Assembly: GCA_021806745.1 (NCBI GenBank)
Contig: JAJZQS010000008.1
Coordinates: 1 to 44,726 of the forward strand
Source of the DNA: a bacterium
GTDB taxonomy: Bacteria > Elusimicrobiota > Elusimicrobia > UBA1565 > UBA9628
Direction of reading: 5' to 3'
Length of the DNA stretch: 44,726 nt
In this document: positions 1-44,726 of the stretch, piece after piece
Numbering within the stretch: position 1 is the stretch's first letter
How the letters are laid out: each line of letters opens with the position of its first letter
Notes under the pieces: model-generated
What the model was told of the DNA's origin: nothing
Databases searched by the model: none
What the model saw: only the letters and a program-made list of their open reading frames with translations
Program-made: the position numbers and the translations under genes

Positions 1-484
1 GCCCGCAGGCAGGCCGCGGCGTTGCCGGGAACGACGCCGCCGATCGCAATGATCGGCACGAGCGTCGTCGCGCAGAGCGCGCTCAAGGCCTTGAGCCCGG
101 CCGGCTCCGTTCCCGGATGGGATGCGGAGGTAAAGATCGTTCCGCCCAACAAATAATCCGCCCCAAACGCCGCCGCGCGCCGCGCTTCCTCGACCGAATG
201 GACCGAGAAGCCGCGGAGCCCGGGCGCCGCGCCGCTTCCGCCGTGCAGGCCGTCGGCGCGAGCCTCGCGCGCGACCGACGCGTCCGTGTGGATGATCAGA
301 CGCGCTTTTCCTTGGGTGACGAATCTCAGCCGCTTGGCCGTCTTGAGCAGACTTTCGGGCGAAGCCTCCTTGTCGCGCAGAAGCACGGCGTCCACGCCGC
401 CCGCGACCGCGGCTTCCACGGTCGCCTCAAGCGGCCGCGAATCCTTCCGGGGAGGCTCCGTCACCAGCATCAAGGTCGGCCTCG

Positions 485-488
<4 letters not shown>
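1..488 (-). CDS. thiE: ThiE/TenI-family thiamine phosphate synthase (partial, C-terminus outside window)
   Basis: ThiE joins hydroxymethylpyrimidine-PP to thiazole phosphate to give thiamine phosphate; the related TenI tautomerises the thiazole. The visible 162 residues show the TIM-barrel pattern of the family: LLRDK near residue 37 (ThiE usually QLREK), FSVHS near 93, the phosphate-loop region [12 protein letters not shown] and then PIIAIGGV. The ATG overlaps the thiG stop as ATGA, so it is the last visible gene of the thiC-thiG-thiE operon. The loss of the Gln in the (Q)LREK motif and the HPG loop leave TenI possible; family membership is sure, the exact enzyme less so. The gene runs off the left edge. 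Confidence 0.8.
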
Positions 489-2915
<2,427 letters not shown>

Positions 2916-2928
2916 TCAAAACACGCAA

Positions 2929-2956
2929 GGCCGCGTTCCCGAGCGGAACTGCGGCC
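2929..2956 (-). terminator. Expression-platform hairpin of the thi riboswitch
   Basis: On the minus strand GGCCGC-(A)-GTTCC and GGAAC-GCGGCC pair with one bulged A around a five-base loop. The hairpin is followed by TTGCGTGTTTT and then, 11-13 bases on, by the thiC Shine-Dalgarno. It could act as a weak intrinsic terminator or as a structure that limits ribosome access. It contains CCGCT (plus positions 2942-2946), the same sequence as the 5' strand of riboswitch stem P1, so the P1 3' strand AGCGG could pair with either; this switch is inference. Confidence 0.6.
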
Positions 2957-2988
2957 TCGACGGTGACGAGAGTCTGTCGTTGACGCGC

Positions 2989-3080
2989 CCGCTTTCCTAC
3001 GCCGGTATTATCCGGTTCAGGTTCTGGGTTTGGCGCGGATTCGCGCCTCTCAGCCGGTTCATCACCAGCACACCCAGCGG
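2989..3080 (-). promoter_or_regulatory. TPP riboswitch (THI element) upstream of thiC
   Basis: The minus strand shows the conserved core of the thiamine pyrophosphate aptamer in order: GGGTGTGCTGG, then GGCTGAGAGG (the CUGAGA pyrimidine-sensing loop), then GAACCTGAACCGG and ATAATACCGGCGTAGGAA (the pyrophosphate-sensing arm). Stem P1 forms between CCGCT (3076-3080) and AGCGG (2989-2993). GGCGCG and CGCGCC form the optional P3a hairpin. It sits in the 5' leader of thiC, where TPP binding is known to lower expression in bacteria. Confidence 0.95.
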
Positions 3081-3093
3081 TTGTGACTTGCCT

Positions 3094-3122
3094 AGACTAA
3101 CAGAAGCTAACGGAACTGTCAA
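3094..3122 (-). promoter_or_regulatory. Promoter of the thi operon
   Basis: A perfect TTGACA -35 (plus 3117-3122) is followed after exactly 17 bases by TAGTCT (plus 3094-3099), a weaker -10. Transcription would begin near 3087, just ahead of the riboswitch P1 stem, which supports the assignment. Confidence 0.7.
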
Positions 3123-3360
3123 ATCGGCGCACCGTCTCCGGCGAGAACCCCGCCGCATAGCTCGATGCGTCTGCGGACCTAAACCTGTCCGCTTTTTTCT
3201 CGCGCCGGTCTGCCCTCGTTTACGCATGGCAAGATCGAGCGACCTCCCCGAACTCTTCTCCCAGGCAAGCGATCCGTCGGGTCCGGTCCACATCAACGGA
3301 ATTATGGAATCGGCCGCGATAATTCGCTAAAAATGCGTGGCGCCGATTCCCACGGGGCGC
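3123..3360. other. Intergenic spacer between divergent thi operon and surface-protein gene
   Basis: About 240 bases between two outward-facing promoters. It holds one 34-codon open frame (3226-3330, plus) without a ribosome-binding site or recognisable product. I see no tRNA, terminator hairpin or repeat in it. Confidence 0.5.
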
Positions 3361-3366
3361 TATACT
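3361..3366 (+). promoter_or_regulatory. -10 element for a probable leaderless transcript
   Basis: TATACT is followed by six C residues and then the ATG at 3373. The distance puts the transcription start on the start codon. No clear -35 is seen and no Shine-Dalgarno is present. Confidence 0.65.
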
Positions 3367-3372
3367 CCCCCC

Positions 3373-6300
3373 ATGTCTCGGGGGATGGCGGCGTGGCTTT
3401 GCGCCGCGACGCTGTTTTTGGCGCCGCGCGCGCGCGCCTTGACCCCGGTCGTCGCCTATCCGGTCACCATCACCAACGGCCAGGCTCTGGGCGGAGTATT
3501 TCAGCAGGCGGTGACCTGGAATCCGTCGCTGTTTTCGACCTTCGAGTCCGCCGACCTGGGCAACATCCGCTTCTGCGCCGACTCGGCCTGCGCGACGCCG
3601 CTCAACGCGTGGCTGGAGGGCTGCTCGCCGTCGGCCTGCGCACCCACGGCCAGCACCGCCACGGCCTGGGTGAACCTGCAGAACGCCGTCCCGGCGCAGG
3701 GCGTGGCCCAGATCTACATCGCCTTCATGGACACGAGCGTCGACTTCGACGCCAACTATTGGGGCGAGTCCATCGACATCGCGCCCGGCTTCGACAACGG
3801 CTCGCTCGTCTTCACCTACTACAACAACGGTCAGGACATCTCCAACTTCACTTTGGCCAACGGCGGCGCGCTGGGCACCACGGTGATGACCAACCCCCTG
3901 GGCGTGTCGACCAATGTGATCACCCTGACCGGCTCCGGCGTCACCACCAACTCCCAGGAGACCGTGGCCTGGTACAACAACGCGGTCTCCAGCGACGACA
4001 TGGTCGTGGAGGGCTGGATCAACATCGGCCCCACCAACAACGCCGGGGTCTACAACCAGAACTGCATGTTCGCCTACCGCGGCGCCAGCGCCTCGCCGAC
4101 TTCTCTCACCAACTACATCGTGGGCATCGGCTGGTCGGGAACTTTCCTTGGCATCGCCTACGAAAACGGCACGACCAACACCTACCTGGGTACCGGCGGC
4201 GGCACGCGCCAGAACGGCTGGTTCTGGTCCTACACCACCTTGGCCGGCACCGCGATGACGGCCAGCGTGTGGAACCAGCCTCCGGAACTGGGCGGCGTGC
4301 AGGCCTCCACCATCACCGTCTCCAACAACCAGATCACCACCAACAGCCCCTACCTGGGCATGGCCAACTGGGCGGGCTCCAACACGCCGTCCTATTTCTA
4401 TCAGTGGCGCGCGCGTCGGTTTCCCCCGGCGGGCGTGCTGCCCACGGCCATCGTCAATGTGCCTCCTCAAAACTGTCAGGGCGTGATCGTCTCCAACCCG
4501 AACCCGACGCAGGCCACGCCGGTCCCTTTCGAGCAATCGCTGACCTTGTACCCGACCACCTACGCCACGCTGGAAAACTCCAATCTCGGCAACGTCCGCT
4601 TCTGCGCCGACTCCAACTGCACCCAGCCGCTGTTCGCGTGGCTGGAAGGCTGCGGGGCGGGAAACGCCGGCTGCACGCCGGCCTCCGGCGCCGCCCAGGT
4701 CTGGGTAAAGCTGACCTCCTCGATCCCCGCCAACGGCACGCAGACCATCTACCAATGCTTCGTGTCCACCAGCCAGACGTTCGACGGAATCTATTGGGGC
4801 CAGTCCACCGACATCGCCGCCGGTCACGACAACGGAAGCTACGTGTTCCCGTTCTACACCAACGGCCAATCGCTGAGCGGATTTTCCCCCGTCGTCAATG
4901 GCGGCGGAGTGACCACGGTCGCCGCCACCAACCCCTACGGAACGAACACGAACCTGATCCAATTGAGTTCCAAGAAGATCTCCAATACCTCCACTGCCCA
5001 CACCGTCGTCTGGACCTCCAGCGGAGTGCTCGGCGACAACATGGTTCTGGAAGGCTGGGTCAACCGCAACACCAGCAACTCCGCCATGCTCTCCGCGCGC
5101 GGCGCCAACGACACGACCCTGACCGACTATCTGCTCGGCGAGCGCTTCAACGGAAAAGCCGCCTCCATCGTTTACGAAAACGCCAATGCCGGGAACATAC
5201 TCTCTTCCGTCGGCAGCAATTTGGGCGCGGGTTGGTATTGGACCGAGGGCGTGATCAGCGGCACGGCGCTGAGCGAAGCGATCTACTCCCAACAGCCCGA
5301 GTTCGGCGGAACTCAGACCGCCACCGCGACCGCCACCGACGCCTCCATCTCCAACGCCAACACCTATGTGGGAATGGCCAACCGCGACAACATCAACGGG
5401 GTCTCGGAATTCTACGAGTGGCGCGTGCGCCACTATTTCCCGGGCGGCACGGGCACCGTCATCGACTCCACCGCGCCCACGACGGTGACCGACCTTGGCG
5501 CCGGGTCTCCCAGTTCGTCGACGGTGCTTTTGACCTGGAGCGCCCCCTCCGACGCCAACTACAACCCGCTCTCGGGCCAGTACGCGATCCAGTACGCGTC
5601 CTACACGGCGGGCGTGGTGTGGTCCACCGCGAACGCTCAAGTGCTGATCTCCACGTCGGGCGTCAGCCCCGGCGCCGCGCAGGGCGCGGTCGTCGGCGGA
5701 CTTCTGTCCAATACCACCTACTTCTTCTACCTGTGGACCCAGGATTCGGGACTGGTCTGGTCGGCGATCTCCAACGGCGCCACCTCTCAAACTTTAGCCG
5801 CCCCCGTCTCCGCCGCCAGCGGCGTGCCGCTGTCGGTGAGCACCTCGGGCGTGGTCGCCGTCGGCTGGACCGCCCTTCCCGCCTCGCCGCAATCGTCCGC
5901 CTGCGAGGGCTATGTCCTCCAGGAATCAAGCACCGACTTCAACGGCGGAACCATCGTCTCGTCTTCCACCCCGAACGGACTGGCCTCGCAACTGACTCTG
6001 TCCGGCCTCAACACGGGGGCAACCATGTACTTCCGCCTGGCCACGCTCAACTGGAGCGCCTCGCCCGACACGGTCACGCTGACGCCCGTCGACCTCCAGG
6101 TCTCGCCCTCCACCGGCCTCATCGTCATGGGCCTGGACGCGACCGTGGCCTTTTCCACCGTCTCGGTCAGTTCCATTGTGGTGACCAATGTCGGCAACTA
6201 TCCTCTGACCTTGATGGTCTCCGGCTCCACGGCCACCGCCGGCTCGCCGTGGGTGCTGGCCATCTCCTCGGGCATCGAGCAGCCGGTCTTGCAGGGCGAG

Positions 6301-6525
6301 TGGAACTCGACCCAGCCCACCCCCGCGAGCTTTACCACCGCCATCACGAGCGCTCCCGTCGCCTCCGGCGCGCTCGGTGGCGCCTACGCCGGCGGCCAGA
6401 GCGGCAAGGCTCTGGCTCCCGGCGCCAGCGTCACGATGTGGTTCCAGTTCTGGGCGCCGAAATCCACCGTCGCCGCCAACGTCCAAGAAGCGCTCCAAGT
6501 GCTCTTCCAGTCCGTCTACCCATGA
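3373..6525 (+). CDS. Large secreted surface protein: two DUF2341/lectin-like repeats plus fibronectin type III domains
   Basis: A 1050-residue protein with an N-terminal signal peptide (hydrophobic AAWLCAATLFLA ending near ARA). Two tandem units of about 343 residues follow, at about 29-371 and 372-705. Each starts with a DUF2341-like part (LGN-I/V-RFCADS, WLEGC, then VWVKL or AWVNL) and continues into a concanavalin-like beta-sandwich. Fibronectin type III-like domains occupy about 705-800 (TVTDLGAGSPSSSTVLLTWS) and 805-905. The last 140 residues form a Ser/Thr/Gly-rich beta domain with no sortase signal or membrane anchor. DUF2341 is known from secreted, often sugar-binding or adhesive, proteins; function here is inference. 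Start MSRGM is chosen for its place behind the -10; MAAWLC four codons later is possible. Confidence 0.85.
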   Translation: MSRGMAAWLCAATLFLAPRARALTPVVAYPVTITNGQALGGVFQQAVTWNPSLFSTFESADLGNIRFCADSACATPLNAWLEGCSPSACAPTASTATAWVNLQNAVPAQGVAQIYIAFMDTSVDFDANYWGESIDIAPGFDNGSLVFTYYNNGQDISNFTLANGGALGTTVMTNPLGVSTNVITLTGSGVTTNSQETVAWYNNAVSSDDMVVEGWINIGPTNNAGVYNQNCMFAYRGASASPTSLTNYIVGIGWSGTFLGIAYENGTTNTYLGTGGGTRQNGWFWSYTTLAGTAMTASVWNQPPELGGVQASTITVSNNQITTNSPYLGMANWAGSNTPSYFYQWRARRFPPAGVLPTAIVNVPPQNCQGVIVSNPNPTQATPVPFEQSLTLYPTTYATLENSNLGNVRFCADSNCTQPLFAWLEGCGAGNAGCTPASGAAQVWVKLTSSIPANGTQTIYQCFVSTSQTFDGIYWGQSTDIAAGHDNGSYVFPFYTNGQSLSGFSPVVNGGGVTTVAATNPYGTNTNLIQLSSKKISNTSTAHTVVWTSSGVLGDNMVLEGWVNRNTSNSAMLSARGANDTTLTDYLLGERFNGKAASIVYENANAGNILSSVGSNLGAGWYWTEGVISGTALSEAIYSQQPEFGGTQTATATATDASISNANTYVGMANRDNINGVSEFYEWRVRHYFPGGTGTVIDSTAPTTVTDLGAGSPSSSTVLLTWSAPSDANYNPLSGQYAIQYASYTAGVVWSTANAQVLISTSGVSPGAAQGAVVGGLLSNTTYFFYLWTQDSGLVWSAISNGATSQTLAAPVSAASGVPLSVSTSGVVAVGWTALPASPQSSACEGYVLQESSTDFNGGTIVSSSTPNGLASQLTLSGLNTGATMYFRLATLNWSASPDTVTLTPVDLQVSPSTGLIVMGLDATVAFSTVSVSSIVVTNVGNYPLTLMVSGSTATAGSPWVLAISSGIEQPVLQGEWNSTQPTPASFTTAITSAPVASGALGGAYAGGQSGKALAPGASVTMWFQFWAPKSTVAANVQEALQVLFQSVYP
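3457..5500 (+). repeat. Tandem 343-residue protein repeat (two units)
   Basis: The segment encoding LGNIRFCADSACATPLNAWLEGC-like sequence at about 3556 recurs as LGNVRFCADSNCTQPLFAWLEGC-like sequence at about 4585, an offset of 1029 bases or 343 codons. Similarity continues through the YWG-S-DIA-G-DNGS and QPPE/QQPE-GG blocks to YQWRARRFPP / YEWRVRHYFP. The two copies have diverged, so the duplication is old. Confidence 0.8.
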
Positions 6526-6565
6526 ACCACTCACTGTTCTTGCCGAGCATTCCCACGGCGGCTTC

Positions 6566-7111
6566 ATGACCGACGCCTCCGGGTCCGAATTCCTCGAACT
6601 TGAGGAGAACGTCCAGATCGACGGCCGCAGTTGGCTGCGGATTCCGCTACAGGTGGCGTTAGCGGCCGTGACGATCGTTTTGACGGCGGCCGGGCTCTTC
6701 TACGCGAATTGCCCGGCGGGCCTCGCGGGCCCGGTCGTATTCGTCGTCGGCGTCGTCGCCTCCTACACAGCCGTGCAACGATTGATCCCCATGCGCGCCG
6801 CGCGCAAGGTTCTGCTGAGCCGAGACGAGGTCAGGTTGATTTCGCCCGACGGCTCCCTGCGGAGTCGGCCGAACAGGGCCGCGAAGGCCCTGGATACCAG
6901 AAATCCCAACGATCTGAGGGTCGCGCTCGACGGGCAAGAACTCGTCTTGCCGCTCTACGCGTCCATTCGCAAGGAACAGTGGGAGCGCATGCGCCGAGAA
7001 TTAGGGAGGACTTCCGGATTTTTCGCGCTTGCCGTTAAGGACGAGAGCATCGTACTCACGGATCCGCACTTTGGATCGGTCATCGCGTTCCCGGATCGCG
7101 CCGGGAGTTGA
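6566..7111 (+). CDS. Small membrane protein of unknown function
   Basis: A 181-residue product that I do not recognise. An acidic N-terminal stretch of about 28 residues is followed by two adjacent hydrophobic segments at about 32-49 and 53-72 (VALAAVTIVLTAAGLFY and PVVFVVGVVASYTAV). A soluble, basic C-terminal domain of about 105 residues follows. The layout, two helices then a cytoplasmic domain with strand-like patches (KVLLSRDEVRLIS, LVLPLYAS), resembles PH-like membrane proteins, but no motif proves it. The ATG at 6566 is the first that puts the two helices near the N-terminus. It begins 40 bases after the surface-protein gene, with no promoter of its own that I can see, so co-transcription is likely. 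Confidence 0.7.
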   Translation: MTDASGSEFLELEENVQIDGRSWLRIPLQVALAAVTIVLTAAGLFYANCPAGLAGPVVFVVGVVASYTAVQRLIPMRAARKVLLSRDEVRLISPDGSLRSRPNRAAKALDTRNPNDLRVALDGQELVLPLYASIRKEQWERMRRELGRTSGFFALAVKDESIVLTDPHFGSVIAFPDRAGS

Positions 7112-7148
7112 TCCGGCCGCGAACCCTTTGGCCGGTGCCCGCGCTTGA

Positions 7149-7154
7149 TATAAT
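7149..7154 (+). promoter_or_regulatory. -10 element for a probable leaderless GTG-start transcript
   Basis: A perfect TATAAT is followed by six bases and the GTG at 7161. A TTGGCC 15 bases upstream is only a weak -35 candidate. No Shine-Dalgarno lies between. Confidence 0.7.
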
Positions 7155-7160
7155 CGCGCG

Positions 7161-8501
7161 GTGTCCTACGACCTGCTCATCGTCGGCGGCGGCGTGACCG
7201 GCGCGGGCGCCGCGCGCGACGCCGCGTTGCGCGGCCTTAAAGTGGCGCTCGTCGAGCGCGGCGAGCCCGGGGGTGCGACCACCGCCGCCTCCACGCACCT
7301 CATCCACGGCGGCGTGCGCTACCTGCTCTACGACCGCCTGACCACCCACGCCACCTGCTGGGACTCCGGCCACATCGTGCGCACCGCCGGAGACCTGCTG
7401 CGCCGCCTGCCCATCGTCTGGCCGGTCTACCGTGGGCACTCGCGGGGACTTGAGACCGTCGAGACCCTGCTCGAGGAATACGACCGCTTCCAGCCGATGA
7501 AATACGGCCGCGCCCACCTGCGCCTGACGCCCGAGGCCTGCGCTCGGATCGTGCCGGGCTTGTCCACGCAAGGACTTCTCGGCGGACTCGCCTTCGACGA
7601 GTGGTGGGTGGACGCCAAAGCCCTGGCCGAACGAACGCTCGACTCCGCGCGCCGAGCCGGCGCGCAAGCCTTCGTCGGCGAAAACGCCGACGAGTTGCTG
7701 CGCGAGGGCGCACGCGTGGTCGGTGCGCGCGCAGGCGGGCGGCAACTGCGCGCCAGGATCACGCTCAACGCCGCCGGACCCTGGGCGGGACGCGTCGCGC
7801 GCCTGGCCGGCGCCGAGGTCCCGCTACGCCTGATGAAGGGCACGCACCTGATCTGGAAGGATCCCGCGCTGACTCCGGTGGGCCTATTGCTTGAGGCCGT
7901 CGACCGCGGCCGCTACGTCTTCGTCGTCCCCTCGCCGCTTGGCACCTGGGTGGGCCCCACCGACTTGCCCGGCCCCGACGATCCCGATCTCGCGCGCACC
8001 GCGCCCGAGGAGATCGATTATCTCGACCGCTCCGTGCGCCGCTATTTTCCCGCCTGGCCCAAGCCCCACGACGCGACGATCGTCGGCTCTCGCCCTCTGC
8101 TCGGACAACCCGGCGCGGAAAAGCTGCTGTCGCGCGACTTCGAGGTGTTCGACCACGAAAACCGGGACGGAGTGCCCGGACTCATCACCGTGGCCGGCGG
8201 AAAAATGTCCGACTATCGCGTGATGGCCGAGGCCGCCGTCGACGCCGCGTGCGCGCGCTTGGGCCTGACCGCGCGCTCGACGACCGCGCAAACCACGCTC
8301 GACGGACTTCCGGTGGGCTCCATCCCGGACTGGCCCAAGCCCTCCGCCGCGCTGAAGCATTTCCTGCGCGAGCGCCCGCGCCTGCGCGAACTGCACGCGC
8401 TCGCGCATCTGGGCGCCGCGTTCGCGGGCCATCTCGCGCGGCGCGCGCGCGGCGCGAGCGCCGCGGCCGACGCGGACGAGTTCCGCCGCCGCTACGCCTG
8501 A
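7161..8501 (+). CDS. glpD: Glycerol-3-phosphate dehydrogenase-type FAD oxidoreductase (GlpD family)
   Basis: GlpD oxidises sn-glycerol-3-phosphate to dihydroxyacetone phosphate at the inner membrane and passes electrons to quinone through FAD. The 446-residue product starts with the FAD-binding Rossmann motif GGGVTGAGAARDAALRG (about 8-24) and VALVERGEPGGATT. The family-specific STHLIHGGVRYL follows. Further hallmarks are NAAGPWAG near 210, MKGTHL near 235, and the late FAD contact TVAGGKMSDYR near 345. It is shorter than E. coli GlpD (about 500 residues) because the C-terminal helical domain is abbreviated. A GTG start at 7161 directly behind a -10 gives the correct N-terminus. A related 2-hydroxyacid oxidase role cannot be excluded. 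Confidence 0.82.
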   Translation: MSYDLLIVGGGVTGAGAARDAALRGLKVALVERGEPGGATTAASTHLIHGGVRYLLYDRLTTHATCWDSGHIVRTAGDLLRRLPIVWPVYRGHSRGLETVETLLEEYDRFQPMKYGRAHLRLTPEACARIVPGLSTQGLLGGLAFDEWWVDAKALAERTLDSARRAGAQAFVGENADELLREGARVVGARAGGRQLRARITLNAAGPWAGRVARLAGAEVPLRLMKGTHLIWKDPALTPVGLLLEAVDRGRYVFVVPSPLGTWVGPTDLPGPDDPDLARTAPEEIDYLDRSVRRYFPAWPKPHDATIVGSRPLLGQPGAEKLLSRDFEVFDHENRDGVPGLITVAGGKMSDYRVMAEAAVDAACARLGLTARSTTAQTTLDGLPVGSIPDWPKPSAALKHFLRERPRLRELHALAHLGAAFAGHLARRARGASAAADADEFRRRYA

Positions 8502-8536
8502 GCGCCTCGGCCCTGGCGCGGCGCGAAAGTCCGACC

Positions 8537-8542
8537 TATACT
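8537..8542 (+). promoter_or_regulatory. -10 element for a probable leaderless transcript
   Basis: TATACT lies six bases before the ATG at 8549 and 36 bases after the upstream gene ends. No Shine-Dalgarno is present. Confidence 0.65.
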
Positions 8543-8548
8543 GTCGCC

Positions 8549-10573
8549 ATGCCCCTCCGGCGAGCGATCGCCGCCCTTGTCGTCTGCTTGGCCGCCGCGT
8601 CGGCGCGCGGCGCAGGCTTCGGCGCCATCCCGATGGGAAAATGCGTCGGCGCCTCTCCTGCGGCGCCCTTGCCCGAGGGGCCCGCGCTCGATCTGAGTGC
8701 CGAACCGCAGTCCGGGGAAATCCGCGAACGCTTGAAAGCCGCGGGCTTTAGCGTCTCCTCCGACGGACGCCGCGCCCTCGATGCCCAGGGACGACCGCTG
8801 ACCGCCGCGTACCTGCGCTGGCTGGAGTCTCCGGCCGATTTCTCGACGCTGCACCCGCCGCAATCCTTGTGGGCCGCGCTGCAGGGCGCGGGCTATCGCC
8901 TCGATGAATCCGACTGCCGCCTGTCCAAGATCGACGGCGGCGCCCTGAGCAACTGGCAATACCTGTCGGCCGGCCGGTCGGACTCCGGCGGGACCCAACT
9001 CACCGCGCTCGAGACGCTTCTGGCTTCTCTCGACGCTCTGCCCCCGAGCGCACCCGTGCCTCCCAGGATTCTGGCCCGCATGAAGGAGCTCGAAAAAGCC
9101 GGCTCGGCGCTGCCGCCGAGCGTGCTCGCAGACCTCGCGGCCAAAGGCGCCACGGCGGGCCAAGTGGCCGGCGACGCCAGAGTTCTCTACCAACGCCAGT
9201 CGGCCGAATTCGACGGCGCCTTGACCCTGGGAGCGCTCGCGAAAAGCGACGCGGCCGGCGTCGTTTGGAGCCCCGGCCCCGCGGGCAAGCCGGGGCCGAT
9301 CACATCCGCTCAGGCCAAGCTCGGCTCCCTCCTCGCCTCCGACGTCGTCGCGGCTCTCTCGCGCTCGCAGACCGGCCGACGACTCCTGAGCCATTTCCGC
9401 GGAAAAGACGGAAGCCTGAAGCTGCCGCAGTTTCTCGTGATCAAGACCAACCAGCGCCCGGACACCCCGGGACAATACGGCGCCTATTTCTCGTCCGACG
9501 AGGACACGATGGTGCTCAACCATTGGCAGGCCGAAGACAGCCTCCTCGAGCACATGACTCTCGCGGAAAAAAAACGGTTCGCCGACCGTCTCTCGGACCC
9601 CGACGCCCTCGGCCGCTATCTTGAAGCCCACCCGCCCGAGCGCGCACGGGTCATCGGAGACATCGACGAAATCTTCTACCACGAACTCGTGCACGCCTGG
9701 CAGGACCGCCGCAGCCGCCTGGACGTGGCGATGAACGCCGGCATCATCCCCGGCTACAATCCGCTTGAAAAGGAATACGAGGCCTATCGCGACCAGATGC
9801 GCTACGACTTCGACAAATCCCGCGCGAAACCGGACGCCGCGGCCGACTCCGGCTATGTGCGCGGCTACTGCGGGTTCCCCCTCTTGAAAAGCTACGGCGA
9901 ATTCACGACGGTCATCGAGCGCAGCTACATGAGCTCGTTCGTGGGCATGCTCCCGCTCCAGGACATCGCCTTCATCCAGAAGGAACGAGAGCGCGCGTCC
10001 ATGCCCCGGATCGGCGACGGGCTCTACCGCGACGCCGTCCAATCGCTGAAGATGGTCGGACTCTGGCGCGGCGACTCCGTGCTCCACCAGGCGATCACCG
10101 ACGCGAGAGCGCGCGCGAACGCGTTTCGCGCCGGGGATTTGCCCGCGATGCGAGCGCGGGCGCTCGGCCCCCTGCCGACGGCCTACGAAGGCGAGGGGCA
10201 CTTCGATTGGGCCATCGACTTCATCGGCGCGGTCTCGCCCACAAACCCCGGAGTCAAGACGGCCGTCCAGAACTGGGCTCGCGCCGCCAAGCCGTCTTGG
10301 ACGAAGCTCGACGGCGAGCACTTGTTCGAGCAGACTTCCGCGATCAAGAGCTACATGAAATACGCGAGCCTAGGCATCCTTGCGCCTGACGCCGCGGTCC
10401 GCGCCGAATACGCCCGCGGCGTCCACGACTACATCGACGCGATCCTCCAGGACAAATCCGCCGGCCCCGCGCAGAAGAAGGTCTGGGCCGCCGAGGCCGT
10501 CGGCCTCGGCGCGTTCCTGCCCAAAGACGATCCTTGGCTGCGAAAAATCGCTCCGCCGGACCCGCCGAGATGA
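8549..10573 (+). CDS. Secreted protein with an HExxH zinc-protease-like motif
   Basis: A 674-residue protein with a signal peptide (MPLRRAIAALVVCLAAASARGA). The N-terminal 300 residues are Ala/Leu-rich and not recognised. At 378-382 it reads HELVH within DEIFYHELVHAWQDRR, the HExxH zinc-binding and catalytic motif of gluzincin/zincin peptidases. E411 in EYEAYRDQ, 29 residues after the second His, is a plausible third ligand. The C-terminal 200 residues look helical. No known family was recognised, so metallopeptidase activity is inferred from the motif alone. The long upstream extension of the frame into glpD is rejected because the -10 sits just before 8549. Its stop overlaps the following lipoprotein start as ATGA. 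Confidence 0.75.
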   Translation: MPLRRAIAALVVCLAAASARGAGFGAIPMGKCVGASPAAPLPEGPALDLSAEPQSGEIRERLKAAGFSVSSDGRRALDAQGRPLTAAYLRWLESPADFSTLHPPQSLWAALQGAGYRLDESDCRLSKIDGGALSNWQYLSAGRSDSGGTQLTALETLLASLDALPPSAPVPPRILARMKELEKAGSALPPSVLADLAAKGATAGQVAGDARVLYQRQSAEFDGALTLGALAKSDAAGVVWSPGPAGKPGPITSAQAKLGSLLASDVVAALSRSQTGRRLLSHFRGKDGSLKLPQFLVIKTNQRPDTPGQYGAYFSSDEDTMVLNHWQAEDSLLEHMTLAEKKRFADRLSDPDALGRYLEAHPPERARVIGDIDEIFYHELVHAWQDRRSRLDVAMNAGIIPGYNPLEKEYEAYRDQMRYDFDKSRAKPDAAADSGYVRGYCGFPLLKSYGEFTTVIERSYMSSFVGMLPLQDIAFIQKERERASMPRIGDGLYRDAVQSLKMVGLWRGDSVLHQAITDARARANAFRAGDLPAMRARALGPLPTAYEGEGHFDWAIDFIGAVSPTNPGVKTAVQNWARAAKPSWTKLDGEHLFEQTSAIKSYMKYASLGILAPDAAVRAEYARGVHDYIDAILQDKSAGPAQKKVWAAEAVGLGAFLPKDDPWLRKIAPPDPPR

Positions 10574-11079
10574 TCAGGCTTCTCGCCGTCGTCTTGCTGC
10601 TGTCCGCCTGCGGCTCCAAGCCCGCGGACAAGGGCCCGGTCGATTACTCCGCGCCGGGAGGCGCCTTCAGGGCGACGCTGCCCGGGAATTGGCGCGCCGA
10701 CGAGGCCCGAGTCTCGGACCGCCTTTCGGCGTTCTTCGGGCCGCCGGACGGACCCCGCCCATACTCGCAGTCGATGGCCGTCTATTTTCATCCCGCGAGC
10801 GACCCTCAAACCGCGGCGCGGCTCTATCTCGCCTCCGGCGATCTTTCAGGACCGCCGACGCCGATCACCGTCGGCGGCCTTCCCGGGCTGGAGGCGACCT
10901 CCTCCGGCCGAGAGCGCGGGCTGGAGACCAAGTCGACGCCGACGACGACGCGCACGGTCGTCGCGTGGACCGAGGGCGGATTCTATTGCCTTGAGCAAAT
11001 CCGGCCGACGGACGATCCGCCCTCGCCCGCCTTCGACGAGATGCTCAAGACCTTCCGTCCCGGCGCCAAGCCTCAGTAG
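10570..11079 (+). CDS. Lipoprotein, unknown function
   Basis: A 169-residue lipoprotein with lipobox LSAC (lipidated C14) after a short hydrophobic leader. The mature part reads as a single beta-rich domain: YSAPGGAFRATLPGNWRADE near 30-50, then GLPGLEATSSGRE, then TVVAWTEGGFYCLEQI. This resembles PsbP/Mog1-like (DUF1795-type) lipoproteins, where a GNW motif and a late aromatic strand are common; that assignment is tentative. It is translationally coupled to the HExxH protein by ATGA, so the two probably act together in the periplasm. Its 3' end overlaps the convergent lipoprotein gene by 7 bases. Confidence 0.8.
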   Translation: MIRLLAVVLLLSACGSKPADKGPVDYSAPGGAFRATLPGNWRADEARVSDRLSAFFGPPDGPRPYSQSMAVYFHPASDPQTAARLYLASGDLSGPPTPITVGGLPGLEATSSGRERGLETKSTPTTTRTVVAWTEGGFYCLEQIRPTDDPPSPAFDEMLKTFRPGAKPQ

Positions 11080-11534
11080 ATGCCGCGGACCTGATACCAG
11101 GGCGTGCCGTTCGAGGACGGCTTCAGACAGTCGACGAAAACGACGATGCGGGTTCTGTCGTGAACGTAGCCCCACATCCCGGTACCCTTGATCAGCGCGC
11201 CGTCCACGCGCCCGCCGCGCAGGATCGAGGATGGGTATTTCTGCACGCCGTGGGTACGCCTGCCGCACGCCGCGATCTCGATGGGCGGGATGTCGGCCAA
11301 GTACTTGGGCACAAGCGCGTCCAGATCCTCCGGGATGGCCTGCTCGCTCTTCACATACTCGGCCAGCGCGCTTTCGATGCTGCCCAGGCTCGTGCGCGCG
11401 TCGCTTTCCTGCGCCGCGGTGTCGATCGTGTTCGTCTGCGTCTCGATGTCGGTGCGCACGTCCTTGGCGCCGGTCATCTGCGCGCAGCCCGCGGCGCCCA
11501 GAAGCAGCGCCGCCGCGACCCATGCCGTTTTCAT
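11073..11534 (-). CDS. Lipoprotein with a pseudopilin-like periplasmic domain
   Basis: A 153-residue product starting MKTAWVAAALLLGAAGC, a lipoprotein signal with lipidated C17. After a Thr/Asp-rich linker comes IESALAEYVKSEQAIPEDLDALVPKYL (about 60-86), which closely follows the pattern of type II secretion and type IV pseudopilins (alpha-helix, then 'yPxsLxxLvPkYL'). A short beta sheet (TGMWGYVHD, RIVVFVDC) follows. A pilin-type globular domain on a lipid anchor instead of a pilin helix is unusual. It is the third gene behind the desulfurase and mnmA and is linked to mnmA by ATGA; its role in that context is unknown. Confidence 0.8.
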   Translation of the reverse strand: MKTAWVAAALLLGAAGCAQMTGAKDVRTDIETQTNTIDTAAQESDARTSLGSIESALAEYVKSEQAIPEDLDALVPKYLADIPPIEIAACGRRTHGVQKYPSSILRGGRVDGALIKGTGMWGYVHDRTRIVVFVDCLKPSSNGTPWYQVRGIY

Positions 11535-12604
11535 CGCCGTTCTCCCGCGACGATGGTCCCTCCGCCCAGGACCTCGTCGCCGTCGTAAAACACCGCCGCC
11601 TGTCCGGGCGCGACCGCGCGCTGAGGGGCGTCGAACGAGACGGACACGCTCCCATCGTCGAGCGGCGACAGCGACGCGCACGCCGGCTCGTGGCGGTGGC
11701 GCACGCGCACCTGCGCCCTGATCTCATGCGTCGGGGGCGCCGAGGTCCAATTGACTCCCGCCGCCTTGAGCGAAGTCGAATATTCCGCGCCCGCGCCGCC
11801 GACGACCACCTCATTGCGCCGCGCGTCCAGCCTCACCACATACATCGGCTCTTGCGCCAGCGCGCCCAGGCCCTTGCGCTGACCGACGGTGAACCCGGCC
11901 ACGCCGCCGTGAACGCCAAGCCGACGCCCCGTTTCGTCGACGATCGCGCCCTCGGCGACGGCGGAAGCGCCGGCGGCCTCGGGGCGCGCGGCGAGAAATC
12001 CGCGCACGTCCCGCGCCGGCACGAAGCACGTCTCCATGCTCTCGGCCTTGTCCGCGGTTTTAAGTCCCAGTTCCCGAGCCTTCGCGCGCACCTCGTCCTT
12101 GCTCAGGCCGCCCACCGGGAAATCGACGCGCGCCAACTCGCGCGCGGTCAGCGAGTACAGGAAATAGGTCTGGTCCTTGCGTTCGTCGAGCGCCTTGTAG
12201 AGACGCCCGCCGCGCACGCGCGCGTAGTGGCCCGTGGCCACCGCGTCGCAGCCCCAGGCCTCGGCCAAGCCCAGCAAATGGCCGAACTTCACCGAGCGGT
12301 TGCACTCGACGCAGGGGTTGGGGGTGCGCCCGGCCAGGTAGCTCTCGACGAACGGCCGGATCACGCGCGACTCGAACAGCTCGGCCATGTCCATCACGTA
12401 GTGAGGAACGCCGATGCGCTCGCAGACGCGGCGCGCGTCGTCGATGTCGGCCGGCGAGCCGCAGCAGCCAAACCCCGTCTCGCCGCGCGGCAAAAGCTTC
12501 ATGGTCACGCCGACGACCTCGTCGCCGCGCCCGGCCGCCAAAGCCGCCGCCAGGGAGCTGTCCACCCCCCCGCTCATCGCCGCCAGCACCCGCCGACGAG
12601 TCAT
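11531..12604 (-). CDS. mnmA: tRNA-specific 2-thiouridylase MnmA
   Basis: MnmA puts sulfur on U34 of tRNA-Lys, -Glu and -Gln, using persulfide sulfur passed from a cysteine desulfurase, and ATP to activate the base. The 357-residue protein has the PP-loop SGGVDSS at 11-17, the catalytic cysteine C98 in TPNPCVECN, the persulfide cysteine C193 in SMETCF, the GHYAR motif near 125 and FTVGQRKGLG further on. The start at 12604 overlaps the desulfurase stop (ATGA), placing sulfur donor and acceptor in one operon. The open frame runs much further upstream, but that part lies inside the desulfurase gene and is not coding. Confidence 0.96.
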   Translation of the reverse strand: MTRRRVLAAMSGGVDSSLAAALAAGRGDEVVGVTMKLLPRGETGFGCCGSPADIDDARRVCERIGVPHYVMDMAELFESRVIRPFVESYLAGRTPNPCVECNRSVKFGHLLGLAEAWGCDAVATGHYARVRGGRLYKALDERKDQTYFLYSLTARELARVDFPVGGLSKDEVRAKARELGLKTADKAESMETCFVPARDVRGFLAARPEAAGASAVAEGAIVDETGRRLGVHGGVAGFTVGQRKGLGALAQEPMYVVRLDARRNEVVVGGAGAEYSTSLKAAGVNWTSAPPTHEIRAQVRVRHRHEPACASLSPLDDGSVSVSFDAPQRAVAPGQAAVFYDGDEVLGGGTIVAGERR

Positions 12605-13758
12605 AGCGAGGACGGCACCGCGCGCAACCGCGCCACCGCGCCCGGAAGAGCCGCAAGAAAGCGGTCCGCGTCGGCGTCGGTCGTGCCCCAGCCCGTCGAC
12701 ACGCGAATCGACGCGGTCGCGGCCTCGGTCGGCACGCCCATCGCCGTCAAGACGTGCGACGGCGTCGAGGCTCCCGAAGAGCACGCGGGTCCGCTCGACA
12801 CGCAAATTCCTTCCAAATCCAGCGCGACGACCAGCGCGTGGCCGTCCAAGCCCGGGAAACTCAAGTGGGATGTGTTGGGCAGACGGTCGTCGGGTTCGCC
12901 GTTGAGCAGCGCGCCGGGGATCTTCAACGCGGCGGCCTCGATGCGGCGACGCAGGGCCAACGCGTGCGCGCGCGCGGCGGACAAATCCCGCCGCGCCAGC
13001 TCGCACGCCGCGCCGAGCGCGACGATGGAAGCCGTGTTCTCGGTCCCGCCGCGACGGCCGCGCTCCTGGTGGCCGGTGACGACCGGAGACAGGCGCACGC
13101 CGCGCCGGACATAAAGCGCGCCCACGCCCTTGGGAGCGTTGAGCTTGTGGCCCGAGATCGCGAGGGTGTCCACTTCCATCGCCTTCGCGTCGAGTTCTTC
13201 CTTGCCCGCGGACTGGACCGCGTCCACGTGGATCAGCGCGCCGGCCCGGCGCGCGGCGGCCGCGGCCGCGGCCACGGGCTGGAACACCCCGGTCTCGTTG
13301 TTGGCATGCATGACGCTGACGACCGCCGTCTGCTCATCGACGGCCGAAGCCAGGTCGGCGGCGTCGGTGACTCCGTCGCGACCGCACGCCGCCTCGAAGA
13401 TTTCAAAGCCGCGTCGGCGCAATTGGGAGCCGAGCAGGCGCAGCGCGTCGTGCTCAAGGCGCGTGGTGACGATTTTGCGGCGCTTGCCGCCCGATTCGTC
13501 GCGGGCCTGCCAGGCTCCGCCCCCCACGCCCAGCACGTCCGCCTCCGAACCGCAGGAAGTGAAGATGATCTCGGAGGCTTCCGCCGCGCCGACGAGCGCG
13601 GCGACTTGCTCGCGCGCCTTCTCCACCGCCGCGCGCGCGCGCTGGCCCAGAGCATAGACCGAGCTCGGATTGCCGTAGCCGTCGCGCAGCCACGGCAGCA
13701 TCGCGTCAAAGACTTCGGGGCGCACCGGGGTGGTGGCGTTGTGGTCGAGGTAGATCAT
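12601..13758 (-). CDS. iscS: Cysteine desulfurase, NifS/IscS family
   Basis: This PLP enzyme takes sulfur from cysteine as a protein persulfide for FeS clusters, tRNA thiolation and thiamine. The 385-residue protein shows YLDHNATTPV at the N-terminus, LEHDA near 101, NNETGVFQP near 153, the PLP lysine K205 in SGHKLNAPKG, GGTEN near 237 and the persulfide cysteine C326 in GPACSSG. The short loop around C326 marks group I (IscS/NifS). The usual TSGGTESNN is TSCGSEADV here, a small divergence near the cofactor site. It heads the desulfurase-mnmA-lipoprotein operon and is a natural sulfur source for MnmA and possibly ThiG. Confidence 0.95.
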   Translation of the reverse strand: MIYLDHNATTPVRPEVFDAMLPWLRDGYGNPSSVYALGQRARAAVEKAREQVAALVGAAEASEIIFTSCGSEADVLGVGGGAWQARDESGGKRRKIVTTRLEHDALRLLGSQLRRRGFEIFEAACGRDGVTDAADLASAVDEQTAVVSVMHANNETGVFQPVAAAAAAARRAGALIHVDAVQSAGKEELDAKAMEVDTLAISGHKLNAPKGVGALYVRRGVRLSPVVTGHQERGRRGGTENTASIVALGAACELARRDLSAARAHALALRRRIEAAALKIPGALLNGEPDDRLPNTSHLSFPGLDGHALVVALDLEGICVSSGPACSSGASTPSHVLTAMGVPTEAATASIRVSTGWGTTDADADRFLAALPGAVARLRAVPSSL

Positions 13759-13773
13759 CGTCGTGAAGACGCT

Positions 13774-13779
13774 ATTCTA
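13774..13779 (-). promoter_or_regulatory. -10 element upstream of the cysteine desulfurase operon
   Basis: On the minus strand GGTAGAAT occurs with its last base 15 bases before the ATG at 13758. This predicts a very short leader of about 8 bases without a Shine-Dalgarno. No clear -35 is seen. Confidence 0.45.
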
Positions 13780-13801
13780 CCACGACCGCCGCGCCGTGCG
13801 C

Positions 13802-16471
13802 TCAGCCTCCGCGCAGGCGGCTCCAAAATCCCTTGGGCTTGGGAACTGCGGCCTCCTTCGCGCGGCTTTGCGCGCACTCGTCGGCCCGGGCCGCCTCCCG
13901 TGCGGCGAGTTCGCGCGCCCGGCGCGCTTCGTTTTCGGCCTCCTCCTGGCGCTGACGCGCCTGAAAAGCCTGCTCCTGGGCCGCCCGCGCGGCCTGCGCC
14001 GCCTCTTCGGCCTGCGCGCGCGCGGCGTCCGCCTCCCGCCTCCCGGCGTCCGCCTCGGCGCGGGCGCGCTCAAGCTCGCGCGCGGCCGCCTGAGACGCCG
14101 ACTCCGCGCGCGCCTGCGCTGCCGCCTCTCGCGCCGCGGCTTCCTCCCGAAGACGCTCGACTTCGGCCTGCGCCGCCGCCTGCGCGCGCGCCGCCTCTTC
14201 ACGCGCCCGCGCCGCCGCCTCGCGAAGCTCGGAGAGCTCTCCTTCGAAAGCGGGGCGCAGCTCCGCGCGCGCCCTTTCCACGGCCTCGCGGGCCGCGGCC
14301 TGGGCCTGCTCGACTTCGCGCCTCAAGGACGCGGCCTGCGCGCTCGCGCGGGCGGCCTCCTCGCGGGCGGTTTGCAGTCGCTCGGCCAGACGCGCCTCCA
14401 GTTCGCCTTTCTGAGCCTGAAGCGCGCGCGCCAACTCCAGGCGCTGCTGCGCCAGCGCCTTGTCCGCCTGCTCGCGCGCGTTCTGAGCGATCTTGCCCGC
14501 CTGCGTCTCGCGCGCCAACTGCACGCGCGCCGACTCCAGCGCCTCCTGCACGCCCTGCACCTGTGCCGCCTGCGCGCTGGCCAGACGCTCGAGCTCGGTC
14601 TTCTCGCGCTCCAGGCGCGCGGCGACGGCCTCGGTCTCGCCGAGACGGCGCTGGGCGTCGCGCAACGCGAAATTAAGGCGGCCGATCTCCTCGCGCGCCT
14701 CGGACGCCGACTTCTCGGCCTCCAGGATTCTCCGCTCCGCGGCCTGTCGCGCCTCCTCCTCGCGCGACAGGCGGCCGGCGGTCTCGTCGGCGCGCGCGCG
14801 CGCGGACAAGACCTCGGACTCCTTGGCCAGCAGGCGCTCGCCCCAGGCCGCGTCCTTCTGCGCGAGCTCGCGGCGCAGGCGCATGATCTCGGCGTCGGTC
14901 TGCAGGCGGTAGGCGTCGGACTCGTTTTGCAGTTCCTGGCGACGGGCCTGGAGCTCGTGCTCCAAATCGGCGCGCAGTTTGGCCTCCAGCCGCGCGCGCT
15001 CCGTCTCGCCCTCCTGGCGCAACTGGTCGGCGATCTTGGCCGCGCGCTGGTTGAGCTCGTCTTGCGCCAGGACCTTCAGCCGGGTCTTCTCGGACTCCAC
15101 CATCTGCATCGCCTGCGCGGAGGCCTCGGCGCGGATCTCCTTTTCGCGTTCCACCCACTTGCGCTGCAAAACGATGAACTCGGCCTTGTAGCGTTCCTGC
15201 GTGCGCTCCCAATCCGCCGACGCGCGCTTGAGCTCGTCGAGCTGGGCGCGCGAGGACGCGGCCTGGCGCTCCAGCGCCGCGGCGATGGCGCGCAGGCGTT
15301 GAAGCTCGGTCTGCGCGCGTTCGACTTCGCCCTTGCGCCGCGCCAATTCCTCGTCGCGCTCGGAAACTCCCCGGCGCATCTCGCCGATCTGCGCGGCCGA
15401 GCTCGCCGCCTGGCGCTCCAGGGCGCCGGCGATGGCGCGCAGGCGCTGAACTTCGGTCTGCGCGTTCTCCGCGGACTCCTTCTGGCGCGCGAGCGCGGCG
15501 TCCTTCTCGCCCGACACGCGCTTGAGTTCGGCCTCGTGATCGGCGGCGGCTCGCCGCAACTGCGCATGAAGCTCCTGGTCCGCGCGCTGCTGGACCGATG
15601 CCAAGTCGCGCTGCAGCCGCTCGAGATCGGCGACCAGGCGCTCCTCGCGCTCCCGCGCGCTCTGGCGCAGCGCGGACAAGTCGCGTTCCAAGCGCTCCTG
15701 GACGAGCGCGCCCTGCTGGCGCGTCAGCGTCAGATCCGCCCGCAGTTGGATCGTCTCTTTTTCTTTCTCGTGAGCGTCGCGCAGGCGAGCCTGGGCCTCC
15801 ACGCGCTCGGCCGTGAGTTCCTGCACGCGGCGCTCCAGCGCCTCCTTGTCCTGCTTGCCGCGCTCCTCCAAGACCTTTTTTTCCGCCGCGGTCTTGGCGA
15901 GTTCCGCGTCGGCGCCCTTGAGCTTTTCGGCCAGCAACCTAAGCGCGCGGATCTCCTCGTCCTTGCCCATGGCGATCTTCTGCCACTGAGCCTTTTCCTC
16001 CAGCCAGCGCCGCTCCATCTCTTGGAGCCTGACCGAAAAATGCGTCTCGACCTCTTTTTCCTGAGCTTCGCGGGAGGCCAGTTGATTTTTGAGGGTAGCG
16101 ACCCAGGTTTCGCGCTCCTGGGCAAGGCGCGCCTCGAGCTCCTGGGCTTTCTTCTCCAGCTTGAGCCGCTGTTCCTCCTGTTCCTGGTCGCGGCGGTCGC
16201 GGCGCAGTTTGTCCTGCAGGTCCTTGAGCGAGACCTCCACCTTGGCGGCCGTGGCCTTCTCTTCCTCCGATTTCAGCCGCGCCACCAGCACCTGCTCGTG
16301 CTCGGCCTGCAGGCGCCGCTCGAGCTCGGCCAGCTTGAGGCGATAATCCTCGCGCTGCGCGGCGCCTGAATCGGCGGCGGGCGCCGACGCCTCGGGCAAG
16401 GGCGGCGGCGCGGGGTCGCGTGCGCCCACGCCGGCGGCGGATGGGTCCGAGGAAGATGAGTCGGGGGTCAT
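13802..16471 (-). CDS. Giant coiled-coil protein of unknown function
   Basis: An 889-residue protein with no signal peptide or membrane segment. The first 38 residues are a Ser/Pro/Ala-rich disordered leader. From about 40 to 870 the sequence is an almost unbroken coiled coil with strong Glu/Arg/Ala/Gln heptads and very few Pro or Gly. The C-terminus is a short basic-aromatic tail, PKPKGFWSRLRGG, that could be a membrane or partner contact. Two 49-residue internal repeats lie near residues 337-434. Myosin/SMC-tail-like length (over 100 nm if fully extended) suggests a cytoskeletal or cell-shape scaffold, but nothing shows this directly. A large opposite-strand frame here is an artefact of the codon pattern. 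Confidence 0.85.
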   Translation of the reverse strand: MTPDSSSSDPSAAGVGARDPAPPPLPEASAPAADSGAAQREDYRLKLAELERRLQAEHEQVLVARLKSEEEKATAAKVEVSLKDLQDKLRRDRRDQEQEEQRLKLEKKAQELEARLAQERETWVATLKNQLASREAQEKEVETHFSVRLQEMERRWLEEKAQWQKIAMGKDEEIRALRLLAEKLKGADAELAKTAAEKKVLEERGKQDKEALERRVQELTAERVEAQARLRDAHEKEKETIQLRADLTLTRQQGALVQERLERDLSALRQSAREREERLVADLERLQRDLASVQQRADQELHAQLRRAAADHEAELKRVSGEKDAALARQKESAENAQTEVQRLRAIAGALERQAASSAAQIGEMRRGVSERDEELARRKGEVERAQTELQRLRAIAAALERQAASSRAQLDELKRASADWERTQERYKAEFIVLQRKWVEREKEIRAEASAQAMQMVESEKTRLKVLAQDELNQRAAKIADQLRQEGETERARLEAKLRADLEHELQARRQELQNESDAYRLQTDAEIMRLRRELAQKDAAWGERLLAKESEVLSARARADETAGRLSREEEARQAAERRILEAEKSASEAREEIGRLNFALRDAQRRLGETEAVAARLEREKTELERLASAQAAQVQGVQEALESARVQLARETQAGKIAQNAREQADKALAQQRLELARALQAQKGELEARLAERLQTAREEAARASAQAASLRREVEQAQAAAREAVERARAELRPAFEGELSELREAAARAREEAARAQAAAQAEVERLREEAAAREAAAQARAESASQAAARELERARAEADAGRREADAARAQAEEAAQAARAAQEQAFQARQRQEEAENEARRARELAAREAARADECAQSRAKEAAVPKPKGFWSRLRGG
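15170..15463 (-). repeat. Two 49-residue repeats in the coiled coil
   Basis: The sequence encoding AQTEVQRLRAIAGALERQ (first copy) recurs 147 bases downstream as AQTELQRLRAIAAALERQ. Strong identity covers about the first 30 residues and weakens after that. The 49-residue period equals seven heptads, so the duplication keeps the coiled-coil register. Confidence 0.8.
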
Positions 16472-16497
16472 GCGGTCGCGGTCTCCCTGCGGGCCAT
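16468..16497 (-). other. Possible nine-codon upstream ORF overlapping the coiled-coil gene start
   Basis: ATG at 16497 reads MARRETATA and stops with a TGA that overlaps the main ATG (ATGA). Its body contains AGGGAG, which could also serve as the ribosome site for the main gene. It may be chance; its place directly behind the -10 and its exact stop/start overlap are the only support. Confidence 0.3.
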
Positions 16498-16511
16498 GCC
16501 CGCGTCGCGAC

Positions 16512-16517
16512 AGTGTA
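16512..16517 (-). promoter_or_regulatory. -10 element upstream of the coiled-coil gene
   Basis: TACACT on the minus strand, 14 bases before the upstream mini-ORF ATG and 40 before the main ATG. It lies in the divergent region shared with the gene at 16588. Confidence 0.5.
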
Positions 16518-16552
16518 AGGGAGGGATGTTACGAATTCAAGTCGCCCGTCCC

Positions 16553-16581
16553 TGGACAAGCCGTAGCGCGCCTGATACACT
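16553..16581 (+). promoter_or_regulatory. Promoter for a probable leaderless transcript
   Basis: TGGACA (16553-16558), a 17-base spacer and TACACT (16576-16581) lie with the -10 six bases before the ATG at 16588. This is one of the clearest two-box promoters of the leaderless group. Confidence 0.75.
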
Positions 16582-16587
16582 CGAAGC

Positions 16588-17211
16588 ATGGAGGGTTCGT
16601 CCGAAACAGGCGCGCAGGCGCGCGGACAGAGACGGCGCTGGCTGGTCGTCGGCGGCATCGCCTCGCTGGTCTTGCCGCTGCTCGGCGTCGCCTACATCTA
16701 CTGGAACGAAGCTCGCCCCGCTCCCGGTCCCAGCGGGCGTTCCGACATGTTCGAGCAGAGGGAGGGCGGCGGCCCATTGCAGCCGTCGCGGGCGGCCGCC
16801 GGCGTCGTGGAGACGCCCCGGGCGCCCGTTTCCTCCGGGAAATCGCCGGCGCCGGTCCGCTCTTCCCTGGACTTCATCAAGTCCGATCCGGATTTCCAGA
16901 CCAAGCCGGCCGCACCCTCCGTCGCGCCGGCGCCCGCGAAAGCCCCAGCCCCAGCCCCGACGCCTTCGGCCCCGACCGCGGCCAAAAAGACGCCGCTCGC
17001 CTCCAAAAAACCGTTCGTGATGCCCAAGCTCCAACCCACGAACGGATTCCTCAATTTCGGCTCCGCGACGCGCCCCGCCGCCGGCGCGGCGGGTTCGGGC
17101 GCCTCGGGCGGCTCCGCGCAAGACACGCAACAACTGCTGCAGAATCTCCCCCCGGGCGCGGCGAACAACCCGGAAGTCCAAAAGTATCTGCAAGGCCAGC
17201 AAAATCACTGA
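16588..17211 (+). CDS. Single-pass membrane protein with Pro/Ala-rich periplasmic tail
   Basis: A 207-residue product not assigned to a family. A charged N-terminus of about 18 residues (RGQRRR) precedes one membrane helix at about 19-39 (WLVVGGIASLVLPLLGVAYIY), so the long C-terminal part should be periplasmic. That part is low-complexity, with an Ala/Pro run near 110-130 (APAPAKAPAPAPTPSAP), a short FIKSDPDFQTKP motif near 95, and a Gly/Ala/Gln-rich end. It resembles periplasm-spanning linker proteins such as TonB-like or FtsN-like architectures, but no terminal domain is recognised. It is divergent from the coiled-coil gene and ends on a strong hairpin. Confidence 0.75.
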   Translation: MEGSSETGAQARGQRRRWLVVGGIASLVLPLLGVAYIYWNEARPAPGPSGRSDMFEQREGGGPLQPSRAAAGVVETPRAPVSSGKSPAPVRSSLDFIKSDPDFQTKPAAPSVAPAPAKAPAPAPTPSAPTAAKKTPLASKKPFVMPKLQPTNGFLNFGSATRPAAGAAGSGASGGSAQDTQQLLQNLPPGAANNPEVQKYLQGQQNH

Positions 17212-17244
17212 CGCCCGCCGCGCCCTGAAGGCGCGGCGGGCGTC
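17210..17244. terminator. Bidirectional terminator-like hairpin
   Basis: A perfect 15-bp GC-rich inverted repeat (GACGCCCGCCGCGCC and its complement) around the loop CTGAA starts inside the stop codon of the upstream gene and lies between two convergent genes. It lacks a T-tract on either side, so termination is inferred from position and stability. Confidence 0.65.
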
Positions 17245-17271
17245 GATTGGCGGCGCGCGGCGAGGGCTAAA

Positions 17272-18375
17272 CTACCACTGCGGAGCGATCGAGACTTGCT
17301 GCAGGCGGTCGCGAGCGGCCTGAGACTGCATCGCCGACGACTGAGCGGGAGCGCCGCCCAGCGCCTGCTTGAGCAGCGCCGCCAGGCGGACTCCCGCCAT
17401 CTGCAGCCGCTGCATGACGATGGGCTGCATCTGGCTCTGGTAGCCGGAAGGCAGGTCCACCGCCGGGCCGCGGGAGGAATCGACCTGCGCTCGCGTCGGA
17501 TGCGAAGCCGCCGAGAACCCGGACCAGCCCGAGTTCGAGCTGGAGCCGCCCCCGCCCGTGGCCGCGTCATAGTAGGCCGGATAGACGGTCTGCTGGGCGA
17601 TGCCCAGGCTCTCCACGGCCGCGCCCTCGACGAAATCCCCCTGCGTCCAGGCGCTCGTGTCGGAAGGCATGCTCGACTCCAACTGCTGGCTGAGCGCGTT
17701 GGGATCGTTCGAGTCGTCGGAGAACTGGATCAGGTGGTCCCAGAGGGCGTGCATGTTGAGCTCCTGGCCCTGGAAGCGCACCATCTTGTCGTTGCCGCCG
17801 TAATCCTGCTGGCCGTTGACATACTCGGTGGCGCAGTGCAGCGGCTGGTGCTCGTCGCCGACGAAGTGCACCAAGAACATCACCGCCGTCTGCGGATCCA
17901 TGCTCGCCGAGCCCTGGTTCTGAAGGGCTTGAACGTCGAGCTTGATCTGATGCACCACGCACGCGTCGCCGCCGCACTGAGCCTCCACCGAGTCCGCGGT
18001 GTCGGGCTGGGTGATGTCGACGTTGACGAAATGCCACGGCTCGGACTGAGGATTGACCGTGAGCTGCAAGCCTCCGCAGGAGACCTGGGCGCCGGCGGCG
18101 AAGACTTGCCCCGTCTCCTCGTTGTAGCGGCGGATCTGGTCGGCGCACGGCGCGATCGCGGCCAGGCTGAAGCCTTGGCCGAGAATTCCGGTCAGCGCGT
18201 TGATCGTCGCCTGGCTTTGCGCGTCACCGGCCTGAGCCTGGCTTTGGAGCAAGTCCTGGGCGATCTGGCCGATGGTGCGGTGGCCGTTGGCCGACCAGGC
18301 GGCGGCGGGAGGCGGAAGCATCAAGACGGCGGCAGCAACGGCGACGGACGCGGGGAGGAGGGGTGGGCGTTTCAT
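17272..18375 (-). CDS. Secreted S1/P1-type nuclease
   Basis: S1/P1 nucleases are trizinc enzymes that cut single-stranded nucleic acid and release 5'-phosphates. The 367-residue protein has a signal peptide ending PPPAAA, so cleavage would leave W27 as the new N-terminus. In this family the N-terminal Trp itself binds zinc through its amino group. It is followed by SANGHRTIGQIA (H32), then PWHFVNVDI, then VHFVGDEHQPLH and NMHALWDHLI, which supply the remaining His/Asp ligands. A Gly/Ser-rich stretch near 285 and an Ala/Gln-rich tail are additions. The ATG at 18375 is chosen because it sits behind a -10 and gives this signal peptide; the longer frame adds 11 residues in front of it. Confidence 0.9.
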   Translation of the reverse strand: MKRPPLLPASVAVAAAVLMLPPPAAAWSANGHRTIGQIAQDLLQSQAQAGDAQSQATINALTGILGQGFSLAAIAPCADQIRRYNEETGQVFAAGAQVSCGGLQLTVNPQSEPWHFVNVDITQPDTADSVEAQCGGDACVVHQIKLDVQALQNQGSASMDPQTAVMFLVHFVGDEHQPLHCATEYVNGQQDYGGNDKMVRFQGQELNMHALWDHLIQFSDDSNDPNALSQQLESSMPSDTSAWTQGDFVEGAAVESLGIAQQTVYPAYYDAATGGGGSSSNSGWSGFSAASHPTRAQVDSSRGPAVDLPSGYQSQMQPIVMQRLQMAGVRLAALLKQALGGAPAQSSAMQSQAARDRLQQVSIAPQW

Positions 18376-18381
18376 GTTTTC

Positions 18382-18408
18382 ATTATAACCTCGCGGCGGC
18401 GATTTCAA
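18382..18408 (-). promoter_or_regulatory. Promoter for a probable leaderless transcript (S1/P1 nuclease)
   Basis: On the minus strand TATAAT is followed by GAAAAC (six bases) and the ATG at 18375. TTGAAA lies 15 bases upstream of the -10 as a possible, short-spaced -35. Confidence 0.7.
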
Positions 18409-18450
18409 GCGCCGTGCTTCCCCAAAAGTCCCGGTTTTTTTATGGGCCCT

Positions 18451-18813
18451 TTAAGCAGGGGGCGACACGCGCACTCGGCGCGCGGCGGACGGCACCCAGC
18501 GCCCCTTGCCGCGGCGCGCGCGAGCCAGCAACTCGCGCTCGCCCGGCTCCGCGGACCAATCCCACCAGAAGTAGCCCACCGCCTCGCGGCAGTCCCACCA
18601 CGGGCCCGCGTCCGCTTTCACCTGCGCTTGCGCCGCGCCGGGCGCGCTCACGCGCACCGCGTAGTGGCCGGCGAAGACGGCCTCGCCGTCGCGCGGATAG
18701 TCGATGGCCGCCGCGAGCGCCGGCTTGGCCGCGGCGCGCGCGGACGCGGCGCGGCGCGGCTTGACGGAAGGAATGTTTTTTTCAGCGCTCACGCGCTTCC
18801 TAGACTGCGACAT
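18451..18813 (-). CDS. Small Ig-like domain protein
   Basis: A 120-residue product. A basic Ala/Ser-rich N-terminus of about 36 residues (KPRRAASARAAAKP) precedes one beta-sandwich-like domain: IDYPRDGEAVFAGHYAVRVSAP, then KADAGPWWDCREAVGYFWWDW, then ARARRGKGRWVPSAARRVRV in three stretches. The pattern 'P.dGe.v...hYavrv.ap...qv..d.gpw..Cr' looks like a carbohydrate-binding or Ig-like fold, and the Trp-rich centre would suit sugar or polymer contact. No signal peptide is seen, so it may be cytoplasmic; I cannot assign a function. The start is secured by AAGGAGG five bases upstream, one of the strongest ribosome sites in the window. Confidence 0.75.
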   Translation of the reverse strand: MSQSRKRVSAEKNIPSVKPRRAASARAAAKPALAAAIDYPRDGEAVFAGHYAVRVSAPGAAQAQVKADAGPWWDCREAVGYFWWDWSAEPGERELLARARRGKGRWVPSAARRVRVSPPA

Positions 18814-18885
18814 TTCTGCCTCCTTAATCCGGCAGTCGACGCTCTCGCGGGTGGATCTTCACGAACTCGGCGACCGCGGTAAAGC

Positions 18886-18891
18886 TATATT
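18886..18891 (+). promoter_or_regulatory. -10 candidate upstream of GT87 gene
   Basis: TATATT ends ten bases before the ATG at 18902, which predicts a leader of only a few bases. There is no Shine-Dalgarno in between. Confidence 0.45.
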
Positions 18892-18901
18892 ACTCGGCAA
18901 G

Positions 18902-20065
18902 ATGAACACAAGCACCGGCCCGCGGCCGCGTCTGGCGCTGGCCGCCGCGGCGATGCTGTCCGTCTCGGCGCTTGCCGTCCGCTGGGGAAAGCAGGACGCG
19001 GAAGACTTCGTCTATTACTACTGCGCCGGATTCGTACGCGATCGCGGCGGCTCGCCCTACGATCGCCTTCCTTATCAGAAGTGCATAGACGCCGCCTATG
19101 GCGCGCCCAACCCCAACGCGTCGCTCAATGCCGCCTCGGCCTACCCCCCCACGGCGATGCCGGCGTTCGGCATGCTCGCCGCGCACCCCTACCGCCGGGC
19201 GTTTCTGGTCTGGAATCTCCTGCTGCTGTCCGCCTCTCTCGCGCTGGTCGCTTTCTTTCCGGCCGTCCCGGAAGACGGTCTTCTGCTGTGCGCCTGGCCG
19301 GGATTTGTTTTCTGCTGGATCTACCACAAGATGACCGTCGTTCTCTTTCTGGCCGCCATGGCCGGCGTCCGCGCCATGGAGTCGGGCTGGGAACTGTCGG
19401 GCGGCGCCGCGCTGGGCGCGCTGGCGCTGCAGCCTCAGTGGCTGGCCGCTTTTCTTCTGCGCGCGGCCGCCCGGCGCAAGACCAAGACGCTTGTCGGCGC
19501 GCTGGCGGCGGGCGCCGCGCTCGCCGCCTGGTCCTGGCGCACCGGCGGCTGGGGCGCCTGGACGGCCTGGGCGGCCAGCGCGGCCGCTCACGCAAGTTCG
19601 TTCATCTCCTACGACAACCAAAGCCTCTACGCCGGCGCCTGCAAGATCATCCGCGCGTCGCGCGCGGCGCCGCGGGCGTGGATGGGCGCGCCGCTGCGCG
19701 CGGCGCTGACGGCGGCGCCGCTGGCCGCGGCTTGGCGGCCGGCGCGCGAGCGCGGCGAACTCGGGCTCTACCTCGGCTTGATTCTTATTGCCCAGCCGTA
19801 CTCGCACGCGTCGGACGCGCTGTGGGCGTTCCCATTGTTCTTGAGCCTGCGTGCGGACGCCGCGCGGCGCTTCGGCTGGAGCCGAGCGCGATCCTTCGCC
19901 GCGGCCGCGCTCGCATTGGCTCTGGCTTGGACCGCGATTTTGCTGCCCGGCGCAGGCAGGTTGGGCATCGAGAATCGCGAGGGTTGGCTGAGCGCGGCGC
20001 TCGTCGCCGCCGCGCTCGCGCTGCGCCGCCGACGGGGAAAGGACTTTAGTCCCATTTTTGCCTAG
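18902..20065 (+). CDS. GT87-type (DUF2029) membrane glycosyltransferase
   Basis: GT87 enzymes are multi-pass membrane transferases that use polyprenyl-phosphate sugars, for example alpha-mannosyltransferases. The 387-residue product begins with a membrane helix and then DFVYYYCAGFVRDRGGSPYD (about 36-55), the family's first periplasmic loop with its early acidic residue and 'G..pYd' end. YPPTAMPAF near 83 and the loop motif YDNQSLYAGA near 240 are also typical. About eight to ten hydrophobic segments follow. It is a shorter member of the family. No neighbouring polymer locus shows its acceptor, although a PgaC-like synthase lies 2 kb downstream. Confidence 0.8.
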   Translation: MNTSTGPRPRLALAAAAMLSVSALAVRWGKQDAEDFVYYYCAGFVRDRGGSPYDRLPYQKCIDAAYGAPNPNASLNAASAYPPTAMPAFGMLAAHPYRRAFLVWNLLLLSASLALVAFFPAVPEDGLLLCAWPGFVFCWIYHKMTVVLFLAAMAGVRAMESGWELSGGAALGALALQPQWLAAFLLRAAARRKTKTLVGALAAGAALAAWSWRTGGWGAWTAWAASAAAHASSFISYDNQSLYAGACKIIRASRAAPRAWMGAPLRAALTAAPLAAAWRPARERGELGLYLGLILIAQPYSHASDALWAFPLFLSLRADAARRFGWSRARSFAAAALALALAWTAILLPGAGRLGIENREGWLSAALVAAALALRRRRGKDFSPIFA

Positions 20066-20100
20066 GACCTTCGCTTCTATCACCCCGGGCCCGGTCGTCC

Positions 20101-20106
20101 TATAAT
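20101..20106 (+). promoter_or_regulatory. -10 element upstream of the S41 protease gene
   Basis: A perfect TATAAT lies 27 bases before the ATG at 20134. The implied leader of about 20 bases carries the Shine-Dalgarno GAGGTG, so this gene is of the leadered type. Confidence 0.65.
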
Positions 20107-20133
20107 CTCGCCACCCCGCACCGAGGTGACCCG

Positions 20134-21993
20134 ATGAACGCACGACTCGCCTGCGCCGCACTCGCCGCCGCACTCGCCGCCCAACCCGCGCTCGCGCAGG
20201 CCTCCGCGCTGGACTCCCTGCGCGACCTCGCCGGCGCGACCCCCGACGCCGCCGCGCAGGGCGCGGCTTTCGACGGCTCGCGCGCCGCCGCCGGGGACCT
20301 CTCCGGCAACGACCTGCCCTCGACGCGCGTGACGCCGCAGTCGCAGATCCAGCAGGCGATGCTCTCGAACCTCGACTTCATCCGCTCCGCCTTCGCCGCG
20401 CAGTATGGCCCCGGGCAATGGAAGCAGTCGCACGAGGGCTGGGACCTCGACGCTCAGATCGCCGCGGCCAAGGCCCAGGTCCAGGCGAACCCGAACATGA
20501 CGATCGCGCAGTACCACGATGTGCTGCGCCAGTTCTTCACCTCGATGAAGGACTTCCATGTCAGCGTGCAGTTCGATTCGACGGAGGCGTCGTCCCTGCC
20601 GTTCACGGTCTCGGGCGCCGACGGGCGCTACTTCATCACTTCGATCGACCGCTCGAAGCTGTCCGAAAGCTCCTTTCCGTTCCACGTCGGCGACGAACTG
20701 GTGTCCTTCGGCGGCCAGCCGATTTCACAGGTGGTGGCCCAGCTCCAGGCGCGGCTGGGCGCGAACACGAGCCTGACGGAGCGGGCGCTGGCCGAGATGT
20801 ATCTGACCAGCCGTAGCGGAGCGGGCTTTGGCGACGTCGACCACGGGCCGGTGAACGTGTCCGTGCGCCCGGCGGGCTCGACGCAAGTCGAGACGCGCCA
20901 ACTGACCTGGGACTACACGCCCGAGATGATCTCCAACCCCGGCGGCATGGGGTTTAGCATCGCAGGAAACGGCGCGGGACGCGGCCTCGGCCAGCCGCCG
21001 AGCATGCTGGCACCCGTGGCCGCCGAGATGAAGGGTCCCGAGACCGCGGCCAACCCGTTCGGCCTCGGCGACAAGACCAGCTTCGTGCCGGCGCTGGGCG
21101 AAAAGATCTGGCAGTCCGACCCGTCGGCGGTCTTCAACGCGTATCTTTTCAAGACACCCGGCGGACATGTGGCCGGCTACGTGCGCATCCCCTCGTATGA
21201 GGTCGACGATCCCGACGCGGCCGTGGCCGAGTTCGCGGGACTCATGCAGATGTTCCAGCAGAAAGCCGACGGCCTGGTCATCGACGAGGTCGACAACCCC
21301 GGCGGCTCGGTGCCCTATCTCTACGCGCTGGCCTCCATGCTGACCAATTACCCGCTGGCCACGCCCAAGCACCATGTCGCGATCACGCAAAACGACGTCG
21401 ACGACGCGGTCCAACTCGTCAAGCTGGCTGCGATGGTGCAAAACGACGCGGGCGCTCAGATGGTGCTGGGCAAAACGCTCGACGGCTACCCCGTCGACTA
21501 CACGGTCTGGCGCAACATGCTCGACTACTCGCGCTTCGTGATCTCGCAGTGGAATCTCGGACGCCGGCTCACCGACCCGATCGCCATCGAGGGCGTGGCC
21601 TCGATCAATCCGTCGCCCGTGGCCGAGTTCAGCAAGCCGATCCTTCTGCTGATCAACGAGCTCGACTTCTCCGGCGGCGACTTCTTCCCCGCGATCATGC
21701 AAGACAACGCCCGCGCGACGCTGTTCGGCACGCGCACGGCGGGCGCCGGGGGCTTCGTCAACACGGTCAAGTATCCCAACGACGTCGGCGTCAAGCAGTT
21801 CACGATGACCGGCTCCATCGCGGTGCGCGCCGACCACAAGCCCATCGAGAACCTCGGCGTGACCGCCGACGTCCAATACGCGCCGACCGCCGCCGACCTG
21901 CAAGACGGCTTCCAGGGCTACCGCGCCGCCGCCGACGCGGCGCTCGACAAGCTTTTGGGCGGCCCGACGACCGCCTCTCCCGCCGCCCGCTGA
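20134..21993 (+). CDS. Secreted S41-family serine protease
   Basis: S41 (tail-specific, C-terminal processing) proteases are periplasmic or secreted serine proteases. The 619-residue protein has a signal peptide (MNARLACAALAAALAAQPALAQA). A helical N-terminal part follows, then a PDZ-like segment near 165-215 (FITSIDRS, FHVGDELVSFGGQPISQVV). The catalytic region includes GYVRIPSYEVDD, DGLVIDEVDNPGGSVPYLYALA and the nucleophile S513 in ELDFSGGDFFP, followed by FGTRTAGAGGFV. The D-x-x-x-N-P-G-G block and the SGGD nucleophile elbow define the family. The catalytic lysine is not certain by eye. The start is set by GAGGTG seven bases upstream. Confidence 0.85.
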   Translation: MNARLACAALAAALAAQPALAQASALDSLRDLAGATPDAAAQGAAFDGSRAAAGDLSGNDLPSTRVTPQSQIQQAMLSNLDFIRSAFAAQYGPGQWKQSHEGWDLDAQIAAAKAQVQANPNMTIAQYHDVLRQFFTSMKDFHVSVQFDSTEASSLPFTVSGADGRYFITSIDRSKLSESSFPFHVGDELVSFGGQPISQVVAQLQARLGANTSLTERALAEMYLTSRSGAGFGDVDHGPVNVSVRPAGSTQVETRQLTWDYTPEMISNPGGMGFSIAGNGAGRGLGQPPSMLAPVAAEMKGPETAANPFGLGDKTSFVPALGEKIWQSDPSAVFNAYLFKTPGGHVAGYVRIPSYEVDDPDAAVAEFAGLMQMFQQKADGLVIDEVDNPGGSVPYLYALASMLTNYPLATPKHHVAITQNDVDDAVQLVKLAAMVQNDAGAQMVLGKTLDGYPVDYTVWRNMLDYSRFVISQWNLGRRLTDPIAIEGVASINPSPVAEFSKPILLLINELDFSGGDFFPAIMQDNARATLFGTRTAGAGGFVNTVKYPNDVGVKQFTMTGSIAVRADHKPIENLGVTADVQYAPTAADLQDGFQGYRAAADAALDKLLGGPTTASPAAR

Positions 21994-22012
21994 CGGCCAA
22001 GACGCGAGCCTA

Positions 22013-22043
22013 GGCGTCCGGAGCCCGAGAGGCTCCGGACGCC
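22013..22043 (+). terminator. Terminator hairpin after the S41 protease gene
   Basis: A perfect 13-bp inverted repeat (GGCGTCCGGAGCC and its complement) around the loop CGAGA, followed by TTCGCTTTCGG. It starts 20 bases after the stop codon. The T-rich tail is weak. Confidence 0.7.
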
Positions 22044-22143
22044 TTCGCTTTCGGCGCCCGCGCTTCGCGATAATTTGATTTCCGCATGATGAGATTTGAT
22101 CGCGCCCTGATCGGCGTGTCGTTTAGAATAATCGCAGGCCGCC

Positions 22144-23409
22144 ATGGCGATTCAGATTTTGCTGTTCGTGTTGAGGGCGATCCCCATCCTCCTGTGCTTC
22201 TCCTGGATCTTCGGGGCCGTTCTCTTTTATTGGCGCCGGGAGCGCGCTTGCCCCGTCCGCCCGCCGGCACGTGGGCCGCGTCCGCCCATTTCGATCATCG
22301 TTCCCTGCCACAACGAGGAGTACACGATCTCCCGGACGATCCGCTCGCTGGACGCGCTCGACTACCCCGACTACGAAATTCTGGCCGTCAACGACGGCTC
22401 GCGCGACGGGACGCTCGCCGTTCTTAAGACGCTGGCTCGCACTCGGCCGCACCTGACGATCATCGACTTGCCCCGCAACATGGGCAAGGCCGCCGCGCTC
22501 AACGCCGGCATACACGCCAGCCGCCGGGACTACCTGGTGTGCATGGACGCCGACTCCGAAATGGACCCCAACGCTCCCTCCTGGCTGATCCCGCACCTGA
22601 CCGGCGCTGAGGGCGTGGCCGGCGTGACCGGCAACCCGCGCGTGAAAAACCGCGGAACGCTGATCGGGCGCATCCAAGTCGGGGAATTCTCGGCGATCAT
22701 CGGCGTCATCAAGCGCTACCACCAAGTCGTCGGCGGCCTCTTCGCCCTGTCGGGGGTGCTGGTCGCTTTCAAGAAACAAGCGCTCCTTGAAATCGGTCTT
22801 CTCGACACCGATTGCGTGACCGAGGACATCGCGGTGACCTGGAAGCTCCAGCGCGCCGGCTGGAGCGTGCGCTACGAGCCGCGCGCGCTCTGCGACGTGC
22901 TGATGCCCGACACCATCCGAGGACTGTGGCGGCAGCGGATGCGCTGGGCCTGCGGGGGCTTCGACGTGGTCGGACGCCACATCGACATCCTCTCTTGGAA
23001 AGGCCGCTGGCCGCTGAAAATCATTCTGTTGGAATATGCCCTGTCGGTGACCTGGGCGTTCCTGATGCCCGCACTGGCGGTCTACGGGCTGGGCGCGCGC
23101 GACGCCGCCGGGACGCCGCTGATCGTCGATTGGATCTCGCCGGTCACCTGGAGCGTCTTCCTAGTCGGCGGCCTGAGCCTGGCGCAGTTCGCGGCCGGCT
23201 TCTGGATCCACGGCCGCTACGAGAAGAACGCCGGACGCTTCGCCTACTGGGCCATGTGGTATCCGTTCCTGTATTGGACTCTCAACAGCGCCGTCTTGCT
23301 GGTGGGAATCCCGAAAGTGCTTTTCGGGCGCCAGCCCAAGTTCGGCACCTGGGCAAGCCCCGACCGAGGAGGACTCAGCTATGAAGCCACAAGAACTTCC
23401 GGAACTTAA
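22144..23409 (+). CDS. pgaC: Family 2 glycosyltransferase, PgaC/IcaA-like polysaccharide synthase
   Basis: PgaC polymerises N-acetylglucosamine into poly-beta-1,6-GlcNAc and exports the chain across the inner membrane. The 421-residue protein has an N-terminal membrane helix, then the GT2 domain: ISIIVPCHNEE near 49, VNDGSRDGT near 79, MDADSEMD near 137 (the DxD motif), TEDIAVTWKLQ near 226 (catalytic Asp) and the product-binding WRQRMRW (QxxRW) near 260. Three to four C-terminal membrane helices follow. LMPDTIRGLWRQRMRWACGG is very close to the PgaC pattern. It overlaps the next gene by 29 bases. Cellulose- or hyaluronan-type synthases are the alternatives, but the partner gene favours PgaC. 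Confidence 0.85.
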   Translation: MAIQILLFVLRAIPILLCFSWIFGAVLFYWRRERACPVRPPARGPRPPISIIVPCHNEEYTISRTIRSLDALDYPDYEILAVNDGSRDGTLAVLKTLARTRPHLTIIDLPRNMGKAAALNAGIHASRRDYLVCMDADSEMDPNAPSWLIPHLTGAEGVAGVTGNPRVKNRGTLIGRIQVGEFSAIIGVIKRYHQVVGGLFALSGVLVAFKKQALLEIGLLDTDCVTEDIAVTWKLQRAGWSVRYEPRALCDVLMPDTIRGLWRQRMRWACGGFDVVGRHIDILSWKGRWPLKIILLEYALSVTWAFLMPALAVYGLGARDAAGTPLIVDWISPVTWSVFLVGGLSLAQFAAGFWIHGRYEKNAGRFAYWAMWYPFLYWTLNSAVLLVGIPKVLFGRQPKFGTWASPDRGGLSYEATRTSGT

Positions 23410-23716
23410 GGAACTGCCGCCCAACAGAACGCGCCTCGCCGTCGAAAACGCCTTGACGCTCGTCGTTTGGGCGGTCTGGATTTTTGGGGCCGTCCACGCC
23501 GGCCGGGACTGGCGCCTTCTGTGCGCCCAATACCCGGCGCTACCCAAGCTCTTGACCGCGGGTGCGGGAGCCCAGGCTCTTCTTCTGCTCGCCCTCTCCA
23601 TCCGCGCGCGCTCGTCGCTGAGAATGGAGGCGCGCGCCGAGGCCCTCCCGGCCGAGAGCGCCTGGTCTTGCGCGTTTCCGGCGAGGACCGCCTCGCCGGA
23701 TCTCGTGCATTTCTAG
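23381..23716 (+). CDS. PgaD-like small membrane subunit
   Basis: A 111-residue protein with two membrane helices at about 23-45 (ALTLVVWAVWIFGAVHA) and 58-77 (LLTAGAGAQALLLLALSI), then a short cytoplasmic tail ending in DLVHF. PgaD of E. coli has the same order: Arg-rich lead-in, an 'lT...W' first helix, a second helix, and a tail ending near a VHF motif. In E. coli PgaD forms the c-di-GMP-sensitive synthase with PgaC. This copy is shorter than E. coli PgaD (137 residues) and similarity is by pattern, so I leave the symbol blank. Start: AGGAGG eight bases upstream, inside the end of the synthase gene. Confidence 0.65.
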   Translation: MKPQELPELKELPPNRTRLAVENALTLVVWAVWIFGAVHAGRDWRLLCAQYPALPKLLTAGAGAQALLLLALSIRARSSLRMEARAEALPAESAWSCAFPARTASPDLVHF

Positions 23717-23717
23717 A

Positions 23718-25415
23718 CTAGCGCGGACGCCGGTTTGCGCGGCCGCCGCCGGCCTGCGACGCCTGCCACTGGCTCGGGTCGGTGGGCGCCAGATCGAACA
23801 GATGCGGGTCTTCGTTCGGGTGGCTGTTGACGAACACGAAGGAGACCGGGAAGCCGTATTTGGCGCTGAGGATCGGCCCTTGAGTCTTCAGGTACTCGAG
23901 AAGCTCCTGCTGGCGCGGGTCCTTCCAGACGAGCAGGCCCGCTCGCGCGGCGCGGCGATCGGCCCCGCCGACGTCCACGGAGAAGCGAACGTTGAGCGGC
24001 GCGCCCAGGCTGCGCTCGATGAGCGCGCGGTTCTTCTTGTAAATGTCTAGCTTATACAGGAAGGTCGTCTGCATGACCTTCTCCAACGGCAGGGGGATGC
24101 GCACCGACTTGTCCTCGCGCAGGATGATCGTTCCGTCCTTGGCGCGCACCACCGCGTCGAACTCGGTGATGTAGCGGCGCTTGGTTGTGCCGTCGGGCAG
24201 CGGCACTTCCTCGAAAAAGTCGCGGCCGGCCTGCAGCACGGTCTCGCCGCGAGAGACGCTGTCCTCGTGGGACTTCAGTTCGTGGAGCAGACCCACATAG
24301 CGGCTGTAGGTCACGCCGTCGATGATGTTCATCACGCCCTTGGGCTGGGACTTATACTTCTCGACCAGTCGGTTGTAGTCGGCGCGGACTTTTTCCCGCG
24401 ACGGCGGCGCCTCGGTCACGTAGGCGAACTGGAAGCGGTCGCCGTGGCGCGCGCGGATCTCGGCTTCTTTCGCGCGCAGATGATCCTCGATGGCCTTGTA
24501 GCCGCGCGTGTCGAAGCTCAGCACCACGCGGTCGAACTGCATGCCCATCTCCCGCTCCGCGCGCCCGCCGCGGCCGAAATCCTCCTGAGCCTCGGTCAGA
24601 TACGAATCCACGCGGCGGATGCCCTCGTTGATCTCGGACTCCGGCTCGCCGGCGGGATGGAAATAGACGCGGTGCGTGTGCACGGCGATGTTGCGCCCCT
24701 GGGGATCTTCGAGCACCGCGTCGATGAAGGTGCGGGTGTCTTCCAGATGCACGCTCGACTGCTCGACCTTGCGCTCGGCGGCGGCGCGCTCCACGGCCAG
24801 GAGCTTGACTCGCGCCTCGGCGTACGCGTCGTCCATAACGTTCATCGTGTCGCTGAGGTCCATCAGCGGCGAAAGCTTGGCGTAGAGGCGGCGGATCTCG
24901 CGGTATTGGTCGGCCGTGCGGCCGCCGATAAGCGCGCCCTCGTCGTTTTTCACGAACGCGACGGCGGGGGCCGCGGCTCGGCCGCCGTCGAAAGCCCGCG
25001 AACCGCGATCGCGCGCCGCGGCTGCGGCGTCCAGATCGGCCAGCGCCGACGCCGGCGCCTGCGCCTGCGTCGGCCGGGCGCGAGTTGCGGCGGCCGGCGC
25101 GGGAAGACCCGCATCCAACGCGGGCGCGGCGGCCGCGGGCGAGGCGACGGACGCGACGGCCGCGGCCGGGACGGCGGAAGGCGCGGCGGCAATCGGCACG
25201 GCGCCGAGGGCCGGCGCGGCCGAAAGAGCCGCGTCCGACAACGGCAAGGCCAGCGCGGCCGCGCCCGCCATGGGCGCCGCCGACAGCGCCGTCGCCACGG
25301 GAACTTCCAGCGGGATCGCCGCCGGCGCGTCGATGACGACCGCCGACGCCGGAACCGCGACGGCTGCCAGCACGGCCAAGACGGCGATGAGATCGCGGCG
25401 CAGGGGTCGTTTCAT
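23718..25415 (-). CDS. Secreted Ala-rich protein with a PD-(D/E)XK-like motif
   Basis: A 565-residue protein with a signal peptide (MKRPLRRDLIAVLAVLAAVAVPASA) and a 120-residue Ala/Pro-rich stretch. A helical central region (about 165-330) with FDRVVLSFDTRGYKAIEDHLR follows. Near the C-terminus lies ITEFDAVV...GTIILREDKS. D420, then E434-D-K436, has the spacing and flanking strands of a PD-(D/E)XK nuclease core. An alternative is a fold-only relative without activity. No function is known to me. The start at 25415 is set by the -10 six bases upstream; the frame extends to 25526, but that part would precede the signal peptide. It converges with the pgaD-like gene, one base apart. Confidence 0.75.
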   Translation of the reverse strand: MKRPLRRDLIAVLAVLAAVAVPASAVVIDAPAAIPLEVPVATALSAAPMAGAAALALPLSDAALSAAPALGAVPIAAAPSAVPAAAVASVASPAAAAPALDAGLPAPAAATRARPTQAQAPASALADLDAAAAARDRGSRAFDGGRAAAPAVAFVKNDEGALIGGRTADQYREIRRLYAKLSPLMDLSDTMNVMDDAYAEARVKLLAVERAAAERKVEQSSVHLEDTRTFIDAVLEDPQGRNIAVHTHRVYFHPAGEPESEINEGIRRVDSYLTEAQEDFGRGGRAEREMGMQFDRVVLSFDTRGYKAIEDHLRAKEAEIRARHGDRFQFAYVTEAPPSREKVRADYNRLVEKYKSQPKGVMNIIDGVTYSRYVGLLHELKSHEDSVSRGETVLQAGRDFFEEVPLPDGTTKRRYITEFDAVVRAKDGTIILREDKSVRIPLPLEKVMQTTFLYKLDIYKKNRALIERSLGAPLNVRFSVDVGGADRRAARAGLLVWKDPRQQELLEYLKTQGPILSAKYGFPVSFVFVNSHPNEDPHLFDLAPTDPSQWQASQAGGGRANRRPR

Positions 25416-25421
25416 GAACAC

Positions 25422-25427
25422 AGTGTA
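25422..25427 (-). promoter_or_regulatory. -10 element for a probable leaderless transcript
   Basis: TACACT on the minus strand followed by GTGTTC (six bases) and the ATG at 25415. No convincing -35 and no Shine-Dalgarno. Confidence 0.6.
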
Positions 25428-25489
25428 GTCCCGCGCGAACTCGCCTCGCCTGGGTCCTTGGGGCGAAGGCCTTTCGGCAATGGGCCCAC

Positions 25490-25519
25490 TTGACGCGGAC
25501 CGGGCGACCCGCCTACACT
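25490..25519 (+). promoter_or_regulatory. Promoter for a probable leaderless transcript
   Basis: TTGACG (25490-25495), an 18-base spacer and TACACT (25514-25519), then GGGGC and the ATG at 25525. Both boxes are good and the -10 to ATG gap is five bases. Confidence 0.75.
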
Positions 25520-25524
25520 GGGGC

Positions 25525-25986
25525 ATGAATCTGCGTCTTGCGGCGGCCGCGGCGTTGGCCGCGTCGCTGGCGTCTTCCGGATGCGGCTATGTCGGCTTCG
25601 GCAAGCCGATGTCGGAAGAAGAGATCGTGCTGCGCTCGCAAATCAGATCCTACTATGAGGACGTCGCGCAGGCCTTCGCCGGCGGCAACGCGGACGCGCT
25701 GGCGTCGCTCTACGACGAGACCATCGCCGAACCGATGACGCGCGCCCAAATCCACGACTGGGCGCAGAAATTCTTCCGCGAGCATGGGCCCGCGCAGTTC
25801 AAGGTCGAGGATCTCGACATCGAGAGCATCGGCCATGTCTCGGCCGTGCTGACGCTGACCTACCGCGTGGACACCCGCAACGGAGACGGCTCGTTTTCCG
25901 GCGTCGAACGCGACCACCTGCTCAAGCACGGCCGCCGTTGGTATGTCTCCTCCTGGGAGAAGTTGCCCGCCCGCCGCGGTCGCTGA
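25525..25986 (+). CDS. NTF2-like lipoprotein
   Basis: A 153-residue product with lipobox ASSGC (lipidated C20). The mature part reads like an NTF2/SnoaL-type cone fold: a long helix with IRSYYEDVAQAFAGGNADALASLYDE split around residue 55, then WAQKFFREHG, and strands VEDLDIESIG, VLTLTYRVDT and LKHGRRWYVSSWEK. Such domains bind small ligands or serve as protein-protein modules; no catalytic residues can be named. It starts a plus-strand run with the DUF457 and caspase-like genes, spaced 9 bases from the next. The longer frame upstream (from 25480) is rejected because it crosses the promoter. Confidence 0.8.
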   Translation: MNLRLAAAAALAASLASSGCGYVGFGKPMSEEEIVLRSQIRSYYEDVAQAFAGGNADALASLYDETIAEPMTRAQIHDWAQKFFREHGPAQFKVEDLDIESIGHVSAVLTLTYRVDTRNGDGSFSGVERDHLLKHGRRWYVSSWEKLPARRGR

Positions 25987-25995
25987 GCCAAACCC

Positions 25996-26541
25996 ATGCC
26001 GAGCCTGATCACCCACGCCGTCGCCGCCGCGGCCCTCGGGCAGGCCGCGCCGCCCGAAACGCGCCGCGACCGCCGCTTCTGGGTCGCCGCGATCGCCTGC
26101 TCATGCTTGCCCGACATAGACGTGCTCGGCTTCGCGTTCGGCGTGCCCTACGACAGCCTCTGGGGTCATCGCGGGATGACGCATTCGCTGGCGTTTGCCG
26201 TCGCGTCGGGAGTCGCCGCCGCGGCGCTGTTGCGCGGCCGCCGCGGCTTCGACGCCCGGCTGGCGGCCCTGTTGTCTCTGATCGCGGCCTCTCACGGATT
26301 CCTGGACGCGTTCACCGACGGGGGCCTGGGCATCGCGTTCTTCGCGCCGTTTTCCGGCGCGCGCTATTTCTTTGCCTGGAGACCCATACGCGTCTCGCCG
26401 ATCGGCCTGGCGCCGTTCCTGTCCCGGCGCGGACTATCGGTGTTGTTGAGCGAGGCGCTCTGGGTGTGGCCCCCCGCCCTCGCCCTCGGCGCGGCCCTGA
26501 AGGCCTTTTCCGACGCGCGCGCGCGCCCGAAACCCGGATGA
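25996..26541 (+). CDS. DUF457/YdjM-type membrane protein (putative metal-dependent hydrolase)
   Basis: A 181-residue integral membrane protein. The family is marked by an early His in a helix (LITHAVAAAALG, H7), then SCLPDIDVLG near 38, then HRGMTHSLAF near 56 and SHGFLDAFTDGGLGI near 96. This gives a set of His/Asp residues that is thought to bind metal, as in YdjM/YbcI-like proteins; no substrate is established. The end contains FFAPFSGARYFFAWRPI, typical of the family. It follows the lipoprotein by 9 bases and its stop overlaps the next start as ATGA, so the three genes are probably one operon. Confidence 0.85.
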   Translation: MPSLITHAVAAAALGQAAPPETRRDRRFWVAAIACSCLPDIDVLGFAFGVPYDSLWGHRGMTHSLAFAVASGVAAAALLRGRRGFDARLAALLSLIAASHGFLDAFTDGGLGIAFFAPFSGARYFFAWRPIRVSPIGLAPFLSRRGLSVLLSEALWVWPPALALGAALKAFSDARARPKPG

Positions 26542-28181
26542 AGGCGGCGGCGGCCTGCGCGTGGCTGATCTGCGCGGCGGGCGCGGCGTCGGCCGCGCAG
26601 GCGGGCGGAATCGACGAGGCCGTCGCCGAATACGCGCAAAGCCTGGACGAAGCGCCCGCCGGGTCGAGTTCATGCGCCGCCGCCTACCGCGGGCTCGGGC
26701 GCGGCGGCGAACTGAAGCTCGGGGTCTTTTTCGGTTTCGCCGACGCCGGGCCGTGGATCATCGATCGGTCGCTGCGGCGGGCGCTGATCGCGGCCCTGAC
26801 GCGGCCGTGCCGGACGCCGGAGCACGCGTGCGGATTTCGCCCGCAGCCGCGCGTCGACGACGACGCGCCGACGCTGCTGACCAAGACGCTGGCTTGGGAC
26901 GGCCGGCCGGTGCGCGTCTTGCTGGAGGTCGCCGACAGCTCCGTAAGCGGCGATGCCGCCGTCGTCGACGGACCGCTGCGCTCGCGGCAAACGGAAAAGA
27001 CGCGCAGGACGGCCGATCTGTTCGTTCAGGCGTTGAAGGAAGACGACGTCGTCGTCTACGCCGGACACTCCCGCTACGGCACCGGCCCGAGCTTCGGGCC
27101 GATGCCGTTTTTCTCGCTCGACTCCGCGCGTGTCTACTGGAGCCGCCCGATGCTCGCGCGCATGTCGAGCGCCTTGCGCGGCGCGGCGCGCGGTCCCGCC
27201 GCGCTGGCGATGCTCTCGTGCGACTCGCGCCACCTCTACGCCGGAAACCTGGGTCGCATGGACGCGGCAGCGACGCTCATCGACAGCTCTGACTTGACCT
27301 CGCACCTCGACAACGAACTGGCCGCGCTGGGGCTGATCGACTCCGTGCTGGCGCGGCGCTGTCCGGCGGATTTTCAACGAAGCCTGAACCAGGACGGCTC
27401 GATCTCCGCGTTCTCGCTCGAGGGTTTTTTCGGCGCTCCGCCCGCCGCCGCCGAACGCTTCGGCGGCGTCTTGCGCGATCTTTTCGCGCTGGCGCTGCTG
27501 CCCTGGCTTGCCGCCCTCGCCGGCCGACCGCTCGGGGAGCCGCCGCTTCCCGCCCCGTCCGCGGCTCGCGACGCGGCGGCGCTGGCCGCAAGCCTTCTGC
27601 CCGCGCCTTGGATCGCGCGAACCCTCAGCGGCGACACCGTCCGCACTCTGCCCTGCGTGCTCGGCATCGCGGGCGCGATCTTGTGCGCGCAGGCGCTGGC
27701 CCGGCGAGCGCTCACGCCCGAAGCCGCGGCGCGCCTGGCGCGCCGCGTCGCGGGGCCGCTTCTGGCCGCGGCCGCCCTGATGTGGGTTCTCCACGCCCAG
27801 GCGGATGCGACCGCCCTCGGCGCGGCTGCGGCATCGCGCCGAGCCCTGGCGCTCGCGGGTTTTTTCGCTCTGTTTTTTCCCTTCTTCGTCTTTGCCGAGA
27901 ACTTTCTGCTGGCGCCCTTCCTGCGCCGCGGCGCCGCCGGACTGCTGGCCGCGACGGCCGCCTCGACCGCGTTCTACGAGGCGCTTTTCTTCGCGATGAA
28001 CCGCGGCGGCCCGCGCCTGCTCGTGGCCGGACCTTTCGCGCTGGCCTTCGCCGCGGGCGCCGCGCCGCTGGGCTTTGCGCTTTGCCGCGGCGCCCGCGAC
28101 GCGTCGGCGGCCGCCGCGCTTCGCGCGTTGGCGCTGGCTTGGCTGTTCGCGGCGGGGCTGCAGGGCGCGCTGTATTATTGA
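26538..28181 (+). CDS. Membrane protein with periplasmic His/Cys (caspase-like) domain
   Basis: A 547-residue protein with a signal peptide (MKAAAACAWLICAAGAASAAQA). A periplasmic domain spans about 23-300, and seven or eight hydrophobic segments follow from about 305 to the end (for example AGFFALFFPFFVFAENFLLA). In the soluble domain DVVVYAGHSRYG places H177 after a hydrophobic strand, and ALAMLSCDSRHLY places C228 after another, 51 residues later. This strand-GH and strand-C order is that of clan CD cysteine peptidases (caspases, gingipains, CHAT). It may be only a fold resemblance. Its start overlaps the DUF457 stop (ATGA). I know of no characterised homologue. Confidence 0.7.
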   Translation: MKAAAACAWLICAAGAASAAQAGGIDEAVAEYAQSLDEAPAGSSSCAAAYRGLGRGGELKLGVFFGFADAGPWIIDRSLRRALIAALTRPCRTPEHACGFRPQPRVDDDAPTLLTKTLAWDGRPVRVLLEVADSSVSGDAAVVDGPLRSRQTEKTRRTADLFVQALKEDDVVVYAGHSRYGTGPSFGPMPFFSLDSARVYWSRPMLARMSSALRGAARGPAALAMLSCDSRHLYAGNLGRMDAAATLIDSSDLTSHLDNELAALGLIDSVLARRCPADFQRSLNQDGSISAFSLEGFFGAPPAAAERFGGVLRDLFALALLPWLAALAGRPLGEPPLPAPSAARDAAALAASLLPAPWIARTLSGDTVRTLPCVLGIAGAILCAQALARRALTPEAAARLARRVAGPLLAAAALMWVLHAQADATALGAAAASRRALALAGFFALFFPFFVFAENFLLAPFLRRGAAGLLAATAASTAFYEALFFAMNRGGPRLLVAGPFALAFAAGAAPLGFALCRGARDASAAAALRALALAWLFAAGLQGALYY

Positions 28182-28206
28182 GGCGGAAATCCTCCCCTGA
28201 ATTTTC

Positions 28207-28212
28207 TAGGAT
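28207..28212 (+). promoter_or_regulatory. -10 candidate for a leaderless or near-leaderless transcript
   Basis: TAGGAT lies seven bases before the ATG at 28220. The box matches the consensus at four of six positions (T, A, A and T), so it is one of the weaker members of the group. Confidence 0.4.
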
Positions 28213-28219
28213 GCTCCCC

Positions 28220-29197
28220 ATGAGAAAAATCTCCATTTTGTGCGCCGTCGTTTCGGCCGTCGCCGCCCTGGCCGCGCCCGGCCGAGCCGGCGTCGACGTC
28301 GGCGTCTCCGACATGAGCGGCAGCGACAGCTATCAGAGCGTGCGCGCCAACGCCTCGGTCGACATCGGCCAATGGACGCTGACGCCCGACTACACGCGCT
28401 ACCACACCGCCTTCACCAACGGTACCTACAACGACTACGGCTTGCGGCTGGGCTACAACGACGGCCCGCTCGCGCTCGGCGCGCGCGGCTCCGTCATGCC
28501 CAAGGTCGACGGCTACTCGCAAGGCAGCGCCGGGGTGGACGCGACCTTCACCCTGAATCCGGGACATTCCCGCCAAGGCGCCAAGCTCGCCGGCCCCGAC
28601 TCCGGCGGCTCGGCCGGCAACTCCTCGGCGGCGCTGTCGATGATGGAAGCCGAGGGGATGCCCTACATCGACACGGGCCTTGGCCGCGTCGACATCGGCG
28701 TGTCGGCCAACGAGGTCATGCATCAAGACGATCTTCAGGCGGCGGCGGGCGCCAATCCCCTGGACGGCGCGACGACCTCCCGCGGCAAGACCTTCGACCT
28801 CGGCGAGACGGATTTGTCGGTCTACGGAGGCATGGAGTTCCTGTTCACCGAACTCAGCGCCCAGGTCACCAAAAGCGCCTACGACCGCTCGCTGTCGGGC
28901 GAATCGCTGCGCGCCGCACCCTTCCTGACGCTGGCCGGCGTCGACGGCATCGAGCAGGGCTACCCGGATCTCAGCTACAACCTGCGGCTGAAATGGGACG
29001 TCCTGCCGGTCGTGCACCCGTTCATCACCTTCACCCACACGACCTATCAGTTGGGCGAATCGCCCTCCGACGCGTTCGAGCTCGGCGGCGCGGTCAGCCT
29101 GCAGATGCTGCGGGTCACCGCCGGCTACGAGCATTTCGCGCAGAGCGGCACGATCGCGCGCGACTACCTGATGCTGGGCGCGGGCCTGGGCTTCTAG
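28220..29197 (+). CDS. Outer-membrane beta-barrel protein
   Basis: A 325-residue protein with a signal peptide (MRKISILCAVVSAVAALAAPGRA). The mature chain is made of alternating-hydrophobicity strands: SVDIGQWTLTPDYTRYHT, NDYGLRLGYND, LSYNLRLKWDVL, HPFITFTHTTYQLG, AVSLQMLRVTAGYEHF. It ends in YLMLGAGLGF, the C-terminal Phe that the BAM machinery recognises. About 12 strands can be counted by eye. No channel or enzyme family is recognised. The longer frame upstream (from 27608) overlaps the preceding gene and is not coding. Its TAG stop and the stop of the convergent M16 gene share one CTAG. Confidence 0.8.
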   Translation: MRKISILCAVVSAVAALAAPGRAGVDVGVSDMSGSDSYQSVRANASVDIGQWTLTPDYTRYHTAFTNGTYNDYGLRLGYNDGPLALGARGSVMPKVDGYSQGSAGVDATFTLNPGHSRQGAKLAGPDSGGSAGNSSAALSMMEAEGMPYIDTGLGRVDIGVSANEVMHQDDLQAAAGANPLDGATTSRGKTFDLGETDLSVYGGMEFLFTELSAQVTKSAYDRSLSGESLRAAPFLTLAGVDGIEQGYPDLSYNLRLKWDVLPVVHPFITFTHTTYQLGESPSDAFELGGAVSLQMLRVTAGYEHFAQSGTIARDYLMLGAGLGF

Positions 29198-31848
29198 GCC
29201 GCTTTCAGCGGCGCCTCGAAGGCGCCTCGCAGGGCCTCGTCCGCGACGACGACCGCGACCAGCCTTTCAGGATCAAGCCGCGCGCGTACGACCTCCATCG
29301 CCCGCCGCGGCGTGACCGCGGCCAGGCGCTCGGGATAGGACGCGATGGCCTCGGCTGGGTCGCGGCCGCTCTCGACGACCGCGGCCAGATAGCCTGCCAC
29401 GCGGTCAAGCGCGGACAGACGCAAGCGAAACAGCCCCGACAGGTGCCGCCGCGAAGCGGCCAGCGCCTCCTCGCCGAGCGGCTCGTCGCGCAGCGCGCGG
29501 ACCTCGGCGACGATCTCGTCGAGCGCCGCGCGCGCGGCGTCGGGCCGCACGTCGGCCGAGGCCGACCACACCGAACCGCGGCCGTAGACCTCGATGGACG
29601 AGTAGGCGCCGTAGGTGTAGCCGCGGCGCGTGCGCAGGTTCTCGAACAGCCGCGAGTTCGCGGTTCCGCCCAGAGCGTGGTTGGCCGTCGCGAAGACGAC
29701 GTAGTCCGGATCGCGCGGAGTCAAATCCATCGGCGCGGCGACCACGAGGGTCGCCTGGGCCGAGCCGGGGCGAGGCACGAACGCCGAGCGGGCCGGCCTC
29801 GGCGCGGGCAGCGGCGGCGGCTCGGCCGGCGCGCCGGAGCCGGACCAGGACGAAAACGCGGCCTCCAGCGCGCGCCGCGCCGCCTCCGCCTCCAAGTCCC
29901 CGACCAAGACCAGGTAGCCTCCGGCGGGGCGCAGGCGCAGGCGGCGCCATTGGCGCAGGCGCCGCGCGTCTACGGCGGCGATCTCCGCTTGCGACAGCGC
30001 CCCGCGCGCGTAGGGATGGCCCGAAAAGAGCTCGGCGCGCAGGCGTTCCTCGGCCAAGAACGACGGCTGCGTACGGCGCATCGCCAGTTCCTCGACGGCG
30101 TTTTCCCGCCACAGCGACACCTCGTCGTCGGGAAAAGACGCGCCCAGGACGGCCCGAGACAGCTCCGCGCAAAACGGCGCGAAACCGCGCGCCAGCCCCG
30201 AGGCCGAGATCTTCAGCCACTCGGTCTCGCCCGACGCCGCGGCCGACCAACCCAGTTCGGCCAGCGCCGCGGCCACCTGCGCGGCGCTGCGCCCCTCGTC
30301 GCCCTTGAACAGAAGCTCCTCGCAAGCCAGCGACAGCCCCTGCTCGCCGCCCGCCTCGTGCGCGCGGCCGGCGCGCAGGCCCAGCCGAGCCTCGATCAGC
30401 GGCAGGCGCGAGTCGCGCGCCAGCAGAACCTCCAGCCCGCACGAAAGAGTGAAACGCTCGATCTTGGGAACCGACGGCGCTCGCGGCGCCGCGGGCGCGG
30501 GAGGCTTGGCGCCGCGCGGGCGCGCGTCTTCGGCGGGAAGCGGCGCGTCGACGCGCTCGGCCGGGCGCGGCCGCGCGGATTCGGGCGCCGGCGCGATCTC
30601 AAGCCGCGCGCGGCCGCGCTCGCCCAGCCAGCGCCCGACCGCGCGGCGCACGCCCGGCGCGCTTACGGCCAGCAAGCGCCGGAAATCCCGCTCCAAGCCG
30701 GAGACGTCGCCGATGAGCGCGGCGTAGGAGCTCAGCATCTGCGCGCGCTCGGCCGGCGAGATCTGCCCCTCGAGCCAGGAGCGCTCCAATTGGATCTTGG
30801 CGCGCGAAAGTTCCCGCTCGGAGGGGCCGTCGCGGCGGAAGCGCTCGATCACGGCCAGCAGCGCCGCCGCGGCCGCGTCGAAGTCGGCGTCGGCGCGCAG
30901 GGTCGCGAAAATTCCCAGCAGGTCGGTTCCGCGCCAACTGGAGTGGCTCGACCAATACGGCATGTGCGCGCTGACCGACAGCGCCAGCTTGCTTTCCTTG
31001 ACCAGCGCCGCGAACAACGGGCTGTCCTCGCCGCCGCCGAGGATCGCCGCCAGCGCGCTCAGCGCCCAATAGTCGGGGCAGCCCCGCTTGGGCAGGCGCC
31101 AGCCGAAGACGAGCAGAGGGTTGGCTGCAAGCGGATCCGCGACGCGGCCGCGGCGCTCGGGCCCGCGCGCGGGCTCGGGCGCCGCGCGCCGCGCGGGGCG
31201 CGCGCGGCGCGCGATCCGACCGAAGTGCCGCTCGACTAGACGCCGGGCCTGCGAGACCGTCACGTCGCCGACCAGCGCCAGCACGGCGTTGTCGGGCGCG
31301 TAATGCCCGTCGTAGAAGCGCCGCACGTCGTCAAGAGTCGCCGCGCGCAGGTCGTCGGCGTCGCCGATGGTCGGGTGAGCGTTCTCCCAACGCGAGAAGG
31401 CCAGAGCCGCCATGCCGGCGTCGGTGGCGCGGCGGTAGGGTTGATTGTCGTAGGTCTGGGCCATCTCCTCCAGCACCACGCGCTTCTCGACTTCGAGCTC
31501 GCGCGCGGAGATCAGAAGACCGCGCATGCGATCGGCCTCGGCCCAAAGCACCGCCTCCAGCGCCTCCGAGGGCACGATCTCGTGGTAGGTCGTGTTCGTC
31601 TTCATCGTGTAGGCGTTGTCGATTCCGCCGCAGGACTCGACGAGGCGCGATATCGCGTTCGGAGGCAGATTGGCCGTTCCTTGGAACATCAGGTGCTCGA
31701 ACAGGTGGGCGAAGCCCGCGCGCCCCCGCTCCTCGTCCATCGAGCCCACGCGGTAGGTCAGAGAGAGCGCAACCAAAGCGACGGAGCGGTCGGTCTGCAC
31801 GACGACCTTTAGACCGTTGGCCAATTTAAACGTGCGCGTGGGCATCAT
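29194..31848 (-). CDS. M16-family zinc peptidase, two fused halves
   Basis: An 884-residue inverzincin with the M16 arrangement of an active and an inactive half in one chain, like pitrilysin. The first half has the inverted zinc motif H48-L-F-E51-H52 in GFAHLFEHLMFQG, with the third ligand at E127 or E128 in KRVVLEEMAQ. VGDV near 200 ends the first domain. A Pro/Ala-rich linker at about 425-470 joins the halves. The second half (SLACEELLFKGDEG near 535) lacks HxxEH, and RRGYTYGAYSS near 745 carries the substrate-binding R/Y pair typical of M16 partners. No signal peptide is visible, so cytoplasmic or unconventional location. The start is MMPTRT or the next Met. Confidence 0.92.
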   Translation of the reverse strand: MMPTRTFKLANGLKVVVQTDRSVALVALSLTYRVGSMDEERGRAGFAHLFEHLMFQGTANLPPNAISRLVESCGGIDNAYTMKTNTTYHEIVPSEALEAVLWAEADRMRGLLISARELEVEKRVVLEEMAQTYDNQPYRRATDAGMAALAFSRWENAHPTIGDADDLRAATLDDVRRFYDGHYAPDNAVLALVGDVTVSQARRLVERHFGRIARRARPARRAAPEPARGPERRGRVADPLAANPLLVFGWRLPKRGCPDYWALSALAAILGGGEDSPLFAALVKESKLALSVSAHMPYWSSHSSWRGTDLLGIFATLRADADFDAAAAALLAVIERFRRDGPSERELSRAKIQLERSWLEGQISPAERAQMLSSYAALIGDVSGLERDFRRLLAVSAPGVRRAVGRWLGERGRARLEIAPAPESARPRPAERVDAPLPAEDARPRGAKPPAPAAPRAPSVPKIERFTLSCGLEVLLARDSRLPLIEARLGLRAGRAHEAGGEQGLSLACEELLFKGDEGRSAAQVAAALAELGWSAAASGETEWLKISASGLARGFAPFCAELSRAVLGASFPDDEVSLWRENAVEELAMRRTQPSFLAEERLRAELFSGHPYARGALSQAEIAAVDARRLRQWRRLRLRPAGGYLVLVGDLEAEAARRALEAAFSSWSGSGAPAEPPPLPAPRPARSAFVPRPGSAQATLVVAAPMDLTPRDPDYVVFATANHALGGTANSRLFENLRTRRGYTYGAYSSIEVYGRGSVWSASADVRPDAARAALDEIVAEVRALRDEPLGEEALAASRRHLSGLFRLRLSALDRVAGYLAAVVESGRDPAEAIASYPERLAAVTPRRAMEVVRARLDPERLVAVVVADEALRGAFEAPLKAA

Positions 31849-31889
31849 GGCCGTGATGATCCCATATCCGCGGCCGCCGCGCCAGACGC

Positions 31890-31917
31890 CTGACGCCGCC
31901 GGGCAAACTGCTACAAT
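31890..31917 (+). promoter_or_regulatory. Promoter for a probable leaderless transcript (helicase)
   Basis: CTGACG (31890-31895), 16 bases and TACAAT (31912-31917), then GCGGG and the ATG at 31923, a five-base gap. Confidence 0.65.
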
Positions 31918-31922
31918 GCGGG

Positions 31923-33134
31923 ATGGATTTCTCCTCTTTCGGCCTGGGCTCGGCGCTGGACGCGGGCCTGCGCGAGCAGGGCTACCTCACGCCCACGCCG
32001 ATCCAGGCGCAGGCCATCCCGCTCGCGCTCGCCGGCCGGGACTTGCTCGGCTTGGCCCAGACGGGAACCGGCAAGACCGCCGCATTCGCCCTGCCCATCC
32101 TCAAGCGCCTGGGCGCGGGGCCGCGCGGCGCGGCGCGGGCGCTGGTGATCGCGCCCACGCGCGAGCTCGCCGAGCAAATCAGATCCGGCTTCGCGGCGCT
32201 GGGCAAGCACACGGGCCTGCGCGCGGTCGCCGTCTACGGCGGCGTGAGCGCCCACGCGCAAATCCAGGCGCTGCGCGGCCATGCGGAGATCGTCGTCGCC
32301 TGTCCGGGACGCCTGCTCGACTTGCTGGGGCAAGGGCATTTCTCGCCGCGCCAGATCGAGACGCTGGTGCTCGACGAGGCCGACCAACTGCTGGACATGG
32401 GCTTCTTGCCCGATGTGCGGCGCATCCTCGCGCGCCTGCCCGCCGCGCGCCAAACCATGCTCTTCTCGGCGACGATGCCCGACGAACTGCGGAGCCTGGC
32501 CCACGAGTGCCTGAAAAACCCCGAGACCGTCTCGGTCAAGCACGCCGAGCCCCTGGCCACGGTCACGCACGCGCTGTTTCCCGTGGTCGAACACCTGAAA
32601 ACGCCGCTGCTGCTGGAACTCATCCGCCGCGCGGGCTCTGAATCCATCCTGGTCTTCACCAAGACCAAGCACCGCGCTCGGCGCGTGGCCGAGAAGGTCA
32701 AGGCCGCGGGCTGGGCATCGGCCGACTTGCAGGGCAATCTCTCCCAAAACCGCCGCCGCGCCGCGATGGACGGCTTTCGCTCCGGGAAAATACATGTTCT
32801 CGTGGCCACCGACATCGCCGCGCGCGGCATCGACGTCTCCCAGATCACCCACGTGATCAACTACGACATCACCGACACGCCCGAGGCCTATGTGCACCGC
32901 ATAGGACGCACCGGCCGCGCCGCCAAGACCGGCGACGCCTACACCCTGGTCACGAGCCAAGACGACGGCATGGTACGCGTCATCGAACGCAAACTCGGCC
33001 GGGCCATCGAGCGGCGCACGCTGGATCACTTCGACTACCGCGCCGGCCCGGCCAATTCCGGACAGAAAGGCGGCCCGTCGACGGGCGGCTCCTCCGGCCG
33101 CCCGTTCTGGCGCAAGCGGCGCCGTCCGCGCTGA
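31923..33134 (+). CDS. DEAD-box RNA helicase (RhlE-like)
   Basis: DEAD-box helicases unwind RNA duplexes in ribosome assembly and mRNA decay. The 403-residue protein contains the whole motif set: Q-motif (PTPIQAQAIP), AQTGTGKT, PTRELAEQ, CPGRLLDLL, DEAD, FSATMP, VFTKTKH, VATDIAARGIDV and HRIGRTGRA. The C-terminal tail is short and basic with Gly/Ser (ending RPFWRKRRRPR), as in RhlE-type enzymes, and may bind RNA. Among the paralogues (RhlE, SrmB, DbpA, CsdA) RhlE is the closest by length and tail, but I leave the symbol blank. The next gene begins four bases after its stop, so they are co-transcribed. Confidence 0.95.
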   Translation: MDFSSFGLGSALDAGLREQGYLTPTPIQAQAIPLALAGRDLLGLAQTGTGKTAAFALPILKRLGAGPRGAARALVIAPTRELAEQIRSGFAALGKHTGLRAVAVYGGVSAHAQIQALRGHAEIVVACPGRLLDLLGQGHFSPRQIETLVLDEADQLLDMGFLPDVRRILARLPAARQTMLFSATMPDELRSLAHECLKNPETVSVKHAEPLATVTHALFPVVEHLKTPLLLELIRRAGSESILVFTKTKHRARRVAEKVKAAGWASADLQGNLSQNRRRAAMDGFRSGKIHVLVATDIAARGIDVSQITHVINYDITDTPEAYVHRIGRTGRAAKTGDAYTLVTSQDDGMVRVIERKLGRAIERRTLDHFDYRAGPANSGQKGGPSTGGSSGRPFWRKRRRPR

Positions 33135-33138
33135 CCTT

Positions 33139-33921
33139 ATGCTCGCCCTGCTCGCCTTCCCGCTGGCGGCCGCGCTGGCCTCGCCGCCGGCCGTGCGCCT
33201 GACCCCGGAACAGGCCCGCGAGATCGGCCTGAAAATCTGGCACAATGAAGCCGGCGGACAGGTGCGTCTGCTGACGGACTGGAACAAGGGCGAGGCGTTC
33301 GGTTCCTTCGGCATCGGCCACTTCATCTGGTATCCAGCCGGGGAGCGCGGCCCGTTCACGGAGAGCTTTCCCGGCGCGCTCGACGCGATCGCCGCCTCCG
33401 GGGCGGCGCTGCCCGCGTGGCTGAGAGGCCATCCGCACTGCCCGTGGCCGAACCGCGAGGCGTTCTACAAGGATTTCGACGGCGAACGCCTGACGGCGCT
33501 GCGCGCTCTGCTCGCGAGCACGGTGGACGCCCAGGCGATGTACGCGGTCGCGCGCATGGAAAACTCCCTGCCCGAGATCTTGGCCGCCGCCGAGAGCTCC
33601 GAGCGCGCGGCCCTGCAGGCGCGCTTCGACGCGGTGGCCGCCGCGCCCAACGGCGTCTACGCGCTGGTCGACTACGTCAACTTCAAGGGCGAAGGAGTCA
33701 ATCCCTCCGAGCGCTACGACGGTCTGGGCTGGGGCCTGCTGCAAGTTCTCGAGTTGATGGGCGACGCGGCGCCGGGCCAGCCCGCGGTCGAGGCCTTCGA
33801 GCTCGGCGCCGAGGCGGCGCTCAAGCGCCGCGTGGCCCACGCCCCTCCGGGGCGGCGCGCCCTCGAACGCGGTTGGCTGCCCGGCTGGCTGGCCCGCGTG
33901 AAGACCTACCTCGAGCCCTGA
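33139..33921 (+). CDS. Secreted lysozyme-like family protein of unknown function
   Basis: A 260-residue protein with a signal peptide (MLALLAFPLAAALASPP). The main feature is GLKIWHNEAGG near 30-40 followed by LLTDWNKGEAFGSFGIGHFIWYP and GPFTESFPG. A Glu in 'W.NE.gG' followed by 'G.SFGiGHF.WyP' is a pattern I recall from an uncharacterised proteobacterial family and is similar in layout to lysozyme-like folds (catalytic Glu, then a Gly-rich beta hairpin). YALVDYVNFKGEG near 175 is also conserved-looking. Peptidoglycan cleavage is inference. It follows the DEAD-box gene by four bases, an odd pairing of a cytoplasmic RNA helicase with a secreted protein. Confidence 0.7.
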   Translation: MLALLAFPLAAALASPPAVRLTPEQAREIGLKIWHNEAGGQVRLLTDWNKGEAFGSFGIGHFIWYPAGERGPFTESFPGALDAIAASGAALPAWLRGHPHCPWPNREAFYKDFDGERLTALRALLASTVDAQAMYAVARMENSLPEILAAAESSERAALQARFDAVAAAPNGVYALVDYVNFKGEGVNPSERYDGLGWGLLQVLELMGDAAPGQPAVEAFELGAEAALKRRVAHAPPGRRALERGWLPGWLARVKTYLEP

Positions 33922-33929
33922 GCGCGTCT

Positions 33930-33946
33930 TGGCGATTTGATCGCCA
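33930..33946 (+). terminator. Small inverted repeat, possible weak terminator
   Basis: TGGCGAT-TTG-ATCGCCA, a 7-bp hairpin nine bases after the stop codon, followed by TTTGACC. It is short, so this may be a weak terminator or an operator. Confidence 0.35.
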
Positions 33947-33975
33947 TTTGACCCCCCACCCGCGTCCGCTTCACC

Positions 33976-33981
33976 TATGAT
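33976..33981 (+). promoter_or_regulatory. -10 candidate upstream of the OB-like secreted protein
   Basis: TATGAT lies 64 bases before the ATG at 34046. No good -35 is seen at 16-18 bases. A leader of about 57 bases would contain the GGAG ribosome site. Confidence 0.35.
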
Positions 33982-34045
33982 GGCCTCGACGCCGGCCGCC
34001 CGGTCACGCCGGCTCAAGAACGACACGACGCCTGGAGACACCTGC

Positions 34046-34621
34046 ATGAACATTCGCCACGAATCGACGCTCGCGCGCATCCTCGTCCTCGGCTCCGTCC
34101 TCGCGCTCCCCGGCTTGGCCGCGGCGCAGGACTCTTCCGCCAATTCCAACCCCAACGGCCAGAGCGCTCCGGCCGCCGCCCCCGCCGCAACCCCCGCCCC
34201 GGCGCCCGCCGCCGCGCCCGCAGCGGCCCCCGCCCCGGCGCCCGCCGCCATGCCGGCCCCGGCTCCCGCCGCGGCCCCGGCCGCCTCCCCGGCCGCGACG
34301 CCCGCTCCCGCCCAGGGCGGCCTGATGCACGACATCAAGAAGGACGTCGAGCACGCCGACCGCGACGTCAAGAACGCCCTGGACCCCGACCGCGTGCGCC
34401 ACTACACCGGCACGGTCAAGAGCGTGGACGCAGCCGCCCACACGCTCGTGCTCGTCAGCTCCAAAGGCAAGACGCGGACCTTCCCGCTGCCCGCTGAGGT
34501 CAAGGTCATGAAGGGCAAGACCGCCGCCGCCCTTTCGGACGTGGCCGCCGGAGCGAAGGTGCGCGTGTCCTACCGCCTGAAGAAGGACGCGACCGAAGTC
34601 CAGGGGCTCGAGCTCAAGTAA
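34046..34621 (+). CDS. Secreted Ala/Pro-rich protein with small C-terminal beta domain
   Basis: A 191-residue protein. The signal peptide (HESTLARILVLGSVLALPGLAAA) is followed by about 65 residues of Ala-Pro repeats (PAPAPAAAPAAAPAPAP and similar), a likely extended spacer through the periplasm. The C-terminal 90 residues begin with a charged helix (MHDIKKDVEHADRDVKNA). They continue with strands HYTGTVKSVDAAAHTLVLVS, RTFPLPAEVKVMKG and GAKVRVSYRL. This 'G.V.sVd...tlvl....g....f....v.v' order resembles DUF5666/OB-like domains; function is unknown. ATG 34046 is chosen over upstream starts because it has GGAG nine bases ahead and begins the signal peptide. It ends at a strong terminator. Confidence 0.8.
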   Translation: MNIRHESTLARILVLGSVLALPGLAAAQDSSANSNPNGQSAPAAAPAATPAPAPAAAPAAAPAPAPAAMPAPAPAAAPAASPAATPAPAQGGLMHDIKKDVEHADRDVKNALDPDRVRHYTGTVKSVDAAAHTLVLVSSKGKTRTFPLPAEVKVMKGKTAAALSDVAAGAKVRVSYRLKKDATEVQGLELK

Positions 34622-34639
34622 ACGCCCGCACGCAGAAGG

Positions 34640-34671
34640 CCCCGCTCCGCGGCGCGGAGCGGGGTTTTTTT
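34640..34671 (+). terminator. Rho-independent terminator
   Basis: CCCCGCTCCGC, a GGC loop and GCGGAGCGGGG form an 11-bp hairpin followed directly by seven T residues. It is 18 bases after the stop of the upstream gene and is the clearest intrinsic terminator in the window. Confidence 0.95.
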
Positions 34672-34685
34672 GCGCGCGGCGCGTC

Positions 34686-36182
34686 TCAGCGGTAGTAGGC
34701 GCTCGGGTTGTAGATCCAGTAGGCGTCGAACGGGCGCAGCGGCGGCAGGCGCACGAAGCGCTGGCCGCGCTCGTCGGTGGTCTCGGCAAGGCCGAAGAGG
34801 AGCTTGGGCTTGTCCGTGGATGTGTCGCCCGGCTTCTTGATCTGTCCGGTCTCGCGCACCTCGCTGACCGTGTGGTCCACCCATTTGAGCGCCACGGCCT
34901 TGTCGGCGAACTCCTCCCAGTCGCCGTCGGAGTTGTGCTTGTACATGTCCTTGACGAAGGCGTCCAGGGACATGCCCATCTTGGCCGCCACGGGAGACGC
35001 CAGGCGCTGGAACCACTCCTTGTTGATGGCCAACTGCTCGGCCTGCTCGGTCATGTTGCCGAAGGCGCCGGAGATCATCTGGTGGTGCAAGATGATGGCG
35101 TTCGGGTAGGCGTAGGAGTGCGGCGCGAGCGTGGTGATGACGGCGGCCATGCTGGCGGCGAATGACTTGACGAGCACGTGCACGGGCGCCTGGCTTGTCT
35201 GGATCGCCTTGACGATCCGGTAGCCCTCCATCACCGAGCCGCCGGGGCTGTCGTCGATGACGATGAAGATCGGCAGCTTCGGATCTATGTTGTTGAAGTA
35301 GTGAATGCGCTCGGTCACGTAGTCCGCCGTTCCGGGAACGATGGGGCCGTCGAGCGCGATGCGCCGGTCGGAGATCGTCAGCACGCCGTCATGGAACGGC
35401 TCCAGCGGGTAGTCGGGGTCGCGGTTGGCCTGAGACTTCCACTCCTCCTTCTTGTCGCGCAGCGCGAGATCCGCTTTGATGGCCACGGTCTTGTTGTCGG
35501 CCTCGTCGGCCTCCACGCGCAGGCGGCGCTCGCGCAAATCCAAGTCGCGCATGGCCAAGTCGATCTTGAGCTTCACGCCGTCTCCGACGATGCGGTCGGC
35601 GTCGTATTTTTCCTGCGCGATCTCGTTGAGCAGGTGCAGGCGGTCGCGCTCCTCGGTCAGCGGCTCGGTCTCTTTTTTAAACCGTTCCGCGACGATCGAA
35701 GCCTCCAACTCGAGCTTGCGCAGTTCCGCTTCCAACGGAGCCAGGTCCACGTTCCGTTTTTCGATCGCCGCTCCGTAGCGCGCGGCGTTCTCGTCGCGCT
35801 CCTCGGTCACGGGCCGCATCCGGGCCTGGAATTTCTGCGTCGCGATCATGTTCTCGGTCGAGAGCCTGTCGAACTCCTGGCGCTGCGGGCCGCCGCACAT
35901 CGGCGCCGTCGGCGAAAACATTCCGCCCATGGGCGACGACGCCCCCGTCGGCGGGAGCATCGACGGCAAGCCGGGAGACGGCGTCAAGGCGGGCGCGACC
36001 GTCTTGATTTTCGCCGCGGGGGCCGCGGACATCGATGAGCTCGCCGCCGACGCAGACGCCGCGGAGGGCGCGGACGCGGCGGGAGCGGGCTCGGGCAAAT
36101 CCACCGGCGTCGAAACGGAATCCGCCCGCGCCACGGCGGCAGCACCCAAGGCCGCCGAGGCCAACAGCCAAATCGATTTCAT
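34686..36182 (-). CDS. Secreted ClpP-fold serine protease with N-terminal coiled coil
   Basis: A 498-residue protein. A signal peptide (MKSIWLLASAALGAAAVARA) and an 80-residue Ser/Ala/Pro linker are followed by a charged coiled coil at about 105-250 (AELRKLELEASIVAERFK). The ClpP-type domain spans about 265-440. Catalytic residues line up with ClpP: IDDSPGGSVMEG for the oxyanion strand, S344 in SFAASMAA, H367 in ILHHQMISG, and D421 (or D419) in NSDGDW, followed by ALKWVDHTV. ClpP is normally cytoplasmic and works with an AAA+ unfoldase; a periplasmic version with its own coiled-coil arm is not a family I recognise. The start has AGGAGA seven bases upstream. Confidence 0.85.
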   Translation of the reverse strand: MKSIWLLASAALGAAAVARADSVSTPVDLPEPAPAASAPSAASASAASSSMSAAPAAKIKTVAPALTPSPGLPSMLPPTGASSPMGGMFSPTAPMCGGPQRQEFDRLSTENMIATQKFQARMRPVTEERDENAARYGAAIEKRNVDLAPLEAELRKLELEASIVAERFKKETEPLTEERDRLHLLNEIAQEKYDADRIVGDGVKLKIDLAMRDLDLRERRLRVEADEADNKTVAIKADLALRDKKEEWKSQANRDPDYPLEPFHDGVLTISDRRIALDGPIVPGTADYVTERIHYFNNIDPKLPIFIVIDDSPGGSVMEGYRIVKAIQTSQAPVHVLVKSFAASMAAVITTLAPHSYAYPNAIILHHQMISGAFGNMTEQAEQLAINKEWFQRLASPVAAKMGMSLDAFVKDMYKHNSDGDWEEFADKAVALKWVDHTVSEVRETGQIKKPGDTSTDKPKLLFGLAETTDERGQRFVRLPPLRPFDAYWIYNPSAYYR

Positions 36183-36251
36183 CGGTCTCTCCTGAAAGAC
36201 GCCCGAAGGATAGACCAGGCGCGAAAAATCGTCAAGGCCGCACGGCGGCGG

Positions 36252-36755
36252 CTACGGCGTCGGAGCGCAGGCGGGAGCGGCGTCAACCCAGTCCTTGCGG
36301 TAGGCCGAACAAGTGGCCACGGCCTGCGACGACGCCTGGGCGCGCGAGGTCTCCACGGGGCTTGCGAAGACGACCGGCTCCACGGGGCCGGTCAGCGTCA
36401 CCGTCTCCCAGTCGCCGTAGGCGTCCGACGGGCACTGCGCGATCGCGCGGCGCACGACCGAGTACTGCGCGTGGCCCTGCCAGAGCCCCTCGGGCTGGTC
36501 GACATAACCCAAGAAGCAGTCCGTGGCCTTGACCAAGCACCACGACAGCACGCGGCAGTCCGGCGGCACGAACGACGCGGACTGGAAGAGGGAGACCGAT
36601 TCCAGAGGCGGGAGCGCCGCGGAGCGCTGCGCGCGCGCCGACTCTCCCGCCGTCGCGGAGGCCTGCGCGAACGCGTCCGTCAGCGTCGATTGCGCCCGCG
36701 CGGAAAGCGCGCACGCCAGCACGGCCGCGGCGAGGATCGTTGGTTTCGTGCTCAT
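36252..36755 (-). CDS. Small secreted cysteine-containing protein
   Basis: A 167-residue protein with a signal peptide (STKPTILAAAVLACALSARA). The mature part has six cysteines (DCRVLSWCLVKATDCFLGY, AQCPSD, ATCSAY, PACAP), so three disulfides are plausible in the periplasm. No domain is recognised. An Ala/Gln/Ser-rich lead of about 45 residues precedes the Cys region, and strands such as DWETVTLTGPVEPVVFASP follow. It is transcribed toward the ClpP-type gene with a 69-base gap, and may be in the same unit. It is preceded by a TACAAT box six bases before its ATG. Confidence 0.75.
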   Translation of the reverse strand: MSTKPTILAAAVLACALSARAQSTLTDAFAQASATAGESARAQRSAALPPLESVSLFQSASFVPPDCRVLSWCLVKATDCFLGYVDQPEGLWQGHAQYSVVRRAIAQCPSDAYGDWETVTLTGPVEPVVFASPVETSRAQASSQAVATCSAYRKDWVDAAPACAPTP

Positions 36756-36761
36756 GCGCTC

Positions 36762-36767
36762 ATTGTA
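36762..36767 (-). promoter_or_regulatory. -10 element for a probable leaderless transcript
   Basis: TACAAT on the minus strand, followed by GAGCGC (six bases) and the ATG at 36755. It fits in the 24-base gap after the RND gene, and any -35 would lie inside that gene. Confidence 0.65.
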
Positions 36768-36779
36768 TCACGCCCGGGG

Positions 36780-39700
36780 TCATTTCGACGGCGACGCCAG
36801 AAGCGCCGCGCACGGCAGCACCAGCAGCGTCAAGAGCGTCGAGGCCAGAAGCCCGCCCATGACCGCCACCGCCAGCGGCTGCAGAAGCTCCGAGCCCGTG
36901 CCCAGCCCCGTGGCGATGGGCACCAGGCCCAGGATCGTCACCGAGGCCGTCATCAAAATCGGACGCGCGCGCTTGAGCGCGGCCGAGCGCGCCGCCTCGC
37001 GCGGACTTTTGCCCGCGGCGGCCTCCGCGTTCATGTAGTCGAGAAGGATGATCCCGTTGCGCACCGCGATGCCCACCAGCATCACCGCCCCGATCATCGA
37101 CGACACGTTCAGAGTCTGGCCGAACGCCCACAAAGAGATCGCCGCGCCCACCGCCGCCAGCGGCAGCGTCAGCAGCACGAGGCCGACTTGCGCCAGGGAG
37201 CGGAACTCAAGCCATAGTATGGCCGCGACCACCGCCACGGCCAAAAACATCACCATGCCCATGTTTCCCATCGCGCCCTGCTCGGAGCCGTACTTGCCAG
37301 AGAAACTCCAAGAATAGCCCGGCGGCAGATTCGCCTGGGCCATCAGCCGCCGCGCGTCGGCGGCCACGTCGGACACGTTGCGCCCGCGCACGTCCACCGC
37401 CACGGTGACCTTGCGGCTGAGGCGCTCGTGGAAAATCTTGTTGGGCACCTGCGCGTAGCGCAGCGACGCCACCTGCTCCAGCGGCACCGTGTTGCCGCCC
37501 GCCGTCGTCAGCGGTATGGACTTGAGCGCCGCGATGTCGAGTCCGCGGTCTTGCGGCGACAGGTGCAAGACCACGCCCTCGGAGCGAAAGAGCCTCCGCA
37601 CGCTCGTGGCCTGCAGGCCCAGCGGCGAATAGGCCGACAGCGCGTCGAAGATCGCGCGCTCGCTTATCCCCAGGCGCCCGGCCTCCTCCTTGTCGATGAC
37701 GGTTTCGAGCGCCGGGATCGGGATGTCCTCGGGAGGCCGGACCTCGGCGGCGCCGGGGACCTTGCGCAGCTTGTCGACGAGCGCCGCGGCCTGCGCGTCG
37801 AGCGTCTTGAAGTCGGGACCGTAGATGTCCACGCCCAAGTCATAAGGAATGCCGCCCATCGCGTCGTTGATCTTGTCGGCCAACGGCATCAGGTATTCCA
37901 CGTTGACCTCGGGCAGGCGGGAGGTTTTCTCGGCCAGCATGTCGACGAGGTCGTCGAGGGCGATCGGCCGCCGGGACTTGGGGACGAGCTTGACGTCGAT
38001 GTCGCTGCGGTTGACGCTGTCGATGTCGAGGGTGCCCGCCGCGTGGCCGGTGTGGCGCACCACGGTCTCCACGCCCGGGATTTTCCGCACCCAGGTCTCG
38101 ATGAGGCTGTTGACGCGGCGCGACTCCGAAAGAGAGGCGCCCGGCGGCAGCGTGGTCTGCAGCTGCAGGGCGCTTTCATCGAGCGCGGGCAGAAACGCCA
38201 CGTCCAGCCGCGTGAAGGCCGCCCAGGCCGCGAGCGCCGGGACAAGCCCCAGAAGCGCCAGGACCAGGACCGGCCGGCGCAGCGCGGCGTCCAGCGCTCG
38301 CGCATACATCCGCGCCGGCGCCCCTCCGTCGCCCTCGTGCGGCGGGGCGCTCGCCGAAGTTTTGAGCACGAGCACCGGGATGACCGTCAGCGCGGTCAGC
38401 AGCGAGGCCGACAGCGCGAAGGCCACCGTCAGCGCCACCGGCGTGAACAGCTTTCCCGACAGCCCCTCGACGAAGGCCATCGGCAAGAAAATTCCGACGT
38501 TGGTCAGAGTCGAGACCACCACCGGCCGCATCACCTCCGAGGCCGCCGCGGCGACGACCTGCGGGGCCGTGCGCCCTTGGGAGAGCTCGGGCGTGGAAAA
38601 ATGCCGGAAGATGTTCTCCAAAACGACGATCGCGTCGTCGACAATGATGCCGGTACCCACCGCCAGGCCGCCCAGCGACATGATGTTGAGCCCCACTCCG
38701 GTCCAGCGCATCAGCACGAGCGCGCCCGCCACCGAGACCGGAATGCTCAGCGCCGCCACCGCCGTCATGCGCAGGCTGCGCAAGAAGCCCAGCAAGACGA
38801 CCACCACCAGCGCCGCGCCGATGACGACCGCCTCCTTGACGCTGCCCACGGAATCGGCGACCAGCCGAGCCTGGTCGTAATAGTTGTGCACGGTCACGCC
38901 CGGCGGCAGGCCTCGTGAGAAATCCGCGATCACCCGTGCGGCGTCCGCGGCGACCTCGAGCGTGTCGAAGCGGGGCTGCTTGTAGATGTTGACGAGCACC
39001 GACGGCGAGCCGTTTTCGGCCGTGTCCTCGCGCTGGAACTGATAGGCCTCGCGCACGCGGGCCAAGTCGCGCACGCGCACCGGGGTTCCGCGCTTGACGG
39101 CCACCACCACGCTGCCGATCTCGGCCGCGCTCGCGAACTGGCCGTTGGCGGTCAGGACCAGTTCCTGCGCGGAGGCGTCCACGGTGCCCGGCGAGGTGAC
39201 GATGTTGTTGTCGGACAGCGCCGCGCGCAGATCGTCGAGGCTCACGCCGTATTTGACCAACAGCGGCGGGTCGGGATAGACCGAGTATTCGCGCACCCGC
39301 CCGCCCACGACCGCGACCTTGTAGACGCCGGACACGGACTGAAGCCTGGGCTTGAGTTCGTAGTCGGCGATGTCGCGCAGGCGCGCCAAGTCGAAGCCCG
39401 GGGGCCCCTGCAGGCTGTAGCCCTCGATCTGCGCCAAGGTCGCGCTGAGACTTTCGACCGAGGGCTCGGCGTCGCCGGGCAGTTGGCCGCGGGCCTGGGC
39501 CAGCGCCGCCAGCAGAAGCTGCCGCGCCGTGACCATGTCCGTGCCCCACGCGAACTCGGCCGAGACCATGGAAATTCCCGCCGCCATCACCGCTCGGACC
39601 TTCGCGACCCCCAGCACGCCGCCGACGGCGCTCTCGATGGGCAAGGTCACCTGGCGCTCCATCTCCAGAGACGAAAGGCCCGGGGCCTCGGTCACCACGC

Positions 39701-39842
39701 TGAGAACGGGAAAATCCAGCGGCGGAAACAAGTCGACCTTGAGCCCGCGATAGGCCAGCGCGCCCCCCACGCACAGCGCCGCCACCGCGGCCAGCACCGC
39801 GCCGGAGGACTTCAACAGACGCGACAGCGCCGCTTCAAACAC
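36780..39842 (-). CDS. RND-family efflux permease
   Basis: RND pumps use the proton gradient to export substrates across the envelope with an adaptor and a TolC-type channel. The 1020-residue protein starts at a GTG (39842) one base after the adaptor's stop. N-terminal FPPLDFPVLSVVTEAPG (about 35-51) and VGGRVREYSVYPDPPLL near 200 are of the CzcA/CusA type. The proton-relay helix reads GIIVDDAIVVLEN with D402 and D403 like AcrB, whereas metal pumps usually have DFGxIVDG. The AcrB K940 position is R928 (AVRNGIILLDY). Substrate therefore cannot be fixed: metal or small organic compound. It is last in the TolC-adaptor-RND operon. Confidence 0.92.
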   Translation of the reverse strand: MFEAALSRLLKSSGAVLAAVAALCVGGALAYRGLKVDLFPPLDFPVLSVVTEAPGLSSLEMERQVTLPIESAVGGVLGVAKVRAVMAAGISMVSAEFAWGTDMVTARQLLLAALAQARGQLPGDAEPSVESLSATLAQIEGYSLQGPPGFDLARLRDIADYELKPRLQSVSGVYKVAVVGGRVREYSVYPDPPLLVKYGVSLDDLRAALSDNNIVTSPGTVDASAQELVLTANGQFASAAEIGSVVVAVKRGTPVRVRDLARVREAYQFQREDTAENGSPSVLVNIYKQPRFDTLEVAADAARVIADFSRGLPPGVTVHNYYDQARLVADSVGSVKEAVVIGAALVVVVLLGFLRSLRMTAVAALSIPVSVAGALVLMRWTGVGLNIMSLGGLAVGTGIIVDDAIVVLENIFRHFSTPELSQGRTAPQVVAAAASEVMRPVVVSTLTNVGIFLPMAFVEGLSGKLFTPVALTVAFALSASLLTALTVIPVLVLKTSASAPPHEGDGGAPARMYARALDAALRRPVLVLALLGLVPALAAWAAFTRLDVAFLPALDESALQLQTTLPPGASLSESRRVNSLIETWVRKIPGVETVVRHTGHAAGTLDIDSVNRSDIDVKLVPKSRRPIALDDLVDMLAEKTSRLPEVNVEYLMPLADKINDAMGGIPYDLGVDIYGPDFKTLDAQAAALVDKLRKVPGAAEVRPPEDIPIPALETVIDKEEAGRLGISERAIFDALSAYSPLGLQATSVRRLFRSEGVVLHLSPQDRGLDIAALKSIPLTTAGGNTVPLEQVASLRYAQVPNKIFHERLSRKVTVAVDVRGRNVSDVAADARRLMAQANLPPGYSWSFSGKYGSEQGAMGNMGMVMFLAVAVVAAILWLEFRSLAQVGLVLLTLPLAAVGAAISLWAFGQTLNVSSMIGAVMLVGIAVRNGIILLDYMNAEAAAGKSPREAARSAALKRARPILMTASVTILGLVPIATGLGTGSELLQPLAVAVMGGLLASTLLTLLVLPCAALLASPSK

Positions 39843-39843
39843 G

Positions 39844-40491
39844 CTAATCTCCCGCCGCCGCTTTGAAGTCCGGATAGAGGTAGCCGAGCCCGCCCTGCAC
39901 GGCCACCGTATCGCCCGGCGAAAGTCCCCGGGCGATCTCCACCCGCCCGCCGGACTCGGCTCCCGTCTCCACCTCGCGCGGCTGCCAGCGAGGGCCCCCG
40001 GCCGCCGTCGACGAAACGACGACGAAGGTCCGGCCGTCGCGCACGAACACCGCCGAGCGCGGCAACAGCAGCGCGCGGCGACGCGTTCCAATGACGATGG
40101 ACGCCGACACGAACTCGCCGACGGCGGCGCTCAAGTCGCCTCGCCTCTCGGGCGTAATCCACGCCAGAGCCTGGCCGGTCTCCGCGCTGGCGCCCCTCAG
40201 CACGCGCGACACCCGGCCCGAGACCTCGCGGCCGTCTTCGCCCACGAGCGCGGTCGCGGCCAGGCCCGCGCGCACGCGGCGCGCGTCGGAGGCCTCCACG
40301 TTCACCTCCAGCTCCGGGCCGCCCGAGGACGCCGTGACCACTCCGTAAGCCGGCGCGACCAGGGCCATCTCGCCGATCACGGGCGCGGCGGAGGTAAACC
40401 CCGTCGGCGCGTCCGGCACGGACGGCGCCTTGCCTGAGCAAGCCGCCAGGGCCAGCGCCGCCGCCGCAAGGAGAGGCGAGCGCCTATTCAT
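39844..40491 (-). CDS. Short RND periplasmic adaptor lipoprotein lacking the hairpin domain
   Basis: Membrane-fusion adaptors link the RND pump to its outer-membrane channel. This one is a lipoprotein (lipobox LAAC, C18) of only 215 residues; the usual length is 350-420. It retains the end of the lipoyl domain (VAPAYGVVTA near 46), the beta-barrel domain (LEVNVEASDARRVRAG, VSGRVSRVLRGASAETG) and the membrane-proximal domain (LLLPRSAVFVRDGRTFVVVSS, ARGLSPGDTVAVQGG). The alpha-helical hairpin and most of the lipoyl domain are absent. There is no frameshift or leftover sequence, as it overlaps the TolC-like gene by 8 bases on one side and ends one base before the RND start. Confidence 0.85.
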   Translation of the reverse strand: MNRRSPLLAAAALALAACSGKAPSVPDAPTGFTSAAPVIGEMALVAPAYGVVTASSGGPELEVNVEASDARRVRAGLAATALVGEDGREVSGRVSRVLRGASAETGQALAWITPERRGDLSAAVGEFVSASIVIGTRRRALLLPRSAVFVRDGRTFVVVSSTAAGGPRWQPREVETGAESGGRVEIARGLSPGDTVAVQGGLGYLYPDFKAAAGD

Positions 40492-41767
40492 AGCGCACCG
40501 AGTCGCTGCCGAGCGCGTTTTCCATCCGCGCCAGGTCCAGCAGGTACTCGTAATAGTCCTCGCGCTCGGTGATCATCGCGTCAAGCCACGTGTTCCAGGC
40601 GTCGACGGCCTCAAGAACCCCCGTGGCGCCGCGCCGATACAGCCTTGTCTGCACCTCGGCCGCGCGCCGCGTCTCGGGCAGCAGAGCGGCCAGACGCGAC
40701 TCGTCGGCCAACGCCGCCCGCGCCTTTCGCCTGAGGCCCGCCAGTCCGGCCGCGAGCGCCTGGCGTTCGATTTCGGCGTTCGCGCGCGCGAGCGCCGCGT
40801 CGTGCTCGCGCTGCGCCACGCGCGCGCTGATGCCGCCCCAATCCCACAGAGGCAGGCTCAAAGACAGCGAGGCGTTGTAGCCCCAGCCCACCGGGCTCCC
40901 GTAGGCGTTGGCGGGATAATTCGCCGACGGATACAAATTGAAAAGTCCGCTGTTGCCCATGTAGCCGTAGTCGAAGCCGGCGCTCAAGTCCGGATATCTC
41001 TCCTCGCGCGCGGCGCGCGCGCCCGATTCGGCCGAGGCGACGCGCTCCTTGAGCGCCAGCAGGCGCGGGTTGCCGTCGCCGCCTGCGGACGCCGCGCCCG
41101 GCGCAAGCGGCGTGGCCTTCAGCGGGCGCAAGGACAAGGCGCTCGCGTCCTTGAGCCCCAGCATCAGCGCCAGGCTCTCCTTGTCCTCGTCGAGTTGGGC
41201 GGACACGAAGTCCCGCCGGCGCGCCAGAGAGCTCAGCGCGGCCCGAATCTTGACGGCGTCGAACGGCGGCAGGCGGCCGACGCTGTATTTGGGAATCATC
41301 GCCTCGCGCATGGCCTCCAAGCGCGCCTCGGTCTCGTCCAGGCGCGCGGCCTCGTCGAGCCCGCGCAGGATGGAGAAATAGAGCGTTTTGACCTGCAGCG
41401 CGACATCTTGCTGGCTGGCGGCGCGCATGGCGCTTTGCGCGCGCAAGTCCGCCTCCTTCTGGCGCGCGCGCTCCCATTGCGGCGAGAACGGCGAGAGGTT
41501 CTGCGTCAGGCGCAGGGCCGCCTCGTTGTTGTCGACGACCTGGATGGCGGGGTTGTTGGACTGCTGGTAGATTCCGACGGCCGACAGTTGAGGCAGAAGC
41601 CCCGCGCGCGCCTCCTGGACGGCCGCGCGCGCGCGCGCCTCCTCTATCAGGCCGGGCTTCGCCTGGGCGGACACCGATTCGGCGCGCCGAACGCAGTCCT
41701 CGAGCGACAACGGCTGGGCGCGAGCGCCCGCCGCAAAACCGAGCCATAACGCCGCGATCGTGATCAT
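40484..41767 (-). CDS. TolC/CzcC-type outer-membrane efflux factor
   Basis: A 427-residue outer-membrane channel subunit of a tripartite pump. The signal peptide (IAALWLGFAAGARA) is followed by LSLEDCVRRAESVSAQ, the usual N-terminal 'L...A' entry of the OEP family. Two structural repeats of long helices with short strands follow: ARAAVQEARAGLLPQLSAVGIYQQ near 45 and SAESGARAAREERYPDLSAGFDYGYMG near 250 in shorter segments, then LSLSLPLWDWGG near 300. It is closer to CzcC-like factors than to E. coli TolC. It heads the operon and its stop overlaps the adaptor start. A TATAAT box lies 22 bases upstream. Confidence 0.9.
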   Translation of the reverse strand: MITIAALWLGFAAGARAQPLSLEDCVRRAESVSAQAKPGLIEEARARAAVQEARAGLLPQLSAVGIYQQSNNPAIQVVDNNEAALRLTQNLSPFSPQWERARQKEADLRAQSAMRAASQQDVALQVKTLYFSILRGLDEAARLDETEARLEAMREAMIPKYSVGRLPPFDAVKIRAALSSLARRRDFVSAQLDEDKESLALMLGLKDASALSLRPLKATPLAPGAASAGGDGNPRLLALKERVASAESGARAAREERYPDLSAGFDYGYMGNSGLFNLYPSANYPANAYGSPVGWGYNASLSLSLPLWDWGGISARVAQREHDAALARANAEIERQALAAGLAGLRRKARAALADESRLAALLPETRRAAEVQTRLYRRGATGVLEAVDAWNTWLDAMITEREDYYEYLLDLARMENALGSDSVRYE

Positions 41768-41789
41768 GATGACGATGTCCGCCGCCGGG

Positions 41790-41795
41790 ATTATA
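41790..41795 (-). promoter_or_regulatory. -10 element of the efflux operon
   Basis: A perfect TATAAT on the minus strand, 22 bases before the ATG at 41767. The region where the -35 should lie (about 41813-41818) borders the AT-rich palindromes that precede the ZIP gene, so the two divergent promoters may share control. Confidence 0.6.
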
Positions 41796-41823
41796 ACGAA
41801 TGCCGCGGCTCAGGGTTGATCAA

Positions 41824-41852
41824 ATTTTATTGATAATATAAAATCATTATCA
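41824..41852. promoter_or_regulatory. Overlapping AT-rich palindromes, candidate metalloregulator operator and -10 region
   Basis: Two inverted repeats share their centre: ATTTTAT (41824-41830) with ATAAAAT (41838-41844), and TGATAAT (41831-41837) with ATTATCA (41846-41852). The second resembles half-sites of the Fur box (GATAATGATAATCATTATC). The stretch also holds TAATAT, TATAAA and TAAAAT as -10 candidates, the last ending seven bases before the ZIP ATG, so a bound repressor would cover promoter and start. Such AT-rich sequence is exceptional in this window. Binding by Fur/Zur/Mur is inference. Confidence 0.6.
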
Positions 41853-42583
41853 TGGACCCGCGCCTGGCCCTGCTGCTGACGCTTGCCTTCGCCGCCTCGA
41901 TGGCCGGCGGGCTCATCCCCGCCGCCTCGGGCTTCCTGGAGCGGCTGGGCGCGGCGCGCGTGTTGGCGTTTCGCTCCGGCGTTCTGATCGCGGTGGCCTT
42001 CAGCGACGTGCTGCCCGACGGCTGGCGCCTGGCTCCGCTTCCGTTTTCGCTGGCCGCGCTCGCCGCGCTGGCGGCCGGCCTGTGGCTTCACCGCGGCGCT
42101 GGACACGAGGACCATGAACTCTCCCACCCCCACGTCCATTCCGGCGACACGCTGGACCGCTCGGCGGCGCTGGCCGCGCTGAGCGCGCACGCGCTCGTCG
42201 ACGGCGTCAATCTCGGAGCGGCGTCGTTTCTGGGCGGCACGGCACTGCTGGCCGTGGGCGCCGCCACCGTGCTCCACAAGATCGCCGACGGCTTCACCGT
42301 CGCCAGCCTCTACGAACCCGGGCGCTCGGTGCGCGGCCCGGCGCTGACCGCGCTGACGCTCATTTCTCTGGCCACCCCGGCGGGAGCGGTGCTGGCGCGC
42401 GCCGGCGCGCTGGAACTCGGAGGCGCGACGGCCGCGGCGATGCTGGGATTGGCCGCGGGCTCCTTCCTGTTCGTCGGGCTGGCCTCCGCCGCGCCGGCCC
42501 TGCGCCGACGCGACCGCGGCTCTCTGGCGGCCCTCGCCGCCGGGGGAGCGGCGCTGCTGCTGCTGCGCGGCCTGGCGCCCTAG
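41852..42583 (+). CDS. ZIP-family metal transporter
   Basis: ZIP proteins bring Zn2+ or other divalent metals into the cytoplasm (or move them along their gradient). The 243-residue protein has about eight membrane helices. The metal-site helices carry H113 and D117 in SAHALVDGVNLG (TM4) and H142 and D146 in LHKIADGFTVASL (TM5), the family's HxxxDG-type motifs. Between TM3 and TM4 is a His-rich loop (HRGAGHEDHELSHPHVHSGD, 80-99), as in most ZIPs. The ATG overlaps the second palindrome described upstream. The gene is divergent from the efflux operon, suggesting linked metal homeostasis, and its TAG shares CTAG with the convergent SPFH gene. Confidence 0.9.
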   Translation: MDPRLALLLTLAFAASMAGGLIPAASGFLERLGAARVLAFRSGVLIAVAFSDVLPDGWRLAPLPFSLAALAALAAGLWLHRGAGHEDHELSHPHVHSGDTLDRSAALAALSAHALVDGVNLGAASFLGGTALLAVGAATVLHKIADGFTVASLYEPGRSVRGPALTALTLISLATPAGAVLARAGALELGGATAAAMLGLAAGSFLFVGLASAAPALRRRDRGSLAALAAGGAALLLLRGLAP

Positions 42584-43497
42584 CCCGCCGCGGGCGCAGA
42601 CCCCGGCGCCGCGGCCAGCATCTCGTTGAGCAGGCCCGACTGCGCGGGAACCAGCACGACCTCTGCCGAGCCGTCGAGCGTGCGCTGGATTTCGAGCACC
42701 TCGAACATCGCCTCCAGGATGTCGGGCTGCGAGCCGATGGACTTGAGCGCGTCGCCGACGATCTTGGGACGAAGCGCCGCCGCCTCGGCGAAGGCGACGG
42801 CGGCGGTGCGCTGGGCGGTGCTGGAGATGATGTTGACCTGGTTGTCGCCGTCCTGCTTGATGGACGCGGTGACCTGGCGCAGGCGGTTGACGACCTTCTC
42901 CTCGATCTGGCGGATCATGTTGGGGTCGCGGAAGTGGACCTTGCGGATGTAGACGGAGCCGAGCTGGTAGCCCCACTCGTGGCTCTTGGGGCTGACCTCC
43001 TCGCGCACGGCGCGACTCATCGCGTGGCGGTTGCCGAGCATGTCGGCGAGCTTCATGTTGGACAGCGCGCGCACCGTGGCGTTGCTGACGTTGGCGGCCA
43101 GCGAGCCGCGCGGGTCGGCGTTCTTGAACTTGTAGGCGACGGGGTCGGAGATGAACATCTCATACCAGATGCCGATGCCCATGGGCGCGCCCTCCTCGGA
43201 GTTGACGGGCTCCGAGCGGCGGTAGACCTGGTCCAAGCGCATGTCGAGCGTGTAGCAGGACCCGATCCAGTTGACGACGAACGCCGCGGGCCCCAGCTCC
43301 AGCCACAGGAAGTGCGGCCCGGGATCCTTGATCACGCCCAGAACGTTGCCGAACAGGACATAGACGTTGGCCGTGCCTTCCTGGACGATCGCGTAGACGC
43401 CGAACAGCCGCATCACGCCCAACAGCACCGGCACCCCCACCAGAAAGCCCGCGAAGCTGATCATCGCCGACAGCAGAAACGGGTCAAGTGAAGACAT
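42580..43497 (-). CDS. SPFH/band 7 membrane protein (second of pair)
   Basis: A 305-residue protein of the stomatin/prohibitin/flotillin/HflK-C group. One N-terminal membrane helix (about 8-30, AMISFAGFLVGVPVLLGVMRL) precedes the SPFH domain, with VYAIVQEGTANVYVLFG and GPHFLWLELGP near 35-65, and GYQLGSVYIRKVHFRD near 175. A helical region rich in Ala and Gln follows (RTAAVAFAEAAALRPK), then a short Ala/Pro tail. SPFH proteins form ring-like or microdomain assemblies that scaffold proteases or other partners. The ATG at 43497 overlaps the stop of the first SPFH gene (ATGA) and gives the expected N-terminus, so two different subunits are likely made together, as with HflK/HflC. Confidence 0.85.
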   Translation of the reverse strand: MSSLDPFLLSAMISFAGFLVGVPVLLGVMRLFGVYAIVQEGTANVYVLFGNVLGVIKDPGPHFLWLELGPAAFVVNWIGSCYTLDMRLDQVYRRSEPVNSEEGAPMGIGIWYEMFISDPVAYKFKNADPRGSLAANVSNATVRALSNMKLADMLGNRHAMSRAVREEVSPKSHEWGYQLGSVYIRKVHFRDPNMIRQIEEKVVNRLRQVTASIKQDGDNQVNIISSTAQRTAAVAFAEAAALRPKIVGDALKSIGSQPDILEAMFEVLEIQRTLDGSAEVVLVPAQSGLLNEMLAAAPGSAPAAG

Positions 43498-44513
43498 CAG
43501 CGTTCCTCCTCCCACGAGCGCACGGGCAGGACGTATTTCTTGGCCCGCGCGAACAGCCCCAAGTGCACGTTGCGCAGGTAGGCGATGAGGGCCTTCTCGC
43601 CGCCGACGGTCTTGAGATCCGAGAGCTGCTTGGCCAGGGCCGTCAGCGGTTCGACCTCGGCCTGGGCCTTGAGCGTCTCGATCTCGACGGCGCGGCGGGA
43701 CTGGACGATCTTCTGGTCGGCCGAGGCCTGCGCGAGGCTGATGGCCGAGAACACCTCGTTGTGCGCGGTGTTGATGGCGGCCAGGGCCGCCTCCACGTCC
43801 TCGGGCGGATCGATGCCGGTGATGAGCGAGGCGTCGAGCGCCACGCCGTAGCGAGCGATCGAGGACTTGCAGTCGCGGTCCATCTCCTCGTTGAGCGCGC
43901 GCATGTTCTTGCGGATGTCGTTGATGGAAATGCCGCTGACGTCGCTGAGGCCCGTGGCCAGCCCCGGAGCGGCCTCCCCGGCGGGCGCGGGGGGCGCTTC
44001 GAAGGTGGCGATGCGCTCGCGCAGCACGGAGACGAAATACCCCATCACGTGCACGATCGGGCGCTTGATGCCGAACAGGTAGGCGTAGAGGTTGCGCTCG
44101 GACACCCGGTAGCGGATTTGGCCGGTCAGCCCCGTGTTGAGCTGGTCTTTGGTCACGGCCTCCAGAATGGTGCCGTTGGAGTTGGCGCCGGGAGATTCCG
44201 GGTCGTAGGCGATGTTGGCGCTTTGAGTGGCCACCGAAACCTTATACACACGCTCCCAGGGCCACTTGAAGTACGGCCCGCCGGGCGGGATCACGCGCAG
44301 TTGCGGATAGGTGTAGCGCTCGCGCTCCTCGGGAGTGAGCGTGGCCGCGAGGTCCGCGTCGTCGAGAGTGGTGCGGCCCTCGATGCGCACCGCTCGGCCG
44401 AAGCTGGTCTTGACGGCGCGCTCGTTCTGGTCGACGGTGAAAAGCCCCGCGACGAGATAATTCAGCAGGAACCACGCGACGAACCCAAAAAACGCGCCGA
44501 ACAGGATGCTCAT
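43497..44513 (-). CDS. SPFH/band 7 membrane protein (first of pair)
   Basis: A 338-residue protein with a membrane helix at about 3-24 (ILFGAFFGFVAWFLLNYLVAG), then the SPFH start TVDQNERAVKTSFGRA and PGGPYFKWPWERVYKV near 75-93. The domain continues with TGLTGQIRYRVSERNLYAYLFG and IRKNMRALNEEM, and GVALDASLITGIDPPEDVEAAL near 238, the 'yGi.v....i..i.pP..v..Al' signature of the family. A coiled segment (QASADQKIVQSRRAVEIETLKAQ, split) follows, and the tail ends RSWEEER. It is the first gene of the two-gene operon behind a clear promoter; AGAGAGG lies 12 bases ahead of the ATG. Its function is probably membrane scaffolding. Confidence 0.88.
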   Translation of the reverse strand: MSILFGAFFGFVAWFLLNYLVAGLFTVDQNERAVKTSFGRAVRIEGRTTLDDADLAATLTPEERERYTYPQLRVIPPGGPYFKWPWERVYKVSVATQSANIAYDPESPGANSNGTILEAVTKDQLNTGLTGQIRYRVSERNLYAYLFGIKRPIVHVMGYFVSVLRERIATFEAPPAPAGEAAPGLATGLSDVSGISINDIRKNMRALNEEMDRDCKSSIARYGVALDASLITGIDPPEDVEAALAAINTAHNEVFSAISLAQASADQKIVQSRRAVEIETLKAQAEVEPLTALAKQLSDLKTVGGEKALIAYLRNVHLGLFARAKKYVLPVRSWEEER

Positions 44514-44559
44514 CGGAAGCCAGAACCTCTCTTGCCGCGCCGCGGAGCTCGGCGCGCCG

Positions 44560-44589
44560 AGTTTAGCCCCATGTCCCGCGGCGCGTCAA
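44560..44589 (-). promoter_or_regulatory. Promoter of the SPFH operon
   Basis: TTGACG (plus 44584-44589), an 18-base spacer and TAAACT (plus 44560-44565) on the minus strand, about 46 bases before the start at 44513. It would give a leader of about 40 bases containing AGAGAGG. Confidence 0.75.
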
Positions 44590-44630
44590 GGGGTCGATTA
44601 CTCCAAGTTCATGGGGTTTTGAAATGTGGC

Positions 44631-44726
44631 TCATGACGATGCGGCAAGTCGCGGTGACGGGAAGTCCGCGGCGAGCAGACGCAGCAAGCGGCCCATGGTC
44701 AGTTCCCCCGTGGACCTTGCGAAACG
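44631..44726 (-). CDS. C-terminal fragment of an unidentified protein (partial)
   Basis: The minus strand is open from the window edge for 31 codons to a TGA, reading through GELTMGRLLRLLAADFP and ending RLAASS. Codon third positions are GC-rich as in the real genes nearby. It ends 42 bases before the -35 of the SPFH promoter, a normal gene spacing. It is too short to assign to a family and could be chance. Confidence 0.35.
   Translation of the reverse strand, partial: RFARSTGELTMGRLLRLLAADFPSPRLAASS

Follow-up and report, generated by a model that had tools for sequence, protein, structure and literature searches.

The question raised by this locus is whether -10-like TANNNT hexamers that nearly touch the start codons of unrelated genes are a coincidence of one contig, or whether they mark genes whose mRNAs begin at the start codon itself. 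The locus is a stretch of an Elusimicrobiota MAG (GCA_021806745.1, contig JAJZQS010000008.1, positions 1-44,726), and its full 44,726 nt are referred to here as the window. Leaderless transcription from housekeeping-sigma promoters placed at start codons is very probably the best reading of the sequence data.

Boxes and start codons

All ten boxes of the original prediction are found at the coordinates and on the strands given there, each 5-7 bases before the ATG or GTG of a frame of 153-1050 aa (Table 1). The site at 41839 is an eleventh that had been missed. The -35-like boxes claimed for two of the promoters are also present, and none of the ten gaps contains AGGA, GGAG or GAGG, in agreement with the predicted lack of a Shine-Dalgarno (SD) site. 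The site at 28207 is nevertheless ambiguous, because its box itself includes AGGA at SD distance, 8 bases 5' of the ATG, and because the in-frame ATG 28211 overlaps the box. Coexistence with SD-led genes had been proposed as well; of the genes named, thiC was checked, and has GAGGAGG ahead of its ATG. A thiC scan of viral contigs yielded nothing useful.

Table 1. Promoter-like elements, associated start codons and the leadered contrast case in the window.
Feature	Position (strand)	Gap or spacer	Start codon	Gene and remarks
-10 box TATACT	3361..3366 (+)	gap 6	ATG 3373	1050 aa, no Pfam match; N terminus signal-peptide-like (by eye)
Extended -10 TGATATAAT, hexamer TATAAT	7149..7154 (+)	gap 6	GTG 7161	FAD-dependent oxidoreductase, DAO family
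-10 box TATACT	8537..8542 (+)	gap 6	ATG 8549	674 aa, no Pfam match; N terminus signal-peptide-like (by eye)
-35-like box TGGACA	16553..16558 (+)	spacer 17 to -10 at 16576 (by eye)		
Extended -10 TGATACACT	16576..16581 (+)	gap 6	ATG 16588	207 aa, no Pfam match
-10 box TATAAT	18382..18387 (-)	gap 6	ATG 18375	S1/P1 nuclease
-10 box TACACT	25422..25427 (-)	gap 6	ATG 25415	565 aa; in-frame GTG 25421 abuts the box
-35-like box TTGACG	25490..25495 (+)	spacer 18 to -10 at 25514 (by eye)		
-10 box TACACT	25514..25519 (+)	gap 5	ATG 25525	153 aa; N terminus lipoprotein-like (by eye)
-10-like box TAGGAT	28207..28212 (+)	gap 7	ATG 28220	325 aa; ambiguous site
Extended -10 TGCTACAAT	31912..31917 (+)	gap 5	ATG 31923	DEAD-box helicase
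Extended -10 TGATACAAT	36762..36767 (-)	gap 6	ATG 36755	167 aa; N terminus signal-peptide-like (by eye)
-10 box TAAAAT	41839..41844 (+)	gap 7	ATG 41852	ZIP-like transporter, under Pfam cut-off
TPP riboswitch	2977..3085 (-)			upstream of thiC, 1257-2906 (-), the leadered contrast case

Among the 36 gene calls of the window, TANNNT occurs 2, 7 and 2 times at gaps 5, 6 and 7, and 0-2 times at every other gap in the range 0-40. The same distance stands out in a sample of 795,525 bases (29% of the genome) with 700 called genes, the starts being our own calls. With the window left out, the remaining 664 genes have 79 boxes at gap 6, whereas gaps 20-40 average 6.6 (Poisson P ~1e-55). The near-constant spacing is thus beyond chance, and the peak at 5-7 that had been expected genome-wide is found in the sampled 29%, centred on gap 6, followed by gap 7. 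At gaps 5-8, 159/700 genes carry a box, compared to 23-30 expected from four shifted ranges, which leaves a candidate leaderless share of about 19% of sampled genes after background. TATAAT is the commonest box (23/159). Gaps 8-12 likewise exceed background, so that some mRNAs are likely to carry leaders a few bases long.

The peak does not depend on gene calls. In a start-free scan of the 795,525 bases, TANNNT before ATG peaks at gap 6 (84 vs about 21) and is also raised there before GTG (49 vs about 19), but no peak is seen at this gap before TTG (19), ATC, CTG or AAG. At starts chosen by coding potential, TANNNT comes top among the 1,280 spaced patterns compared at gap 6, with 65/700 starts compared to 2.9 expected. 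A small negative control, one 50 kb stretch of E. coli K-12, gave 0 at gap 6 among 47 of 49 coding genes, two cut ones having been dropped.

Promoter architecture and gene position

The boxes belong to sigma-70-type promoters, as -35 and extended -10 elements are in register with the -10. When the 159 genes are aligned on the box, the TG of an extended -10 is present in 60 (0-14 at other offsets, the exceptions, 24 and 29, falling within the -35). A TTG separated from the box by a 17-base spacer, as expected of a -35, is found in 27 of them (other offsets, 0-7). The genome encodes a single RpoD with sigma-70 regions recognisable by eye. The TG cannot be explained as the mere stop codon of an upstream gene, since TGA precedes the box in 22/159 cases, and only 3 of these are called upstream stops. 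C at -1 was considered as an initiator mark, but adds little: it is found at 108/159 leaderless candidates, and is frequent at SD-led (128/229) and other starts (154/312) too.

SD-type motifs were assigned to 229/700 genes by a loose rule that also matches 73/700 control stretches. The 16S rRNA, which in organisms with a functional SD system ends in a CCUCC anti-SD, was not found in this MAG; a complete relative has GGATCACCTCCTTTC. At candidate leaderless starts SD 4-mers occur in 7/159 cases, compared to 16/159 in an upstream control stretch, a scarcity that is partly by construction because the box fills much of the SD place. The two groups differ in position. A same-strand neighbour lies within 40 bases upstream of 32/152 candidate leaderless genes, but of 155/226 SD-led genes (Fisher P 3e-20), and 120/152 and 71/226, respectively, have no such neighbour. 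With transcription units delimited by gene spacing only, most box-led genes would thus open units, and 120/319 unit-first genes have a box (raw share ~38%).

Very probably, a housekeeping-sigma promoter, composed of a -35 TTG, a 17-base spacer, an extended TG and the -10 TANNNT, is placed so that transcription would start at the A or G of the start codon, or 1-2 bases from it. The resulting mRNA would have neither a 5' leader nor a Shine-Dalgarno site, and the ribosome would have to recognise the 5'-terminal AUG or GUG directly. Promoter architecture, spacing, the choice of start codon, the place at the head of units and the recurrence in the class are seen in the data, whereas the start nucleotide and direct initiation by the ribosome are inferred. 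This mode would serve about one fifth of the sampled genes, mainly the first of their units, and would exist alongside genes that are SD-led or closely packed.

Other readings of the boxes

The boxes could be real promoters with the true start codons further downstream, so that the mRNAs carry ordinary leaders. Start codons are sequence calls here, and at the first site the gene caller preferred the in-frame ATG 3385, 12 bases past the proposed start 3373. However, the peak lies at one exact distance to ATG or GTG and is missing for TTG, which argues against promoters unrelated to the start, as these would not hold a fixed gap. Moreover, internal in-frame ATG and GTG codons have no dominant peak (10 at gap 6, 0-15 elsewhere), and in 7/10 window genes signal-peptide-like N termini, judged by eye, start exactly at the proposed codon. 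We therefore regard downstream starts as quite improbable.

A translational role of the boxes is still less probable. TANNNT might be an A/T-rich enhancer or an unstructured patch, such as one used by ribosomal protein S1, and the sections consulted of one study do raise S1 sites as an alternative for A/T biases near the -10 (PMC5397173). An enhancer of this kind is rejected on account of the pattern ranking, since TANNNT outranks every other three-letter spaced hexamer at that place, and of the -35 TTG and TG elements in register, which belong to DNA promoters; in addition, box-led starts are rare within tightly packed same-strand runs. As to chance, the sites had been picked by a reader who scanned a 45 kb window freely, and ten coincidences could have been collected in this way. 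This selective reading is refuted by the independent sample, in which the peak recurs, and by 19 related genomes above the reversed-pattern control, so that its probability is close to nil. Leaderless transcription from promoters at the start codon thus accounts best for the boxes.

Relatives and known leaderless systems

The count lies above the reversed-pattern control in this genome and in each of the 19 related ones. In a complete relative there are 84 sites versus 10, with gap 6 most frequent. In the class, 94/95 genomes have more TATAAT sites at gaps 5-8 than at 21-24, and the signal, clear within the class, is weak outside it. Samples from four relatives were also scanned start-free; one relative belongs to the order, two to the class, and one lies outside it. 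The scans gave no clear TANNNT peak (G013, 81,646 bases; G105, 87,433; G038, 200,000; G030, 50,216), which speaks against an effect that is strong throughout. We treat these small samples as underpowered, because the whole genome of G013 has 69 TATAAT sites at gaps 5-8 versus 16 at 21-24. Only in the G038 sample are TATAAT-like boxes before frames of at least 80 aa raised at gap 6 (two box patterns, with counts of 14 and 10; other gaps, 0-9). The Mycolicibacterium positive control failed, with 1 site versus 6 for the reversed pattern, because TATAAT is too rare there.

From gene to gene, the box-led mode does not appear to be stably kept. Oxidoreductase starts were read by eye in this genome and 13 of 16 close matches, three being cut by a contig end before the N terminus; a 17th match is a distant Mycolicibacterium protein. 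The -10 at gap 5-7 is kept in 6/14 (this genome, L095, L099, L104, L106 and L108) and lacking in 8/14, of which two (L103, L107) have it at gap 10-11 and six have none. Of 20 DEAD helicase loci, 19 were read by eye, L125 being without its N terminus. Among 13 close loci, a box at gap 5-7 before ATG or GTG is found only in this genome; a GGAG-containing site takes its place in 9/12 other close orthologues, and L120 has TACAAT six bases 5' of a CTG. The six paralogues carry TACAAT or TACACT at gap 11-13. The S1/P1 nuclease is present in only 2/17 genus genomes searched.

Leaderless mRNAs are spread unevenly across the bacterial phyla. Actinobacteria and Deinococcus-Thermus are known to use the mechanism, and in the accessible sections of a 2011 survey of 953 genomes (PMC3160421), which do not mention Elusimicrobia by name, leaderless genes with the same signal class are described in further phyla. 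No report for Elusimicrobiota was found in the parts of the literature consulted, although a lumped 'Other Bacteria' row of that survey (8/20 genomes) may include Elusimicrobia. The class seems rather likely to be a further leaderless stronghold apart from these two phyla, with about one fifth of genes expressed from complete -35/TGn/-10 promoters that run directly into the start codon, a class-wide distribution that is weak or absent in sister classes, and orthologues that switch between leaderless and SD-led starts. A largely uncultured phylum with one class as an apparently heavy user, and sister classes that use the mode much less, offers a natural comparison, the more so as leaderless mRNAs have been argued, in the survey text at hand, to be a clue to early translation initiation (PMC3160421). 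Gene-start annotation of such MAGs should allow for a -10 box immediately 5' of the start codon.

Judged by the portions of the cited papers available to us, both known systems resemble the one described here. In mycobacteria, leaderless starts need ATG or GTG (PMC4633059), and about a quarter of M. tuberculosis genes with a mapped primary start are leaderless (PMC3898074; PMC4633059). The TANNNT -10 and the restriction to ATG and GTG are shared, but M. tuberculosis has TGN in 7% of TANNNT promoters and no -35 motif, whereas TG is present in 60/159 and the -35 TTG in 27/159 cases here, with the caveat that the former figures refer to all mapped promoters and the latter to leaderless candidates (PMC3898074; PMC4633059). 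In Deinococcus-Thermus, too, TANNNT precedes the ORF by about 6-7 bp, genes with a GGAG-type RBS occur as well, and the G+C content is high. TACACT is the commonest box of the TA-led genes there, and almost one in three D. radiodurans genes carries it (PMC12340547; PMC3160421), whereas here TATAAT takes first place, and the share after background is about 19% of genes.

Distance between −10 boxes and start codons

The source draft genome (2,776,616 bases in 183 contigs, one of them the window; 93.6% complete) was sampled in 61 pieces including the window, amounting to 795,525 bases with 68.2% G+C, or about 29% of the genome. When TANNNT hexamers upstream of a chosen triplet were counted on both strands at each gap of 0 to 30 bases, blind to genes, ATG gave 24, 84, 48, 30 and 34 at gaps 5 to 9 and 14 to 26 at the remaining gaps, and GTG gave 49 at gap 6 and 10 to 33 elsewhere. 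No peak at gap 6 was present for TTG (19), ATC (24), CTG (32) or AAG (28). Gene calling with a simple codon model, in which only the coding score and the start codon decide where a gene begins, yielded 757 genes, 700 of them usable. The hexamer stands at gap 6 in 65 of the 700 and in 0 to 7 at each gap from 12 to 40, and is the most enriched of 1,280 three-letter spaced hexamers at this distance (65 versus 2.9). The peak persists when the window is excluded (79 versus 6.6 among 664 genes, nearby in-frame ATG or GTG also allowed). The sharp distance peak expected by the original prediction is thus found in the sample, centred on gap 6, with and without called starts.

In 159 of the 700 genes, the box lies 5 to 8 bases before an ATG or GTG that is the called start or close to it. 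Repeating this count with the range of gaps shifted in four ways gave 28, 30, 23 and 27 genes, so that about 130 genes (19%) exceed what chance provides.

Promoter form and sites in the window

The 159 genes were selected independently of TG and TTG elements. Of these genes, 60 have an extended −10 TG, and 27 have TTG 23 bases 5' of the box (a 17-base spacer), compared to 0–7 at other offsets. TATAAT, TAGAAT and TATGAT are the most frequent boxes, and the RpoD of the genome has recognisable regions 2.4, 3.0 and 4.2, judged by eye against E. coli sigma-70. The boxes are standard sigma-70-type promoters, with a predicted start point, about 7 bases downstream, that coincides with the start codon.

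In the RpoD at locus L167, region 2.4 reads WWIRQSINRA. The E. coli sigma-70 counterpart is WWIRQAITRS, in which T440 contributes to recognition of the −10 element at its first T; the equivalent residue in L167 appears to be N.

The window was listed for ATG, GTG or TTG 4 to 8 bases past any TANNNT in frames of at least 100 amino acids. All ten boxes originally proposed match their description, and the listing adds an eleventh (Table). The box at 28207 is present but carries little weight, since its TAGGAT includes AGGA, 8 bases 5' of the ATG.

Boxes and neighbouring features in the window (forward-strand coordinates; TG and inverted repeat by eye)
Position	Strand	Feature	Remarks
2977-3085	−	TPP riboswitch	Upstream of thiC
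	−	thiC start	GAGGAGG immediately 5' of ATG
3361	+	Box	
7149	+	Box	Extended −10 TG; FAD-dependent oxidoreductase, GTG 7161
8537	+	Box	
16576	+	Box	Extended −10 TG
18382	−	Box	
25415-25421	−	GTG	Adjoins box, in frame, six bases 5' of proposed ATG; chosen over it by coding-score caller
25422	−	Box	
25514	+	Box	
28207	+	Box TAGGAT	Overlapped by in-frame ATG at 28211
31912	+	Box	Extended −10 TG; DEAD-box helicase, ATG 31923
36762	−	Box	Extended −10 TG
41831-41852	+	7-base inverted repeat, TGATAAT-8 bases-ATTATCA	ZIP-like transporter start; overlaps box; last base is A of ATG 41852
41839	+	Box TAAAAT (eleventh)	Gap 7, ATG 41852

The inverted repeat at the transporter start resembles a Fur/Zur-type operator; a separate test for whole-length palindromes found none there. 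If it is such an operator, a metal-regulator site would lie on the promoter and the first base of a leaderless mRNA. The thiC gene is fully leadered, in the same window as the leaderless-looking starts.

Gene classes and conservation

A same-strand neighbour within 40 bases precedes 32 of the 152 boxed genes with an upstream neighbour, versus 155 of 226 genes led by a Shine-Dalgarno (SD)-type motif (P 3e-20). Among unit-first genes, defined by spacing only as lacking such a neighbour, 120 of 319 carry the box at gap 5-8. A crude signal-peptide score marks 52 of these 120 and 59 of the other 199 (P 0.015), a weak excess. SD-type 4-mers occur at 7 of 159 boxed starts versus 16 of 159 upstream control stretches, a low count that arises partly by construction, because the box occupies the SD place. 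A loose rule, which also matches 73 of 700 control stretches, assigns 229 of the 700 genes to the SD-led class, and 312 have neither signal. Therefore, two or more initiation modes coexist. The 16S 3' end of a complete relative retains CCTCC.

Sixteen genome records contain a match to the oxidoreductase (7161-8501) with 70-79% identity; the titles of 14 name Elusimicrobia or Elusimicrobiota, and those of two say only 'bacterium'. A 17th match, in Mycolicibacterium, has 31% identity. On this protein similarity the source genome belongs to Elusimicrobiota. Of 14 genomes whose oxidoreductase start was compared by eye, 6 have a −10 at gap 5-7, with mostly different bases between box and start, and two have it at gap 10-11. 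Six have no −10, and in five of these the upstream stretch looks, by eye, like a gene reaching the start. The DEAD helicase is leaderless-looking in the source genome; of its 12 other close orthologues within the genus, nine have a GGAG-containing site. Thus the architecture is general, but individual genes gain or lose it. Six helicase paralogues in the genus (L126-L131) have an extended −10 (TTTGCTACAAT, TTTGCTACACT or TTTGATACAAT) at gap 11-13 before the ATG, which suggests very short leaders of about 5-7 bases; in the genome sample, counts at gaps 8-12 likewise exceed background.

TATAATN4-9ATG is well above its reversed-pattern control in the source genome (60 versus 2) and in 19 relatives from the genus and order, least markedly in G002 (43 versus 11). 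No clear TANNNT peak emerged when small samples from four relatives were scanned without called starts. Across 198 genomes of the phylum, TATAAT sites were compared at gaps 5-8 and 21-24. In the class (95 genomes, source included) there are 10,456 versus 6,320, the near gap being higher in 94 genomes and more than 1.3-fold so in 87. Outside it (103 genomes) there are 18,592 versus 16,713, higher in 82 and more than 1.3-fold in 10, a comparison of low power because most genomes outside the class have far higher chance counts, judged by the reversed pattern. In CP096137, a complete genome, the sites number 84 versus 10 (9, 42, 22 and 11 at gaps 5, 6, 7 and 8).

Comparison with known leaderless systems

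The original observation is real, and its leaderless reading is correct in the main, where we infer, rather than map, leaderlessness. Our search of the open-licence PubMed Central literature found no report of leaderless genes in Elusimicrobia or Elusimicrobiota; one paper that it matched lists only an anti-SD type for the phylum, and another concerns a mycobacterial chaperone. We do not claim priority, since only that literature was covered and a lumped row of one survey may include an Elusimicrobium (PMC3160421). According to the same survey, leaderless TANNNT genes make up about 19% in Actinobacteria and 39% in Deinococcus-Thermus, and less in several other groups. A recent study places the same box 6-7 bp 5' of Deinococcus ORFs, a spacing like that found here (PMC12340547). 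In mycobacteria, such genes are confirmed by mapped starts (PMC3898074, PMC4633059). For M. tuberculosis, TGN is reported in 7% and no −35 (PMC3898074), in contrast to TG in 60 and −35 TTG in 27 of our 159 genes, a difference of degree. The Elusimicrobiota boxes are thus a known mechanism, presumably leaderless transcription, in a new lineage.
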